Position numbers and translations under genes: made by a program | Assembly (NCBI RefSeq): GCF_003312875.1 | Contig: NZ_CP015163.1 | Location: 8,990,001-9,054,000, forward strand | DNA: 64,000 bases | Reading direction: 5' to 3' | Source: Amycolatopsis albispora | GTDB lineage: Bacteria; Actinomycetota; Actinomycetes; Mycobacteriales; Pseudonocardiaceae | Part shown: piece by piece, positions 1-64,000 of the stretch | Position numbering within the stretch: position 1 is the stretch's first letter | How the letters are laid out: each line of letters opens with the position of its first letter | The notes under the pieces: generated by a model | The model's database searches: none | What the model was told of the DNA's origin: nothing | Seen by the model: only the letters and a program-made list of their open reading frames with translations

Positions 1-1082
1 GCGACGTCAAGCCGGGCAACATCATGGTCGCGCCGAACGGCCGGGTGAAGCTGACCGACTTCGGCATCGCGCAGGCGGTGGACGACCCGCGGCTGACCAC
101 CAGCGGCATGATCGTCGGCAGCCCGGCGTTCATGGCCCCGGAACGGGTTTCCGGGCAGGAGGCCGGGCCCGCGTCGGACCTGTGGTCGCTGGGCGTGACG
201 CTGTACTTCGCCGCGGAAGGCGTGCTCGCCTTCGAGCGCACCAGCACCGCGGCCACCCTGCACGCGATCATGAACGAGGTCCCGTACCTGACGCGGACGC
301 AGGGGCCGCTGGCCTCGGTGGTGATGGGCTTCCTGGTCGCCTCGCCCGAGGGCAGGCTGACCGCGCACCAGGCACACGGGCTGCTGCAGATGGCTTCGGC
401 GGGCACCGGCCAGCACACCCCGACGTCCGTCTACACCGGACCGCCGCCGACCATGGCCGGGCCGGCGCCCACGCACTACGCGCACCAGCCCCAGGCCGCC
501 CCGGCGCCGTCGAAGGGCAAGCGCCCGCTGCTGGTCACCGGTGCCGCGCTGGCCGGGGTCGCGCTGCTGGCCGGTGGGTTCTTCCTGGGCAACTGGTGGG
601 GTTCGCCCAGCGAGGATTCGGCGATGCTGCCCGCGCTGACCTACGGCACGCAGGGCGACATCCAGCAGTTCGACACGCCGTCGTCCTCGCAGCGCTGCTA
701 CAACGTGCCGCTGGAGCCGGGCCGGTCGATCTCGTCGAGCAACAAGGTCGACTGCGACGAGCAGCACGACTTCGAGGTGTTCGCCACCCTCGGCACGCTC
801 GGCGGGGACAGCAGCGTCAGCGACAGCGCGCCGGCCGCGGCGTACCCCGCCGAGGACCGGCTGCGGATTTCGGCGGAGACCCGGTGCGAGATGATCTTCC
901 ACTCCAACGTGGTGCAGGCGAGCCAGCGGAGCGGCCTGCAGTACCGCGCGCTGCTGCCGACCCAGCAGGCGTGGGACGCGCGGGAGGACAGCTCGGGCAA
1001 CCTGGTCCGCAACGCCTACTGCGTACTCAGCAAAACCGGCGGCGGCACCCTGAGTTCCCCCGCGGCGGTGGAGGTCCGGTAG
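1..1082 (+). CDS. Membrane serine/threonine protein kinase, C-terminal part (5' end outside window)
   Basis: The frame is open from base 3 and enters at the catalytic loop (R-D-V-K-P-G-N), so the N-lobe lies upstream of the window. DFG is at 57-65 and the APE motif at 135-143. After the C-lobe comes a Pro/Ala-rich linker (about 415-510), one hydrophobic segment (about 525-600) and an extracellular tail with four or more cysteines. The tail contains CDEQHDFEVFATL, which resembles the septum-formation/DUF4190-type sensor domains on actinobacterial kinases (resemblance only). A PknB-type transmembrane receptor kinase is the likely class; the ligand is unknown. The following 128 bp before dapA hold no gene. 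Confidence 0.9.
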   Translation, partial: DVKPGNIMVAPNGRVKLTDFGIAQAVDDPRLTTSGMIVGSPAFMAPERVSGQEAGPASDLWSLGVTLYFAAEGVLAFERTSTAATLHAIMNEVPYLTRTQGPLASVVMGFLVASPEGRLTAHQAHGLLQMASAGTGQHTPTSVYTGPPPTMAGPAPTHYAHQPQAAPAPSKGKRPLLVTGAALAGVALLAGGFFLGNWWGSPSEDSAMLPALTYGTQGDIQQFDTPSSSQRCYNVPLEPGRSISSSNKVDCDEQHDFEVFATLGTLGGDSSVSDSAPAAAYPAEDRLRISAETRCEMIFHSNVVQASQRSGLQYRALLPTQQAWDAREDSSGNLVRNAYCVLSKTGGGTLSSPAAVEVR

Positions 1083-1138
1083 GCGGAGGAGTTCCGGTTG
1101 CCGAGGCGGTCGGCAGGGGAATCTGCACCGACCGGTGA

Positions 1139-3918
<2,780 letters not shown>

Positions 3919-3933
3919 AGCCGCGCCGCCTGA

Positions 3934-3960
3934 CCTGGGCTGGATCCCCACCAGCCCAGG
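3934..3960 (+). terminator. Hairpin after rnj that runs into the next gene's Shine-Dalgarno
   Basis: Perfect 10-bp inverted repeat CCTGGGCTGG (3934-3943) and CCAGCCCAGG (3951-3960) with a 7-nt loop and no T tract. The AGG at the end of the right arm is the first half of the AGGAGG (3958-3963) serving the gene that starts at 3968. It may be a terminator, a translation-control stem, or both. Confidence 0.6.
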
Positions 3961-3967
3961 AGGCGGT

Positions 3968-4381
3968 ATGGGATTTGGCGCACCTCCGGTTCGGCGGCTG
4001 CCGGTCCTGCTGACGGCCGCCGTTGTGGTGGTGGCCGGGATTTCCTGGGGTGCGGTGGTTTTGTGCGCGCCCGCGCGGGTTGCGCCGAACACGGTCGCGG
4101 CGGCGCCCGAGTTGTTCCGCCGGTTGCCGTCGGCCGATGCGCAGCAGACGCTGACCGCGTTCCCCGCCACCGAGAACTCCGTGCTCACTCGATTGGGTGG
4201 CTTCGCGGATCCGAAACGGCCGCTGCAGCTGATCGGCATCGGCGTCGGACCCGACATCGACGTGGCCGAACTGCGGGAAATCACCGCGGCGACCGGGGGA
4301 CAGGCGTTCACCACCCCGGATTCGGGGCAGATCAACCAGGTCTTCCACGCGGCGCTGAGCAAGCTCGCCTGCTGTGCCTGA
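3968..4381 (+). CDS. Small membrane-anchored protein resembling the tail of a VWA domain
   Basis: 137 aa, with AGGAGG four bases before the ATG. Residues about 10-33 form one hydrophobic segment (signal anchor). The rest (RPLQLIGIGVGPDIDVAEL, then ITAATGGQAF and INQVFHAALSKL) looks like the last strand and helices of a von Willebrand factor A domain. The N-terminal part of such a domain, with the MIDAS DxSxS motif, is absent. It ends in Cys-Cys-Ala. It may be a remnant of a larger substrate-binding/VWA protein or a reduced functional form. Function unknown. Confidence 0.7.
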   Translation: MGFGAPPVRRLPVLLTAAVVVVAGISWGAVVLCAPARVAPNTVAAAPELFRRLPSADAQQTLTAFPATENSVLTRLGGFADPKRPLQLIGIGVGPDIDVAELREITAATGGQAFTTPDSGQINQVFHAALSKLACCA

Positions 4382-4460
4382 CCCGGTGTGCGCGCGGTCG
4401 TCACGTTCTGCGAATCTAGGCGCCGTCACCCGATTCTTCCGTTTCCACGAGGAGCTTCGC

Positions 4461-5054
4461 ATGTTCCGCTTCCCCCGACGGCCGGTCCTGGCCGTCGCCG
4501 GTATGACCACGGCGCTGGTGCTCGCCGGTTGTTCCGGAGAGGACGCCGCGCCCGAGCCGGCCCCGCAGGCGCCGCCGGCGGCCGCGGCCGGGCCGCAGGT
4601 GTCCGGGGAGTTCAACGAGGCCGACGTGGCCTTCGCGACCGAGATGATCCCGCACCACCAGCAGGCCGTGGACATGGCGGCGATGGCGGTGGAGAAGTCG
4701 GGGAACGAGAAGGTCAAGGCGCTGGCGCTGAAGATCCGGGACGCGCAGGACGCGGAGATGGCGCAGCTTTCGGGCATGCTCGAGGTGTGGGGGCAGCAGC
4801 CGCCGGAGGACCCCGGCCTGGACCACGGCGGGCACGCGGGCATGCTCACCGACGCCGACATGATGGCGCTGGAATCGGCCAGTGGCGCGGAGTTCGACGC
4901 CAAGTTCGTCGAGCTGATGACGCGGCACCACGAGGGCGCGGTGAAGGTGGCCGACGCCGAGAAGGCGAACGGGAAGAACCCGCAGGCGAAGGAACTCGCC
5001 GGCCGGATCAGCCAGGACCAGCAGGCCGAGCTCGCCGAGCTGAAGTCGTTCTGA
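4461..5054 (+). CDS. DUF305 lipoprotein
   Basis: 197 aa. A lipobox (LVLAGC, lipidated Cys near residue 24) follows a short basic N-terminus, then a Pro/Ala linker and a helical DUF305 domain. The domain carries the family's histidine/methionine-rich motifs: EMIPHHQQAVDMA, a central HGGHAGM segment and ELMTRHHEGAVKVA. DUF305 proteins are ferritin-like helical bundles often linked to copper handling or envelope stress; no metal partner gene is adjacent here. The ATG at 4461 is preferred because GAGGAGC lies 7-13 bases upstream and it gives a proper signal peptide. A large palindrome (5063-5113) separates it from the convergent transporter. Confidence 0.9.
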   Translation: MFRFPRRPVLAVAGMTTALVLAGCSGEDAAPEPAPQAPPAAAAGPQVSGEFNEADVAFATEMIPHHQQAVDMAAMAVEKSGNEKVKALALKIRDAQDAEMAQLSGMLEVWGQQPPEDPGLDHGGHAGMLTDADMMALESASGAEFDAKFVELMTRHHEGAVKVADAEKANGKNPQAKELAGRISQDQQAELAELKSF

Positions 5055-5062
5055 CGCGCTGA

Positions 5063-5113
5063 ACACGAATGTGGCTTTCGGGGCGGAAAATGCCCCGAAA
5101 GCCACATTCGTGT
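5063..5113. repeat. Palindromic repeat copy 1 (GAATGTGGCTTTCG family)
   Basis: Perfect 22-bp inverted repeat, arms 5063-5084 and 5092-5113 with a 7-nt loop (GGAAAAT). It shares the core CACGAATGTGGCTTTCG with copies 2-4, but its stem tip is GGGGC instead of GAGACG. It fills the gap between convergent genes (stop at 5054, stop at 5120), a position suited to a bidirectional terminator. Confidence 0.93.
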
Positions 5114-5119
5114 CCGGGG

Positions 5120-6076
5120 TCAGGCAGGGGCGGCGCCGCCGGGGGTTTTGCCAGGGGAGTTCAGCTGCACGATCAGCGCCCCGCCCAGCAGGATGGCGGC
5201 GCCCAGCAGCTGCACCCAGCTCAGCGCCTCACCGAGCAGCACCCACGCCAGCCCCGCGGCGAGCAGCGGTTCGCACAGCCCCAGCACGCTCGCCACCGGC
5301 GCCGGCAGGTGCCGCAGCGAGGAAATCCCCGCCAGGTAGGCAAAAACCGTGGACACCAGCACCAGTGCGACCAGCAGCGCCCAGATCGGCGGCTGCCACG
5401 GGCCGAACCGCGCGGGCGCGGTCAGCAGCGAAGCGGGAATGGTCCACGGCGGCGCCACCAGGCACACCGCCACCGCGCCGACGATCATGCCCCAGGTGAC
5501 CAGGCCCAGCGGGTGCCGGTCGGCCACCGCGCGTTCCCCGAGCAGGAAGTACGCCGCCGAGCAGATCGCCGCGCCGACCCCGGCGAGCAGGCCGAAGGTG
5601 TCCAGCCGCAGTCCTTCCCACGCCTGCGCCACCATGGCGAGCCCGATCATCGCCAGCGCGATCCCGCCCCACATCACCCCGGGCAGCCGCACCCGCCGCA
5701 CGAACCGCACCCACAGCGCGATCAGCACCGGCGAGGTGAACTCCAGCAGGATCGCCACGCCCACCGGGATCCGGCTGGCCGAAATGAAGTAACACAGCTG
5801 CACCCCGGCCACGCCGAGCAGGCCGTACCCGAGCAGCAGCGGCCACTCCGCGGCACGCACCCGCAGCAGCGACGGCCGCGCGATGGCCACCCCGGCGGCC
5901 AGCACTAGCGCGGCCAGCCCGATCCGCGCCGCGGCCACCTGCTCCGGGCTCAGCCCGGCCAGCATCACCGGCTTGCCCAGCGCCCCGGAACTGCTGAAGA
6001 ACAACGCCGCGACCAGGATCAGCACCGTGCCGCGGCCCCGGTGGACGGGCAGGCGGGAACGCACCTCGGTGACCAT
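5120..6076 (-). CDS. EamA/DMT-family transporter
   Basis: 318 aa integral membrane protein with about ten hydrophobic segments arranged as two EamA repeats. Typical features are ALFFSSSGALGKP in the first helix and ALLLGGALI-type helices near the end. These are drug/metabolite exporters or amino-acid efflux carriers; the substrate cannot be told from sequence. Start chosen at the ATG (6076), which gives a short basic N-terminus before helix 1. An upstream in-frame GTG at 6100 would add eight residues and lacks a clear ribosome binding site. Confidence 0.88.
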   Translation of the reverse strand: MVTEVRSRLPVHRGRGTVLILVAALFFSSSGALGKPVMLAGLSPEQVAAARIGLAALVLAAGVAIARPSLLRVRAAEWPLLLGYGLLGVAGVQLCYFISASRIPVGVAILLEFTSPVLIALWVRFVRRVRLPGVMWGGIALAMIGLAMVAQAWEGLRLDTFGLLAGVGAAICSAAYFLLGERAVADRHPLGLVTWGMIVGAVAVCLVAPPWTIPASLLTAPARFGPWQPPIWALLVALVLVSTVFAYLAGISSLRHLPAPVASVLGLCEPLLAAGLAWVLLGEALSWVQLLGAAILLGGALIVQLNSPGKTPGGAAPA

Positions 6077-6148
6077 GGCCCGGACGATACGGCCCGGCAC
6101 CGACCATCCGGAAGGTGTTTTTCGTAACTGCCTAAGGCGCCTGGCTGG

Positions 6149-6985
6149 TTACGGCTTCCACGGGCTCACGGTGTCGGTCGGCCGGGTCGGGTCGTGGAAC
6201 CTCGGCGCGTCCATCTCGCCACGCCGCAGCGGAACCAGCCCGTCGGTGATCGCGCGCATGATCTTCGCGTGCGCGCGCACGCCCGCGCCCGGCCGCTCCG
6301 GCTCGATGTCGGACAGGTCGACCGGCTCGCCGAAGTGCACCCGGAACACCGGCCGCCGCAGCGGCGCGGTCAGCCCCGACTTCGCCAGCGGCACGATGTC
6401 GGCGGGCCCGGTCACCGTCTCGGTGCCCCAGTACACCGCCTCGTGCGCGCCCCACTGGCTGATCGGGATCACCGGCACCCCCGCGGCGATCGCCAGCCTG
6501 GCCGCGCCGGACTTGCCGCGTTCCGGCCACAGGCCGGGATCGTGGCTGATGCGGCCCTCGGGGTAGACGATGATCGGCGCGCGCGTGGTGCGCATCGCCT
6601 CGACCGCTTCGCCGAACTGGGTCAGCGCCGATTCGGACTTGCCGCGGTCGACCCGCAGGTGCCCGCTGGCCTTGAGCGCCGGGCCGATCACCGGGGCGTC
6701 CAGGATGCCGCCCGCCAGCATGAACCGGGGCGCGATGCCGATCTTGCGGCACGCGGCCATCAGCACGAACGGGTCGAACACGCCGATGTGGTTGGCGGCC
6801 ATCAGCAGCGGCCGGTCACGCAGGCCGGCGGGCACCTGACCGGTGATCCGCAGCCGGCCGACCAGGTTGACCAGGCGGTGGTCGATGGCGAGCATGGTGC
6901 GCCAGATCGCCGGGGCGGGGACCCGGCGATTCCCCCGGAGCCGCCCGTTCTCGTCGCGGTGGAGAGCGAACATGGGCCAGAGCAT
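6149..6985 (-). CDS. PlsC-like 1-acyl-sn-glycerol-3-phosphate acyltransferase family protein
   Basis: 278 aa. It carries the acyltransferase block I motif NHxxxxD (ANHIGVFD) and block III EGR (YPEGRIS); GGILDAPVIG and a PVIPISQWG segment fit blocks II and IV. The family transfers acyl groups to lysophosphatidate or related glycerolipid acceptors at the membrane face. The upstream frame stays open for 2 kb, antisense to ftsK, but family similarity begins only at MLWPMFALHRDE, so the ATG at 6985 (or 6973) is the start. It diverges from ftsK across about 110 bp. Confidence 0.88.
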   Translation of the reverse strand: MLWPMFALHRDENGRLRGNRRVPAPAIWRTMLAIDHRLVNLVGRLRITGQVPAGLRDRPLLMAANHIGVFDPFVLMAACRKIGIAPRFMLAGGILDAPVIGPALKASGHLRVDRGKSESALTQFGEAVEAMRTTRAPIIVYPEGRISHDPGLWPERGKSGAARLAIAAGVPVIPISQWGAHEAVYWGTETVTGPADIVPLAKSGLTAPLRRPVFRVHFGEPVDLSDIEPERPGAGVRAHAKIMRAITDGLVPLRRGEMDAPRFHDPTRPTDTVSPWKP

Positions 6986-7093
6986 GTCACGGTCGGTTTT
7001 CACCCGGTTTGGGGACCGGCCGATCGGTAACGTGAGAAATGTTCCCCGTGTGCTGCGAGTGGCAGATGTGACTGGACGGGACCGAGGGTTACC

Positions 7094-9595
7094 GTGGAAC
7101 CCATGGCAGGTGGGTCGGCAACCAAGGGACGGAGCTCGGGTCGCGGTGGCAAGGCTCCCGCGCGGAACTCGGGCGGCGCGAGCCGCTCGCGTGCGACGGC
7201 CAAGCGACCGCCGGCACGCAAGCCCGCCCCGCGCCGCAAGTCCGGCGGCGGCTTCGGCCGTGCCGTGCGCGGCGGGTGGAACCTGCTGGCCAAGGGCGTC
7301 GGCTCGCTGGCCAGGACGGTCGGCCGCAGCCGCGACCTGGAGCCGGAGCACCGCCGGGACGGGCTCGCGCTCGCGCTGATCGGGCTGGCCATCGTGATCG
7401 CGGTCGGCGTCTGGTGGCAGGCGGCCGGTCCGGTCGGTGCCTGGGTGCAGATCGGCGCGCGCACGGTGTTCGGCGCCGGTTCGGTGACCCTGCCGCTGGT
7501 GCTCACCGTGGCCGCGGTCGCGCTGATGCGCTCGGAACCCGAGCCGGAGACGCGCCCGCGCCGGGTGATCGGCGCGCTGCTGATGATCTTCGCCGTGCTC
7601 GGCCTCCTGCACCTGTTCAACGCGCTGCCCTCGGCGAACGTGGACCGGATGTACGCCGGTGGTTTCCTCGGGTACCTCTCCGGCGGCCTGCTCGCGGCCG
7701 GGGTGACCACCTGGGTGGCCGTCCCGCTGCTGGTGCTGGCGCTGGGCTTCGGCGTGCTGGTGTTCACCGGCACCCCGGTGCGGCAGATCCCGCAGCGCCT
7801 GCGCGAGTGGGGCATGGACCCCGAGGAGCTGGAGGAGGAGCAGGCGCACCGCGAGGCCCGCGCCGAGCGCAAGGCACGCGAAGCGGCCGAGATCACCGAG
7901 GCGGATCCGAAGGCGGTCCGGCTGCGCAAGCCGTCGCGGCGGCGCCAGTCCACCGCGTCGGAGGAGAAGGACCCGCAGCTCGAGCTGCCGGTGGACGAGC
8001 CGCTGCCGCCCCCGCCGCCGAAGGTCAAGGCGGCCGAGGTGCCGGAGAAGAAGGCCCGCAAGGCCGAGCCCGCCGAGGCACCGATGGCGGTGACCCGCAC
8101 GGTCGAGGGCGACTACCAGCTCCCGTCGGCGGACCTGCTCACCCTCGGCGACGCGCCGAAGTCCCGCAGCAAGGCCAACGACGTGATGATCGAGTCGATC
8201 TCCGGCGTGCTCGAGCAGTTCAACGTCGACGCCCAGGTCACCGGCTTCACCCGCGGCCCGACGGTGACCCGCTACGAGGTCGAGCTGGGTCCCGGCGTGA
8301 AGGTCGAGAAGATCACCGCGCTGACCAAGAACATCGCCTACGCCGCGGCCACGGACAACGTGCGGCTGCTGGCGCCGATCCCGGGCAAGTCCGCGGTCGG
8401 CATCGAGGTGCCCAACTCCGACCGCGAGATGGTGCGCCTCGGTGACGTGCTGCGCTCGCCGAAGGCGGTCAAGGACAACCACCCGATGGTGATCGGGCTG
8501 GGCAAGGACATCGAGGGCCACTTCGTCACCGCGAACCTGACGAAGATGCCGCACCTGCTGGTGGCCGGGTCCACCGGTTCCGGTAAGTCGAGCTTCGTCA
8601 ACTCGATGCTGGTCTCGCTGCTGGCGCGGGCCACACCGGACGAGTGCCGGATGATCCTGATCGACCCGAAGATGGTCGAGCTGACCCCGTACGAGGGCAT
8701 CCCGCACCTGATCACGCCCATCATCACCCAGCCGAAGAAGGCCGCCGCGGCGCTGGCCTGGCTGGTGGAGGAGATGGAGCAGCGCTACCAGGACATGCAG
8801 GCCAACCGGGTGCGCCACATCGACGACTTCAACAAGAAGGTCAAGTCCGGCGAGATCACCGCGCCGCCCGGCAGCGAGCGGGTCTACGCGCCGTACCCGT
8901 ACATCATGGCCATCGTCGACGAGCTGGCCGACCTGATGATGACCGCGCCGCGTGACGTGGAGGACGCGATCGTCCGGATCACCCAGAAGGCGCGTGCCGC
9001 CGGGATCCACCTGGTGCTGGCCACGCAGCGGCCGTCGGTGGACGTGGTGACCGGCCTGATCAAAACGAACGTGCCCTCGCGGCTGGCCTTCGCGACCTCG
9101 TCGCTGACCGACTCGCGGGTCATCCTGGACCAGCCGGGCGCGGAGAAGCTGATCGGCATGGGTGACGCGCTGTACCTGCCGATGGGCGCCGGGAAGCCGG
9201 TCCGCGTGCAGGGCGCGTTCGTCGGCGACGACGAGATCTCGGCGATCGTGAACTTCGCCAAGGAGCAGGCGCAGCCCGAGTACAACGAGGGCGTCACCGC
9301 GGCGAAGGCGGGCGAGGCGAAGGAGATCGACCCGGACATCGGCGACGACCTCGACGTGCTGCTGCAGGCGGCGGAGCTGGTGGTCACCTCGCAGTTCGGC
9401 TCGACCTCGATGCTGCAGCGGAAGCTGCGGGTCGGCTTCGCGAAGGCGGGCAGGCTGATGGACCTGCTGGAGTCGCGCGGGGTGGTCGGCCCGTCGGAGG
9501 GCTCGAAGGCGCGTGACGTGCTGATCAAGCCGGACGAGCTGGAGTCGGTGCTGTACCTGATCCGGGGCGGTGGCCCGGCCGGGGACGACGAGTAG
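7094..9595 (+). CDS. ftsK: DNA translocase FtsK
   Basis: 833 aa septal DNA pump that clears chromosome dimers during division. Residues 1-90 are basic and low-complexity. Four membrane helices (about 95-225) follow, then a charged linker (225-345) and the RecA-like motor. Walker A is GSTGSGKS at 492-499 (K498), with Walker B-type VDELADLMM later. The C-terminal gamma winged helix (SMLQRKLRVGFAKAGRLM) reads the KOPS strand signals. The GTG at 7094 follows GAGGG by five bases; an ATG lies three codons further in. ftsK sits near argA and clgR in mycobacteria as here. Confidence 0.95.
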   Translation: MEPMAGGSATKGRSSGRGGKAPARNSGGASRSRATAKRPPARKPAPRRKSGGGFGRAVRGGWNLLAKGVGSLARTVGRSRDLEPEHRRDGLALALIGLAIVIAVGVWWQAAGPVGAWVQIGARTVFGAGSVTLPLVLTVAAVALMRSEPEPETRPRRVIGALLMIFAVLGLLHLFNALPSANVDRMYAGGFLGYLSGGLLAAGVTTWVAVPLLVLALGFGVLVFTGTPVRQIPQRLREWGMDPEELEEEQAHREARAERKAREAAEITEADPKAVRLRKPSRRRQSTASEEKDPQLELPVDEPLPPPPPKVKAAEVPEKKARKAEPAEAPMAVTRTVEGDYQLPSADLLTLGDAPKSRSKANDVMIESISGVLEQFNVDAQVTGFTRGPTVTRYEVELGPGVKVEKITALTKNIAYAAATDNVRLLAPIPGKSAVGIEVPNSDREMVRLGDVLRSPKAVKDNHPMVIGLGKDIEGHFVTANLTKMPHLLVAGSTGSGKSSFVNSMLVSLLARATPDECRMILIDPKMVELTPYEGIPHLITPIITQPKKAAAALAWLVEEMEQRYQDMQANRVRHIDDFNKKVKSGEITAPPGSERVYAPYPYIMAIVDELADLMMTAPRDVEDAIVRITQKARAAGIHLVLATQRPSVDVVTGLIKTNVPSRLAFATSSLTDSRVILDQPGAEKLIGMGDALYLPMGAGKPVRVQGAFVGDDEISAIVNFAKEQAQPEYNEGVTAAKAGEAKEIDPDIGDDLDVLLQAAELVVTSQFGSTSMLQRKLRVGFAKAGRLMDLLESRGVVGPSEGSKARDVLIKPDELESVLYLIRGGGPAGDDE

Positions 9596-9614
9596 CCCCC
9601 GGCCGGATCCCGCG

Positions 9615-10088
9615 TCAGCTGGCGCCGAACTGCCGCACGGCCTGGTAGTAGGTCCAGGCGGCCGCGTTGCACGCGCCGGCGCCGTTGCAGATGTCCTTCA
9701 TGTCGTCGTAGAAGTTGTTGTCGATCCGCAGGCGGTTGCTGTCGGTGAACCGGCTCTGCCGCTTGTAGTTGCGGTAGCCGAAGTCGTGCCGCCAGCAGGC
9801 CTGCGTGAAGTTGTACCCCAGTGGCTTGTCGGGCGACCACGAGCAGGCGTCGGTCGACCAGTCCAGGTCGTTCGGGTAGTTGCCGCGGACGCTGACGAAG
9901 CCCGGCAGCGACTTGCTGAACAGGTAGTCGTCGGTCACCGCCCGCACGTCGATGGCCTGCGCGGTGCCCGCGCCGAGCACCAGGCTCCCGGCCACGGCGG
10001 TGGTCACGGTGAGCTTGCGCAGGAGGCCGCGAACTCGTCCGCGTGGTCTGCGGCGGGTGGCTGGCTCGGGCAGGGCGGTCACGGTCAT
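9615..10088 (-). CDS. Secreted prokaryotic phospholipase A2
   Basis: 157 aa. A twin-arginine-like or Sec signal peptide (basic MTVTALPEPATRRRP run, then a hydrophobic stretch ending in GTAQA) precedes the mature enzyme. The catalytic His-Asp pair is in ACWRHDFGYRNY, with a second acidic motif DNNFYDDMKD, as in the small actinobacterial PLA2 family. Four cysteines can form two disulfides. It hydrolyses the sn-2 ester of phospholipids outside the cell. ATG at 10088 chosen because GAGGGAG lies just upstream of it; the frame extends further but without signal-like sequence. Its stop is 20 bp from the convergent ftsK stop. Confidence 0.92.
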   Translation of the reverse strand: MTVTALPEPATRRRPRGRVRGLLRKLTVTTAVAGSLVLGAGTAQAIDVRAVTDDYLFSKSLPGFVSVRGNYPNDLDWSTDACSWSPDKPLGYNFTQACWRHDFGYRNYKRQSRFTDSNRLRIDNNFYDDMKDICNGAGACNAAAWTYYQAVRQFGAS

Positions 10089-10197
10089 CGCTGGCTCCCT
10101 CGCTGTGATCTCTCGACAGGGTGAGCACAGCATTCGGTAAGCGCTCACCAGCCGCCACCACCTTGCGTAGGAAACTCAGTGAATTCCTTCCAAAGGT

Positions 10198-11547
10198 TCA
10201 GTTCTGGATCGAAACCGCGGCCAGCTCGACGCCGCCGAACGGCCGTGCCGCCGCGTTTTTCACCCGTGACGACCACACCGCGTGCCCGTGCCCGGTCCAG
10301 ATCGGCGCGGCGGGCAGGTCGCGGAGCAGCTGGTTCTCGACCAGCCGGTACCGCTGAGCGCGTTCTTCCTCGCCGGTCGCCGAGGAAGCCGCGGCGACCA
10401 GATCACCGAAGCCCGCGCCCGCGTATCCGGTCGCGGTGGTCAGCGCGGCGACCGTCTCACCCGGGGTCGCGGCTTGAACGGTGATCGCGAGCGGTCCGTC
10501 GAGCGTGCCTTCGTGCCGTGGTTTCGCGTGCACCGGAATGCCGAGCGTGCCCTGGATCTGCTCGGCGAGCGCACGGGCCCACGCTTCGTCCGCGGGTTCG
10601 AAGTAGAGGTTCACGTCACCGCTGAGCCCGCCTTGCCCGGCGAAGGCCTTGGCAGCGGCCGGATCGTGGGTGCACGGGCGGCAGGTGGCCGAGCGGTCAC
10701 CGGGCAGGGCGCCCTTCGCCGGGTCCGCCTGGTCACCGAGCGGTCCTTTCGCCAGTGCCGCGCGATCGGCGGCCATGGCGAAGGCGTAACGCACCGCCGC
10801 GTCCTCGAACCGCTTGTCCCCCAAGGGGAACACCAGGTACCCGGCGGAGGGCAGCGGCCACATCGTGTGCCGGTCGGCAAAATCGGCGTGCATCGCGTCG
10901 TGCCGGTCGCCGGGCACTTCGGTGGCGAGGTCGAGCGTGCCCGCCTTCACCGCGTCGTAGTGCGCTCTCGGATCACCAACGCGCAGTTCGATTTCCCGGG
11001 GATTTCCGTTGTCGCGCAGGAGTTTCGCGCCCTTGCCGGGTTCCCAGGGAGCGGCGAGCCGGTAGGGCCCGTTGCCGATGGGGTGCCGGGAGAAACCCGC
11101 CCAGTCGCGGGAGGTGAGCACGGATTCGGGCAGCGGCAGGAACGCCGGGGCGGTCAGCTTCGCCGGGATTTCCGCGGCCGGGCGGTCGAGCACGATCCGC
11201 ACGGTCGACTCGTCCACCGCGGTGATTTCCTTGGCACCCAGCGAACCGCCGGTCAGCCGCCAGGTGTCCACATAGGACTTCGCGGTGACCGGTGTGCCGT
11301 CGTGGAACCGGCTCGCCGGTGGTTTCACCGTCCAGGTGAGCAGATCCGGGCTGGTGGCCGCCTCGGGCGGCAACGGCGTCCACAACGCGGAAACGACCGT
11401 CCGCCCGGCTTGGTCGCGGACCTCGGCGGGCACCAGGCTGGCCGGTTCGCCGACACCGACGGTGAGCACGTCCGGTGACGGCGGCTCGGCGGCCGGGGTG
11501 CACGCGGCCAGCGCGACGGCGGCGAGGAGCGGGGGCAGCAGGCGCAT
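10198..11547 (-). CDS. ABC transporter substrate-binding lipoprotein, peptide/nickel family (SBP_bac_5)
   Basis: 449 aa. A lipobox (VALAACTP, Cys near 16) is followed by a family-5 binding fold; FHDGTPVTAKSYVDTW and IGNGPYRL are the recognisable family motifs. No permease or ATPase genes adjoin it, so it is an orphan binding protein that may share a transporter elsewhere or have another role. A CRPC pair near residue 290 could form a disulfide. It diverges from the LVIVD gene; about 90 bp separate the starts. Confidence 0.88.
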   Translation of the reverse strand: MRLLPPLLAAVALAACTPAAEPPSPDVLTVGVGEPASLVPAEVRDQAGRTVVSALWTPLPPEAATSPDLLTWTVKPPASRFHDGTPVTAKSYVDTWRLTGGSLGAKEITAVDESTVRIVLDRPAAEIPAKLTAPAFLPLPESVLTSRDWAGFSRHPIGNGPYRLAAPWEPGKGAKLLRDNGNPREIELRVGDPRAHYDAVKAGTLDLATEVPGDRHDAMHADFADRHTMWPLPSAGYLVFPLGDKRFEDAAVRYAFAMAADRAALAKGPLGDQADPAKGALPGDRSATCRPCTHDPAAAKAFAGQGGLSGDVNLYFEPADEAWARALAEQIQGTLGIPVHAKPRHEGTLDGPLAITVQAATPGETVAALTTATGYAGAGFGDLVAAASSATGEEERAQRYRLVENQLLRDLPAAPIWTGHGHAVWSSRVKNAAARPFGGVELAAVSIQN

Positions 11548-11576
11548 GGAGTCTGTCTAGCACCAACGGAAGGCGG

Positions 11577-11606
11577 TTGTATCCGGTGAATCCGGCGCCA
11601 TACAGT
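11577..11606 (+). promoter_or_regulatory. Candidate housekeeping promoter for the LVIVD gene
   Basis: TTGTAT (11577-11582) and TACAGT (11601-11606) are spaced 18 bp, a fair match to actinobacterial sigma-70 boxes. They are followed by GGGAGG and the ATG at 11636. Confidence 0.4.
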
Positions 11607-11635
11607 ACCCAGGGCTGTTCACTGGGAGGTTGGCG

Positions 11636-12946
11636 ATGCTCCGCTCGTGTCTGACCCTGGTGGCGGTGGTCGCCACCGCCGTGGTCACCGCCCTGCCCGC
11701 CGGCGCCTGCGGTGAGGAGGACGGGCCGGAACCGAAGGCCGCGCCCGCCGCCGGTGCGCCCGGCGCGGTGAAGAACGTCGAAGCGGTCGGCAACGTGCCG
11801 GACGCCCAGGGCGCCATCGCGCTGGAGTTCCTCGACTACCACGGCCGGGACGTCATGGTGGTCTCCGGCGAGTTCGGCCTGAAGACCTACGACCTGGCCA
11901 AGCCCACCGCGCCGAAGTTGATCGGCGAGCTGAGCCTGCCCGGCCTGTGGGAGACCGAGAACACCGAGGTCGACCGCAAGCGCAAGCTGGTCTTCCTGGC
12001 CAGGGACCCGCGCGCGTTCGGCGGGAACACCCAGACCGGCGAGTCCGGCATCTACGTGGTCGACGTGGCCAATCCCGAGAAGCCTGTGGTGCGCAGCTAC
12101 GTGCAGGTGCCGGCCGGGCACACCACCAGCTGCGTCGAGGACTGCCGCTACCTGTGGACCGGCGGCCCGGCGAAGGCGGCCAACCAGCCCGCCGACTGGG
12201 GTGGCCGCCCCATCTGGGTGACCGACGTGCGGAACCCGGCCAAGCCGAAGGTCCACCCCGAGCCGATCGAGCTGGCCCGCAACGACGGCAAGACCGACTA
12301 CGTGCACGACGTGCAGGTCGACCAGACCGGCGTCGCGTGGGTGTCCGGCCGCGGTGGTGTGCGCGGCTACTGGACCGGCGGCTGGCACCACGACCCGGTG
12401 CAGGGCAAGTGGCGCAAGGCCACGCCGATCGCGCCGGTGCCGTACGCGGGTGGTGGCGTCGAGGAGACCGCCGCGCCGTCGAAGTTCATGCACAACAGCC
12501 TGCGCCCGATCGAGCAGGGCCCGTGGGGGCGGAACGACCTGCTCTACGCGGTCGAGGAGAGCTTTCTCGACGGGTGCGCGGGCGACGGTGTGCTGGTGAT
12601 CTCCTCGCTGGAGGGCTCCTACGAGGGCCAGGGCTGGCGGTCCACGCCGGAGAACCCGTTCCGGATGAAGACGGTCGGCACCTGGAGCGTGGCCGGGCAG
12701 GAGGGCAGCGACCCGTCCTCGGAGGACTGCTCGGCGCACTACTTCGACAAGCGCGGTGACATCCTGGTGCAGTCGTTCTACGCCCAGGGCACCCGCTTCC
12801 TCGACGTCAGCGACCCGACGGACCCGAAGCAGATCGCCTACCACCGGCCTGCCGACGCCGCGTCGTGGGCGCCGTACTGGCACAAGGGCCTGGTCTACGT
12901 CGCCGACAACACCCGGGGCGTGGACATCCTGAAGCTCGCTAGGTGA
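11636..12946 (+). CDS. Secreted LVIVD-repeat (beta-propeller) protein
   Basis: 436 aa. A signal peptide ends near residue 27 (ALPAGAC), followed by a Pro/Ala linker. The body has LVIVD-type propeller blades such as GIYVVDVANPEKP, IWVTDVRNPAKPK, RFLDVSDPTDPK and a terminal GLVYVADNTRGVDILKL. Such secreted propellers are common in actinobacteria and usually lack a known activity; no catalytic signature is visible. ATG at 11636 sits six bases after GGGAGG. Its last 8 bp overlap the 3' end of the convergent argA gene. Confidence 0.85.
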   Translation: MLRSCLTLVAVVATAVVTALPAGACGEEDGPEPKAAPAAGAPGAVKNVEAVGNVPDAQGAIALEFLDYHGRDVMVVSGEFGLKTYDLAKPTAPKLIGELSLPGLWETENTEVDRKRKLVFLARDPRAFGGNTQTGESGIYVVDVANPEKPVVRSYVQVPAGHTTSCVEDCRYLWTGGPAKAANQPADWGGRPIWVTDVRNPAKPKVHPEPIELARNDGKTDYVHDVQVDQTGVAWVSGRGGVRGYWTGGWHHDPVQGKWRKATPIAPVPYAGGGVEETAAPSKFMHNSLRPIEQGPWGRNDLLYAVEESFLDGCAGDGVLVISSLEGSYEGQGWRSTPENPFRMKTVGTWSVAGQEGSDPSSEDCSAHYFDKRGDILVQSFYAQGTRFLDVSDPTDPKQIAYHRPADAASWAPYWHKGLVYVADNTRGVDILKLAR

Positions 12947-13457
12947 GCTCCAGCAGCATCCGCGTGTTGCCGAGCGTGTTCGGTTTCACAAAAGGAAGGT
13001 CGAGGAACTCCGCCACCCCGGGGTCCACCGAGCGGCGCATCTCCTCGTAGACCTCCTGCGACACCGGCGCGCCGTCGATCTCGCGGAAGCCGTGACCGGC
13101 GAAGAACGAGGTTTCGAAGGTCAGCACGAACAGGCGGCGCAGGCCCAGGTCCACCGCGTGCTGGATGAGCCGGGCGACCAGCGCGTGCCCGATGCCCTTG
13201 CCGCGGGCGCGCTTGCCCACCACGATCGTGCGAAGCTCGGCCAGGTCCTCCCACAGCACGTGCAGCGCGCCGGCACCGACCACCTCCCCGTCCACTTCGG
13301 TCACCCAGAACTCCTGCACGCTCTCGTACAGGGTGACCAGGTCCTTCTCCAGCAGCACCCGGCCGGCGTCGGCGTCCACCAGCTCCTTGATCCGGCGGAC
13401 GTCGGCGATCAGGGCACGGCGGACGAGGACCTGGTCCGCTTCACGCTTGATTGGCAC
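12939..13457 (-). CDS. argA: Amino-acid N-acetyltransferase (N-acetylglutamate synthase, short GNAT type)
   Basis: 172 aa single GNAT domain matching the short mycobacterial ArgA (Rv2747 type), which makes N-acetylglutamate for arginine synthesis. Shared blocks are VLLEKDLVTLYESVQEFWV, ALHVLWEDLAELRT, the acetyl-CoA loop VGKRARGKGIG, LFVLTFETSFF and the C-terminal VKPNTLGNTRMLL. The GTG at 13457 starts the conserved part (VPIKREADQVLVRRA); a longer in-frame ATG at 13505 is less likely. Its stop codon overlaps the end of the convergent LVIVD gene by 8 bp, so the pair has no room for a terminator. Confidence 0.93.
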   Translation of the reverse strand: MPIKREADQVLVRRALIADVRRIKELVDADAGRVLLEKDLVTLYESVQEFWVTEVDGEVVGAGALHVLWEDLAELRTIVVGKRARGKGIGHALVARLIQHAVDLGLRRLFVLTFETSFFAGHGFREIDGAPVSQEVYEEMRRSVDPGVAEFLDLPFVKPNTLGNTRMLLELT

Positions 13458-13522
13458 GCCCGCAAACCTAGCTTGACGTTTGACCTGTTCGGCCGCGCGC
13501 TCCACCAGGGCGAGCCCCTGTT

Positions 13523-13581
13523 GATGTCACGAATGTGGCTTTCGAGACGTTTCGCGTCTCGAAAGCCACATTCGTGACATC
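13523..13581. repeat. Palindromic repeat copy 2
   Basis: Perfect 27-bp inverted repeat, arms 13523-13549 and 13555-13581 with a 5-nt loop (TTTCG). This is the longest perfect copy in the window. Unlike the other three it lies between divergent genes (argA start 13457, rimO start 13687), upstream of both, so terminator duty is not the obvious role here. Confidence 0.95.
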
Positions 13582-13686
13582 AGCCCGCATGATCACCACG
13601 GCCGCCTGGACGCGAGGAGCGCGAGCACGCGAGCCGGACCGTGCCTAGGACCGGCGCGCCGAGCGACGGCGGTTACGCTGATCCTC

Positions 13687-15135
13687 GTGCCTTCTTCCAC
13701 CACGAACGCGTCATCCAGCCCGCGGCGGGTCTCGCTGCTGACCCTCGGGTGTGCCCGCAACGAGGTCGACTCCGAGGAGCTGGCCGGCCGGTTGGCGGCC
13801 GGTGGCTGGGAGCTGGCCGAGGAGCCGGAGGGCTCCGACGTGATCGTGGTGAACACCTGCGGCTTCGTCGAGCAGGCCAAGAAGGACTCGGTGGACACCC
13901 TGCTCGCCGCCGCCGACACCGGCGCCAAGGTGGTCGCGGTCGGCTGCATGGCCGAGCGGTACGGCGCCGAGCTGGCCGAGAGCCTGCCCGAGGCCGACGC
14001 GGTGCTCGGCTTCGACCACTACCCGGACCTGGCCGAGCGGCTCGGTGACATCGTCTCCGGCCACGCCGTGCCGTCCCACGTGCCGACCGACCGCCGCAAC
14101 CTGCTGCCGATCAGCCCGGTCCAGCGCCCGGCCGCGGCCCAGGAGGTCGCGCTGCCCGGTCACGCCCAGGAGGGCTGGGGCCCGCGCGTGCTGCGCACCC
14201 GGCTGGACGACTCGCCGGTGGCCGCGCTGAAGATCGCCTCCGGTTGCGACCGCCGCTGTTCGTTCTGCGCGATCCCGTCCTTCCGCGGCTCGTTCGTCTC
14301 GCGCCGCCCGGACGAGCTGGTCGCCGAGGCGCGCTGGCTGGCCGAGCGGGGCGTCAAGGAGCTGTTCCTGGTCAGCGAGAACTCCACCTCCTACGGCAAG
14401 GACTTCGGCCGCGAGTTCGGCGGCACCAGGGCGCTGGAGCTGCTGCTGCCGCAGCTGGCCGAGATCGACGGCATCGAGCGCGTGCGCGTGTCCTACCTGC
14501 AGCCCGCCGAGACCCGTCCCGGCCTGGTGCGGGCCATCGCCACCACCCCGGGCGTGGCCACCTACTTCGACCTGTCGTTCCAGCACTCCAGCGAGACCGT
14601 GCTGCGCCGGATGCGCCGGTTCGGCTCCACCGACTCGTTCCTCGCGCTGATCGAGCAGATCCGCGAGTACGCGCCGGACGCGGGCATCCGCACGAACGTG
14701 ATCGTCGGCTTCCCCGGCGAGACCGAGGCCGACGTGGCCGAGCTGGAGCGGTTCCTGATCGGCGCGCGGATGGACGCGGTCGGCGTGTTCGGGTACTCCG
14801 ACGAGGACGGCACCGAGGCGGAGACCTTCGACGGCAAGCTCGACGAGGAGACCGTCGCCAAGCGGGTCGCGCGCATTTCGGCGCTGGTCGAGGAACTGAC
14901 CACGCAGCGTGCCGAAGAGCGCATCGGGGACCTCGTGGACGTCCTGATCGAGTCGGTCGAGGAAGGCCCAGGCGGCGAGGTGACCGGCCGTGCCGCCCAC
15001 CAGGCGCCCGAGGTCGACGGTGAGTGCGTGCTCGTCGACGCCGGTGACCGCGAGGTCGGGGAGTTGGTGCGCTGCGAGGTGACCGACTCCGCCGGAGTGG
15101 ACCTGATCGTGCGTCCGGTGGGCGCGGACCGGTGA
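13687..15135 (+). CDS. rimO: Ribosomal protein S12 methylthiotransferase
   Basis: 482 aa radical-SAM methylthiotransferase that thiomethylates an aspartate of ribosomal protein S12. Order: N-terminal MTTase domain ([14 protein letters not shown], cluster cysteines in NTCGF and VGCMAERYG); radical-SAM CxxxCxxC in CDRRCSFC near residue 185; then VGFPGET; C-terminal TRAM RNA-binding domain from about 410. GTG start at 13687. The stop overlaps the pgsA start (GTGA, 15132-15135), so the two are coupled. Confidence 0.94.
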
Positions 15136-15782
15136 GTGCCGCACCCAGCGAACCGGCGGAGGGCGAAACCGGCCCGCCGCGACCACGGTCGGCGGAACTG
15201 CCCGAGCCGACGCCGGTACCCACGCTCAACGTGGCGAACCTGCTCACGCTGTCCCGGCTGGTGCTGGTGCCGTTGTTCGTCGCCGCGTTGTTCGCCGGCG
15301 ACGGCACCGACACCTTCTGGCGCGCGGTGGCGACCGCGTTGTTCGCCGTGGCCTCGTTCACCGACCAGGTGGACGGCTGGGTGGCCCGCAAGTACGGGCT
15401 GATCACCGACTTCGGCAAGATCGCCGACCCGATCGCGGACAAGGCGCTGATCGGCGCGGCGCTGGTCGGGCTGAGCCTGCTCGGCGAGCTGGGCTGGTGG
15501 GTGACCATCGTGATCGCCGTCCGTGAGATCGGCGTCACACTGCTGCGGTTCTGGGTGATCCGGCACGGGGTGATCCCGGCCAGCCGCGGCGGCAAGGCGA
15601 AGACGATGGCGCAGATCGCCGCGCTGACGGTCTACCTGCTGCCGCTGCCGTCGTCGGTGGACTTCATCGGCTGGGTGCTGATGGGCGTGGCGCTGGTGCT
15701 CACCGTGGTCACCGGGATCGACTACCTGGTCCGCGCGCTGAAGCTGCGCGCGCTCGGCGACCGGACCGGCTCCTCGTCATGA
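15132..15782 (+). CDS. pgsA: CDP-diacylglycerol-glycerol-3-phosphate 3-phosphatidyltransferase
   Basis: 216 aa membrane enzyme making phosphatidylglycerol phosphate. The CDP-alcohol phosphotransferase signature D-G-x2-A-R-x8-G-x3-D-x3-D is visible as [10 protein letters not shown], then [12 protein letters not shown], near residues 79-101. Several hydrophobic segments surround it, and a Pro-rich tail of about 35 residues precedes the first. The position beside clgR matches mycobacterial pgsA3. It overlaps rimO upstream and cinA downstream by 4 bp each. Confidence 0.93.
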
Positions 15783-16249
15783 CGGCGATGAACGCGCACG
15801 AGGTGGTCGCCGCGCTGATCCGGCGTGGTGAGACGGTCGCCACCGCCGAGTCGCTGACCGCGGGGCTGGTCTGCGCGGCGCTGACCGAGGTCCCCGGCTC
15901 GAGTGAGGTGGTGCGCGGCGGGCTCGTCGTTTACGCCACCGACCTGAAAGCCACTCTGGCCGGGGTCGACCCGGACTTGCTCGCCGCTCGGGGCGCGGTC
16001 GATCCGGAGGTGGCCGCGCAGCTGGCCGCCGGGGCGCGAACACGCTGCGGAGCCGACTGGGGCCTCGGCCTGACCGGGGTGGCCGGCCCGGCGGGGCAGG
16101 ACGGTGTTTCCCCTGGCACAGTGCACGTCGGGCTGGCGGGACCGGCTGGTTCGATCACCCGTGAGCTGCGGATTCCCGGCGATCGGGCGGCCGTGCGGGC
16201 CGGTTCGGTGGCGGCCGCGCTGGCCCTGCTGGGGGAACAAACAACCTGA
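15779..16249 (+). CDS. cinA: CinA-family nicotinamide-nucleotide amidohydrolase (stand-alone C-terminal domain)
   Basis: 156 aa, only the CinA C-terminal (PncC) domain. Conserved motifs: TAESLTAGLVCA with the catalytic serine, VVRGGLVVYA, and GLTGVAGPAGQDG. The domain deamidates nicotinamide mononucleotide in pyridine nucleotide salvage. The MoCF-like N-terminal half of full CinA is absent, as usual in actinobacteria. ATGA overlap with pgsA. The last codons contain the -35 box of the predicted clgR promoter. Confidence 0.92.
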   Translation: MTAMNAHEVVAALIRRGETVATAESLTAGLVCAALTEVPGSSEVVRGGLVVYATDLKATLAGVDPDLLAARGAVDPEVAAQLAAGARTRCGADWGLGLTGVAGPAGQDGVSPGTVHVGLAGPAGSITRELRIPGDRAAVRAGSVAAALALLGEQTT

Positions 16250-16259
16250 AATCGGCGTT
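16234..16259 (+). promoter_or_regulatory. Sigma-E-type promoter for clgR
   Basis: GGAAC (16234-16238), 17 bp, CGTT (16256-16259). This matches the ECF sigma-E consensus of mycobacteria and relatives, where clgR is sigma-E controlled. The -35 lies inside the cinA 3' end and the -10 overlaps the ClgR operator. Confidence 0.7.
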
Positions 16260-16270
16260 CGCCCTTGGCG
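16257..16270 (+). promoter_or_regulatory. ClgR operator upstream of clgR
   Basis: GTTCGC-N5-GCG at 16257-16270 (spacer CCTTG), an exact match to the ClgR operator consensus reported in streptomycetes. It sits 78 bp before the clgR start and overlaps the sigma-E -10 box, so ClgR probably regulates its own promoter. Confidence 0.8.
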
Positions 16271-16347
16271 TACGTACGGGTGTACTGATGCTATCCACCG
16301 AGTTCTCTGGGTAACGTGGACACAGATCGATGGAAGGGAGGCGCGCG

Positions 16348-16800
16348 ATGACCGTGCTGTTGCGTGAGGCGATCGGTGATCGGCTCCGTCATGCCCGCAC
16401 CAACCAGCGGCGAACGCTGCGCGACATCTCCCGCGCCGCCAAAGTCAGCCTGGGCTACCTGTCCGAGGTCGAACGGGGGCAGAAAGAGGCTTCCAGCGAG
16501 CTGCTCGCCTCGATCTGCGAGGCGCTCGAGCTGCCGCTGAGCGAACTCCTGCACAAGGTCGCCGCCGACGTGTCCGCGCTGGACAAGGTGGAGGAGACCC
16601 TCGAGGGCTCCGAGCGCGGTGGCGCCAAGGCCAAGCCGGTGGAGACCGCCTCCGCCGAGCGTGGTTTCGAGGGTGGCCGCCCGGTGCCCGAGGTGATCGG
16701 TAACGATCTGGCCGATCTGCGGCTCTCGCCGCCGCGCATGTCGACCACGCTGCGTACCACCATCACCACCCCGGAACTGGCCGCGATCGTGGCCGCCTGA
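16348..16800 (+). CDS. clgR: ClgR, XRE-family transcriptional activator of clp/psp stress genes
   Basis: 150 aa. An N-terminal helix-turn-helix (residues about 10-65) contains [20 protein letters not shown] and [11 protein letters not shown], closely matching mycobacterial ClgR. ClgR activates clpP/clpC and psp genes on envelope or proteotoxic stress. The C-terminal half is variable and ends in Ile-Val-Ala-Ala; an Ala-Ala end is the known ClpP degron on Streptomyces ClgR. ATG at 16348 lies six bases after GGAAGGGAGG; an in-frame ATG at 16330 would precede that site. A strong hairpin follows, so pspA is probably partly uncoupled. Confidence 0.93.
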
Positions 16801-16834
16801 GCACCGGGGAGCTTTGCCGCCCAACGCCGGAAAG

Positions 16835-16872
16835 CGGGGCAGTGCTCGCGTGCACGCGCGGGCGCTGCCCCG
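16835..16872 (+). terminator. Rho-independent-like hairpin after clgR
   Basis: CGGGGCAG (16835-16842) pairs with CTGCCCCG (16865-16872), flanked by GGAAA and TTTCC that extend the stem. The loop holds the 12-bp palindrome CGCGTGCACGCG. It is the main feature of the 300-bp clgR-pspA gap apart from the promoter at 16963. Confidence 0.65.
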
Positions 16873-16962
16873 TTTCCGTGTTCGGGCTGGTCGCTCTCGG
16901 TAGGGGCCATCCCTGAATTACCCCGGGGTCGCCTGGAACGACGGCGGTCAACCTGACACGAT

Positions 16963-16989
16963 GGAACCCAACGCCGGGTACGGAACGTT
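16963..16989 (+). promoter_or_regulatory. Sigma-E-type promoter for pspA
   Basis: GGAAC (16963-16967), 18 bp, CGTT (16986-16989), 111 bp before the pspA ATG. It has the same boxes as the clgR promoter, so sigma-E could transcribe pspA independently of read-through from clgR. Confidence 0.65.
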
Positions 16990-17100
16990 GCCTATTCGGA
17001 TCGATCGCCCGCCAGGTATGGGGGAGGGCCGGTTCGACCAACGGGCGCGCCGCGCACCCGGTGACAGGACCAGTGGGACGCAAGAAGGCAGGCGGAGGAG

Positions 17101-17961
17101 ATGGCCAACCCTTTCGTGAAGTTCTGGAAGTACCTGATGGCGTCGTTCTCGTCGAAGGTCGACGAGCACGCTGACCCCAAGGTGCAGATCCAGCAGGCCA
17201 TCGAGGAGGCGCAACGCCAGCACCAGGCGCTCTCCCAGCAGGCCGCTTCGGTGATCGGCAACCAGCGCCAGCTGGAGATGAAGCTGAACCGCCAGCTCGG
17301 CGAGGTGGAGAAGCTCCAGGCGTCCACCCGGCAGGCGCTCGTGCTCGCCGACGAGGCCCGCGCCAAGGGCGACGAGCAGAAGGCGCAGGAGTTCGAGACC
17401 GCGGCCGAGGGCTTCGCGGCCCAGCTGGTCACCGCCGAGCAGAGCATCGAGGACCTGAAGACCCTGCACGACCAGTCGCTGCAGGCCGCCGCCCAGGCGA
17501 AGCAGGCCGTCGAGCGCAACGCCAGCATGCTGCAGCAGAAGCTGGCCGAGCGCACCAAGCTGCTCTCGCAGCTGGAGCAGGCGAAGATGCAGGAGCAGGT
17601 CTCCGCCTCGCTGAACCAGATGTCGCAGCTGGCCGCGCCGGGCAACACGCCCTCGCTGGAGGACGTGCGCGAGAAGATCGAGAAGCGCTACACCACCGCG
17701 CTGGGCTCGGCCGAGCTGGCGCAGAACTCGGTGCAGGGGCGCATGCTGGAGGTGCAGCACTCGACCACGCAGCTGGCCGGGCACTCGCGCCTGGAACAGA
17801 TCCGCGCCTCGATGAAGGGCGACTCGGTGGCCCAGGTGACCAGCGGTTCCCAGACCGCCGCCGCGGCCAAGGAGCAGGCCAACGCGGCCAAGACCAGCGC
17901 GAGCATCCAGCAGGAGATCCAGCAGCGGGTCCAGGCCGAGCAGCAGAAGAACCAGGCCTGA
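17101..17961 (+). CDS. pspA: Phage shock protein A (PspA/IM30 family)
   Basis: 286 aa, almost wholly coiled coil, binding the inner face of the membrane to preserve its integrity under stress. The amphipathic N-terminal helix ([20 protein letters not shown]) is followed by heptad-rich helices from about residue 25 to 225, and a Gln/Ala/Lys tail. It corresponds to mycobacterial PspA (Rv2744c, the 35-kDa antigen), also next to clgR. GGCGGAGGAG directly precedes the ATG. The PspM-like gene starts 28 bp downstream. Confidence 0.95.
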
Positions 17962-17989
17962 GGTCCGCCTAGGCCGCAGGGGAGTGGTG

Positions 17990-19036
17990 ATGGGGTCGGG
18001 TAAGCGGGATTTCGGCGAGCTCAGCGCGAAGCTGGAGAAGCACATCGAACGCTTGCCCGACTACGCCCAGCGCGCGCAGGAGAAGCTGCAGAAGTACCTG
18101 CCGCCCAACGCGGATGGCGCTGGGAACACCGCCGCGAAGCCGGACGGGCAGCGGGATTCGCAGGTCTACCGCAAGGTGTACCCGAAGCAGCCGGGCACGC
18201 CGCCGGAGAAGCCGGGCACGTCGTCGGAGAAGCCGTCGCTGCCGGTGCCGAAGCTGCCCAACCTGCCCGACTTCGCCTCGATGGCCTCGGCCCCCGCGGT
18301 CGACGGCCTCAAGGCGAAGTGGGTCCAGTGGAACGAGCCCGCCGCCAAGCTGGAACGGCGCAAGCGGCGGGCGTCCAGGGCCGCCACGCTGTGGCTGGTG
18401 CTGGCCCTGATCAGCGTGCTGGTGGTGGCGGCGGGCTTTGTCGCCGCGGCTTCGGCCACCGCCGCGCTGATGACCCCGCCGGTGCTCGGCGGTGCCGCCG
18501 GGGTGATCGCGTTCAGCACGCTCGGTGTGCGGTCGGCGAGCCGGTTGCGGCAGCTGAACAAGATGGAGGTGCCGGCGAGCACGGCACCGCCGCCCCTGCC
18601 ACCGTCGGGTTCGGCGGCCCGCCGCCCGATGGAGCGGCTGGCCGAGTCGGAGGCCTCGCTGCGTGAGCTGCTGCGGCAGCTGGCCGTGCCGAGCACCACC
18701 GGGGTCACCGCGGTGCCCGAGGTGTCCGTCGAGGACGCTCGCAACACCGCCGACGAGGCCGCGAAGAGCCTGCGCGGGCTGGCCGCGCGGATCCAGGCCA
18801 TCGAACGCGCCCGCAACGCCGCCCCGCAGGGGGAACGGGCCGCGCTGGACGGCGCCATCCGCACCCTGGCCGAGCAGCTCGACGACGGGCTGGAGGGCTA
18901 CGGCGCGCTGGTCGCCGCCGCCGGGCGCACGGTCGCCGCGAGCAGTGACGGCATCGGCACCTCGAAGGAAGCCCTCACCGACGCCACCGACCGCCTGGCC
19001 GGTCTCGCGATCGCCCTGCGTGAGCTGGGTTCTTGA
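17990..19036 (+). CDS. pspM: PspM-like membrane protein, partner of PspA
   Basis: 348 aa. An N-terminal acidic/basic helical part (KRDFGELSAKLEKHIERLPDY) is followed by a proline-rich linker and one or two membrane segments at about residues 125-180 (LWLVLALISVLVVAAGFV and a Gly-rich second stretch). The C-terminal half is a helical cytoplasmic domain. Position and layout match Rv2743c (PspM), which anchors PspA at the membrane. ATG at 17990 chosen because AGGGGAG lies about six bases upstream; two in-frame GTGs precede it. The symbol rests on synteny and topology. Confidence 0.8.
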   Translation: MGSGKRDFGELSAKLEKHIERLPDYAQRAQEKLQKYLPPNADGAGNTAAKPDGQRDSQVYRKVYPKQPGTPPEKPGTSSEKPSLPVPKLPNLPDFASMASAPAVDGLKAKWVQWNEPAAKLERRKRRASRAATLWLVLALISVLVVAAGFVAAASATAALMTPPVLGGAAGVIAFSTLGVRSASRLRQLNKMEVPASTAPPPLPPSGSAARRPMERLAESEASLRELLRQLAVPSTTGVTAVPEVSVEDARNTADEAAKSLRGLAARIQAIERARNAAPQGERAALDGAIRTLAEQLDDGLEGYGALVAAAGRTVAASSDGIGTSKEALTDATDRLAGLAIALRELGS

Positions 19037-19231
19037 ATCTAGCCGTCCTAAGTGGACAGGTATGGACACGGTGTGCGCGCGGTGTCAGTCTGTGACTGAG
19101 CGAAACACGTACGTAACCGAATGGACGTTTCCGTCGCAATCGCCGTTGCCTACCGTTTTCCTCATGTCCACATCCATTCCGGAGGCACCAGTGCGCTGAT
19201 CGCGGGTCCCCACGAGGAAAGGACGGCGGCT

Positions 19232-20494
19232 GTGAACACACTTCCTCCCGAACCGGAGCCGGTACCCACGGCACCGCCGAGTGCTTTCCAGCGGGTGATC
19301 TCCGCCTACGAGCGCCTCACCGAAACCGATCGCGCGGGTGACTGGGAAACCCTGCGTGCCGAAGAGGACGTCCTGGTCGAGGCCAAGGCCATCGACGAAC
19401 GGGTGCGCGCGGGTGAGGACCTGCCGCTGGCCGGGCAGCTGCTCGCCGCCGGGGCGGGCACGGCGATCGCCGGACTGCCGGGTGACACCGGACTCGCCGA
19501 GGTCAGCACGGTCGCCGTGCAACGGCTGACGCAGGCCGGAGCGGTGGTGCTCGGCCGGGCCGGGAAGGACTCGGTGCCGGCCGTGGTGGTTTCCGGGGCC
19601 GCCGACCTGGGCGTGGAGAGCGGGATCCCGCGCCGGGAGGCCGCGTTCGCGCTGCAGGCCACGCCGGGGCTGATCCCGGACACACCGGTGCTCTACGCCC
19701 GCGAGCTGACCGCGGCCCGGCTGGCCATGGGCGTGGCCACCGCGGCCGATGCCTGGCCCGCGTCGTTCCGGCTGTCGGCCGGGGACCACCCGCGCGTGGC
19801 GGTGCCGGGGGTGGCCGAGCTGGCGCCGCTGCCGGTCGGGCTCCGGCGGTCGTTCGACGCGGTGGTGGCCGCCTGCGCCGCCTCCGGCATGCGCATCAGG
19901 TCCTTCGGTGAGCCGTTCGACGTGCTGCTCACCCCGGCCACCCTGGACCTGGCCGGGCCGGGGGTGCCGACGGTGTCGGTGCCGCTGGGCGAGGTCGGCG
20001 GTGAGCCGTTCGGCATCACTCTGGCCACCGCGCCCTACGAGGAGCAGCTGGCGCTGGACCTGGCCGCGCTGCTCACCGCGGCGCCCGCCGGTGAGCCGTA
20101 CGCGGCCGCCAGCGTGGAGTTCGCGGTGTTCGGGGAGCAGGTTCGCGGGCGCCCGCTGAGCGCGTGGCTGGCGGAGCTGGGCGCGCGGTACGCCGGGGAC
20201 GTGCTCACCGCGTCGCACTACCGGATGGTGCTGCTGGCCGGTCCCGAAGCCGGGGTGGTGCCGGGCGCGCAGTCGCTGTCCGGGGAGCGCTGGCGCATCT
20301 CACCGGCCGGGTTCGAGCAGCTGCGCGACGGGCTGAGCGCGCCGCTGCGGATCACCTCGGTGCGGCTGGAGAACGGGGTGTCGCTGCCCGCGATCACCTG
20401 CGACCCGATGGCCGAGAGCACCGAGCTGACCTTCTACCGGGACTGGCGCGCCTACCTGCGGCACCTGAGCACCGCCGGCCCGAGGTCGGCCTAG
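19232..20494 (+). CDS. Allophanate-hydrolase-like protein with degenerate amidase domain
   Basis: 420 aa. The C-terminal about 130 residues (VFGEQVRGRPLSAWLAELG, GERWRISPAGFEQL, FYRDWRAYL) match the C-terminal domain of AtzF/DUR1-type allophanate hydrolases. The N-terminal part aligns in outline with an amidase-signature fold, but the Gly-Ser-rich GGSSSG segment with the catalytic serines is missing, and the lysine of PFAVKDN corresponds to a Gly/Gln/Leu stretch (PLAGQLLAAG). It is also shorter than AtzF (about 600 aa). Probably non-catalytic or repurposed. GTG at 19232 follows AGGAAAGGA; earlier in-frame ATGs exist (19121). No urea carboxylase genes adjoin it. Confidence 0.75.
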   Translation: MNTLPPEPEPVPTAPPSAFQRVISAYERLTETDRAGDWETLRAEEDVLVEAKAIDERVRAGEDLPLAGQLLAAGAGTAIAGLPGDTGLAEVSTVAVQRLTQAGAVVLGRAGKDSVPAVVVSGAADLGVESGIPRREAAFALQATPGLIPDTPVLYARELTAARLAMGVATAADAWPASFRLSAGDHPRVAVPGVAELAPLPVGLRRSFDAVVAACAASGMRIRSFGEPFDVLLTPATLDLAGPGVPTVSVPLGEVGGEPFGITLATAPYEEQLALDLAALLTAAPAGEPYAAASVEFAVFGEQVRGRPLSAWLAELGARYAGDVLTASHYRMVLLAGPEAGVVPGAQSLSGERWRISPAGFEQLRDGLSAPLRITSVRLENGVSLPAITCDPMAESTELTFYRDWRAYLRHLSTAGPRSA

Positions 20495-20520
20495 CCCGGC
20501 TCGCCTGCTCCGCCCCCGCC

Positions 20521-20579
20521 GATGTCACGAATGTGGCTTTCGAGACGTTTGGCGTCTCGAAAGCCACATTCGTGACATG
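20521..20579. repeat. Palindromic repeat copy 3
   Basis: Perfect 26-bp arms 20522-20547 and 20553-20578 with loop TTTGG; the outermost pair (20521/20579) mismatches. Nearly identical to copy 2. It sits between convergent genes (stops at 20494 and 20607). Confidence 0.95.
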
Positions 20580-20606
20580 CGCTCCGGGCTCGCGTGGCCG
20601 GGAACG

Positions 20607-21656
20607 TCAGCGGTCGGACAGGCCCCGGTGGACGCGGCGCAGCAGGCCGGGGCCGTGCAGGGCGAAGCCGGTGTAGAGCTGGATCAGGCTCGCACCGGCG
20701 TCCAGCATGCGGGCGGCGTCGTCACCGCACATGATGCCGCCGACGCCGATGATCGGCAGCCTGCCGCCGGACTCCTTGTGCACGAAGGCGACCACCTCGC
20801 GGGCGCGAGTGGTGAGCGGGCGGCCGGACAGCCCGCCCGCCTGCTCGGCGATGCCCGCCTCGGCACCGATGACGCCCTCGCGGCTGAGCGTGGTGTTCGT
20901 GGCGATCAGGCCGGAGACGGCGTGTTCCTCGCACACCTCGATCAGCTCGGCGAGCGCTTCGTCGGTGAGGTCGGGCGCGACCTTGACCAGCAGCGGGGTG
21001 GCCAGCTTGCCCGCCTTCGCGGCGAGCGAGGCCGAGGTGGCCTGCAACTCGTTGAGCAGTTCGCTCAGCGCACCGCGGTCCTGGAGGCTGCGCAGACCGG
21101 GTGTGTTGGGGGAGCTGACGTTCACCGCGAAGTAGTCCGCGTGCGGGTACAGCAGCCGCAGCGACTCCTGGTAGTCGGCCACCGCCTCGTCCAGCGGCGC
21201 CGCCTTCGACTTGCCGATGCTCACGCCCAGCGGCACGGGTGGCTTGCCGGTCCGCTCCAGCCGTTCGGCCAGCGCGGCCGCACCCGCGTTGTTGAAGCCC
21301 ATCCGGTTGATCACCGCGTCGCTGCCGGGCAGGGCGAACAACCGCGGCCGCGGATTGCCCGGCTGCGGCAGCCGGGTCACCGTGCCGACCTCGACAAAAC
21401 CGAAGCCGAGCGCGGGCCAGGCCCGCAGCGCGCGCCCGTCCTTGTCCATGCCGGCGGCCAGGCCGACCGGGTTCGGGAACCGGACGCCGAACACCTTCAC
21501 CGGCCGCTCGGCACCGTAGACGCGGTGCAGCGCACGCAGGGCGGGTTCGGCCGCGGCGAGCCTGCCGAGCGCGGTCACGGTGCGTTCGTGCACCAGCTCG
21601 GCGTCGTTCTTGCTCAGGCGGTAGAGCGCGGGGCGGACCAGGTTGTCGAAGAGCAC
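20607..21656 (-). CDS. pyrD: Dihydroorotate dehydrogenase (quinone), class 2
   Basis: 349 aa FMN enzyme oxidising dihydroorotate to orotate with quinone, at the membrane. The N-terminal amphipathic region ([13 protein letters not shown]) marks class 2. Motifs: [29 protein letters not shown], the Ser-containing [20 protein letters not shown], and GVGGI near the FMN phosphate. GTG at 21656 chosen; the upstream GNAT gene ends at 21659, two bases away, so they form one unit. Confidence 0.95.
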
Positions 21657-21658
21657 GG

Positions 21659-22228
21659 CTACATGGTGCCGCACCGGCTCTTCCACTCGTCCTCGAGCAT
21701 GGCGTAGACGAACTCGTCGCCCCATTCGCCCTTGAACACCTCGGCCTCGCGCAGGTGGGCCTCACGGCGCATGCCGAGGCGCTCCATCAGGCCCCAGGAG
21801 GCGGTGTTGCGCGCGTCACACCGGCCGCAGATGCGGTGCAGGCCCAGTTCCTCGAAGCCGAGGCGGAGCAGCTCGGTCGCCGACTCCCTGGCGTAGCCCC
21901 TGCCCTGGTGGTCGGGGTGGAAGACAAAGCCGAACTCGCCCTGCCGGTGCGCCCGGCTGAGCCACTGCAGGTTGAGGTCGCCGATCAGCTGCCCGGTTTC
22001 GGCGAGTTCGACGGCCACCGCGAGGAACTCGCCTTCGCGGTCCAGCGTCGAGTTGCGGATGCGGGTTTCCAGCGCCAACGCGGATTCCTCGCGGGTACGC
22101 GGTTCCCAGTAGAGGAAGCGGGCCACCTCGGGCCGCGACTGGAAGTCGTTCAGCTCGTCGAGGTCGGCGGGGGTGAACGCCCGCAGGATCAGGCGCGCCG
22201 TCCGGATCGGATAGGCGGGTCGGAGCAA
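21659..22228 (-). CDS. GNAT N-acetyltransferase, RimJ/RimL type
   Basis: About 189 aa. The N-terminal [14 protein letters not shown] is the RimJ/L hallmark, followed by [21 protein letters not shown] (acetyl-CoA loop) and [14 protein letters not shown]. It could acetylate a protein N-terminus, an antibiotic or a small amine; the substrate is unknown. The TTG at 22228 with GGGGA four bases upstream is my preferred start; an in-frame ATG at 22288 would add 20 unconserved residues. It is probably co-transcribed with pyrD. Confidence 0.85.
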
Positions 22229-22431
22229 GGTTCCCCAGCTTCGGTGGTGGTGTTGGGTTTCCCCGGTGCGCCTCCCGCACGCCGTCAAACGCGCGGGCCC
22301 GAGCCGGACCGTTTCTCGGGAGCACCGGGGAACCGGTGACTGCCTGGTATTCGCTGGCAGGCAACAAAACGAAGCAGGGTACGAGCCGACAGGTGGCCGG
22401 AGTCGCCTGCTTGGTCAGTCCAATCGTTCTG

Positions 22432-22449
22432 CTGTCCGCTAGCGGACAG
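22432..22449. promoter_or_regulatory. 18-bp perfect palindrome, candidate operator
   Basis: CTGTCCGCTAGCGGACAG, with no loop, in the 284-bp gap between the adenosine deaminase stop (22513) and the GNAT start (22228). It lies about 200 bp upstream of the GNAT-pyrD unit. Symmetry without a loop favours a dimeric regulator site over a terminator. A smaller TGCCTG/CAGGCA inverted repeat lies between it and the GNAT gene. The rest of the gap shows nothing I can assign. Confidence 0.5.
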
Positions 22450-22512
22450 TCACCTCACGAGTCCTGTTGATATTCAACTTCGGACCACCTCCCTTCTCGT
22501 GTACTGCCCACG

Positions 22513-23583
22513 CTAGGCAAGTTCCCGCTGTCCGGCAACAAGATTTCGTTCACCCGGTGCGGGCACGGCGGCGATCTCGGCGAGCAGTGCGGCCTTGGCT
22601 TCGTCACCGAGGAACGAATGCTCCACGGAGTTCGCCGCCAGGCGGGCGATTTCGGCCGGTCGCAGGCCCAGCGTTTCCGCCACCGCCAGGTATTCGCCGG
22701 TGAGCGTGGCCCCGAACATGGGCGGGTCGTCGGTGTTGAGCGTCACCACCACACCGTGGTCGAGCAGGCGCCGCACGGGATGCGCTTCGATGCCGGGCAC
22801 CTGGCCGGTGCGCACGTTCGAGGTGGGACAGACCTCCAGCGGGATGCGGTGCTCGGCCAGGTACGCCAGCAGGGCCGGGTCGGTCGCGGCGCTGGTGCCG
22901 TGCCCGATCCGCTCGGCGCCGAGGTCGTGCACGGCCGACCAGATGGTCGCCGGGCCGGTGGTCTCCCCGGCGTGCGGCACGCTGTGCAACCCGGCTTCGC
23001 GCGCGGCGGTGAAGAACGGGGCGAACTGCGCGCGCCCGACGCCGATCTCCGGCCCGCCGAGGCCGAAGCCGACCAGGCCCTCCGGCCGTTCGCGCAACGC
23101 GAACACCAGGGTTTCCCTACCGGCCTTGACGCCCTTCTCGCCGGGGATGTCGAAGCACCAGGCCAGTTCCACGCCGTGCTCGGCCGCCGCGATGGCCCGG
23201 CCCTCGGTGAGACCGGCGAGCAGTTCGTCGCCCGGCATGCCGTCGAGGAGGTGGTTGTACGGGGTGACGGTCACCTCGGCGTAGCGGGCGTTCTGGCGGG
23301 CGAGGTCGGCGGCGAGGCCGGTCACCAGCGTGCGGACGTCCTCGCGGCCCTTGACCATCGACTGGACGGCCCAGAACACGCGGAGGAAGTGGTCGAAGTC
23401 GCGGAAGCGGAAGAATTCCGCCAGTTCCGCGCGTTCGGCGGGTACCCCGGCTTCGGGGTGGCGGCGGGCGAGGGCGAGCACGGTGTCGAGGCCGGCCGAG
23501 CCGACCAGGTGCACGTGGAGTTCGGCTTTGGGCAGGGCCTGGACGAAGGCGCGCAGATCCGCGCCCGATGCGTTCGCGGGCAT
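22513..23583 (-). CDS. add: Adenosine/adenine deaminase family metal hydrolase
   Basis: 356 aa TIM-barrel amidohydrolase. Zinc ligands H23/H25 are in ELHVHLVGS; the substrate loop has GFGLGGPE; HAGE carries the catalytic glutamate; the later EVCPTSN and NTDDPPMF hold the Asp ligands. Adenosine deaminases deaminate adenosine to inosine in purine salvage, but related subgroups act on adenine or aminodeoxyfutalosine, and NTDDP plus a Val after HVHL leave the substrate open. ATG at 23583. Confidence 0.85.
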   Translation of the reverse strand: MPANASGADLRAFVQALPKAELHVHLVGSAGLDTVLALARRHPEAGVPAERAELAEFFRFRDFDHFLRVFWAVQSMVKGREDVRTLVTGLAADLARQNARYAEVTVTPYNHLLDGMPGDELLAGLTEGRAIAAAEHGVELAWCFDIPGEKGVKAGRETLVFALRERPEGLVGFGLGGPEIGVGRAQFAPFFTAAREAGLHSVPHAGETTGPATIWSAVHDLGAERIGHGTSAATDPALLAYLAEHRIPLEVCPTSNVRTGQVPGIEAHPVRRLLDHGVVVTLNTDDPPMFGATLTGEYLAVAETLGLRPAEIARLAANSVEHSFLGDEAKAALLAEIAAVPAPGERNLVAGQRELA

Positions 23584-23643
23584 GGTGAAGCTCCCTGTTC
23601 TGCTTCCAGGAGTGGGAAAGGTGACGGAAGGACCGGCGGGCGA

Positions 23644-23706
23644 TCAGGGAGCGAGATCGCCGCGTTCGGTGTCCGCGCCGTAGAGCGGCAGCTTGAACGA
23701 CGTCAC
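23644..23706 (-). CDS. Possible 20-aa leader ORF upstream of the deaminase
   Basis: GTG at 23706 to TGA at 23644 reads VTSFKLPLYGADTERGDLAP, ending 60 bp before the deaminase start. No clear Shine-Dalgarno, and the frame stays open further upstream, so it may be chance. Recorded because it is the only coding-like element in the 156-bp gap. Confidence 0.2.
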   Translation of the reverse strand: MTSFKLPLYGADTERGDLAP

Positions 23707-23739
23707 CCGGCCGAGTCTAGCCGCTGGACGGGCCGCGGC

Positions 23740-24543
23740 CTAGCCGCTGGGAGCGGGACCGTGCTGGCAGCGGGGACAGTACCAGGTCGGCCGCCGCTGC
23801 ACGTCGTGGCCCTGCGTGGCCACCAGTACCCGCCCACCGCACCGGAAGCAGCCCTGCCGCGTGCGTTCGTAGACCCAGTTCCGGCGCCCGCGCGCGAGTT
23901 CGCCGGTGGTGCTCTGCTCGTGGCGCCAGGCGTTGGCGAGCAGCAGCTTGCGGGCCAGCGCCACCACGCTCGCTGTGTCCACTTCGGACACCGGCGTCCA
24001 CGGGGTGACCCGCAGCAGGTGGCAGATCTCGACCTTGTACAGGTTGCCCACCCCGGCCATCACGCGCTGGTCGAGCAGGGCGAGGCCGAGTTCGCGGCCC
24101 GGGTCGGCGGCCAGGTTCGCTGCCGCGCGCTTCGCGTGCTCCTCTGTCCACAGAGGATCGAGCAGATCCGGTCCGAGGTGCCCGACCAGCCGTGATTCGT
24201 CTTCGGTGGCAAGGAGTTCGAGGTCGTGCAGGCGGAAGCCGATCACCAGCGCGGTGGCGTTCTCGAACACCGCGCGGGCGTGGTGCGCGGGCATCGGCCA
24301 GCGCGCGCCGGGCCGCAGGATCCGCCACGAGCCGTCCATCTTCAGGTGGTTGTGCAGGCTCAGGTCACCGGAGAAGCGCAGGAACAGGTGCTTGCCCGCG
24401 GTGCGCACACCGACCACGGACCGGCCGGTCAGGTCCACTGTGGCCAGTCGTGGGTGGCGGAGGTCGGCACGCAGCAGCTCCCGTCCGGCGAGTGCCTTCT
24501 CCACCCGCTTGCCGGCCAGGAAGACCGTGTCGCCCTCGGGCAC
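23740..24543 (-). CDS. nei: Fpg/Nei-family DNA glycosylase (endonuclease VIII type)
   Basis: 267 aa base-excision repair enzyme. N-terminal Pro-Glu of (M)PEGDTVF provides the catalytic amine and acid. The H2TH domain follows (LALLDQRVMAGVGNLYKVEI), and a C-terminal zinc finger CxxC...CxxC (CFRCGGR, then WYCPRCQHG) with DNA-contact residues. MPEGDT rather than MPELPE points to the Nei branch, which removes oxidised pyrimidines. GTG start at 24543 directly abuts the ParA stop (24544-24546), so the two are transcribed together. Confidence 0.93.
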   Translation of the reverse strand: MPEGDTVFLAGKRVEKALAGRELLRADLRHPRLATVDLTGRSVVGVRTAGKHLFLRFSGDLSLHNHLKMDGSWRILRPGARWPMPAHHARAVFENATALVIGFRLHDLELLATEDESRLVGHLGPDLLDPLWTEEHAKRAAANLAADPGRELGLALLDQRVMAGVGNLYKVEICHLLRVTPWTPVSEVDTASVVALARKLLLANAWRHEQSTTGELARGRRNWVYERTRQGCFRCGGRVLVATQGHDVQRRPTWYCPRCQHGPAPSG

Positions 24544-25443
24544 CTAACGGCCCTTGCCCGGCCCCACCCGGGGGATCTCCCCGGTGGTCTCGGTGACGTC
24601 GAGCGTGCCGGTGGCGGGTGGCTCGTCCTCGGCCTCCCACGCCGCGCGGTGCCGCCCGGCGCGGCTCGACCGCAGGATCTTGGCCAGCACCATGTTGAAG
24701 GTCAGCGCGATCTCCTGGGCGCCGGGCGAGTTCCACTCGTGGATCGGCACGCACGCGCCCTGCGCCTGCTGGATGGCCAGCCGGTCGGGAATGGCCGTCG
24801 GCATCACCAGCGAGCCGAAGGACTCACGCAGCTCGGCGATCCGGAACTGGTGCTCGTGCGAGCGCACCCGCAGCTTGTTCACCAGCACACCGACCGGGCG
24901 CAGGCCGGGGTTCATCCGGTCGCGGATCTCCTCGATCGCGTCGAGCGCGCGCTCGGCACCGGCGACGGCGTACATCGTCGGCTCGGTCACCAGCAGCGCG
25001 CTGTCCGCGGCCACCAGCGCCGACTTGGTCAGCCTGCCCAGCGACGGCGGGCAGTCCAGGATCACCAGCTCGTACGGGTCGCCGCGCAGGGGCTCGCGGT
25101 GCAGCTCGTCGAGCGCGCGCGAGAGGTTCTCCAGCCGCCGGTTCTCCGGGCCGGGCTCGTTGAGCTGCTCGAGGTCCTCCGAGCCGACCAGCACGTCGAG
25201 CTGGTCGTTCCAGACGCTCGGCGCGATGGCCCGCTCCAGCATCGCCCGGTGCGGGGTCTCCAGCACCTCGGCGAGCGTCGCGTCGGTCAGCGGCGGGTCC
25301 AGCGACGCGGTGGCGTTGCCCTGGGGGTCCAGGTCGGCCACCAGCGTGCGGGATCCCCTACGGAGCGCGGCCGAGGCGATACCCAGCGCGACGGTGGTCT
25401 TGCCGACCCCACCCTTGAGGCTCAGTACGGCGACGGTGTGCAC
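24544..25443 (-). CDS. ParA/MinD-family ATPase
   Basis: 299 aa. The deviant Walker A is KGGVGKTT near residues 10-17; Walker B region is LVILDCPPSLG; DLDPQGNAT follows the A' motif. The GTG at 25443 gives the usual MHTVAVLSLKGGVGKTT start. No ParB or parS is next to it, so it is an orphan ParA, perhaps for positioning cargo or a second partitioning role rather than for the main chromosome. A charged tail of about 40 residues follows the domain. Confidence 0.88.
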   Translation of the reverse strand: MHTVAVLSLKGGVGKTTVALGIASAALRRGSRTLVADLDPQGNATASLDPPLTDATLAEVLETPHRAMLERAIAPSVWNDQLDVLVGSEDLEQLNEPGPENRRLENLSRALDELHREPLRGDPYELVILDCPPSLGRLTKSALVAADSALLVTEPTMYAVAGAERALDAIEEIRDRMNPGLRPVGVLVNKLRVRSHEHQFRIAELRESFGSLVMPTAIPDRLAIQQAQGACVPIHEWNSPGAQEIALTFNMVLAKILRSSRAGRHRAAWEAEDEPPATGTLDVTETTGEIPRVGPGKGR

Positions 25444-25486
25444 GCCACGCAGCCTACGGGCGAAGCCACCACTACGCTGTGGCCCC

Positions 25487-26236
25487 ATGCGAACGGACAC
25501 CGCGGCGGCCCGCGGCCCGGCGGCGGTCCGCCGGGTGCTGGAATCGGAGCTCGCCCAGGCACGGGAACGCGGCTCGGCCGAGCCGCACGTCGTCGACGTG
25601 GGCGGCGGCAGCGGCGTGTGGGCCGTGCCGTTCGCCTCCGCCGGCTGCCGGGTGACCGTGGTCGAGCCCAATCCGAACGCGCTGGCCACGCTGCGCAGGC
25701 GCGCCGAGGAGGAGGGCGTCGCCGGGCGGATCACCGTGGTCGCCGACGACTCCGACGCGCTCGGCAGGCACGTCGGCACCGGATCGGCCGACCTGGTGCT
25801 CGCGCACGGCCTGCTGGAAGTGGTGGACGACCCGGCGGCGGTGGTGGCGGCGCTGGCCGAGGCGGTCGCGCCCGGTGGCGCCGTCTCGGTGCTCGCGGCC
25901 AACCGCAACGCCGCCGTGCTGCACCGCGCGCTGGCGGGACGGCTCGCCGAAGCCCGCCGCCTGCTGCTGATCCCCGAAGGTGTGCTGCCCGAGGAGCGCG
26001 ACACGCTGCTGCGCCGGTTCGACAGCGAGGCGCTGACCGGGCTGCTGGTGGCCGGTGGGCTGGAGGTCGGCCTGCTGCAGGGGGACGGTGTGGTCGCCGA
26101 CGCGGTGGTGCCCGACGGCGTGCTGGCCACCGACGAGGACCTGGTCGAGTTCGAGACGGTCGCCTCGGCCACCGCTCCGCTGCGCGAGATCGCCAGCAGG
26201 CTGCATGCGCTGGCGCGCCGTCCGGAACTGTCGTAG
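25487..26236 (+). CDS. SAM-dependent class I methyltransferase
   Basis: 249 aa. Motif I is VVDVGGGSG near residue 36; motif II acid in VTVVEPNPNAL; motif III-type ADLVLAHGLLEVVDDP. The C-terminal half is helical. In mycobacteria and relatives a similar methyltransferase lies beside dinB. Substrate unknown (tRNA or small molecule). It diverges from the ParA gene across 43 bp; dinB begins 22 bp after its stop. Confidence 0.85.
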   Translation: MRTDTAAARGPAAVRRVLESELAQARERGSAEPHVVDVGGGSGVWAVPFASAGCRVTVVEPNPNALATLRRRAEEEGVAGRITVVADDSDALGRHVGTGSADLVLAHGLLEVVDDPAAVVAALAEAVAPGGAVSVLAANRNAAVLHRALAGRLAEARRLLLIPEGVLPEERDTLLRRFDSEALTGLLVAGGLEVGLLQGDGVVADAVVPDGVLATDEDLVEFETVASATAPLREIASRLHALARRPELS

Positions 26237-26257
26237 GTACCCGCTAGCCTCGGTCGC

Positions 26258-27526
26258 ATGGGGAGGAACACCGGGCTGCCCGCCGACTTCGCCCGGTTCA
26301 AGGTCACGGCCGAGGCGGAGGCCGCCGGGCCGGGTGCCGATGGCTGGCCCGCCGACGAGGGCTGCGCGTTCCTGCACGTGGACATGGACGCCTTCTTCGC
26401 CGCGGTCGAGCTGCGCACGCGCCCGGAGCTGGTGCACCGGCCGGTGGTGATCGCCGGGGCCGGGCCGCGCTCGGTGGTGCTCTCGGCGAACTACCCGGCG
26501 CGCAAGTTCGGCGTGCGCTCGGCGATGCCGGTCGGCGCGGCGAAGCGGCTCTGCCCGCACGCGGTGTACCTGCCGCCGACCCGCGGGCTGTACAGCGAGG
26601 TGTCCGCGGGCGTGATGGCCATTTTCGCGGAGCTGACGCCGCTGGTGGAGCCGCTGAGCCTGGACGAGGCCTTCCTGGACGTCAGCGGCGCGCTGAAGCG
26701 GCTGGGCACCACGCCGGCGGGCATCGGCGCGATCATCCGGCGGCGGGTCGCGCGGGAGCACGGCATCACCTGCTCGGTGGGGGTGGCCGGGGCGAAGTTC
26801 GTGGCGAAGCTGGCCTCGGGCATGGCCAAGCCGGACGGCATGATCGTGGTGCCGGTGGCCGACACGCTGGCGTTCCTGCACCCGCTGCCGGTGTCCGCGC
26901 TGTGGGGCGTCGGCAAGCGCACCGAGGAACAACTGCGGCGGCTCGGCCTGGCCACCATCGCGGACGTGGCGAACGTGCCGCCCGCGCGGCTGCGGCGGGC
27001 CGTCGGGAACGCCGTCGGCGACCACCTGTACGCGCTGGCGCACGGGCACGACAACCGGGTCGTGGAGCCGGACAGCGCGGAGAAGTCCCTCGGCGCCGAG
27101 GTCACCTTCGACGTGGACGAGTTCGACCGGGGGAAGCTGGCGCGGGAGCTGCTGCGGTTGTCCGAGCGGACGGCGGCGAGCCTGCGCGGGCGCGGGCTGC
27201 GCGGGCGCACGGTGTCGATCAAGGTGCGGTACGCCGACTTCAAGACGGTGACCAGGGCCCGCACCCTGGTCACCGCGACCGATGTGGCGCATGCCATCCA
27301 CGCCACCGCGGTGAGCTTGCTGACGGAACTGGGGCAGGGCGGCGCGGTTCGCCTGATCGGGGTGCGCGTGGAGGGACTCGAGGACGCGGACGCGGCCGAG
27401 CAGCTGACCTTCGAGACCGGCGCGCCGCGCTGGCGGGACGCCGAGGTCGCGGCCGACGTGGCGCGCTCCAAGTTCGGCTCCGCGGCGGTGCGCCCCGCCT
27501 CGCTGCTGTCCAGCCACGAAGAGTGA
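26258..27526 (+). CDS. dinB: DNA polymerase IV (Y family)
   Basis: 422 aa translesion polymerase. Catalytic motifs are VDMDAFFAAVE (near 43) and LSLDEAFLDVS (near 137), with helix-hairpin-helix in WGVGKRTEEQLRRLGL and a little-finger domain. A C-terminal EQLTFE can serve as a beta-clamp contact. No LexA (SOS) box is visible in the short upstream space, so it may not be damage-inducible, as known for mycobacterial DinB2-like enzymes. Confidence 0.93.
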   Translation: MGRNTGLPADFARFKVTAEAEAAGPGADGWPADEGCAFLHVDMDAFFAAVELRTRPELVHRPVVIAGAGPRSVVLSANYPARKFGVRSAMPVGAAKRLCPHAVYLPPTRGLYSEVSAGVMAIFAELTPLVEPLSLDEAFLDVSGALKRLGTTPAGIGAIIRRRVAREHGITCSVGVAGAKFVAKLASGMAKPDGMIVVPVADTLAFLHPLPVSALWGVGKRTEEQLRRLGLATIADVANVPPARLRRAVGNAVGDHLYALAHGHDNRVVEPDSAEKSLGAEVTFDVDEFDRGKLARELLRLSERTAASLRGRGLRGRTVSIKVRYADFKTVTRARTLVTATDVAHAIHATAVSLLTELGQGGAVRLIGVRVEGLEDADAAEQLTFETGAPRWRDAEVAADVARSKFGSAAVRPASLLSSHEE

Positions 27527-27656
27527 ACAGGGGTGGATTCCGGGGGTTCAGCCGGGGTTCGCATACTCGTTGCGGGTGGTTCCCGGCAATTCGTTCAGTG
27601 CTTGATACGGGATCGGGTAGTCGTTCGCGCGCCGGACTCGTATCCTGGAGTGCAGA

Positions 27657-27672
27657 CACCCCAAACGGGGTG
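27657..27672. other. Short hairpin before the DUF3040 gene
   Basis: CACCCC (27657-27662), AAAC loop, GGGGTG (27667-27672), 65 bp upstream of the DUF3040 start. No T tract. It may shape the 5' leader or end dinB transcripts. The rest of the 210-bp gap shows no gene. Confidence 0.35.
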
Positions 27673-27736
27673 AAGTTGGGTCCACATACTGTTGCGCGGC
27701 CCGGCGCCCGCGACAAGCTGTGCCGGAGGAGGAAAG

Positions 27737-28141
27737 ATGCCACTCTCCGAGCATGAGCAGCGGCTGCTCGACCAGATCGAGCGCGAGCTCTATGCCGAGG
27801 ACCCCAAGTTCGCATCCACGGTGCGTGGCACCAGGCTGCGCCGACCCGCCCGTCGCCGGCGCTTGCAGGGTGTCGCCCTGTTCGTCGTCGGGGTCGCGCT
27901 ATTGGTGCTGGGCGTGGTGGTGCCGTTCCGGGTCGCCGAGATCCCGCTGATCAGCGTGCTCGGTTTCCTGGTGATGTTCTTTGGGGTCCTGCTCGCCGTG
28001 ACTTCGTTGCGGCAGCAACCAGAGGGTGAAGGATCGGAGGGCGAGCAGGCGGGTTCCTCACGCGGGCGGCCGCAGGCGCGCAAGAGCTCGTTCACACAGC
28101 GGATGGAGGAGCGCTTCCGCCAGCGTTTCGAAGACCAGTAG
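27737..28141 (+). CDS. DUF3040 membrane protein
   Basis: 134 aa. MPLSEHEQRLLDQIERELYAEDPKFA is the DUF3040 signature at the N-terminus (shown here for its key SEHEQ and LYAEDP motifs). A basic stretch, two membrane helices (about 42-85), and a Ser/Arg-rich tail with KSSFTQRMEERFRQRF follow. The family is restricted to actinobacteria and often lies between dinB and the mraZ cell-division region, as here; function unknown. ATG at 27737 follows GGAGGAGGAAAG. Confidence 0.9.
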   Translation: MPLSEHEQRLLDQIERELYAEDPKFASTVRGTRLRRPARRRRLQGVALFVVGVALLVLGVVVPFRVAEIPLISVLGFLVMFFGVLLAVTSLRQQPEGEGSEGEQAGSSRGRPQARKSSFTQRMEERFRQRFEDQ

Positions 28142-28182
28142 CGAGTTTTCTCCCGGTGCACAACTGAACAAGCCAGACCAGG

Positions 28183-28216
28183 AGTGGGGCATCGCCGGCA
28201 ACGGCCATGCCCCACT
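28183..28216. terminator. Bidirectional terminator-like hairpin
   Basis: AGTGGGGCAT (28183-28192) and ATGCCCCACT (28207-28216) form a perfect 10-bp stem, with GCC/GGC able to extend it inward. It lies in the 187-bp gap between the convergent DUF3040 and transglutaminase genes. Confidence 0.7.
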
Positions 28217-28328
28217 GCTCGTTCGCGCGCACCGCCCCAGCTCACCTCCTGGCCCTTATCGAACCAGCCCGGCGCGGGCCACCACATCTCCTGCCTTGCT
28301 GAGCCCGGCCGGGTGAGCGGGCTGGGCG

Positions 28329-30875
28329 TCAGCGGCGGCGGAACAGGGAGCGCGGGAAGAGGCGTCCCCGCCACGACATGGGGGAGTTGCGCGTCAGGCT
28401 GGACCGCACCTCGTCGAAGGCCGGGGCGAAGCGCGGGTCGTTGTCCGCGCCGCCGCCGTACCAGGACCGCTCCACCACGCCGACCACGGTGCGCAGCCCG
28501 CCCTTGCCCTCCTCGTCGAGGCGGTGGCGCTGGGCGATCTTCTGCGCGGTGGTCCGCACGGTGTCGCTGGCTTCCACCGGCACCCCGCGGTCCCGGCATT
28601 CGTCCAGCAGCTCCCGCCAGGCCGCGTTCGCGGCGTCCGGGCCACTGGCCCCGATCACCTGCAACCGCTTCCGCCGCACCACTTCGCGCACCATCGACGG
28701 CCCGACCGCGATGATCAGCACGACCACCAGCGGCACCGCGAGCAGCGCCGTCCACAGCCACGCCATCAACCCGACCCCGGCGATGAACAACCCAGCCGCG
28801 ATCAGCGGCAGCCAGCTCTCGGCAGCACCCGGCGGCACCGCGAGCTGCCGCGTCTGCTGAGCCTGTTGATCAGGTGGAGCGTCCGGTCTCGGCCGCCTCT
28901 GCTTCGCCCGGTCGACCCGGTGCCACAACACCCCGGCCACGGCCATGGCCCCGGCCAGTGCGGCGAGGGCCAGCCACAGCGCCCAGTCCGGGCCCTCGCC
29001 CGGTCGCTGCTCGTCCTGCGGCTGGTCCGGCAGGGGAGCGGCCTCGGCCGAGTTCGTCTCCTCGCCCGGCAGACGCGGCGGCGCGACCGAGGTCGACGTG
29101 CTCGGCCCGTTGGTCTCCGCCGGGTCCTGCTGGCTCTCGTCCGGCCGCAGGTACGGCGGGATGTAGCCGCGCGAGTCGGCCAGCGGTGTCGGGTCGAAGG
29201 TGACCCAGCCCAGCTCGCCGAAGTAGGCCTCGACCCAGGCGTGCGCGTCCTGCGAGGTGATCGACCGGTAGTCGGCCGTGGTGTAGCCGGGGGTGAACCC
29301 GATCGCCACCCGCGACGGGATGTTCAGCGTCCGCAGCATCACCGCCATCGCCGACGCGAACTGCTCGCAGTACCCGCGCTTGCCGTTGAGCAGGAAGTCC
29401 GCCAGCGCGTCCGAGTCAGCCGCCGCCGCGGTGCGGGTGTCGTAGGTGAACCCGTTCTGCGAGCTGAAGTAGTTCCAGACCGCGGTGGCCCGGTCGAAGT
29501 CGTTCGTCTGGCCGCGGGCCAGCCGCTGGCTCAGCTCGGCCACCCGCGGGTCCACGCCGTCCGCGCGCGTGTAGATCGGCGGGATCTGGTCCGCCTCGGT
29601 CTCGGCCGCGCGCAGCGCCTCCTTGGTCGGCACGCGCAGCGACGTGGTCAGCGAGTAGGGCGGCGACTGGCGCTTCGCCTCGCTGTACACCGCGCCGCTG
29701 ACCGAGTCGTACTGCCAGCCGTCGGAGATGTTGCGCAGCGCGCGCGGCGAGCCGTACACCGGCAGCCAGACGTCGACCCAGTTGATCGGCTCGATCTGGA
29801 CTTCCTTGGTCTCGCCGGTGCCGTCGTCGCCGGGCGCCAGCGGCAGGCTCGGCTGGTTCGCCGGCACGCCCGGCGGCATCCGCGGCTCGTCGGCGATCTT
29901 CCAGCCCTGGTTCGGCTCGAAGTAGTTCAGCGTGAACGCGCGCAGCATGCGGCGGTCACCGGGCGCGTTGAGCCCGCGCACCCGGAACAGCTCCACGTTC
30001 TGCCCCTGGTCGAGCAGGCCGCGCAGCTGGGTGAACGGGTTGATGCCGAGGCCGCCGCTGGGCGCGTTGCCCTCACCGGACGGCGAGTCGCCGGGGAAGC
30101 TGCCGACCGTGCCGATCGCGGTGATCGTGCCGCCGGCCACCAGGCCCAGCGTCAGCGCCACGGCGACCATCGCCACCGGCGCCGAGGCCGCCGACGGGGA
30201 CACGCCGAGGCCGGGCGCGGTCCGGTTGCGCCAGCGGCGGTGCCGGTGGCTGCCGTCGACCGCGAGCAGCCCGGCGAAGGCCGCCGCGCCGAGCAGGAAG
30301 GTCCACCACGGCAGCATGCCGTCGGACAGCGAGGCCGGGACCGCGTACACGCACAGCAGCACCAGCCCGGTGGCCGCGGGCGCCGACGCCGCCACGGCGA
30401 GCGTGTCCACCAGCACCGCGACCAGGCCGATGGCGATGGTGACCAGGCACAGGATCGGCGGGGTCGGCTCCACCGGCGGCAGGCCCATCCGGATCTGCTC
30501 GGCCGACTCGATCAGCACCTCGCGCAGCTCCGACAACGCGGCCGGGCCGGGAATGATGCCGAGAATGCCGCTGCCGGTGAACACCCCGGTGATCAGGAAC
30601 GCCAGCACCAGCAGCTGCGCCAGCCCGACCACCAGCGTCGGCGTGCGCAGCGAGCGCAGCGCGAGCCCGGTGCAGGCGATCAGCACCACCGCGACGATCA
30701 GGTAGCCGAACCAGGCCGCGCCGCCGACCACCCCGGTGATCGAGGTGGCCGCGCAGATGGTGGCCAGCCCGGCGGCGAGCGGGGCGAAGATCGAGCTGAC
30801 CCACGGCGGGGCCGGGGGAGCGGGCCGTTCGGTGGGGGTGTGCGGGATCGGCGGGGCCGGTGGCGCGCTGGTCAC
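28329..30875 (-). CDS. Transglutaminase-like membrane protein (TgpA/DUF3488-DUF4129 type)
   Basis: 848 aa. About six membrane helices span residues 25-250, followed by an extracytoplasmic transglutaminase core (about 460-570). The catalytic Cys is in GKRGYCEQFASAMAVML and the His/Asp in SQDAHAWVEAYF and VTFDPTP. A Pro/Ser/Thr linker, two more membrane helices and a DUF4129-like tail follow. The family may crosslink or cleave cell-surface peptides. GTG at 30875 overlaps the stop of the DUF58 gene (GTGA). Three-gene operon with DUF58 and MoxR, a widely conserved set. Confidence 0.9.
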   Translation of the reverse strand: MTSAPPAPPIPHTPTERPAPPAPPWVSSIFAPLAAGLATICAATSITGVVGGAAWFGYLIVAVVLIACTGLALRSLRTPTLVVGLAQLLVLAFLITGVFTGSGILGIIPGPAALSELREVLIESAEQIRMGLPPVEPTPPILCLVTIAIGLVAVLVDTLAVAASAPAATGLVLLCVYAVPASLSDGMLPWWTFLLGAAAFAGLLAVDGSHRHRRWRNRTAPGLGVSPSAASAPVAMVAVALTLGLVAGGTITAIGTVGSFPGDSPSGEGNAPSGGLGINPFTQLRGLLDQGQNVELFRVRGLNAPGDRRMLRAFTLNYFEPNQGWKIADEPRMPPGVPANQPSLPLAPGDDGTGETKEVQIEPINWVDVWLPVYGSPRALRNISDGWQYDSVSGAVYSEAKRQSPPYSLTTSLRVPTKEALRAAETEADQIPPIYTRADGVDPRVAELSQRLARGQTNDFDRATAVWNYFSSQNGFTYDTRTAAAADSDALADFLLNGKRGYCEQFASAMAVMLRTLNIPSRVAIGFTPGYTTADYRSITSQDAHAWVEAYFGELGWVTFDPTPLADSRGYIPPYLRPDESQQDPAETNGPSTSTSVAPPRLPGEETNSAEAAPLPDQPQDEQRPGEGPDWALWLALAALAGAMAVAGVLWHRVDRAKQRRPRPDAPPDQQAQQTRQLAVPPGAAESWLPLIAAGLFIAGVGLMAWLWTALLAVPLVVVLIIAVGPSMVREVVRRKRLQVIGASGPDAANAAWRELLDECRDRGVPVEASDTVRTTAQKIAQRHRLDEEGKGGLRTVVGVVERSWYGGGADNDPRFAPAFDEVRSSLTRNSPMSWRGRLFPRSLFRRR

Positions 30876-32146
30876 AGCGGACCGCCGATCAGCGAGCCGC
30901 GGCGCGCGGTCGCCTGGCACAGCTCGGCCCAGACCTGCGGCATCGGGCTGGCCGGACCGGCCACCACCACGCCCCACCCGGCCGCGCGCAGCAGGCTCGC
31001 CGACTCCTCGGTGGCCGCCGCGCGGTGCTCCGGCGCGCTCACGCCGCCGGACCAGGCCGGGGTGTCGAGCAGCACGGCGAGGCTGCGGATGCCGCGCGGG
31101 CGGAAGCGGTTGAGTTCGTGCACCGCCTCGTTGCTCACGGTGCCGAGCACGGCGATCAGCTCCTGTCCTTCGGCCGGATCGCTGCCGGTGGTCACGTCGC
31201 GCTGGTGCGCGGGCTGCAGCCCGGCGAGCGCGTCGAGAATGAGGTGGTCGTGGTGGTCACCGCCGTCACCGGGGGCGTCGGCCAGGGTCTGGCCGTGCTC
31301 GGTGACCAGCCGGACGCGGTGCCCGGCGCGGCGCAGGTGCAGGCACACGCTGGCGACGAAGGACACCGCCCACTCCAGGCTCGCCGACGGGCCGGTGCCG
31401 TGGTGCGCGGCCGCGCGGTGGTCGAGCAGCACGGTGGTGCCGCCGCGCCACGGCCGCTCCTCGACGCGGACCATGATCTCGTCACGCCGGGCGGTCGAGC
31501 GCCAGTGCACCTTGCGCAGGTCGTCGCCCTGGCGGTACTGCCGGACGATCACGTCGGACTCGCCCTGCCCGGCGTGCAGCCGGACGTTGCCGTCGTCGCC
31601 GACGCCGATGCCCGCGCCCGACGGCAGCCCCCACAGGCTGACGAACCGGGGCACCACCACCAGCTTGGTGTGGCCGATCAGTTCGCGCTCGAACTCGCAC
31701 AGCCCGAACGGGTCGGTCACCGTGGCGCGCAGCGGGCCGACCTGCTGGATGCCGCGCAGCATCGGCTGGATCGGGTACCGCAGCGCGACCGCCTGGTGCT
31801 GCGGCAGCCGTTCGACCACGAACCGGGGACGCCCGCCCAGCGAGTACGGCACGCCGTCCTCGAGGAGCACCTCGCCGGTCGGCAGCCGCCCGGTGCGCCA
31901 CAGCTCCAGCTGCACCTCACCGGCGCCGCCGACCTGGACCCGGTCCGGGAACAGCTTGCGGGCCGCGCCGATGCGCACCTTGGCCGCCGAGATGAACCCG
32001 GCGACCAGCAGCGGCAGCGCGATCACGAAGATCGCCACGCGCAGCAGGTCGCGCTCGTTGAGCACGGTGGCGCAGACCGCGGCGGCCACGCCGGCGGCGA
32101 GCAGGCAGCGGCCGCGGGTGGTCAGGCCGGACAGCGAGCGCAGCAT
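30872..32146 (-). CDS. DUF58 domain protein
   Basis: 424 aa. Two N-terminal membrane helices (about 12-55) precede a cytoplasmic DUF58 domain with its hallmark YRQGDDLRKVHWRSTARR near residue 230 and the preceding DPFGLCEFER. The C-terminal part is a VWA-like fold without a clear MIDAS. MoxR ATPases are thought to act on such DUF58/VWA partners. ATG at 32146, 8 bp after the MoxR stop. Confidence 0.9.
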   Translation of the reverse strand: MLRSLSGLTTRGRCLLAAGVAAAVCATVLNERDLLRVAIFVIALPLLVAGFISAAKVRIGAARKLFPDRVQVGGAGEVQLELWRTGRLPTGEVLLEDGVPYSLGGRPRFVVERLPQHQAVALRYPIQPMLRGIQQVGPLRATVTDPFGLCEFERELIGHTKLVVVPRFVSLWGLPSGAGIGVGDDGNVRLHAGQGESDVIVRQYRQGDDLRKVHWRSTARRDEIMVRVEERPWRGGTTVLLDHRAAAHHGTGPSASLEWAVSFVASVCLHLRRAGHRVRLVTEHGQTLADAPGDGGDHHDHLILDALAGLQPAHQRDVTTGSDPAEGQELIAVLGTVSNEAVHELNRFRPRGIRSLAVLLDTPAWSGGVSAPEHRAAATEESASLLRAAGWGVVVAGPASPMPQVWAELCQATARRGSLIGGPL

Positions 32147-32153
32147 GACCGGG

Positions 32154-33245
<1,092 letters not shown>

Positions 33246-33328
33246 TCGACCTCCTGGTGCCGACGCGCAAGCGTCTTGGAACAGCGGGCGGACGCGCCCG
33301 TGCGTGCGGTGTACCGGCCACCCGTTCA

Positions 33329-33356
33329 AGGGTCAGCCTCCCACGAAGTGTGTCAA
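33329..33356 (-). promoter_or_regulatory. Candidate promoter of the MoxR operon
   Basis: On the minus strand, TTGACA (33356-33351) and GACCCT (33334-33329) are 16 bp apart, about 80 bp before the MoxR start. The -35 is perfect and the -10 weak. The remaining 272-bp divergent gap also holds TATTCT (33475-33480), a possible -10 for the plus-strand gene. Confidence 0.4.
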
Positions 33357-33517
33357 ACGTGAGCGAAACGGTGGTGACAACCCTGCGATCACACTGCGCT
33401 ACCGGCGAGATTGGGCCATCCGGGTGAGTAACGCGCTGGTCCGCTGGGCGATGTCCTCACGCCGCGTTCTGTCGTATTCTGCTCAGCGGATTCGCCCGAC
33501 TACGGAAGGTGCGGACA

Positions 33518-33877
33518 GTGCCGGAGGTCGAAACGAGGGACCGGACCACCGCCGGGGCAGCCGCCGCGTTCAGTGTGGCGCCGGAGCTGGCCGGTGACGC
33601 CTACGCGCGGTTGTCGGAGCTGCAGGACGTGGTCGGCGAGATGGTCCGCCACGCCAAGGTGCTCGGCAGGCAGGTCCCGCTCGGTGGCGGGTACGCCGAC
33701 GAGGTCGGCCGGTTCATGGCCGAGTACGGCATCGGGCAGCAGGGCTCGGCGGTCGAGTCGCTGGTCGCCTTCGGCCGCGAGCTCGAGGACCTCAAGGCCA
33801 CCCTCGCCGAGGCCATGGAGCGGTACTCCGATTCGGACGGCAAGGCCGCCGACGGCGTCGAATGCACCGGCGGCTGA
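33518..33877 (+). CDS. Small helical ESX-associated protein
   Basis: 119 aa, all alpha-helical by composition, with two long helices (about 12-58 and 70-105) separated by a Gly-rich turn (PLGGGYADEVG). It resembles the WXG100/ESX-like helical hairpin proteins in size and layout but lacks a clear WXG. No signal peptide. GTG at 33518 lies eight bases after GGAAGG; another GTG three codons upstream is possible. First gene of a four-gene set with a DUF3558 lipoprotein, a PPE-like protein and EspG. Confidence 0.75.
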   Translation: MPEVETRDRTTAGAAAAFSVAPELAGDAYARLSELQDVVGEMVRHAKVLGRQVPLGGGYADEVGRFMAEYGIGQQGSAVESLVAFGRELEDLKATLAEAMERYSDSDGKAADGVECTGG

Positions 33878-33882
33878 CCCGG

Positions 33883-34422
33883 ATGACCCGAGTTCCCCGC
33901 CCGCTCCTCCTCCTTCCCGCGCTCGCGCTGCTGGCCGCCTGCGGCCAGGGCGAGCCGTCCGGCCAGGCCGCTTCCGGGGAAAACCCGCCCGCCCCGCCCA
34001 CGGCCGCCGCCCCCACCAGTGCCGCGCCCGCTGGCCTCGACCCGTGCACGCTGCTGACTTCGGCCGAGCGGTCCACCGCCGGACTGACCTCGGTCGGCGA
34101 GCCGAAGGCGATCGGCTCCGCGCGCACCTGCGACTGGACCGAGCCCGGCACCTTCGGCCTGGCCATCTCGGTGGACGAGTCGAAGGGGCTCGCCGACCTC
34201 CGCACGGAGAAGAAGACCGCGCGACAGGTCAAGGTCGGGGCCCGCGAAGCCCTCAAGGTCGCCGACCCGAAGGCCGATGACGGAACCTGTGCGGTGTTGC
34301 TGGGCGCGGGGGAGTCGGCGAGCGTGCAGATCGACGTCAGCAACACGAACTTCACCGGTACCGAGGCCGCGTGCGCCCGCGCGGACAAGGTCGCCGGATT
34401 GGTGGAGCCCAAACTGCCCTGA
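33883..34422 (+). CDS. DUF3558 lipoprotein
   Basis: 179 aa. Signal peptide with lipobox (LALLAACGQG, Cys near 19), a Pro/Ala/Ser linker, then the DUF3558 core: LDPCTLLTSAE, a Cys-Asp-Trp (TCDWTEPG) and two more cysteines that can pair (GTCAVLL, EAACARAD). DUF3558 lipoproteins are frequent beside ESX accessory genes in Pseudonocardiales. ATG at 33883 starts the signal peptide directly; an in-frame ATG at 33862 overlaps the previous gene. Confidence 0.87.
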   Translation: MTRVPRPLLLLPALALLAACGQGEPSGQAASGENPPAPPTAAAPTSAAPAGLDPCTLLTSAERSTAGLTSVGEPKAIGSARTCDWTEPGTFGLAISVDESKGLADLRTEKKTARQVKVGAREALKVADPKADDGTCAVLLGAGESASVQIDVSNTNFTGTEAACARADKVAGLVEPKLP

Positions 34423-34457
34423 GCCGCCACAGACCCCGGAGTACCTGGGAGCGTTCG

Positions 34458-35024
34458 ATGCCTGAGCACAGTCCGCCCGTGTCCACCCGCCGCTACGAGG
34501 CCTACAGCCACCAGGCGTTGAAGGCCGAGGTCGAAGCGGGCAACGACCCGGGTGAGGCCGGGGTGATCGGCGGCCAGTGGGACGAGCTGGCCGGCCGGTT
34601 CCACGAGTCGGCCCAGGCGCTGACCGCGTTGCTGGAGCACAGCCGCGAGCACTGGTCCGGTGCGGGCGGCGAGGCGCTGCGCGGGGTGCTGACCCAGGCG
34701 GCGCGCTGGTCCGGCGAGGTGGCCGGGGTGTCCACTTCGGTCGGTGGCTCGGTGTCGGCGCAGGCGGAGATCGCGGCCAGGGCCAAGGCGGAGATGCCGG
34801 AGCCGGTCGAGTACGACCCGGCCGGCATGATCCGCGCGGCCGCGGCGAGCGGGAACCTGCTGGCGCTGGCCGGGCTGCCCGCGGCGATGGAGGAGACCAA
34901 GGCCGCCGCCGAAGCCGCCCGGCAGAAGGCGATCGACGTGCTGAACGCCAGGGACGCGGCCCTGCGGGACGCGATCCCGGTGCAGCAGTCGTTCACGCCA
35001 CCGCCGCACCTGACCAGTCCATGA
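34458..35024 (+). CDS. PPE-like/WXG-type ESX substrate candidate
   Basis: 188 aa, helical. Residues about 10-115 form the helical hairpin: GQWDELAGRFHESAQAL, then HWSGAGGEALRG, which carries the W-x-G turn of WXG100 and PPE proteins, then the second helix. An Ala-rich helix and a Pro-rich end (FTPPPHLTSP) follow. PPE proteins are exported by ESX systems with EspG chaperones, and an espG gene starts eight bases downstream. ATG at 34458 follows GGGAGCG. Confidence 0.8.
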   Translation: MPEHSPPVSTRRYEAYSHQALKAEVEAGNDPGEAGVIGGQWDELAGRFHESAQALTALLEHSREHWSGAGGEALRGVLTQAARWSGEVAGVSTSVGGSVSAQAEIAARAKAEMPEPVEYDPAGMIRAAAASGNLLALAGLPAAMEETKAAAEAARQKAIDVLNARDAALRDAIPVQQSFTPPPHLTSP

Positions 35025-35031
35025 GGCCGGG

Positions 35032-35778
35032 GTGATCCGGGTTTCCGCCTCGGCCTTCGACGTGCTGTGGGCCGATCTCGGGCTGCCGCGCGCGCCCGAG
35101 GTGCTGGGGGTGCGCAGCGTCGGCACCACCGACGCCGAACGCGCCGAGATCAGGGCGTCGGTGTACGACAACCTCGCCGAGCGAGGGCTGTACGACCGGG
35201 TTGACGGCCTCGACGAGGCACTGGCCGACCGGCTGCGCACGCTGGCCACCGCGTCGGTGTACGTCGAGTGCGAGGCGCTGCTCGACATGACCTCGGACAC
35301 CCCGTTCCGCGCGGTGGCCGCGGCGAAGGGGCGCCACGGTGTGCTGGCCACCCAGCCGAACCGGACGATCGGCCTGTCCGCCATCCGCGACGGTGAGCTG
35401 CTGCCGTCCATTGTGGAGCTGCTGCCCGCGCTGGAGCCGGGGCCGGGGTACGGGGTGAGCCTGCCCGCGGCCGCGCTCGCTGCCGACGTGGAGGACCCGG
35501 TGTTCCACGGCAACGGCCGCTCGGCGGGGCGCGAGCAGCAACTGCGCGAGGTACTGGCGATCCAGGCGCGGCCGATCTATGGCGCCGGGCAGTTCACCGT
35601 GCGGGTGCGCGATGGCGCCCACCCGCGGCGGACGGGCGGGCTGAGCTGGTTCTGGACCGATGTGGGCGCGTACCTGAGCACGCTGGAGCCGGGCCGGGGT
35701 GGGCAGGACTGGGTCACCGTCACCCCGGTCGACGGCCCCCGCCTCGTCCAACGCCTGGCAACCCTGCTCGAAAACTGA
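35032..35778 (+). CDS. EspG-family ESX secretion chaperone
   Basis: 248 aa. Matches the EspG (ESX-1 secretion-associated) family in order: SASAFDVLWADLGLP near the N-terminus, then ASVYVECEALLD, and SWFWTDVGAYLSTL near the C-terminus. EspG binds the helical tip of PPE proteins and keeps them soluble before export. Its placement right after the PPE-like gene fits a dedicated chaperone-substrate pair. GTG at 35032. No EccC, EccD or mycosin gene lies within the window. Confidence 0.85.
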   Translation: MIRVSASAFDVLWADLGLPRAPEVLGVRSVGTTDAERAEIRASVYDNLAERGLYDRVDGLDEALADRLRTLATASVYVECEALLDMTSDTPFRAVAAAKGRHGVLATQPNRTIGLSAIRDGELLPSIVELLPALEPGPGYGVSLPAAALAADVEDPVFHGNGRSAGREQQLREVLAIQARPIYGAGQFTVRVRDGAHPRRTGGLSWFWTDVGAYLSTLEPGRGGQDWVTVTPVDGPRLVQRLATLLEN

Positions 35779-36200
35779 CCCCTGGAACTTCCCCCGGAAC
35801 GCCCCGGCTTCACCCGGCCTGCCGCCCGAGCGGCCGACCGAATTCGCCCGGCTTCCCGGGTCGCTCCCGGGTCGCCCGGCTTCTCTCGGCTTCCGCCCGG
35901 CCTGCCGCTCGAGTGGCTGCCCGGCTTCCCCTGGGGCAACCGGCTGCTGCCCCGGCCCCGGGCGATTCGCCCGGCGCCCCCCGTTTCCCCACCTCCCCCA
36001 CGCGGCCCCACCGGTTCCCCCACCGTTCCCCACCCGCACGCCCCGGCGGCACCACGCGGAGACGCCTAGCGCCTGCCGTCGTTGCTTTCCACCCCCGACT
36101 TGGGGGATCTTCGCGGCCGCCCCCCACTGCGCCCCCACCTGGGCCCCACCGCTCTCACCTGCGGAAACGGTTGCACCAGGGGGTGATTGTGCGGTCAATT
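35779..36200. other. C-rich intergenic stretch upstream of mraZ
   Basis: About 420 bp with no credible gene. The plus strand is strongly C-biased, with repeats of CGCCCGGCTTC. A longer imperfect duplication links 35805-35834 and 35887-35917 (CGGCTTC, CCCGGCCTGCCGC, CGAG). Between 35930 and 36050 there are many runs of three to six C, so the minus strand could form G-quadruplexes. The mraZ promoter begins at 36205. Confidence 0.6.
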
Positions 36201-36204
36201 GCCG

Positions 36205-36232
36205 TTGACTGTGGTGAAAAGTGGGGTACGGT
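36205..36232 (+). promoter_or_regulatory. mraZ (dcw cluster) promoter
   Basis: TTGACT (36205-36210), 16 bp, TACGGT (36227-36232). A good sigma-70-type pair 76 bp before the mraZ ATG, with the MraZ boxes lying over and after it. Confidence 0.7.
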
Positions 36233-36250
36233 GGTGCCAAGTGGGGCGGA
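36211..36250 (+). promoter_or_regulatory. MraZ operator: four GTGG boxes at 10-bp pitch
   Basis: Two tandem 20-bp units, each GTGGTG-N4-GTGGGG-N4, place GTGG at 36211, 36221, 36231 and 36241. MraZ is known to bind direct TGGG/GTGG repeats one helical turn apart, so this is very probably the autoregulatory site. The boxes overlap the promoter's spacer and -10, which predicts repression. Confidence 0.85.
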
Positions 36251-36307
36251 AGGGAGCCCCGTGGCCGATCCCCGCCTCGGCGGAGACCGGCGGGGAGGTG
36301 GCGTCCG

Positions 36308-36739
36308 ATGTTCCTCGGTACCCACACCCCCAAGCTCGACGACAAAGGGCGGCTCACACTGCCCGCGAAGTTCCGCGACGCGCTGGCAGGTGGGCTGATG
36401 GTCACCAAGGGACAGGACCACTGCCTGTATGTCTTCCCGCGCGCCGAGTTCGAGCAGATGGCCCGCAAGGTCGCCGAAGCCCCGTTCACCAACGAGGCGG
36501 TGCGTGCCTACCAGCGCTACCTGTTCGCCGGGACCGACGAGCAACGCCCGGACGGGCAGGGGCGCATCACCATCGCGCCCGAGCTCCGCCGCTACTCGGG
36601 GCTCAACAAGGACTGCGTGGTGATCGGTGCGATCACCAGGCTGGAGATCTGGGACGCCCAGGCGTGGCAGGGCTACCTGGACGAACACGAGGACAGCTAC
36701 GCGAAGGCACAGGAGGAAGTCTTGCCGGGCGTGTTCTGA
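36308..36739 (+). CDS. mraZ: Transcriptional regulator MraZ
   Basis: 143 aa AbrB-like DNA-binding protein with two MraZ repeats: [18 protein letters not shown] (about 9-26) and [19 protein letters not shown] (about 82-100). It represses the division/cell-wall cluster through repeat boxes in its own promoter. First gene of the cluster; rsmH follows after 208 bp. That gap holds an 8-bp inverted repeat (CGCGGCCG at 36742-36749, CGGCCGCG at 36785-36792) and nothing else I can assign. ATG at 36308 follows GGGGAGG. Confidence 0.95.
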
Positions 36740-36947
36740 CACGCGGCCGCCGGCACCCACGCCGTCGGGGGGCGGGGGTCCCACCGGCCGCGAGGAAGTA
36801 CGAGTTCCGGCTTCGCGGATGCCGTCAGGCCTCTGTCCGCTCAGTGGCCCTGGTGCACCTTCCCCGGCACCAGGTTCTCAGCGGGCGGGCGGAGACCTGG
36901 CGGCATCGGCGTTTTCCGCCGGTCGATCCAGGAAGGGGGTGGGTGTT

Positions 36948-37898
36948 GTGGCCGAGCACGTTCCGGTGCTGCTGGACCGGATCCTCGAGCTGTTCGCCCC
37001 CGTCCTCGGCAGGCCCGGCGCGGTGCTCGTCGACGCCACCCTCGGCCTCGGCGGGCACTCGGACGCCCTGCTCGCCGCGCACCCGGAACTCACGCTGGTC
37101 GGCCTCGACCGCGACCCGGCCGCGCTGGAGCGTTCCGCGGAACGCCTGCGCCGCCACGGCGACCGGGTGCACCTGGTGCACGCGGTCTACGACGAACTGC
37201 CCGACGCGCTGGCCGGGCTCGGCATGTCCACTGTGGACGGCCTGCTGTTCGACCTCGGCGTCTCCTCGATGCAGCTGGACCGCGACGAGCGCGGCTTCTC
37301 CTACGCCAGGGACGCCCCGCTGGACATGCGGATGGACCCGACCACCGGGCCGACCGCGGCCGACGTGCTGAACACCTATCCGCCGGGCGAACTGGTCCGG
37401 ATCCTGCGCGAGTACGGCGAGGAGCGGTTCGCGCAGCGAATCGTCAAGGCCATCGTCGCCGCGCGGGAGAGCGAGCCGTTCGAGCGCAGCGGCAGGCTGG
37501 TCGAACTGCTCTACTCGGCGGTGCCCGCGGCGAGCAGGCGCACCGGCGGGCACCCGGCCAAGCGCACCTTCCAGGCGCTGCGGATCGAGGTCAACGGCGA
37601 GCTGGAGGTGCTGCGGCGGGCGATGCCCGCAGCGCTGGACGCGCTCGCGGTCGGCGGCCGGATCGTGGTCGAGAGCTACCAGTCGCTGGAGGACCGCCTG
37701 GTCAAGCAGGCACTGGCGGCGAAGGCGAAATCCCGCACCCCCGAAGGACTTCCGGTCGAGCTGCCCGGGCACGGGCCCGAGCTGCGACTGCTGACCCGGG
37801 GCGCGGAACAGGCGAACGAAGCGGAAATCGAGGCGAACCCGCGAGCGAGCTCGGTGCGGCTGAGAGCCGCGGAGCGGATCGGAGAGGCGGCAAAGTGA
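36948..37898 (+). CDS. rsmH: 16S rRNA m4C1402 methyltransferase
   Basis: 316 aa. [14 protein letters not shown] opens the protein; SAM motif I is [29 protein letters not shown] and the substrate motif [17 protein letters not shown] follow. [15 protein letters not shown] and [13 protein letters not shown] finish it, all RsmH-specific. It methylates N4 of C1402 in the ribosomal P site. GTG at 36948 chosen from two close GTGs (36939 also possible). The stop overlaps the next start (GTGA). Confidence 0.95.
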
Positions 37899-38590
37899 CG
37901 GCACCCACGCGTTCCCGCACGCGCGCTCGCACCGAGCAGCGCGGTACCACCGGCCGCACCCGGACCTCGGCCGCCGAGCGCGCCTACGCCCGCCGGGCGC
38001 AGCGCGCCGCCGAAGCCGTGGCGCGCCCGGAGCCGAAGCCGGACGGCGCCACCTCGGCGGCCAAGGCGCTCCCGAAGCTGAAGCTCAAGCTGCGGCTGCC
38101 GCGCTCGCGCGCGTCCTTCGTGCTGCTGATGATGGGCTTGCTCGCGGTGGGCGTGGTCACCACGCTGTGGCTGTCCACCCAGGCCATCGCCGACAGCTAC
38201 CGGCTCGACGAACTGCGCAAGGACAACGCGAGCCTGGTCGAGCAGGCCGAGCGGCTGCAGCGCGAGGTCACCAAGCAGGAGTCGACCTCTTCGCTGGACG
38301 AGCGCGCGAAGGCGCTCGGCATGGTGCCCGGTGGCGATCCGGCCCGGATCGTGGTCAATCCGGACGGCAGCATCACCGTGATCGGCGAGCCGAAGAAGGC
38401 CACGCCGCCCGCCGCGCCGGGAGCGAGTGACTCGGCCGAGCCGGAGAACGCCCCGGCCCCGGCGCCGGCGCTGGGCTCCGGCCAGCCGGACCCGTCGCTG
38501 CAGATGCCCGAAGCCGAGCGGCAGCAACAGGAACAACAGCAACAGCAGCAACAGCAGCAGGACCAGCAGAACGTGCCAGGAGGACAGTGA
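37895..38590 (+). CDS. ftsL: FtsL-like septum protein with poly-glutamine tail
   Basis: 231 aa bitopic protein. A basic cytoplasmic part (1-72) precedes one membrane helix (about 73-95, [19 protein letters not shown]), a short extracytoplasmic coiled coil with leucine heptads ([21 protein letters not shown]) and a conserved [15 protein letters not shown] motif. A Pro/Ala linker ends in a tail with about 15 glutamines. FtsL recruits FtsI through FtsB/FtsQ; the position between rsmH and ftsI is diagnostic. Start GTG overlaps the rsmH stop. Confidence 0.85.
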
Positions 38591-38591
38591 G

Positions 38592-40574
38592 ATGACGGGC
38601 AGGCCGCGGCGGGGCCCGGTCCGGGTGGCCGGCACTCGGGCGCAGGCCAGGCGGACCAGCGCGCAGGCGGGGCACGGCTCGCGGACCACGCCGCACCGCA
38701 CCTACTCGGCGACCGGGCTGCGCCGCGCCAACGGCAAGGCCGCCAACGGCAGCACGCGCAGCCGGTTCGCCTCGGTGCGGATCATCCTGGTGGTGCTGCT
38801 GTCCATCGCCGGTCTGCAGCTGGTGAAGGTGCAGGCGTTCGACGCCGAGGCGCTCTCGGCACGCGCCGAGCGCCAGCGCACCACGCCGATCGACATCCCG
38901 GCGCAGCGCGGGTCCATCATGGACCGCAACGGCACCAAGCTGGCGTTCAGCGTGGAGAACCGGACGCTGTCGGTGAACCTGCGGCTGATGCGCAAGACCT
39001 GGGACGAGTTCGCGCAGCAGCACCCGGAAAAGGGGCAGAACTTCGAGACGCGCTCCGCCGCCGCGGCCCGGTTCATCGCGCAGAAGCTGCCGGACAAGAC
39101 CACCGAGGCCGAGCTGCTGGCCAAGTTCCGCAAGCCGGACAACTTCACCTTCCTGGTCGACGACGTGGAGCCCTCGATCGCCGAGGAGATCACCGACGGC
39201 GAGAACTTCCCGGAGATCAGCGTGGAGAAGCGTGCCAAGCGCGAGTACCCGGGCGGCACGCTGGCGGCGAACGTGGTCGGCGTGGCGAAGTGGCAGATGG
39301 AGGACCCGGACGTCTCCAAGCACAACCTGCACGGCCTGGCCGGGCTGGAGGCCACCTGGGACAACGAGCTGGCCGGCACGCCGGGCCGCCGCCTGGTGGA
39401 CACCGAGCAGGGCGGCGACGTGGTCATCCCGGGCACCGAGCGCGACATCCAGCCCGCCACCGCCGGTTCGGACCTGGAGCTGACGCTGGACGCGGACCTG
39501 CAATACGACCTGCAGAGCAAGCTGTCCGACTACGTGGCCAAGAGCCGGGCCAAGGGCGGCAGCGCGGTGATCATGGACGCGAAGACCGGCGAGGTCTACG
39601 CACTGGCCAACGACCGCACGTACGACCCGAACGACCTGGCGAAGGCGACCCCGGACCAGATGAACAACCGGGCGGTCACCACGCCGTTCGAGCCGGGTTC
39701 GGTGAACAAGATCGTCACCGCGGTGGCCGCGATCGAGCACGGGATCGCCACCCCGGAGTCGGTGCTGCCGGTGCCCGGCGCGCTGCGCGTGGCCGACCAC
39801 ACCGTGCGCGACGCCTGGACGCACGGCACGCAGAACTTCACCACCGCGGGCATCTTCGGCAAGTCGTCGAACGTGGGCACGCTGCTGCTGGCGCAGAAGC
39901 TCGGCGAGGAGCCGTTCGCCGACATGCTCAAGAAGTTCGGTCTCGGCCAGCGCACCGGCATCGGCCTGCCGGGCGAGAGCCCGGGTTCGGTGCCGCCGCG
40001 CAACCAGTGGTCCGGCACCACCTTCGGCAACCTGCCGATCGGCCAGGGCCTGTCGATGACCGTGGTGCAGATGGCCGGGATGTACCAGGCCATCGCCAAC
40101 GGCGGGCTGCGCGTGGAACCCAGGGTGGTCCGCGCGAAGGTCAATCCCGACGGCACGCGTGTCGAGCAGCCCGCGCCGAAGACCACCCAGGTGACCACCC
40201 CGGAGACGGCGAAGACGGTGCTCGACATGCTGCGGGCGACCGTGCAGAAGGGCAAGGGCCAGAACTCCGGCACCGCGCCCGCCGCGGCGCTGGAGGGCTA
40301 CCAGATCTCCGGCAAGACGGGCACCGGCCAGCAGATCGACCCGAAGACCAAGGCCTACAGCGATTCGCTGTACAACATCACCTTCGCCGGGGTGCTGCCC
40401 GCGGACAACCCGCGCTTTGTGGTGGGCATCCATCTGGATGCGCCGGACACCACGCTGCCCGCCGGGCATTCGGCCGGTCCGCTGTTCCACGACGTCGCGT
40501 CGTACCTGGCGCAGCGCTACCAGCTGCCGCTGTCGAAGGAGCCGTCCCCGGTGGTCCCGCTGGTGCTGAGCTGA
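38592..40574 (+). CDS. ftsI: Peptidoglycan D,D-transpeptidase FtsI (class B PBP)
   Basis: 660 aa septal transpeptidase. A basic cytoplasmic part (1-60) precedes the membrane anchor (about 61-80), the dimerisation domain ([13 protein letters not shown] onward) and the penicillin-binding domain. Active-site motifs: S370-V-N-K (FEPGSVNKI), S425-S-N, and K575-T-G (SGKTGTG). ATG at 38592 is one base after the FtsL-like stop. murE is expected next in most actinobacteria, but the cluster ends here. Confidence 0.95.
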
Positions 40575-40583
40575 CCGGTACGG

Positions 40584-40609
40584 TTCCGCCGTAAGGCATT
40601 CTGGCGGAA
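40584..40609. terminator. Short hairpin after ftsI
   Basis: TTCCGCC (40584-40590) and GGCGGAA (40603-40609), perfect 7-bp stem. The right arm touches the GGAAGGGA that serves the dipeptidase gene, so it could act on either gene. Confidence 0.4.
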
Positions 40610-40620
40610 GGGATCTGGGG

Positions 40621-41661
40621 ATGACCGGGGTGGAGCGGGCGCGGGCACTGCTGTCGGGGACGCAGCTGGCGGACGGGCACAACGACCTGCCGTGGGCGCT
40701 GCGTGACCTGGCCGGGCCGGACCCGCGGGAGGCGGTGGCCGCGGTGGACCTGCGGCAGCGGCAGGACCGCCTGCACACCGACCTGCCGCGGTTGCGCGAG
40801 GGCAAGGTCGGCCTGCAGTTCTGGTCGGTTTACGTGCCGTGCGGGTTCACCGGCGACAGCGCGGTCACCGCGGTGCTGGAGCAGATCGAGGTGGTCTACC
40901 AGCTGCTGGAGCGCTACCCCGACCAGCTGGCGCTGGCGCGCACCGCCGACGAGGCCGAGGCCGCGTTCCGCGACGGCCGGGTGGCGTCGATGCTCGGGGC
41001 CGAGGGCGGGCACAGCATCGCCGGCTCGCTGGGTGTGCTGCGGATCCTGCGGCGCCTCGGCGTCCGGTACATGACGCTGACGCACAACTCGAACACACCG
41101 TGGGCGGATTCGGCCACCGACGAGCCGGAGCACGGCGGGCTGACCGAGTTCGGCCGTGACGTGGTGCGGGAGATGAACCGGATCGGCATGCTCGCCGACC
41201 TGTCGCACGTCGCGCCGAGCACCATGCGGGACGCGCTCGACGTGAGCACCGCGCCGGTGGTGTTCACGCATTCGTCGTGCCGCGCGGTCAACGACCACCC
41301 GCGCAACGTGCCGGACGACGTGCTCGCGCGGCTCGCGGGCAACGGCGGCGTCTGCATGGTCACCTTCGTGCCGAAGTTCGTCTCCGGCAACGAATCCGTG
41401 GGCGTCGAGGACGTGGTGGCGCACCTGGAGCACGCGCGTGAGGTGGCCGGGATCGACCACATCGGCGTCGGCGGCGACTACGACGGGGTCAAGTCGCTGC
41501 CCGCCGGGCTGGAGGACGTCTCGAAGTACCCGGTGCTGTTCGGCGCGCTCCTGGACCGCGGCTGGAGCGAGGACGACTGCGCGAAGCTCGCGGGCCGCAA
41601 CGTGCTCCGGGTGCTGCGTGGTGCCGAAGACGTTTCGCGCGCGGCCGGGTATTCCGGCTGA
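40621..41661 (+). CDS. Membrane dipeptidase family protein (M19, renal dipeptidase type)
   Basis: 346 aa zinc amidohydrolase with the M19 metal ligands: [17 protein letters not shown] (bridging Glu), [15 protein letters not shown] and GVGGDYDGV. It hydrolyses dipeptides, including D-residue types, so it could recycle peptidoglycan or metabolite dipeptides. No signal peptide, therefore probably cytoplasmic. It follows ftsI after 46 bp and converges on the sortase. Confidence 0.92.
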
Positions 41662-41663
41662 GT

Positions 41664-42314
41664 TCAGGCGAGCCGGGCGGAGACAACCACCTCTTCGGCG
41701 CGGTCGCCGACGCTGCGGTCGTAGGTGGCGGCGCAGGTGACCAGCCGCAGTTCCGGGCCGGTGCCCGGGGTGCCGGTGTAGTCGCGCGCCATCGCCGGTC
41801 CCGGTTTCCGCGGCCGTTTTTCCACCAGGTACACGGAAAACTCCGCGGTGGTGCCGTCGGACCGGCCGACGCGTACCACGTCCCCGGTGTGCAGCTCACG
41901 CAGCCGGTGGAACAGCCCGCGGGCGTAGGCGTACACGGCGTGCCCGCTGATCAACGCGGGCCCGAGCTCACCCGGCGCCGGGCCGGGCGCGTACCAGCCG
42001 GCGCGCTGGCCTGCCCCGGGCACCTCCATCGCGCCGGTAGGGGTTTGCCCCAGTTCCGCCAGCGCATCGGTGAACAGGCCGATCGCGGGGATCTCGAGCG
42101 AGACGGGCTTCGCGGGCGGCAGCGGCCGGTCGGCCGGGGTGGGGCCGCCCCGCGGGGCGACCGCGAGTTCCCCGCCGGTCACCGGAACCGTGGTGCGCTG
42201 CGGGGTGACGATCAGCGTGACCGCGGTCAGCGCGCCGGTGAGCACCACGACAACCGCCGCCACCACGGTGGCCAGCCGCCCGGTGTCCCCGACCCCGCGG
42301 CACCCCTCTTTCAT
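41664..42314 (-). CDS. Sortase (class E/F-like)
   Basis: 216 aa. One N-terminal membrane helix (about 14-37), a Pro-rich linker, then the sortase barrel. Catalytic residues: H125 (ISGHAVYAY), C194 (LVTCAATYD) and probably R205 (GDRAEEVVVSARL). Sortases of this stand-alone actinobacterial type link or process surface proteins, but no LPxTG-like substrate gene is visible in the window. ATG at 42314. Confidence 0.9.
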   Translation of the reverse strand: MKEGCRGVGDTGRLATVVAAVVVVLTGALTAVTLIVTPQRTTVPVTGGELAVAPRGGPTPADRPLPPAKPVSLEIPAIGLFTDALAELGQTPTGAMEVPGAGQRAGWYAPGPAPGELGPALISGHAVYAYARGLFHRLRELHTGDVVRVGRSDGTTAEFSVYLVEKRPRKPGPAMARDYTGTPGTGPELRLVTCAATYDRSVGDRAEEVVVSARLA

Positions 42315-42476
42315 GGCTCCTTGATCGCTGTGAACCAGCCAAAGCGTTACCTCCCCGAGACCCGGAGCCGGTTCGTATCACCCGTATGGGGTATGTTAAA
42401 GATTCCTTTACTGGGGTTTGGCGGCGTGATTTTGCGGGAAGAATCGGTTACCTGCGACACGCGGTGGGAGGTTTGG

Positions 42477-43427
42477 GTGCGGGATCAGCTCGTCGGAGTG
42501 CTTGACGTGGGGTCGTTCAGCGCGCGGTTGGTGCTGGTGGAACGCGGTGGCTCGCCGGTGGAACCGGCCTTGGTGCACAAAACCCGGCTGCGGCTCGACC
42601 GCGCGCTCGAAGCCGACGGCGCGCTCAGCCGGAACGGTGTCGATTCGATCGTCGACGCGGTGCGCAAGGCGAACCGGGTCGCGGCCGAGCACGGCGCACA
42701 CGAGGTCTTCCCGTTCGCGACGTCCTCGGTGCGCGACGCGGCGAACGCCCGGCAGGTGGTGGCGAAGGTGGCCAGGGCAACCGGCACCGAGCTGCGCTTC
42801 CTGTCCGGCCGCCGCGAGGCCGAGCTGTCCTTCCTGGCCGCCCGCCGCTGGTACGGCGCCTCCGCCGGGCCGCTGGTGGTGCTGGACGTCGGCGGCGGCA
42901 CGGTCGAGATCGCCGCGGGTGCCGGTGAAGTGGCCACGTTCGCGCGTTCGCTCAGGCTGGGCGCGCGGGAGATGACGCGGGCGTGGTTCGGGCACGACCA
43001 GGCGTCGGCCAAGCGGATGGACGCACTGCGCGAGCACACCCTCGACCAGGTGCGGGAGGCGCTCGGTGACGCGGACGAGCTGACCGGCGGGACCCGGGCG
43101 ATCGGCTGCTCGAAGGTCCTGCGCCAGCTGGCCCGCCTCGCCGGGGCGAGACCGCAGCGGGACGGCGACTTCGTCCCGCGCACCCTGCACGTCGAAGACC
43201 TGCGCCGCTGGATTCCGCGCCTGGCCAAGATGCCGGTGGACCGCCGCGCCGAACTCCCCGGTATCTCCCGCTGCCGCTCGCGGCAGGCGCTCGCGGGCGC
43301 CATCGTCGCCGAAGCGCTGCTGACCGTCTGCGGGGAACGGGTCGAGATCTGCCCGTGGTCGACCACCGAAGGCCTGCTGCTGACCATGTTGTCGGGCGAG
43401 GCGGGCGGAGCGCTGCGGGTCGCTTAA
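42477..43427 (+). CDS. Ppx/GppA-family phosphatase
   Basis: 316 aa of the ASKHA fold. GVLDVGSFSARLVLV is phosphate-1; FPFATSSVRDAAN follows; VVLDVGGGTVEI is phosphate-2; LRLGAREMTR comes after it. The family hydrolyses polyphosphate or pppGpp; short actinobacterial versions like this one tend to be exopolyphosphatases. GTG at 42477 chosen because GGGAGG precedes it by five bases; the frame is open far upstream, antisense to the sortase. The 160-bp upstream gap contains an AT-rich segment (TATGTTAAAGATTCC around 42393). Confidence 0.88.
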   Translation: MRDQLVGVLDVGSFSARLVLVERGGSPVEPALVHKTRLRLDRALEADGALSRNGVDSIVDAVRKANRVAAEHGAHEVFPFATSSVRDAANARQVVAKVARATGTELRFLSGRREAELSFLAARRWYGASAGPLVVLDVGGGTVEIAAGAGEVATFARSLRLGAREMTRAWFGHDQASAKRMDALREHTLDQVREALGDADELTGGTRAIGCSKVLRQLARLAGARPQRDGDFVPRTLHVEDLRRWIPRLAKMPVDRRAELPGISRCRSRQALAGAIVAEALLTVCGERVEICPWSTTEGLLLTMLSGEAGGALRVA

Positions 43428-43455
43428 CCGGGCCGCCGGCGGGTACCCGGACGGC

Positions 43456-43950
43456 ATGCTCATCCACGTGAGCCGGGACGCCCATCTCGGCACCTACCTC
43501 AATGACCACCTCGCGGGTGCGACCGCCGGGGTGGAGCTGATCCGCCGGCTGACGGTCGCCGAGCGCGCCACGGACTACGGTCCCGAACTGCGTCGGCTGG
43601 CCGCGGAGATCGCCGAGGACCGGCGCAGCCTGCTCGACCTGGTCGAGCGCCTCGACCTGCCGCGCGCCCGGCACAAGGCGCTGCTGGCCTGGGCGGGGGA
43701 GAAGGTCACGCGCCTGAAGCTCAACGGCAGGCTGCTGTTCCGCTCGCCGCTCAGCCGGGTGGTCGAACTGGAGACGATGCGCCTCGGTGTCGAGGGCAAG
43801 GCCGCCTGCTGGCGCACGCTGCGGCAGCGCGCCGTCGGCGATTCACGCCTGGACGTCCTCGAACTGGACCGGTTGCTGGAGCGGGCCGAGGAGCAGAGCG
43901 GCACGCTGGAGCGGCTGCGGGCACGCGCGATCACCGAAGCCTTCGGCTGA
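43456..43950 (+). CDS. Helical protein of unknown function
   Basis: 164 aa, rich in Leu/Arg/Glu with no membrane segment or signal peptide. The pattern (DHLAGATAGVELIRRL, EDRRSLLDLVERL, AACWRTLRQRAVGD, ELDRLLERAEEQ) suggests a four-helix bundle of ferritin-like type, but I see no paired ExxH metal motif. It follows the phosphatase after 28 bp on the same strand. I do not recognise the family. Confidence 0.75.
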   Translation: MLIHVSRDAHLGTYLNDHLAGATAGVELIRRLTVAERATDYGPELRRLAAEIAEDRRSLLDLVERLDLPRARHKALLAWAGEKVTRLKLNGRLLFRSPLSRVVELETMRLGVEGKAACWRTLRQRAVGDSRLDVLELDRLLERAEEQSGTLERLRARAITEAFG

Positions 43951-43989
43951 GCGGTTGTCAACGGGCCCGTTCGCGGGTACGCCGGGAGT

Positions 43990-44178
43990 ATGCGTGAACA
44001 ACACCGCCGGCTCGGCGAAGACGACGACGAGGACCAGCCGCTGTCGGCGGAGGTGCCCCGGCCGCCCCATCCCGATCTGGACCCGCCGGGCACCAAGGAC
44101 GTCGATACCAAGAACCTGCCCAACACCGACGACGTGGAACTACCGCCCACCAGCGAAAAGCCCGAACCGCCCGACTAG
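43990..44178 (+). CDS. Small acidic Pro-rich protein, hypothetical
   Basis: 62 aa, acidic and proline-rich (EDDDEDQPLSAEVPRPP, then DPPGTKDVDTKNLPNTDDV), likely disordered. A GGGAG lies very close to the ATG (one base), weak for a ribosome site. Codon choice looks like a real gene but the short length leaves doubt. Confidence 0.5.
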   Translation: MREQHRRLGEDDDEDQPLSAEVPRPPHPDLDPPGTKDVDTKNLPNTDDVELPPTSEKPEPPD

Positions 44179-44265
44179 GGAGAGTGTTTGACCGGCTTGG
44201 GCGCCGGTGCCGGTGCTGGAGCGAGCTGACGGCCCACCGCAAGCGGCTCCGCCGTTTCGTCCCGG

Positions 44266-46617
44266 CTAACGCGGCTCCCGGCGGAGTGGGGCCCGGCCCG
44301 GCGGCTGGACCGGGGCGGGCAGGTCGGGCGCGGGCGGGATGGGCAGCGTGGCCGCGGTGGTGGTCACGGTGACCTTCTCGCCGTGGTGGCGGATGTCCAG
44401 GTGCCCGCCCGAAATCAGCCGGTAGCTCGCTTCCTCGCCGGTGATCTCCACGGAGAAGTGGCTCCCGCGGAAGATCAGGCGGAAGGCCACCCGGTCCAGG
44501 CCGCGCGGCAGCCGTGGCGCGAACGCCAGGCTGCCGCCGTGGTCCCGCATGCCGCCGAGCCCGGCCACGGTGGCCAGCCACGCCCCGGCCAGCGACGCCA
44601 TGTGCAGCCCGTTGCGCACGTTGTTGTGCACGTCGTGCAGATCGGTGAACGCGGCCTCGGCGAGGTAGTCGTAGGCCAGGTCCAGATGCCCGACCTCCGC
44701 CGCCAGCACGGCCTGCGTGCCCGCCGACAACGACGAGTCGCGCACGGTCCTCGCCTCGTAGTAGGCGAAGTTGCGGGCCTTCTGCTCCGGCGTGAACGCG
44801 TCACCCCGCAAGTGCATCGCCAGCACCAGGTCGGCCTGCTTGACCACCTGCTTGCGGTACAGGTCGAAGTACGGGTAGTTCAGCAGCAGCGGGTAGTTCT
44901 CCAGCGGCGTGCCCTCGAAGTCCCAGTCCACGTGCTGGGTGAACCGCTCGGCCTGCGGGTGCACTTCGAGCAGTTCGTCGTAGGGGATGACCATCTCGTC
45001 GGCGGCCAGCCGCCACTCGGCGAGTTCTTCCGGGTTCACGCCGAACGACGAAGCCACGTCCGGCTGCCGTTCGCAGGCCAGCGCCGCCTCGCGCAGGTTC
45101 CGCTGCGCCATCAGGTTCGTGTAGACGTTGTTGTCCGCGATCGCCGAGTACTCGTCGGGCCCGGTCACGCCGTCGATCCGGAACCCGCCGTGCCGGCCGT
45201 GGTGCCCGAGCGAAATCCACAGCCGGGCGGTTTCCACCAGGATCTCGACACCGCACCCGCGTTCGAACTCCTCGTCGCCGGTGGCGGCCAGGTAGCGGGC
45301 GACCGCGTCGGCGATGTCGGCGCTGACGTGGAAGGCCGCGGTGCCGGCCGGCCAGTACGCCGAGCATTCCGCGCCGTTGATCGACCGCCACGGGAAGGCC
45401 GCGCCGCGCAGGCCGAGCTGGGCCGCCCGCGCGCGTGCTTTGTCCAAAGTGGAGTGACGCCAGCGCAGCGCGTCGCGGGCGGCCTCCGGCATGGTGTAGG
45501 TGAGCACCTGGAGCACGAAGGATTCGGTGTCCCAGAAGGCATGCCCGTCGTAACCGGGGCCGGTCAGCCCCTTGCCGGGAATGGCGCGGCTCTCGCCGCG
45601 GGCCCCGGCCTGCAGCACGTGGAACAACGCGAACCGCACCGCCTGCTGGAGTTCGGGATCCCCGTCGATCCGCACGTCGGCGGACTCCCAGAACTCGTCG
45701 AGAAACCGCCGCTGCTCGTCGAGCAGGCCCTCCCAGCCGGTCTGCAGCGCGCCGTCGAGCGCGGCCTCCACCTGCGCGCGCAGCGCGGGCGCCGACCGCT
45801 GCGCCGACCAGCCGTAGCCCAGGTACTTGACCAGCGTGAGCTTTTCGCCCGCCGGGACGTCGACCGCGGCGGTCAGCCGGGCCAGGTCCTCTTCGGCGTG
45901 GATGAGGGTGCGCAGGCCGTCGTTGGTCTCCAGCTGGTGGTCCATGGCCGCGGCCATGCGCAGCCCCGATTCCCGCGTGCGGTGCACCAGCACCGCCCGG
46001 CTCTCCTCGGCCATGGCGAACTCGCCGACCAGCGGCGACTGCAGCGCGGCGGCCACCCGCGGGTCGCTGGTGTCGGACTCGATCGGCTCGTTGGCCAGCA
46101 GGTCGGACTGCACCACCAGCTGGATCTCACCGTCCAGCGGCTCCACCTCGTACCGGATCGCCACCACCGCGCGCTGGGTGAACGACACCAGCCGCTCGGT
46201 GCGCACGCGGACGCGGCGCCCGGTCGGCGACGACCACTCGGTGGTGCGCCGCAGCGTGCCGGAGCGGAAGTCCAGTACCCGCTCGTGCGTGGTGGCCTGG
46301 CCGTACCGCATGTCCAGCGGTTCGTCCTCGACCAGCAGCCGGATGATCTTGCCGTCGGTCACGTTGACCACGGTCTGCCCGTCCTCCGGGTAGCCGTACC
46401 CGGCTTCGGCGTAGGGCAGCTGGTACGACTCGTAGAACCCGTTCAGATAGGTGCCGGGCAGCCCGCGCGGCTCGCCTTCCTCGAGCGTGCCGCGCAGGCC
46501 GATGTGCCCGTTGGACAGCGCGAACGTCGATTCGGTCCGCTGCAGCTGGTCGACGTCCATGCCGACCCAGCGCAGCTCCCACGCCGACCGTTCGGCCTGC
46601 TCGTAGCCGTGCGTCAC
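44266..46617 (-). CDS. Glycoside hydrolase family 65 phosphorylase
   Basis: 783 aa. N-terminal super-sandwich domain, then an (alpha/alpha)6 barrel. FWDTESFVLQ and the catalytic-acid motif VTGPDEYSAIADNNVYTN identify GH65, with HLASLAG-type and C-terminal sheet segments near the end. GH65 enzymes phosphorolyse maltose, trehalose or kojibiose to beta-glucose 1-phosphate; I cannot choose the sugar. GTG at 46617 directly follows the stop of the beta-phosphoglucomutase gene, its metabolic partner. Shorter start options exist (MDVDQLQ). Confidence 0.92.
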   Translation of the reverse strand: MTHGYEQAERSAWELRWVGMDVDQLQRTESTFALSNGHIGLRGTLEEGEPRGLPGTYLNGFYESYQLPYAEAGYGYPEDGQTVVNVTDGKIIRLLVEDEPLDMRYGQATTHERVLDFRSGTLRRTTEWSSPTGRRVRVRTERLVSFTQRAVVAIRYEVEPLDGEIQLVVQSDLLANEPIESDTSDPRVAAALQSPLVGEFAMAEESRAVLVHRTRESGLRMAAAMDHQLETNDGLRTLIHAEEDLARLTAAVDVPAGEKLTLVKYLGYGWSAQRSAPALRAQVEAALDGALQTGWEGLLDEQRRFLDEFWESADVRIDGDPELQQAVRFALFHVLQAGARGESRAIPGKGLTGPGYDGHAFWDTESFVLQVLTYTMPEAARDALRWRHSTLDKARARAAQLGLRGAAFPWRSINGAECSAYWPAGTAAFHVSADIADAVARYLAATGDEEFERGCGVEILVETARLWISLGHHGRHGGFRIDGVTGPDEYSAIADNNVYTNLMAQRNLREAALACERQPDVASSFGVNPEELAEWRLAADEMVIPYDELLEVHPQAERFTQHVDWDFEGTPLENYPLLLNYPYFDLYRKQVVKQADLVLAMHLRGDAFTPEQKARNFAYYEARTVRDSSLSAGTQAVLAAEVGHLDLAYDYLAEAAFTDLHDVHNNVRNGLHMASLAGAWLATVAGLGGMRDHGGSLAFAPRLPRGLDRVAFRLIFRGSHFSVEITGEEASYRLISGGHLDIRHHGEKVTVTTTAATLPIPPAPDLPAPVQPPGRAPLRREPR

Positions 46618-47346
46618 TCAGTCCTCCAGAAGTTCCGCCAGATCGTCGACCACCACGTCGGCGCCCGCGGCACGCAGCTGCTCCGCCTGGTCGGCGCGGT
46701 TCACGCCGACCACGTAACCGAACGCGCCCGCCCTGCCCGCCCGCACCCCGGCGATGGCGTCTTCGAAAACCGCGGCCGCTGCGGGCTCGGTGTCCAGCGC
46801 CGCGGTTCCGGCCAGGAACGAGTCCGGCGCGGGCTTGCCGCGGAGCTTCCGCTCGACGATCACCACGCCGTCGATGCGGGCCTGCACGAACTTGGCCAGA
46901 TCCGCGCCTTCGAGCACCTTCGCGCCGTTCGCCGACGAGGTGACCACGCCGATCTTCAGCCCGGCCGCGCTGGCCGCTTCGAGGTACCGCACGGAACCGG
47001 GGTACGGGTTGATGCCGCGTTCGTCGATGATCGCCAGCACCAGTTCGTTCTTGCGGTTTCCCACGCCGTGCACGGTTTCGCGGGCCGGCGGGTCACCGGG
47101 CTCGCCTTCGGGCAGCGTGATCCCGCGTGAGGCGAGGAATTCGCGCACGCCGTCGAAGCGCGGCCGCCCGTCCACGTGGTCGGCGTAGTCCCGGTCGGTG
47201 AACGGCTGGAAGCCCGCCCCGTCGCGGGCACGCAGGAATTCGTCGAAGGTCTGCTTCCAGGCTTGCTTGTGCAGTTCGGCGGTGCCGGTGAGCACCCCGT
47301 CCAGATCGAACAGGCAGGTGGTGATCTCCTCGGGCAAACCAAGCAT
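46618..47346 (-). CDS. pgmB: Beta-phosphoglucomutase (HAD superfamily)
   Basis: 242 aa. HAD motif I is FDLDGVLTGTAELH (nucleophile D near 14, acid D at +2), motif II GVVTSSANG, motif III KPAPDSFL, and motif IV EDAIAGVRAG. It converts beta-glucose 1-phosphate made by the adjoining GH65 enzyme to glucose 6-phosphate. The cap-domain segment GVGNRKNELV fits this subgroup. First gene of the two-gene operon. Confidence 0.93.
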   Translation of the reverse strand: MLGLPEEITTCLFDLDGVLTGTAELHKQAWKQTFDEFLRARDGAGFQPFTDRDYADHVDGRPRFDGVREFLASRGITLPEGEPGDPPARETVHGVGNRKNELVLAIIDERGINPYPGSVRYLEAASAAGLKIGVVTSSANGAKVLEGADLAKFVQARIDGVVIVERKLRGKPAPDSFLAGTAALDTEPAAAAVFEDAIAGVRAGRAGAFGYVVGVNRADQAEQLRAAGADVVVDDLAELLED

Positions 47347-47397
47347 GTCCGCACCGTACCGGCGCTTCCGCGGCGCCGCTGAACTCGGCGGCGCGCG

Positions 47398-47429
47398 GGT
47401 GCCCCGGCGGGAGAGGCCGCCGGGGCACC
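47398..47429 (-). terminator. Strong hairpin after the M14 carboxypeptidase
   Basis: Perfect 13-bp arms GGTGCCCCGGCGG (47398-47410) and CCGCCGGGGCACC (47417-47429), 6-nt loop, 12 bp past the stop at 47442. No T tract, as usual in high-GC actinobacteria. Confidence 0.8.
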
Positions 47430-47441
47430 GTCAGGGGTGGT

Positions 47442-49928
47442 TCAGCCCCGGTCGCGTTCCTTGGTGGCGCGGGCCGAGCGGGTGCAGACCTCGCCCACGT
47501 CCACCGTCTGCCCGCGGTCGGCGAACACGTCGGTCAGCCCGACGATCTTGCCGCGGGGTGAGGTGCAGGTGAGCGTGTACGCCTCCTTGGGCCCGTAGGT
47601 GGTCGGCAGCGGCGAGGCGAACTCGACGCGGCCGGTCCAGTCGTCCGGGTTCGCCGGGTCCACCTGGTCGTAGTTGACAAAAACGGCCAGGTAGTCGCCG
47701 GCCGGCGGGTCGAACATGACCGCGCGCTCGGAGCGCGTGTTGCCGTTCGCCGACTGGGTGACCAGCTTGCCGGTCGAGTCGAACACGTAGACGTCCCAGT
47801 CGGTGGCCGTGCTGGTCCAGTCCACCGCCACGGTCAGCTTCCCGTTGTCCACCGCGGGCAGGCCGTCGACGTGGAACGGCACGCTTTCCACGTTGACGTC
47901 GTCGCTCGGGTAGTCCTGGTTCTCCGCGGGGACGCCGGGCGGGTTGGCCAGCGGGAACCCGGCCTGCGCCGGGCCCTGCGGGTCACGGCCGTAGCGTCCG
48001 GCCACGTACGGGCGCGTCGACGGGTTGACCGACCAGGCGAACCGGCCGCCGGTGGTGGTCAGCTTCGAATCCAGCTTGTCGGTCACGTAGATCGGCGCGC
48101 CGGTCGAGCCGTCCGGGTTCTGCACCGGCGAGGTCGGCGTCTGGAAGGTCTTGTGCAGCTTCAGCTCGTAGCCCTTGGGCGCCGAGCCGATCAGCGTGGA
48201 GTGCGCCGCCGGGTCGGCCGCGTTGGCCAGCATGTCGATGAACGCCTGCCGGTTGCCGCCCTTGCCCGCGCCGGCCGCCGGGGCGATCCCGGCGTACTCG
48301 GCGATCACGCCGTCGGCGAACGGCGGGTGGAACTCGTTGGGGCCGATCTCGAAGGTGAAGCCCCAGCCGCCGGTCGCCCAGTACGACCAGTCCTCCGTGG
48401 ACCCGGTGGTGTCGTACAGCGCCCACGACGGCTGATTGGTGTAACCGTTGCGGGAGGCCATCTTCGCGCCGAGCGCTTCGTAGGCGGGCTCGTCCAGCGG
48501 CGGCCGGACGTCGGCCACGCCGGGCACGCGCAGCACCAGGTTCGAGTAGGTGTGCAGGGTGATCAGGTTGGTCACCTGGCGGGTGGACACGATCGAGCGG
48601 ATGTTGCGGGTTTCCGGTTCGGAGAACGGGCCGGAGCCGCGGAAGGTGTCGTCGCTCCACGCCGTGGCGGCGCCGGGGCCGCCCCAGAACCCGGCGTAGT
48701 TGCGGTTCGGGTCGGTGCCGCGCAGCCTGCCCGCCGGGTTCGCCTTGCACACGCCGGTCGCATACTGCGGTGGTGAGTCGGCGGCGTTGCAGTTCTTCCG
48801 CTTCATCTCGTAGTCGAACAGGGTGAAATCACCGCGGGGCTCGGCCTCGCGGGAGATGGAGAAGCCGTCGGGATTGACGATCGGCACCACGATGTTGCGG
48901 GTGCGCCCGACCAGGTTCTTCAGCTCGGCATTGTTGGTCCGGTAGCCCTTGACCAGTTCGTGCAGCCATTCCATGGCGTGCTCACCGGCCGGCCATTCAC
49001 GCGCGTGGTGCACACCCATGGTGAAGTTCACCGGCTTGCCGTCGGCCGGGTTGGTGACGTTCGTGGCGACCTCGGCGGCGACCACGTCACGGCCTTCGAT
49101 GGTGGCCTCGGGCAGTGTGAACGCGCGCACCAGGCTCGGGTTGTTGCGCGCGAGTTCCTTGACCTCGAACTCGTAGTCGTAGAGGTGGCGGTAGGCGGTG
49201 CGCCCGGACGGCAGCACCGACGGCGGCGCCTTCGCCGCGAATTCGGCGTCGGTTTTGGCGTTCTGCACCGACTTCGCCGACAGGTCAGCGATGACCACAG
49301 TGGACTGCAGGCCGCTCGCGGCCAGCTTGCCGCGGTCCTCGTCCCCGGCCAGCACCACCTCGACGCCGGTGGCGTCGGCCTTCTCGGTCACGTCGAGGCC
49401 GAGGTCGAGCAGCCGGTCCTTGTCCGCTTTGGACGGTGTGTGCACGCGGACCAGTTCGGCCTTCTGCGGCGCGGTGCCCTGCGGGGTCAGCGCCAGGAAG
49501 TCCACGCCCAGCACGGCGTTGCGCGCCTGACCGGCGTAGCGGCAGGCCTGCACGACGAGCTGCTGGCCCTTCTTCACGAAGCTCTCGGCGAGTTCGCGGG
49601 TGCGCAGCCCGGCGGAGGCGGCGACCACCTTGCCCGACGCCTTGTCGAACACGGCGAGGTCCCAGTCGCCCTCGCTGCCGCGTGACGGGGAAAGCCGCGC
49701 CTGGACCAGGCCGTCCACCGAGGCGGTCACCTCGCGGCGGTCCGCGCCGGGCGCGTGCTGGGGCAGTGGCGCGGCGAAACAGGATCGGCTGACCGACTTG
49801 TCCGCTCGGACCACGTTGCCCGCGGCGGTCGCGGTGGTGGCCGAAGCCAGCCCGCCCGCGAGCACGACGGCGAGCGCGCCCGCGGTGACCCCGCGCCGGA
49901 TTCTTCTTCGTTCCCGTGAATTGCCCAC
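47442..49928 (-). CDS. Secreted M14 zinc carboxypeptidase, large multidomain
   Basis: 828 aa. Basic N-terminus and signal peptide (VTAGALAVVLAGGLASA), an N-terminal prodomain, then the M14 domain. Zinc ligands are His and Glu of GVHHAREWPAGEHAM and a His in ITLHTYS; substrate-binding DPNRNYAGF and the catalytic Glu of FTFEIGPNEF are intact. The last 250 residues form beta-sandwich domains typical of secreted actinobacterial peptidases. It digests extracellular peptides from the C-terminus. GTG at 49928 with GGGAGG upstream; the longer frame (to 49985) would spoil the signal peptide. Confidence 0.92.
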   Translation of the reverse strand: MGNSRERRRIRRGVTAGALAVVLAGGLASATTATAAGNVVRADKSVSRSCFAAPLPQHAPGADRREVTASVDGLVQARLSPSRGSEGDWDLAVFDKASGKVVAASAGLRTRELAESFVKKGQQLVVQACRYAGQARNAVLGVDFLALTPQGTAPQKAELVRVHTPSKADKDRLLDLGLDVTEKADATGVEVVLAGDEDRGKLAASGLQSTVVIADLSAKSVQNAKTDAEFAAKAPPSVLPSGRTAYRHLYDYEFEVKELARNNPSLVRAFTLPEATIEGRDVVAAEVATNVTNPADGKPVNFTMGVHHAREWPAGEHAMEWLHELVKGYRTNNAELKNLVGRTRNIVVPIVNPDGFSISREAEPRGDFTLFDYEMKRKNCNAADSPPQYATGVCKANPAGRLRGTDPNRNYAGFWGGPGAATAWSDDTFRGSGPFSEPETRNIRSIVSTRQVTNLITLHTYSNLVLRVPGVADVRPPLDEPAYEALGAKMASRNGYTNQPSWALYDTTGSTEDWSYWATGGWGFTFEIGPNEFHPPFADGVIAEYAGIAPAAGAGKGGNRQAFIDMLANAADPAAHSTLIGSAPKGYELKLHKTFQTPTSPVQNPDGSTGAPIYVTDKLDSKLTTTGGRFAWSVNPSTRPYVAGRYGRDPQGPAQAGFPLANPPGVPAENQDYPSDDVNVESVPFHVDGLPAVDNGKLTVAVDWTSTATDWDVYVFDSTGKLVTQSANGNTRSERAVMFDPPAGDYLAVFVNYDQVDPANPDDWTGRVEFASPLPTTYGPKEAYTLTCTSPRGKIVGLTDVFADRGQTVDVGEVCTRSARATKERDRG

Positions 49929-50049
49929 TGCCAGGCCCTCCCAGAAAGTTGTTGCCCCGCAGGGGATTCGCCCCGCCGGGTGCACCGGATGAGGACTGTA
50001 GACCGTTGATCGGGAGAAGGCGATGGGCCGAAAGCCGGATCTGCGTCGT

Positions 50050-50535
50050 TCAGGCCGGGGGCCGGACGCGGCGCTGCTTCACGGCTTCGGTACCGCCGAG
50101 CCGGCGGAGAATTTCCGCCAGCAGCGCACGGGCGTCCGCCACCCGGTCCGCCCCCCACTCCGCCTCCATTTCGGACTCCAGTGCGGCCCGGTGCCGCCGG
50201 GTGGCCGCCACCGAGGCGCGCCCGAATTCGGTCAGTTCGAGCAGGCGGGCGCGCGCGTCGTCCGGGGCGGGTTTCCTGGTCAGCACGCCGCGGCGGTCCA
50301 GATCGGCGACCGCTTTCGACGCGGCCTGCTGCGTGACGCCCATGCGCTCGGCGAGCGCGGAGACGGTCAGCGGCCCGGCGAGCACGTGCTGCACCACGAA
50401 CCCGTCGTTGAACCGCAGGTCGCCGAAACCGTCCTCGCCCAGCCGCCGCTGCACTTCGCCGGTCATCGCCCAGCCGGCGAACAGGGCGAGCAGGGACAGT
50501 TCGGTGCGTTCCGGCGCTACCGGTGGCTCGCTCAT
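50050..50535 (-). CDS. MarR-family transcriptional regulator
   Basis: 161 aa winged helix. LTVSALAERMGVTQQAASKAVADLD is the recognition region (shown by its ALAERMGVTQQAASK core), with RKPAPDDARARLLELTEFG as the wing. MarR proteins repress divergent genes until a small ligand binds. It diverges from the PNPOx-like gene across 19 bp, and a 16-bp palindrome covers that gene's start codon. ATG at 50535. Confidence 0.92.
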   Translation of the reverse strand: MSEPPVAPERTELSLLALFAGWAMTGEVQRRLGEDGFGDLRFNDGFVVQHVLAGPLTVSALAERMGVTQQAASKAVADLDRRGVLTRKPAPDDARARLLELTEFGRASVAATRRHRAALESEMEAEWGADRVADARALLAEILRRLGGTEAVKQRRVRPPA

Positions 50536-50540
50536 CGGGC

Positions 50541-50563
50541 TAAAGTACACAACCATGGTTGTG
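50541..50563 (+). promoter_or_regulatory. MarR operator over a leaderless start
   Basis: CACAACCATGGTTGTG (50548-50563) is a perfect 16-bp palindrome centred on the ATG at 50555. TAAAGT (50541-50546) fits a -10 box whose start site would fall at or next to the A of the ATG, implying a leaderless mRNA. MarR bound here would block initiation. Confidence 0.7.
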
Positions 50564-51055
50564 GAAATGGCAAGACCCCCGGTGGAGGTGGTGGCCGAGT
50601 TCGTGCGGGTCGCCCATCGCGTGGTCTGGTGCTCGATGGCCACCGTCGACCGGCTCGGCCGCCCGCGGTCGCGCGTTGTGCACCCGTACTGGGAGCAAAC
50701 CGGTGACGGCCTCATCGGATGGGTGACGGCGCGGCCGACTCCGTTGAAGCGCGCGCACCTCGCGCGCACGCCCTATGTGTCGTGCTCGTACTGGGATCCG
50801 ATGCACGAGATCGCCGTGGCGGAATGCGAAGCCGAGTACGCCGGATCGCCGGAGAACCGGCGGCACGTGTGGGAGCTGTTCGGCGCCGCGGACCCGCCGC
50901 TGGGCTTCGACCTGCGGATACTCGGCGTGGACGAGCCGCTGGACGAGCGGTTCACCGTGGTGCGGTTGCGGCCGTGGCGCCTGCGGACCGCCGAGCTGGC
51001 GTGGCGTCGCACGGGGTCGGCCATCCGGCTGATGGGCTCCGGGCCGAAGGAATGA
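50555..51055 (+). CDS. Pyridoxamine 5'-phosphate oxidase-like flavin/F420-binding protein
   Basis: 166 aa split beta-barrel. VWCSMATVDRLGRPRSRVVHPYW is the N-terminal sheet (ATVDRLGRPR core), and GWVTARPTPLKRAHLARTP and SCSYWDPMHEIAVAEC follow. Such proteins bind FMN or F420 and reduce or degrade small substrates; the true PdxH signature is not present. Expression is probably controlled by the divergent MarR gene. The start codon is inside the palindrome. Confidence 0.82.
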   Translation: MVVEMARPPVEVVAEFVRVAHRVVWCSMATVDRLGRPRSRVVHPYWEQTGDGLIGWVTARPTPLKRAHLARTPYVSCSYWDPMHEIAVAECEAEYAGSPENRRHVWELFGAADPPLGFDLRILGVDEPLDERFTVVRLRPWRLRTAELAWRRTGSAIRLMGSGPKE

Positions 51056-51125
51056 CCCACTGGTGATCTCCACCCCATAGGGTGACGGCTGTCAGCAAAT
51101 CGTCGTCCACGGGGAGATTACGAAA

Positions 51126-51890
51126 ATGCTTCGCAAAACCGGGGTTTTGGTGGCCGGACTGGCCGCCGCGGGAGCGGTGCTGGTGCCGGGGGTCGCGGCG
51201 GCGGGCGGGCCGACGCCGTTCATCATCGGCGGGCACGACGCCACCGAGGACTATTCGTTCATGGTTTCGCTGCAGCAGGGCGGGAAGCACTTCTGCGGTG
51301 GCTCGCTGATCGGCGAGGAGTGGGTGGTGACCGCGGCGCACTGCGTGCAGGGTGCCAAGCCGGAGGAGGTCACCACGCGGATCGGCGCGCGGGAGCACGC
51401 CAGCGGCGGCACCGAGGCCGGGGTGAGCCGGATCGTCGTGCACCCGGACTACGCCGCGCAGCAGCCGGGCGCGGACATCGCGCTGGTGCGGCTGGACAAG
51501 AAGGTGACCGAGCAGCCGATCAAGATCGCCGAGGCGACGGGTGAGGCGGGCACGGCGACCCGGATCCTGGGCTGGGGCGAGCACTGCGCGGAGGAGAACT
51601 GCGGTGCGCCAGACATCCTGCAGGAGCTGGACACCAAGGTGATGCCCGCCCAGGACTGCCGCGACTTCGCCGCGGGGAAGGAGATCTGCACCGGGTCGGA
51701 CACGCCGGACGCGATGGGCTGCTACGGCGACTCGGGCGGGCCGCAGATCAAGGGCCGCACGGGGGAGTGGGAACTAGTCGGCGCCACCAGCCGCGACGGC
51801 GACGAGGACCCGAAGTGCGCCAGCGGCCTCGGCGTCTGGACCGACGTCACCGTCTACCGCGACTGGATCGCCGAGCAACAGGCCAGCTAA
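51126..51890 (+). CDS. Secreted S1-family serine protease
   Basis: 254 aa. Signal peptide (1-26), short propeptide, and mature start at I33 (IIGGHDA). Catalytic triad H72 (TAAHC), D117 (DIALV), S203 (GDSGGP). Three disulfide pairs are possible. The residue equivalent to trypsin Asp189 is Met197 (AMGCYGDSGG), so trypsin-like cleavage after Arg/Lys is unlikely; a chymotrypsin-like preference is more plausible. Streptomyces-type extracellular protease. ATG at 51126 after GGGGAGA. Confidence 0.93.
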   Translation: MLRKTGVLVAGLAAAGAVLVPGVAAAGGPTPFIIGGHDATEDYSFMVSLQQGGKHFCGGSLIGEEWVVTAAHCVQGAKPEEVTTRIGAREHASGGTEAGVSRIVVHPDYAAQQPGADIALVRLDKKVTEQPIKIAEATGEAGTATRILGWGEHCAEENCGAPDILQELDTKVMPAQDCRDFAAGKEICTGSDTPDAMGCYGDSGGPQIKGRTGEWELVGATSRDGDEDPKCASGLGVWTDVTVYRDWIAEQQAS

Positions 51891-51898
51891 GGCGGGCG

Positions 51899-51957
51899 GA
51901 TGTCACGAATGTGGCTTTCGAGACGTTTGGCGTCCCGAAAGCCACATTCGTGACACT
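51899..51957. repeat. Palindromic repeat copy 4 (one mismatch)
   Basis: Arms 51901-51925 and 51931-51955 with loop TTTGG; one stem mismatch (C at 51935, where copy 3 has T). Located between convergent genes (stop 51890, stop 52059). Its right arm is also unit 1 of the tandem array that follows. Confidence 0.92.
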
Positions 51958-52058
51958 GGCCGCGACCCGAAGGCTACGTTTGTGACGCTGGCTGCGACTC
52001 GGAGGTCGCGTTGGTGCCACCGGCGGCGACACGAAAGCCACATTCATAGCATCGCCGG
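51931..52058. repeat. Four tandem 32-bp half-palindrome units
   Basis: Units 51931-51962, 51963-51994, 51995-52026 and 52027-52058, each exactly 32 bp and ending next to the cobN stop (52059). All begin CG-[AT]-C and carry variants of CGAAAGCCACATTCGTGAC followed by a GGC-rich spacer. Units 1 and 4 keep the core best; unit 3 is the most decayed. They look like serial duplications of the right arm of copy 4. Confidence 0.9.
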
Positions 52059-55000
52059 TTACTCCTCCAGGTCGCCTTCCAGCTGGAGGTAGACCTGTCG
52101 CATGCGGTCCAGCAGGTTCGCGTCGGGTTCGGCCCACAGGCCCCGGTCGGCGGCCTCGGTCAGCCGCTCGATGATGCCCCGCAGCGCCCACGGGTTCGCC
52201 TTGCGCAGGAACTCCTGGTTCTCCTGGTCCAGCACATAGGACTCGGACAGCTTCTCGTACATCCAGTCCTGCACCACCCCGGCGGTGGCGTCGAAGCCGA
52301 ACAGGTAGTCCACGGTGGCCGCCAGCTCGAACGCGCCCTTGTACCCGTGCCGCCGCATCGCGCCGATCCAGCGCGGGTTCACCACCCGCGCGCGGAACAC
52401 GCGCGTGGTCTCCTCGCCGAGTGTCCTGGTGCGCACCGCGTCCGGCGTGGTGCTGTCGCCCACATAGGACACCGGCGCCTGCCCGGTCAGCGCGCGCACG
52501 GTGGCGATCATGCCGCCGTGGTACTGGAAGTAGTCGTCCGAGTCGGCGATGTCGTGCTCGCGGGTGTCGGTGTTCTTCGCCGCCACGGTGATCCGGCGGT
52601 ACGCGGTCTCCATCTCGGGCCGCGCCGGGGCGCCGTCGAGGTCGCGGCCGTAGGCGTACCCGCCCCACACCGCGTAGACCTCGGCGAGGTCGGCGTCGTC
52701 GCGCCAGTTGCCCGAGTCCATCAGCGGCAGCAGCCCGGCGCCGTACGAACCCGGCTTCGAGCCGAAGATGCGCGTGGTCGCCCGCCGTTCGTCACCGTGC
52801 TCGGCGAGGTCGGCACGCGCGTGCGCGCGCACGAAGTTCTCCGAATCCGGCTCGTCCAGCCCGGCCACCAGCCGGACCGCGTCGTCGAGCAGCTCGATCA
52901 CGTGCGGGAAGGCGTCGCGGAAAAACCCGCTGATCCGGACCGTGACGTCGATGCGCGGGCGACCCAGCTCGGCCAGCGGGATCGCCTCGATCCCGGTCAC
53001 CCGCCGCGAAGCTTCGTCCCAGACCGGCTGCACGCCCAGCAGCGCCAGCACTTCCGCGGCGTCGTCACCCGAAGTGCGCATGGCCGCGGTGCCCCACACC
53101 GAAAGCCCGACCGACGGCGGCCATTCGCCGGTGTCCTCGCGGTACCGCTTCAGCAGCGAATCCGCCAGCGCCTGCCCGGTTTCCCAGGCGAGCCTGCTCG
53201 GAATGGCCTTCGGGTCCACGGTGTAGAAGTTGCGGCCGGTGGGCAGCACGTTGATCAGCCCGCGCAGCGGCGACCCGCTCGGCCCGGCCGCGACGTACCC
53301 GCCGTCGAGCGCGTGCAGCACCGCGTCGATCTCCGCGGTGGTCCCGGCCAGCCGCGGCACGATCTCGTCCGCGGCGAACGACAGTACTTTGTGGACTGTC
53401 TCATCCGGACCGCCGAGCACCTCGGTGGTCACCGCGCCGACCGCCGCCGGTGCCCAGTCGCGCTGTTCCATCGCTTCGACGAGCCGTCGCGCCGTCGCTT
53501 CGATGGCGTCCACTTCGGACGTCGGCGCGTCGCCGTTCTCCTTGAGCCCCAAGGCGGACCGCAGTCCGGGCACCGCGCCGTGCTGACCGCCGAAGATCTG
53601 CTGCGCCCGCAGCATCGCCAGCACCAGGTTCACCCTGGCTTCCCCGGACGGCGCCTCGCCCAGAATGTGCAGCCCGTCGCGGATCTGCGCGTCCTTGACC
53701 TCGCACAGCCAGCCGTCGATGTGCAGCAGGAAGTCGTCGAACTCCGCGTCGTGCGGGCGTTCGTCCACGCCGAGGTCGTGGTCGAGCTTGGCGGCCTGGA
53801 TCAGCGTCCAGATCTGCGCGCGGATCGCGGGCAGCTTCGCCGGGTCCATCGCGGCGATGTTGGCGTGCTCGTCGAGCAGCTGCTCCAGCCGCGCCATGTC
53901 GCCGTAGCTCTCGGCACGGGCCATCGGCGGCACCAGGTGGTCGACGATGGTGGCGTGCGCGCGGCGCTTGGCCTGCGCGCCCTCACCGGGATCGTTGATC
54001 AGGAACGGGTAGATCAGCGGCAGGCTGCCGAGCACCGCGTCCGGCGCGCAGCTCGCGGACAGCCCGGCGGTCTTGCCGGGCAGCCATTCCAGCGAGCCGT
54101 GCTTGCCGAGGTGGACCGCGGCGTGCGCGCCGAAGTCCTCCTCCAGCCAGCGGTACGCGGCCAGGTAGTGGTGGCTCGGCGGCAGGTCCGGGTTGTGGTA
54201 GATGGCCACCGGGTTCTCGCCGAACCCGCGTGGCGGCTGGATCATCAGCAGCACGTTGCCCGCCTGGATGGACGCCAGCACGATGTCACCGCCGTCGACG
54301 TACAGCTCACCCGGCGGCGGGCCCCAGTGCTCCTCCATGTCCGCGCGCAGGTCCTCGGGCAGCGCGTCGAACCATTCGCGGTAACGCGCGGCCGGGACGC
54401 GGATCGGGTTGCCGGACAGCTGTTCCTGCGTCAGCCATTCCGGGTCCTGCCCGCCCGCCGCGATGAGCGCGTGGATCAGCGCGTCACCGTCGGGCTGGTC
54501 GGTGCCGGTCGGGTCCAGGCCGGGCAGGCCGTCACCGAGGTGGTACCCCTGGTCCCGCATGGCGCGCAGCAGTTTCACCGCGCTGGCCGGGGTGTCCAGG
54601 CCGACCGCGTTGCCGACGCGCGAGTGCTTGGTCGGGTACGCCGACAGCACCAGCGCGATCCGGCGCTCGGCGGGCGGGATGTGCCGCAGGCGCGCGTGCC
54701 CGAGCGCGATCTTCGCCACGCGGGACGCGCGCTCGGCGTCCGGCACGTAGCGGGGGAGGCCGTCGTTGTCGGTTTCCTTGAACGAGAACGGCACGGTGAT
54801 CAGCCTGCCGTCGAACTCCGGTACCGCGACCTGCGACGCCGCGTCGATCGGCGAGAGGCCCTCGTCGTTGTCCGACCACGTCCGCTGGTCGTTGGTCAGG
54901 CAGAGCGCCTGCAGGATCGGGATGTCCAGCGCGGCGAACTCGGCCACGTCCCAGGCTTCGTCGTCCCCGCCGGCGCCCGCCTCGGCCGGCTTGGTGCCGC

Positions 55001-55643
55001 CCGCGGCCAGCACGGTGACCAGCAGCGCGTCGGCCTTGGCCAGCTCCGCCATCATCTCCGGCTCGCGGGAGCGCAGCGTGGCGCAGTAGATCGGCAGGGC
55101 GCGGCCGCCCGCGTCCTCGACCGCGTCGGCCAGCGCGTGCACGAACGCGGTGTTCCCGCTGAGCTGGTGCGCGCGGTAGTACAGGATCGCGACCACCGGG
55201 CCGTCGTCGTTGCGCCGCTCGCGCTCCAGCACCCCCCACGCGGGCTGCTCCACCGGCGGTTCGAAGCCGTGGCCGGTGAGCAGCAGCGTGTCGGACAGGA
55301 AGTGGTGCAGCTGCTCGAGGTTCGCCGGGCCGCCCTGCGCGAGGTAGGCGTGCGCTTCGGCGGCGATCCCGGCGGGCACGGTGGACAGCCGCATCAGCTC
55401 CGCGTCCGGCGCCTGCTCACCGCCGAGCACCACCACGTGCGCGCCGCTGGCGCGGACCTGGGCCAGCCCGTCGGGCCAGGTCCGCTCGTTGCCGAGGATG
55501 CGCACCACGACCACCGGCACCCCGTCCAGCAGTGCGGGCAGCTCGGCCAGGTCGAGCCGGGCCGGGTTCGCCAGCCGGTACTCGGCTCCGGCCGCGCGGG
55601 CGCTGAGCAGGTCTGTGTCCGAAGTGGACAGAAGCAGGATCAT
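52059..55643 (-). CDS. cobN: Cobaltochelatase subunit CobN
   Basis: 1194 aa, the large subunit of the ATP-dependent aerobic cobaltochelatase that inserts cobalt into hydrogenobyrinic acid a,c-diamide. Recognisable family blocks: AILYYRAHQLSGNTAF, LSAYPTKHSRVGNAVGLDTP, HLGKHGSLEWLPGK, SVWGTAAMRTSGDD, and the C-terminal FGSKPGSYGAGLLPL and YVGDSTTPDAVR. ATG at 55643 (MILLLSTSDTDLL) matches the usual start. No cobalamin riboswitch is visible in the 69-bp upstream gap. Confidence 0.95.
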   Translation of the reverse strand: MILLLSTSDTDLLSARAAGAEYRLANPARLDLAELPALLDGVPVVVVRILGNERTWPDGLAQVRASGAHVVVLGGEQAPDAELMRLSTVPAGIAAEAHAYLAQGGPANLEQLHHFLSDTLLLTGHGFEPPVEQPAWGVLERERRNDDGPVVAILYYRAHQLSGNTAFVHALADAVEDAGGRALPIYCATLRSREPEMMAELAKADALLVTVLAAGGTKPAEAGAGGDDEAWDVAEFAALDIPILQALCLTNDQRTWSDNDEGLSPIDAASQVAVPEFDGRLITVPFSFKETDNDGLPRYVPDAERASRVAKIALGHARLRHIPPAERRIALVLSAYPTKHSRVGNAVGLDTPASAVKLLRAMRDQGYHLGDGLPGLDPTGTDQPDGDALIHALIAAGGQDPEWLTQEQLSGNPIRVPAARYREWFDALPEDLRADMEEHWGPPPGELYVDGGDIVLASIQAGNVLLMIQPPRGFGENPVAIYHNPDLPPSHHYLAAYRWLEEDFGAHAAVHLGKHGSLEWLPGKTAGLSASCAPDAVLGSLPLIYPFLINDPGEGAQAKRRAHATIVDHLVPPMARAESYGDMARLEQLLDEHANIAAMDPAKLPAIRAQIWTLIQAAKLDHDLGVDERPHDAEFDDFLLHIDGWLCEVKDAQIRDGLHILGEAPSGEARVNLVLAMLRAQQIFGGQHGAVPGLRSALGLKENGDAPTSEVDAIEATARRLVEAMEQRDWAPAAVGAVTTEVLGGPDETVHKVLSFAADEIVPRLAGTTAEIDAVLHALDGGYVAAGPSGSPLRGLINVLPTGRNFYTVDPKAIPSRLAWETGQALADSLLKRYREDTGEWPPSVGLSVWGTAAMRTSGDDAAEVLALLGVQPVWDEASRRVTGIEAIPLAELGRPRIDVTVRISGFFRDAFPHVIELLDDAVRLVAGLDEPDSENFVRAHARADLAEHGDERRATTRIFGSKPGSYGAGLLPLMDSGNWRDDADLAEVYAVWGGYAYGRDLDGAPARPEMETAYRRITVAAKNTDTREHDIADSDDYFQYHGGMIATVRALTGQAPVSYVGDSTTPDAVRTRTLGEETTRVFRARVVNPRWIGAMRRHGYKGAFELAATVDYLFGFDATAGVVQDWMYEKLSESYVLDQENQEFLRKANPWALRGIIERLTEAADRGLWAEPDANLLDRMRQVYLQLEGDLEE

Positions 55644-55712
55644 GACGCGGCGCCTCCGTGGTGTGGGTCGGCTCTCACTCTCCGGGCACGGAGACGACCG
55701 CGTCAAGGTGAT

Positions 55713-55952
55713 CTAGGCCGTGCGCTCCGAGTCGCCGATGCGCGGGAAGGGGGTGGTCGAGAAGATCACCTCGACCGCCACCTCGAAGTACTCCGCGATC
55801 TTCAGCGCCAGGTAGAGGCTCGGGCTGTACTCGCCGCGCTCCAGGTAACCGATGGTCTGGTAGTGCACGCCGAGCGCCTCGGACAGCTGGCGCCGCGAAA
55901 TGCCCCGTTCGGCGCGGAGCACGGCGATCCGGTTGTAGATCGCCTCGCTCAT
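55713..55952 (-). CDS. Small XRE-family regulator
   Basis: 79 aa, almost only a helix-turn-helix: RIAVLRAERGISRRQLSEAL, then GVHYQTIGYLERGEYSP and ALKIAEYFEVAVEVIFS. Compact XRE proteins of this type are often encoded with ABC-2 transporters. It starts 14 bp after the permease stop and is the third gene of that operon. ATG at 55952 after GGAGCAGG. It may bind the palindrome at 57824-57837. Confidence 0.9.
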   Translation of the reverse strand: MSEAIYNRIAVLRAERGISRRQLSEALGVHYQTIGYLERGEYSPSLYLALKIAEYFEVAVEVIFSTTPFPRIGDSERTA

Positions 55953-55965
55953 CGCCTGCTCCCCG

Positions 55966-56820
55966 TCACGTCCCCACCCGCTGCATGGCCCGTTCGCGCC
56001 GGGCCGCCACGGCCGAGCCCGACTCACGGCGGGCCATCCTACGCAACAGGATCGGGGCCAGCACGAGCCCGGCCACCGCCCACACCCCGAGCACGCCGAC
56101 GGTCTCCAGGTGCCGCCACGATTCGCCGATCTCGGCGGCGACCAGCGCGTCCGGCAGCACCGCCGAGCGCATGCCGAGGCCGAGCCAGTACATCGGGAAC
56201 ACCTGCGCGATCCACTGCACCCACTCCGGCAGCGAGGTGATCGGGTAGAAGATGCCCGAGATCGCCGCGAGCCCCATGAACGGCAGCATGACCAGGCCCA
56301 TGTTGCGCGGGTTGGCGGTCAGCGAGCCGATCGCCGCGCCCAGCGGCATGGTGGCGACCATGCCCAGCACCAGCACCGCGACGAAGCCCGCCCAGGCGCC
56401 GAAGCCGCCGTCGAACAGCCCGTCGAACAGGAACAACGCGGGCACCAGGATCATCAGCAGGCTGACCACCACGGTGGCCGAGAGCATGGTGATCTTGCCG
56501 ATCAGGTAACCGATCATGCCGTGCGGGGTGGCCTTCGCGCGCAGCAGCGTGCCGTCCTCGCGGTCCACCATCAGCTGCCCGGCCACGCCGATCATGCCGC
56601 CGAAGACCACCTGCATGCCGAGCACGCCCGGCACCGCGGCGCTGCCGAGGGAGAAGTCCGTGCCGGGCACCGTGGCGCCCCGCATGAAGATCATCACGAC
56701 CAGCAGGATCAGCATCGGGATGACCGTGCCAGCCAGGTCCTCACCGGTGGTCAGCGTGTTGCGGAGTTCGATGCGCCCCCTGGCCAGCCCGGCCCGGACG
56801 GCGTTGGTCACGGGATTCAC
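55966..56820 (-). CDS. ABC-2 type transporter permease
   Basis: 284 aa with six membrane segments (about 30-270). PEWVQWIAQVFPMYWLGLGMRSAVLP is the ABC-2 C-terminal signature (core QVFPMYWLGLGMRS). It exports a substrate, probably a drug or lipid-like compound, with the ATPase encoded just upstream. The start GTG overlaps the ATPase stop (GTGA). Confidence 0.9.
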   Translation of the reverse strand: MNPVTNAVRAGLARGRIELRNTLTTGEDLAGTVIPMLILLVVMIFMRGATVPGTDFSLGSAAVPGVLGMQVVFGGMIGVAGQLMVDREDGTLLRAKATPHGMIGYLIGKITMLSATVVVSLLMILVPALFLFDGLFDGGFGAWAGFVAVLVLGMVATMPLGAAIGSLTANPRNMGLVMLPFMGLAAISGIFYPITSLPEWVQWIAQVFPMYWLGLGMRSAVLPDALVAAEIGESWRHLETVGVLGVWAVAGLVLAPILLRRMARRESGSAVAARRERAMQRVGT

Positions 56821-57785
56821 GATGCCTCCCCGATGAATTCGCGGACCGCGGCGGTGGCCTGGCCGGTCTCGGCCTGGCGCACCAGCGTCATGTAGGTGTC
56901 CTCCAGCGACGCGCGGCGCACTTCCAGTTCGCCGATGGCGTCGCCGTGCTGTTTGAACAGCTCGTGCACGAACTTGGTGGACTCGGTGGTCAGGTGCACG
57001 AACCGCTGCCCGTCGCGGGTCCAGCGGATCTCCGCTTCGCCGCTGATCCGGCGGGACAGCTCGTCGGCCGAGCCGTCGGCGATGATCCGGCCGTCGGCCA
57101 GGATCAGGATGCGGTCGGCCAGCTTCTCCGCCTCGTCCAGGTCGTGCGTGGTGAGCAGGATGGTGGTCTCGTCGTCGTCGGCCAGCCGGTGCACCAGGTC
57201 GTGGAACTCGCGCCGCGCCTCCGGGTCGAAGCCGGCCGTCGGCTCGTCGAGGAACAGCAGCTCCGGCTTGCCGACGATGCCGATGGCCACGTCGAGGCGC
57301 CGCCGCTGCCCGCCGGAGAGCCGCCCGATCCGCTTGTTCGCGTGCTCGGCGAGTCCGACCGTTTCGATCAGCTCGTCGGTGTCCCACGGACGGTTGATCG
57401 CCTCGGTGCCGAACGGCGCGTAGTAGCGGCCGAGGTGCGCGAGCAGGTCGCGCACGCGGAAGCGCCCGTGATCGCGCCACGACTGGAGGACCACGCCGAG
57501 CCGCGCCCGCCACGCTTCGCCGCCGTGCGCCGGGTCGGTGCCCAGTACGGACACCTCGCCGCCCGAGCGCATGCGGAAGCCTTCCAGGATCTCGATCGTG
57601 GTTGTCTTGCCCGCGCCGTTCGGGCCCAGCAGCGCCACCACCTCGCCCCGGTCCGCGGTGAAGTCCACCCCCTTGAGCACGTCGTTGGCGCCGTAGCGCA
57701 TCCGCAGGTCACGAACCTCCAGCACCGGTCTCCCGGCCGGGCCGGAACCCGGCCCCCGGGTGATCGGTTCACCCACCCTCGTCAT
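56817..57785 (-). CDS. ABC transporter ATP-binding protein
   Basis: 322 aa. Walker A GPNGAGKTTT near 55-64, Q-loop VVLQSWRDHG, signature LSGGQRRRLDVA, Walker B LLFLDEPTAGFDP, H-loop LTTHDLDEAEKL. The C-terminal about 70 residues form the extension seen in DrrA/NodI-type exporters. First gene of an ATPase-permease-XRE operon that diverges from cobG. ATG at 57785. Confidence 0.94.
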   Translation of the reverse strand: MTRVGEPITRGPGSGPAGRPVLEVRDLRMRYGANDVLKGVDFTADRGEVVALLGPNGAGKTTTIEILEGFRMRSGGEVSVLGTDPAHGGEAWRARLGVVLQSWRDHGRFRVRDLLAHLGRYYAPFGTEAINRPWDTDELIETVGLAEHANKRIGRLSGGQRRRLDVAIGIVGKPELLFLDEPTAGFDPEARREFHDLVHRLADDDETTILLTTHDLDEAEKLADRILILADGRIIADGSADELSRRISGEAEIRWTRDGQRFVHLTTESTKFVHELFKQHGDAIGELEVRRASLEDTYMTLVRQAETGQATAAVREFIGEAS

Positions 57786-57818
57786 AGACCTTCACCACCC
57801 CATCTAATGTCTCGTGCG

Positions 57819-57841
57819 GATGATAGTACATGTACTACATC
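57819..57841. promoter_or_regulatory. Palindromic operator between ABC operon and cobG
   Basis: TAGTACATGTACTA (57824-57837) is a perfect 14-bp palindrome, flanked by GATG and CATC that extend the symmetry with a one-base bulge. It lies in the 72-bp gap between divergent starts (57785 and 57858). A candidate site for the operon's own XRE regulator. Confidence 0.65.
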
Positions 57842-57857
57842 CCTTAAGGTGACGATC

Positions 57858-58943
57858 GTGGAAATCCGCCAGCGTGCCGACGCCTGCCCCGGCGTGTTCG
57901 CCACGCACGACGCCGCCGACGGGGCGCTGGCCAGGGTGCGGCTGCCCGGCGGCCGCGTCACCGCCGCCCAGCTGCGTGAACTCGCCGCCTGCGCGGCGGA
58001 CCTCGGCGACGGCGAACTCCACCTGACTTCACGCGGGAACCTGCAACTGCGTGGCCTGGAGCGGGACGACCCGCGGCTGGCGCGGCGGCTTGCCGCCGCC
58101 GGGCTGCTGCCGCGGCCCAGCCACGAACGGGTGCGCAACTACCTCGCGTCCCCGGTGCCCGAAGTGGACGACCTGGTCGCCGCGCTGGACGAGGCGGTCT
58201 GCGCGGTGCCGGAACTCGCCGCGCTGCCGGGGCGCTTCCTGTTCGCGATCGACAGCGGACGCGGTGACGTCGCCGGTGAGCGCGCGGACGTCACCTGGTG
58301 CGACGGCGCCTTCCTGATCGACGGGGAAGACACCGGGGTCCGGGTTCCCCGTGACCGCGCGGTGGACGCGCTGGTCACCGCCGCGCGGGCGTTCGTGGCC
58401 TCGCGCGGGGACGCCTGGCGGTTGCGGGAGTCGGCGGCGGCCCGTGCACAGGTGCTCGCCGCCGTCCGTCCACTGGGGACGGTCGAAGCACCGGGGGAGG
58501 TGCCGCGGTCCGGGCCGCCACCGGTCGGTGGCCGGGTGGTCGCGCCGTGGTTCGGCTGCCTGTCGGGCACGCAGGCGCGAGCACTGGCCGCGCTGGCACC
58601 GTCGGTGGTGGTCACGCCGTGGCGGTCGATCGTGCTGCCCGCGGCGCACCCTTCGCTCGCGGACGCGGGGTTCTTCGTCGATCCGTCCACCCCGGGCGTG
58701 GCGCTGAGCGCGTGCATCGGCTCGCCGGGCTGCGCCAAGTCCCACGCCGACGTGCGGGCCGAAGCAAGCCGCGTGGCCGCCGCGCTGCCGGTGAGTCTCC
58801 GCGCACATTTCTCGGGGTGCGACCGGCGCTGTGGTAGACCCCGGGGCGATCATGTCGACGTGGTCGCCGCCGATGACGGGGGCTGTTTCGTGGACGGGCA
58901 ACGGTTCTCGTCGGTGGACGAGTGGCGGGAAGGACGCGTGTGA
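57858..58943 (+). CDS. cobG: Precorrin-3B synthase CobG
   Basis: 361 aa, sulfite/nitrite-reductase-like. The siroheme/4Fe-4S cysteines are in [11 protein letters not shown] and FSGCDRRCG (CxxxxxC...CxxxC). It uses molecular oxygen to form precorrin-3B in aerobic cobalamin synthesis. Two nitrite-reductase half-domains are visible ([16 protein letters not shown] in the first). GTG at 57858 has AAGG eight bases upstream; GTG at 57849 is an alternative. The stop overlaps the cobH start (GTGTGA). Confidence 0.92.
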
Positions 58944-59563
58944 TCGACTACATCCGGGACGGGGCGGAGATCTACCGCCACTCCTTCGCCACCATCCGGG
59001 CGGAGGCCGAGCTGGCCATCCTGCCCGGCGACCTGGCCCCGGTGGCGGTGCGGATGATCCACGCCTGCGGCATGGTCGACCTGGTCGACGACCTCGGGTA
59101 CACGCTCGACGTGGTGGAGTCGGGCCGGGCCGCGCTCGAAGCGGGCGCCCCGGTGCTGTGCGACGCGAACATGATCGCCAGCGGGATCACCCGCAAGCGC
59201 CTGCCCGCGGCGAACGAGGTGCTGTGCACGCTGTCCGACCCGGCCGTGCCGGGGCTGGCCGAGCGCATGGGCACCACCCGGTCGGCCGCCGCGCTGGAAC
59301 TGTGGCGCGACAAGCTGCCCGGTTCGGTGGTGGCCATCGGGAACGCGCCGACCGCGTTGTTCCGGCTGCTGGAACTGCTCGACGAGGGCGTCGGCGCACC
59401 GGCCGCGATCATCGGCGTGCCGGTCGGCTTTGTCGGCGCGGTCGAGTCGAAGGAGGCGCTCGCCGAGCGGGCACCGGCGCCGTACCTGGTGGTGCGCGGG
59501 CGGCGGGGTGGCAGCGCGCTGGCCGTGGCCGCGGTGAACGCGATCGCGAGCGAGGTCGAATGA
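58940..59563 (+). CDS. cobH: Precorrin-8X methylmutase CobH
   Basis: 207 aa. It moves the C11 methyl to C12, giving hydrogenobyrinic acid. Catalytic histidine region [25 protein letters not shown] and [13 protein letters not shown] are family blocks. GTG at 58940 overlaps cobG by 4 bp, and the stop overlaps the cobIJ start (ATGA), so translation is coupled through all three genes. Confidence 0.94.
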
Positions 59564-61053
59564 GCGGGGTGCTCTACGGCGTCGGGCTCGGTCCCGGCGA
59601 CCCGGAACTGGTGACCATCAAGGCCGCGCGGGTGATCGAGGCGGCCGACGTGATCGCGTACCACAGCGCGCGGCACGGGCGCAGCATCGCGCGTTCGGTC
59701 GCCGAGCCGTACCTGCGCGAAGGTCAGCTGGAGGAGGCGCTGGTCTACCCGGTGACCACCGAGACCACCGACCACCCCGGCGGTTACGACGGCGCCATCG
59801 CCGAGTTCTACGAGCTGAGCGCGAAACGGCTCGCCGAGCACCTCGACGCCGGGCGTTCCGTGGTGGTGTTGTGCGAGGGCGACCCGTTCTTCTACGGCTC
59901 CTACATGTACATGCACGAGCGGCTCGCCGACCGGTACGAAGCCCACGTGATCCCGGGTGTGACGTCGGTCAGCGGCGCGGCGGCCCAGCTCGGACTGCCG
60001 CTGGTGCAGAAGGAGGAGGTGCTGACCGTGCTGCCGGGCACGCTGCCCGGTCCGCAGCTGGCGATGAAGCTGGCCGAGGCGGACGCGGCGGCGGTGCTCA
60101 AGCTCGGCCGCACCTTCACCACCGTGCGGGACGCGCTCGCCGAGGCGGGCAAGCTGGACGACGCGTGGTACGTCGAGCGCGCGACCTGGGGTTCGCAGCG
60201 CATCGAGCGGCTGGCCGACGTGGACCCGGAGTCGGTGCCGTACTTCTCGCTGGCCCTGCTGCCGAGCCCGGCTTACGCCTCGCGGGTGGGTGCACCGGAG
60301 GAGGAGGCGGTCGAGCCGCCGTCCGGGGGCGAGGTCGTCGTGGTCGGACTCGGTCCCGCCGGGCCGGACTGGCTGACGCCGGAGGCCGCGGCCGCGCTGG
60401 GAGCGGCCGACCATCTCGTGGGGTATGGGCCGTACCTGGCGCGCGTGCCGCAGCGGGCCGGGCAGCAGCGGCACAGTTCGGGGAACCGGGTGGAGGCCGA
60501 GCGCGCGGTGGACGCGCTGGAGCTGGCCCTTTCGGGTGCTTCCGTCGCGGTGGTGTCTTCAGGGGATCCGGGCGTTTTCGCGATGGCTTCGGCTGTACTG
60601 GAGCAGGCCGACGATCCGCGGTTCGCCTCGGTTTCCGTGCGCGTACTACCGGGTGTGACCGCCGCCCAGGCCGCCGCCGCCCGGGTGGGCGCACCTCTCG
60701 GCCACGACTACTGCGTGCTGTCGCTTTCGGATCGGCTGAAGCCGTGGGAGGTCATCGAATGCCGCCTGGACGCGGTGGGCGCGGCCGACCTGGTGCTGGC
60801 GATCTACAACCCGGCTTCGCGGAGCCGGGTCACCCAGCTGGCTGCGGCGGTCGAGGTGCTGCTGCGCCACCGTTCGGCGGACACCCCGGTCGTGGTCGCG
60901 CGTGACGTGGGTGGTGCCGGGGAGTCGGTGCGCGTGGTCACCCTGGGCACTCTGAATCCGTCCGAAGTGGACATGCGATGCCTGGTGATCGTCGGCTCGT
61001 CGCGGACGCGGGTGAGCGAGTCGGGTGCGGTCTGGACCCCGCGGACCTACTGA
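59560..61053 (+). CDS. cobIJ: Bifunctional precorrin-2 C20- / precorrin-3B C17-methyltransferase (CobIJ fusion)
   Basis: 497 aa. Residues 1-245 are CobI ([45 protein letters not shown]). Residues about 258-497 are CobJ ([56 protein letters not shown]). Both methylate with SAM. Mycobacteria carry the same fusion (Rv2066). Third gene of cobG-cobH-cobIJ. A convergent Emb gene ends 20 bp downstream. Confidence 0.95.
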
Positions 61054-61072
61054 GGGCCCGCGGGGACACCCG

Positions 61073-64000
61073 CTACCGCGTCGGCTGGCGGCCGTCTGGC
61101 TGGGCCGGGCCCGGGCCCGGCGACCACCAGCCCGAGTGCACCTCCTGGCCGCGGATCACCATCGGCGGCGCGCCCTCGGTGAACGGCTCCAGTTGCTTGA
61201 GCACGCCCCACGGCGCCCCCGGCTGGCCCATCAGGAAGCTCGGCACCTCCGGCTGGTCGGCGACCTCCTCCAGGAAGCCGTTCGGCCCGCCGGTCCGGCT
61301 GCCCGCCCAGTCCGCCTCGAACGCCAGGTCACCGGCGGTGACGCGGTACGAAGGCAGCTCGGCGATGCCGTCGCGCACCTTCATCGGGTTCATGCACGGG
61401 TAGACGAACGACGCCGGCCAGTCCAGGTACACCGGGGCGTCACCGACGCGCTCGGTCAGCGTGGTGAACGTCGGCACACGAGGTGCGGTGACCGCGACCC
61501 AGCCGTCCTCGGTCAGGTCGTTGTCGGCGGCCACCACGCGCACCGAGGACACCTCGGGCGGCAGGAAGTCCAGGCCGATGCGCACGTCGTTCCAGCGGAA
61601 GTTGCCACCACCGGGCACCAGCACCGGCAGGCTCCGCACGGTCTTCATGCCCTCGTCGGTCTCCGCGCCGAACTCCAGGTCCACCGTGGTGGCCTTGGTC
61701 GGCGGCGACATGGTGGCGATCACGATCTGCCCACCGGCCGGCCGCTCGGACAGGTCGTACCAGTCGCTGCGCAGCCGCCCGGTCGGGCTCTCCTTGGTCC
61801 GGTAGCTGCTCCACATCGGCACGGTGTCGGTCTTGAACCCGTGCGGCGGCTCGTCGAGCGGGTCGTTGGTGTCGATCGGCTCGCGGTGGAAACCGGACTG
61901 CACCGGGCCGTTCTCCAGCTCGGGCAGCGGCAGCGCGTTCTCGTCGGTGGGCTCCGGCTGCTCGATCGGGGCGGTGGCCTGCTTGTCCGGCGGCAGCGCG
62001 GACAGCACGCTGGAGACCGGCTCGCGTTCCACCATCACGTGGTCGGACAGGTTGCAACTGCGCCCGAACAGGTGCCCGAAGTTCGCCGCGCCCAGGCTGT
62101 AGCTGGTGCGCTGGGTCTGGATGGCCCAGGCCATCGAGGCGAACTCGGCGGTGGCCATCAGGCCGCACACCACCACCAGCGACAGCGAGCCCAGCTTCAG
62201 CGCCCGGCCGCGTTCCTTCTCCTTCTGCAGCCCGAACATCCGGTCCGGCCGCTGCGCGCGCACGTTCTCCATGAACGCCACCACCGCCGAGATCGCCGCG
62301 GCGACCAGCAGGATGGTGGACAGGCTCACACCCTGGATGGTCGGCGCCTGCGCGGCCCACGGCACACCCATGTTCGAGACGAACCAGTACGCGTTGGGCC
62401 CGGTCATCGCCAGCGCCGCGACCACCAGCAACCCGGCCAGGAACCCGGCCCGGTTGCGTTTCGAGCGCAGCACGGTGGAGCTGGTGGCCAGCGCGGTCAG
62501 CGCCGCCATCGCCGCGCCGACCGCGGCGAACGCGCCGAAGTGGTGCGTCCACTTGGTCGGGGTCAGCGCCATCATCAGGAAGAACAGGGCGACCGTGCCG
62601 ATCAGGCGGCGCGACGGGCCGAGCGCGGCGCCCGGGATGCGCCCGCGTCGCAGCAGCACGACCAGGCAGGCGCCGGTGCACAGCAGGAGCAGCAGCACCG
62701 GGAAGCGGCGCGACGCCGAGCCGTCGGCGGTCGGGCTGAACAGCAGCTCGTAGCGGGACAGCTCCTCGAACCACGACAGGCTGGGGCCGACCTTGCTGCG
62801 GATCCGGGTGGCCTCCTGCACGGTGGCGAAGGTCTGGTCGGCGAAGACCACCACCAGCACCATCAGCCCGGCCGCGAAGATCGGCGCCAGCACCACCGGC
62901 CAGCCACCACCGCGGGCACGCTGCTTGAGCAGGTGGAACAGCGGGCGCCCGGCCACCAGGAACGGGGCCACCGCGATCAGCCCGGTCGGCGTGGCGGCCA
63001 GGGTCAGCGCGGCGGCGATCAGGCCGAGGCACAGCGGCAGCAGCCGCCGGGTGACCAGCGCGCGTTCCACCGCGCAGATCGCCAGCAGCGAGCCGACCGC
63101 GGCGACCGGCTCCGGCCGGACCCCGTTGTTGAACGGCATCCACCAGACCAGGAACACCGCGGCGGCGGCCCAGCCGGCCGCGCGGCTGGTGCGCACCTGG
63201 GTGCCCAGGCGGGGCATCACCTCGCGGCTGATCAGCAGCCAGCTGATCACGCCGAGCAGGAACGAGGGCAGGCGGATCCACGGCGGCACCACGCTGACGT
63301 GCGCCATCAGCTCGTAGACGTGGTAGAACCAGCCGAACGGGGCCTCCGCCACGCCGAACCACCGGTGGTAGTTCGCCAGGAAGCCGGCGTCCTCGGTGAC
63401 CCGGGACATGGTCAGGATGTAGCCGTCGTCCGAGGTCACCGGTCCGATGAAGACCCACACCCCGAGCGCGGCCATCACGGTGACGTCGCGGCCGGTCAGC
63501 CGCCACCAGCCGACCGGGGCCCACTTCGGCGCCCGCCTGGCCACCCGCGAGTCCAGCCGGTTGACCGCGATCAGGCAGCCGATCAGCGACAGCACGCACA
63601 GCACGCTGACGCCGGTCTTCCAGCCGGTCGGCGAGGACTGGTACCGGGTGTCGGGGGTGACCGAGACGTCCAGCCCGGTGATCGGGTCCTGCTCGGCGGT
63701 GATGTCGGTGTAGATGCCGACCAGGCGCGGGCGGACGTCGTTCGAGTCGTGGAAGAGCACCTGACCGGCCACCGTGATGGTGGTCGCGTGCACGGTCGAG
63801 GAGATGCCGATGTCGCAGTTCTCCGGCGGCAGCGGCTGGCGGGCCAGCTGCTGCGCCCGGTTCGACACGATCAGCAGGCCGTTGTCCACCTGCAGCTGCA
63901 TGCCGGTGCCCTCGGCGACCCTGGCCTCGGGCACGGTGGAGAACAGCATCGCGGCGCCGTCGGTGCGCTGGTCGAGCGAGCGCACGGTTTCGCACGGGAA
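61073..64000 (-). CDS. Arabinosyltransferase of the EmbA/B/C family, 5' end outside window
   Basis: At least 975 aa; the frame is open to base 64000. GT-C fold with many membrane helices (roughly residues 150-600 of the visible part). TSDDGYILTMSR carries the catalytic Asp pair, and FNNGVRPEP and TPTKWTHHFGAF are Emb hallmarks. The C-terminal 370 residues include a carbohydrate-binding domain. Emb enzymes add arabinose from decaprenyl phosphate to arabinogalactan or lipoarabinomannan. I cannot assign A, B or C from this part. Ethambutol target family. Confidence 0.93.
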   Translation of the reverse strand, partial: FPCETVRSLDQRTDGAAMLFSTVPEARVAEGTGMQLQVDNGLLIVSNRAQQLARQPLPPENCDIGISSTVHATTITVAGQVLFHDSNDVRPRLVGIYTDITAEQDPITGLDVSVTPDTRYQSSPTGWKTGVSVLCVLSLIGCLIAVNRLDSRVARRAPKWAPVGWWRLTGRDVTVMAALGVWVFIGPVTSDDGYILTMSRVTEDAGFLANYHRWFGVAEAPFGWFYHVYELMAHVSVVPPWIRLPSFLLGVISWLLISREVMPRLGTQVRTSRAAGWAAAAVFLVWWMPFNNGVRPEPVAAVGSLLAICAVERALVTRRLLPLCLGLIAAALTLAATPTGLIAVAPFLVAGRPLFHLLKQRARGGGWPVVLAPIFAAGLMVLVVVFADQTFATVQEATRIRSKVGPSLSWFEELSRYELLFSPTADGSASRRFPVLLLLLCTGACLVVLLRRGRIPGAALGPSRRLIGTVALFFLMMALTPTKWTHHFGAFAAVGAAMAALTALATSSTVLRSKRNRAGFLAGLLVVAALAMTGPNAYWFVSNMGVPWAAQAPTIQGVSLSTILLVAAAISAVVAFMENVRAQRPDRMFGLQKEKERGRALKLGSLSLVVVCGLMATAEFASMAWAIQTQRTSYSLGAANFGHLFGRSCNLSDHVMVEREPVSSVLSALPPDKQATAPIEQPEPTDENALPLPELENGPVQSGFHREPIDTNDPLDEPPHGFKTDTVPMWSSYRTKESPTGRLRSDWYDLSERPAGGQIVIATMSPPTKATTVDLEFGAETDEGMKTVRSLPVLVPGGGNFRWNDVRIGLDFLPPEVSSVRVVAADNDLTEDGWVAVTAPRVPTFTTLTERVGDAPVYLDWPASFVYPCMNPMKVRDGIAELPSYRVTAGDLAFEADWAGSRTGGPNGFLEEVADQPEVPSFLMGQPGAPWGVLKQLEPFTEGAPPMVIRGQEVHSGWWSPGPGPAQPDGRQPTR

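Follow-up and report, generated by a model that had tools for sequence, protein, structure and literature searches.

A probably mobile, RAYT-less and REPIN-like population of 57-bp palindromes in Amycolatopsis albispora

Introduction

The closest described systems are REPINs and related REP repeats. In the available part of PMC3116915, REPINs are inverted doublets, accompanied by singlets as remnants and by tandem clusters, whose spacer forms a hairpin with compensatory changes and which have a pair of alternative folds, hairpin and clover. The available part of PMC3733652 gives a bias towards convergent and unidirectional gaps as a REP feature, and describes CGTC-tagged REPs with an 8-9 bp stem that starts with two A/T positions, a 4-5 nt loop and, in most cases, a CCA tail. 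These have no associated transposase there, and what disperses RAYT-less REP-like repeats, if anything does, is left open. Untagged REP-like families are named in the same part for M. tuberculosis, D. radiodurans and others, and the string 'actinobacteri' has 0 occurrences in the main text as available (PMC3733652).

Here we examined a window of 64 kb, the whole stretch of Amycolatopsis albispora DNA that was analysed, in which a sequence-only reading had noticed four palindromes sharing a core. Amycolatopsis is a genus known for antibiotic producers. Among the literature titles and abstract openings surveyed, none describes these repeats in Amycolatopsis or Pseudonocardiaceae, and the 'palindrom' passages in the available parts of PMC12282000, PMC8685341 and PMC11056570 all concern CRISPR.

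Results

Four palindromes in the window

The sequence-only reading had placed a shared 17-mer and its inverted copy in four intergenic gaps, three convergent and one divergent, with no transposase nearby, and these observations were borne out, the last for the eight flanking genes. Both the 17-mer and its inverted copy are present at all four sites, and the window contains 8 exact matches to the 17-mer plus one with two mismatches, compared to a mean of 0.12 in 100 shuffles. A palindrome scan of the 64 kb (16 or more stem pairs, no more than one mismatch, loop up to 9) returned only these four long palindromes, and none from one base-shuffled window. Beyond the shared core, two kinds of copy can be told apart, dialect B for copy 1 and dialect A for copies 2-4. 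The features are as follows, with coordinates in the 57-bp register unless given for the scan.

Copy 1: 5060..5116, no strand assigned, dialect B doublet in the convergent gap 4461-5054 (+) / 5120-6076 (-); arms in the scan 5061-5115, 23 pairs, 1 mismatch.
Copy 2: 13524..13580, no strand assigned, dialect A doublet in the divergent gap 12939-13457 (-) / 13687-15135 (+); arms in the scan 13520-13584, 29 pairs, 1 mismatch.
Copy 3: 20522..20578, no strand assigned, dialect A doublet in the convergent gap 19295-20494 (+) / 20607-21686 (-); arms in the scan 20522-20578, 26-bp stem, 0 mismatches.
Copy 4: 51900..51956, no strand assigned, dialect A doublet in the convergent gap 51177-51890 (+) / 52059-55643 (-); arms in the scan 51901-51955, 24 pairs, one A/C mismatch.
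Array: 51930..52045, strand -, decaying tandem array of half units extending from copy 4, period 32, 3.6 copies.
Half site: 52032-52048, with two mismatches, at the array.

Gene orientations come from our own calls, made with a home-made GC-periodicity caller that also supplied the gene contexts below. By Pfam domains, the eight genes flanking the copies include no transposase; they carry DUF305, EamA, GNAT acetyltransferase, UPF0004/radical SAM/TRAM, allophanate hydrolase C-terminal domain, DHO dehydrogenase, trypsin and CobN. A 279-aa open reading frame begins at an ATG within copy 1, and no Rfam family reached its gathering score at the four copies.

A genome-wide population with a rigid layout and several dialects

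Across the 9.12-Mb genome, the 17-mer has 604 exact sites, compared to 0 for a reversed control, and a search for the core with its inverted copy, as the sequence-only reading had proposed, recovered 230 palindromes with an exact 17-bp core; relaxing this to the core's 13-bp heart raised the count to 276. Strand polarity of the 17-mer sites was ruled out by whole-genome counts of 299 forward and 305 reverse. Of this genome, 0.89 Mb was read as sequence.

The element spans 57 columns, in which a small imperfect hairpin (block-GAA-N7-TTC-block) occurs twice in inverted orientation with the 13-mers 30 bp apart. Outside the core, the sequence reads RTGT...AGACG in dialect A and GRA...GGGGC in dialect B, and a further spelling forms the GTTGC dialect. 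Among 280 13-mers examined, 128 neighbours were spaced by exactly 30 bp, 118 in inverted and 10 in direct orientation, and all 105 exact-core palindromes examined measured 49 bp core to core, though a spacer of 0-60 bp was allowed. Besides the inverted doublet we observed singlets, direct doublets, one triplet, a few copies off register by at least one base, and instances of the 13-mer inverted inside an arm; solitary half sites accounted for 7 of the 230 exact half sites examined.

Inside one dialect the arms are near-invariant, while between dialects the blocks flanking the 13-mer differ in both arms and still pair; 17 of 26 pairs were changed on both sides. The sequence-only reading had named a lack of further copies, or arms varying freely with only the pairing kept, as evidence against itself; this check gave a mixed outcome, with abundant copies and near-invariant arms inside a dialect, but with paired block changes between dialects. 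Half units were self-complementary at 102 of 156 positions over the dialects, compared to 77.6 in shuffles. Variability was greater in loops than in stems, suggesting that selection or conversion acts on the stems in addition to spread. On its own, a dialect A half is predicted to fold weakly (-3.8 kcal/mol, with 20 of 200 shuffles as good); strong self-folding was predicted for one GTTGC half and one singlet.

Copies lie mostly just behind genes

None of 105 doublets was inside a gene; 62 lay in convergent, 36 in tandem and 7 in divergent gaps, compared to 51, 212 and 57, respectively, among 320 background gaps. In tandem gaps, 30 of the 36 copies were closer to the upstream stop. Copies are mostly found directly behind genes. 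In unselected stretches, the 11 exact doublets were split into 6 convergent, 3 tandem and 2 divergent, a sample in which divergent gaps do not appear depleted. At 40 loci of other genomes, 21 gaps were convergent, 19 tandem and 0 divergent, a count that dropped 15 of 55 loci (four with 21-23 pairs and eleven whose match was not 57 columns).

Distribution among relatives

Palindromes with this 13-mer number 276, 101, 125 and 7 in four close relatives, a range that concerns one 13-mer spelling; the genome with 7 (G004) also has other palindromes, with at least 70 covariance-model matches, both strands counted. Amycolatopsis elements with the same layout and other letters were all 57 bp long (83 of 83), and the layout recurs in the same register in other genera of the family. 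A scan of named genomes with a sister-clade spelling matched at least 120 stretches, and the 80 listed, which were the ones used, were all titled Amycolatopsis. The own-clade 13-mer pair had no match in the named-genome set, from which near genomes may be missing. A plasmid or phage origin was set aside, as copy 3 had no blastn match in the plasmid or the phage collection, where near records may likewise be missing.

We compared orthologous gaps in three relatives, scoring a gap as occupied at a palindrome score of at least 12 and counting twice a gap shared by two own elements. Twelve of the 20 comparisons showed no palindrome and 8 showed one, with two falling just under the threshold (11 and 10). 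The copy 4 gap is occupied in three relatives too, and at some shared gaps the dialect differs between genomes. Copies 2 and 3 come with more than 57 bp of additional DNA compared to relatives, so no clean insertion was seen.

No Y1 transposase domain found in 80 genus genomes

None of the 80 genus genomes, the own genome included, had a hit to the RAYT/Y1 transposase domain Y1_Tnp (PF01797), which rules out a RAYT-driven REPIN for this genus. Of 9 element-bearing genomes from other genera, 2 had PF01797, with three hits; at the two of these three loci that were read, no such repeat unit lies beside the gene. In one genome (G246), the Y1 hit is about 5.6 kb from an element, in what looks like an IS605-type arrangement. 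Eight of 114 elements carried GTAG/CTAC no more than 12 bp from the core, compared to about 7.1 expected, giving no sign of a GTAG tag.

Discussion

We interpret the palindromes as a RAYT-less, REPIN-like population of small mobile DNA elements, with a probability of roughly 0.66. The suggestion that they are mobile or actively maintained, and REP-like, fits their hundreds of copies, presence and absence among relatives, rigid layout, paired changes and location mostly behind genes. At the level of sequence, the elements display repetition, a fixed length, dialects, paired changes, differing copy numbers of a spelling, and filled and empty gaps; movement is what we infer by comparing genomes whose similarity in the window is about 81-94%. 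The same population possibly acts as RNA hairpins at transcript ends.

Like REPINs as given in the available part of PMC3116915, these are extragenic, many-copy inverted doublets of short hairpins with singlets, tandem clusters, compensatory changes and two alternative folds, and the inverted hairpin doublet folds into one long hairpin, the 57-bp palindrome. Unlike REPINs, they have no RAYT/Y1 in the 80 genus genomes and no GTAG tag, and all 57 bp form one near-perfect palindrome in a register constant over several genera. With the CGTC-tagged REPs in the available part of PMC3733652 they share the lack of a transposase, head-to-head dimers and convergent or unidirectional gaps, and one possible reading of a dialect A half is CGTC with a hairpin. 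However, the three units that were folded (a dialect A half, a GTTGC half and a singlet) break the stem, loop and tail rules given there, and dialect B and the GTTGC dialect have no CGTC. The untagged REP-like families of that paper are likewise short palindromes without a conserved tag, a likeness drawn from the sentence that names them (PMC3733652).

A doublet could be copied to new sites by a trans-acting enzyme recognising the folded half units or the 13-mer; since no Y1/RAYT transposase was found in the genus, such an enzyme would not be one of these. Copies would survive mostly behind genes, where insertion is presumably harmless and where an RNA hairpin could stop or shield transcript ends, and older dialects may decay or be replaced while a new one spreads.

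The strongest competing explanation, which we nevertheless consider unlikely, is that the palindromes are immobile, selected bidirectional terminators or 3'-end protectors, one hairpin serving both convergent genes and the 13-mer being where a host factor for termination or processing would bind. Like intrinsic bidirectional terminators, they form stable hairpins behind convergent genes (predicted at -51 to -57 kcal/mol in the window's four copies), and the convergent enrichment, closeness to stop codons, lower variability of stems than loops, and T-tailed terminators no commoner in the first 20 kb of the window than in shuffles (4 compared to 5.7) agree with such a role. However, there is no T-tract (T fraction of 0.096 in the 10 nt past the hairpin compared to 0.140 in the window), so the bidirectional terminator proposed by the sequence-only reading fits in location but not in this respect. 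The elements are also repeated, sequence-conserved and fixed in length, although a terminator requires neither a conserved 13-mer nor exactly 57 bp; close relatives carry anywhere from 276 copies of this spelling down to 7, and the 51 convergent gaps of unselected stretches contain just 6 exact doublets. The other option of that reading, a MITE, would be a deleted insertion sequence moved through its terminal inverted repeats by a DDE-type or other transposase. Hundreds of near-identical intergenic inverted repeats resemble such short non-autonomous DNA, but no clear or consistent target-site duplication emerged from 50 copies at 70 offset/length settings. The lowest nominal values (0.002, 0.012 and 0.028) were all for dialect A, and at those settings full-length duplications were not in excess. 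A MITE with target duplication is thus unsupported; the ends are also modular, differing between dialects A and B while the internal 13-mer is constant, and singlets and a triplet exist, making a classical MITE improbable.

Slightly less probable still is an enzyme-free process, in which hairpin-driven template switching and gene conversion alone keep the arms identical and spread dialects among old sites. The 13-mer flipped within an arm, the tandem array out of copy 4 and the dialect differences at shared gaps are consistent with these processes, but by themselves they put no copies into empty gaps and do not hold one 57-bp layout across genera. A DNA-uptake-like signal maintained by transformation bias is the least credible reading. 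Uptake sequences occur as inverted pairs behind genes with species dialects, as seen here, but they are also common as single sites within genes, whereas 0 of 105 palindromes lay in a gene and solitary sites made up 7 of the 230 exact half sites that were examined.

Beyond the mobile REPIN-like reading itself, we tentatively raise, at less than even odds, that the palindromes represent a RAYT-independent class of replicating palindromic DNA, its 57-bp layout constant across one family and its letters rewritten lineage by lineage. A constant layout with letters rewritten on all arms at once would imply an undescribed recogniser that co-evolves with and copies hundreds of sites, for which a transposase, a hairpin-processing enzyme or a factor that binds DNA or RNA may be candidates. 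The repeats bear on annotation, as with the open reading frame that starts in copy 1, and on strain typing and transcript-end mapping. An abundant RAYT-free REP-like population also bears on the dispersal question left open for CGTC repeats in the available part of PMC3733652; together with the 276-to-7 spread among close relatives, it makes that question testable by gene-content comparison and population sequencing.

A multicopy palindrome of fixed length

The sequence-only reading had described four near-perfect palindromes sharing a 17-bp core, and all four are present where it placed them. They are the sole palindromes of such size in the 64-kb window (a scan returned four, and one shuffled window none). 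A mechanical open reading frame and two RNA families were also recorded.

5060-5116: copy 1
5069-5908, plus strand: 279-aa ORF from an ATG within copy 1, antisense across a called gene, likely spurious
13524-13580: copy 2
20522-20578: copy 3
22263-22502, minus strand: match to Ms_IGR-5 (RF02471), an actinobacterial small RNA family, 73.9 bits
36811-36918, plus strand: match to the mraW cis-regulatory RNA (RF01746), 66.9 bits, preceding a called gene at 36948
51900-51956: copy 4

The window covers positions 8,990,001 to 9,054,000 of the Amycolatopsis albispora genome, a single contig of 9,121,443 bases. This genome contains the exact 17-mer 299 times in forward and 305 times in reverse orientation, with no occurrence of a reversed-pattern control in the whole genome. 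The genome-wide search proposed with the original observation, for the core with an inverted copy nearby, yielded 230 palindromes with the partner 5-30 bp away. With a spacer of 0-60 bp permitted, core-to-core length was 49 bp in all 105 of the palindromes examined in this genome. Among its mismatched copies, 2 of 7 half sites classed as solitary have a partner one base farther, and one near-copy carries an insertion.

Paired hairpins in several dialects

Each element occupies 57 columns, comprising an outer block (7), GAA-N7-TTC (13), an inner block (8), and a centre (1), followed by the mirror image. Around the 13-bp heart of the core (the 13-mer), two main dialects were distinguished, A (R-TGT-CACGAATGTGGCTTTCG-AGACG-loop) and B (GRA-CACGAATGTGGCTTTCG-GGGC-loop), represented by 31 and 19 of 50 copies, respectively. 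Conservation drops outward in both, from 1.88 bits at -3 to 0.90 at -4 and 0.65 at -5 in dialect A, and from 1.65 bits at -3 to 0.15 at -4 in dialect B. A third, less common spelling, CTATG...CATTG, has the same 13-mer. When 280 13-mers were examined, neighbours at exactly 30 bp were found in 128 cases (118 inverted and 10 direct), while each other spacing up to 120 bp occurred at most twice per orientation. In the direct form, one arm's 13-mer is flipped. One locus (L375) carries a triple row of 13-mers in 30-bp steps, and solitary hairpin units occur as well. At another locus (L074, 11957-12401), one doublet shares a single intergenic gap with three solitary hairpin units, inside repeats of about 100 bp.

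Within a half, the outer block tends to complement the inner one: across 26 distinct dialect halves, pairs form at 102 of 156 positions, compared to 77.6 with inner blocks shuffled, and none of 5,000 shuffles reached this value, although this is not a clean probability because the dialects are related by descent. Each half unit thus tends to be a hairpin in itself. Folded as single-stranded DNA, a half of the GTTGC dialect reached -10.3 kcal/mol (0 of 200 shuffles as good), a singlet -7.5 kcal/mol (1 of 200), a dialect A half merely -3.8 kcal/mol (20 of 200), and a whole doublet -33.5 kcal/mol. RNA folds of copies 1 to 4 gave -51.9, -57.2, -52.9, and -50.8 kcal/mol.

Across 71 copies of dialect A, departure from the majority base was 14% at the five loop positions (with the better orientation chosen) and 0.0% at the 34 core positions, a contrast inflated because most loci had been picked for an exact core. 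A genome-wide count tolerating up to two mismatches gave 730 half sites, 604 of them free of any mismatch. This corresponds to a change of about 1-2% for each core base, so variability in the core is several times lower than in the loop. The stems are either selected or homogenised.

Distribution and turnover among relatives

The exact 17-mer was present in 2 of 60 genomes, including that of A. albispora, and in two close relatives outside that set, G073 and G092. When up to two mismatches were tolerated, at least 10 sites were counted in each of 24 genomes out of 80 from the genus, A. albispora included (control, 0-2 per strand). In a gap-free covariance model of 30 aligned elements and 57 columns, both sides had changed in 17 of 26 pairs, and none of 500 shuffles scored as high. 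The model matches 79 of the 80 genus genomes and 31 of 298 in a sample of the order (11 from the same genus, 10 from elsewhere in the family, and 10 from other families), but its 26-bp stem may also pick up unrelated long palindromes. The best matches mostly keep the 57-column layout in other letters; weaker ones include eleven of 39-82 columns and four of 57 columns with just 21-23 pairs. Four other genera of the family repeat spellings of their own within a genome, as read in four copies from G116, three from G185, five from G246, and eight from G323. Named records among the matches listed are all Amycolatopsis, family Pseudonocardiaceae.

A. albispora has 276 palindromes containing this 13-mer, G073 has 101, G092 has 125, and a third close relative, G004, has 7; these counts cover one spelling, and the model also matches further palindromes in G004 (at least 70 matches, both strands counted). 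Aligned stretches of the window are approximately 81-94% identical in these relatives. The comparison of orthologous gaps that the sequence-only reading had proposed was carried through for a minority of 123 A. albispora elements: of 20 comparisons in the three relatives, 12 showed no palindrome and 8 showed one. The copy 4 gap is filled in all four genomes and the GAATGTGGCTTTC arm is kept in each: G073 has dialect A, G092 a doublet in which both blocks, outer and inner, are spelled differently, and G004 an imperfect doublet. That gap in G073, and one further gap, also contain arrays in which degenerate motifs like GAGTGTGGAACTC recur with roughly even spacing and look like decayed half units. 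At copy 1, G073 has a palindrome of another sequence, a candidate family member at most, and no gap remains in the G092 alignment. Around copies 2 and 3, the extra stretch relative to those genomes exceeds the element length, and no clean insertion was seen.

A different repeated palindrome in G073, with core ATGAGTGGGGCATTACTTGC, has three copies in 70 kb (5066-5128, 17394-17440, and 56729-56781 of a stretch joined from loci L095-L098) and is possibly a cousin family. Two of the 74 elements in named Amycolatopsis loci had a counterpart among the other listed loci for comparison. One of these sites is spelled in different dialects in A. pittospori and A. coloradensis; the second holds a doublet in A. 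pittospori and a 15-bp gap in A. roodepoortensis. An extra palindrome, GTCGTGAGTGGCGATTCGGG and its inverse, adjoins the element near position 2031 of an A. pittospori locus (L243) and is partly common to A. coloradensis.

Position relative to genes

Genes were called by simple GC periodicity (56 genes and 90% coding in the window). None of the 105 A. albispora palindromes lies inside a called gene.

Gap orientation of elements and background (convergent, tandem, divergent)
A. albispora palindromes (n = 105): 62, 36, 7
Background gaps (n = 320; the window and 14 further 20-kb stretches chosen regardless of elements): 51, 212, 57
Exact doublets in unselected stretches alone (n = 11): 6, 3, 2
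Palindromes in 38 other genomes (n = 40; those pairing at 24 or more of 28 positions, out of 55 matched loci examined): 21, 19, 0
Named Amycolatopsis stretches (n = 83, from the 80 listed of at least 120 matching; 14 too close to an edge): 40, 28, 1

The convergent excess over background gave a Fisher p of 1.3e-16 against the other two orientations combined, with the 105 palindromes partly non-independent since some gaps hold two copies, and with loci mostly chosen by exact core rather than gene order. In the unselected stretches, the convergent excess is visible and the divergent deficit is not. Within tandem gaps, 30 of 36 A. albispora palindromes lie closer to the stop upstream of them, at a median of 30.5 bp, than to the next start, at 167 bp; in named stretches, 19 of 28 elements are closer to the stop.

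REPIN-like DNA and a putative mover

REPINs, mobile doublets of REP sequences, lie outside genes as inverted pairs of short hairpins, are accompanied by singlets and clusters, and show compensatory change as well as differences between relatives (PMC3116915). The element shares each of these features. REPs also favour convergent and unidirectional gaps (PMC3733652), the same preference as observed here. In contrast to REPINs, the defining partner is absent: the Y1 transposase domain (Y1_Tnp, PF01797) was found in none of the 80 genus genomes but in 5 of 14 control genomes. Among nine element-bearing genomes from outside the genus, two gave three hits in total, and at the two such loci read no unit of this kind adjoins the gene. 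The GTAG tag is not enriched at element ends (8 of 114, compared to 7.1 expected). Owing to the missing partner and tag, we do not file the element as a REPIN, although it works like one. CGTC repeats are an earlier case of REPs that lack a transposase, but the element departs from their stem, loop, and tail rules (PMC3733652).

A role as terminator is plausible from position and folding, while the T-tract expected of an intrinsic terminator is missing after the element hairpin. Taken together, the sequence comparisons favour REPIN-like mobile DNA whose mover would lie outside the Y1/RAYT transposases of the genus, with a probability of about two in three (0.66), held at that level because the copy-number range reflects one spelling and the unselected stretches lack a divergent deficit. 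Such mobile DNA would be tolerated behind genes and may perhaps be used at transcript ends. Among open-licence PMC papers, searched by title or abstract start, no description of these repeats was found; 'palindrom' in three Amycolatopsis papers refers to CRISPR. The element raises a testable question about its mover.
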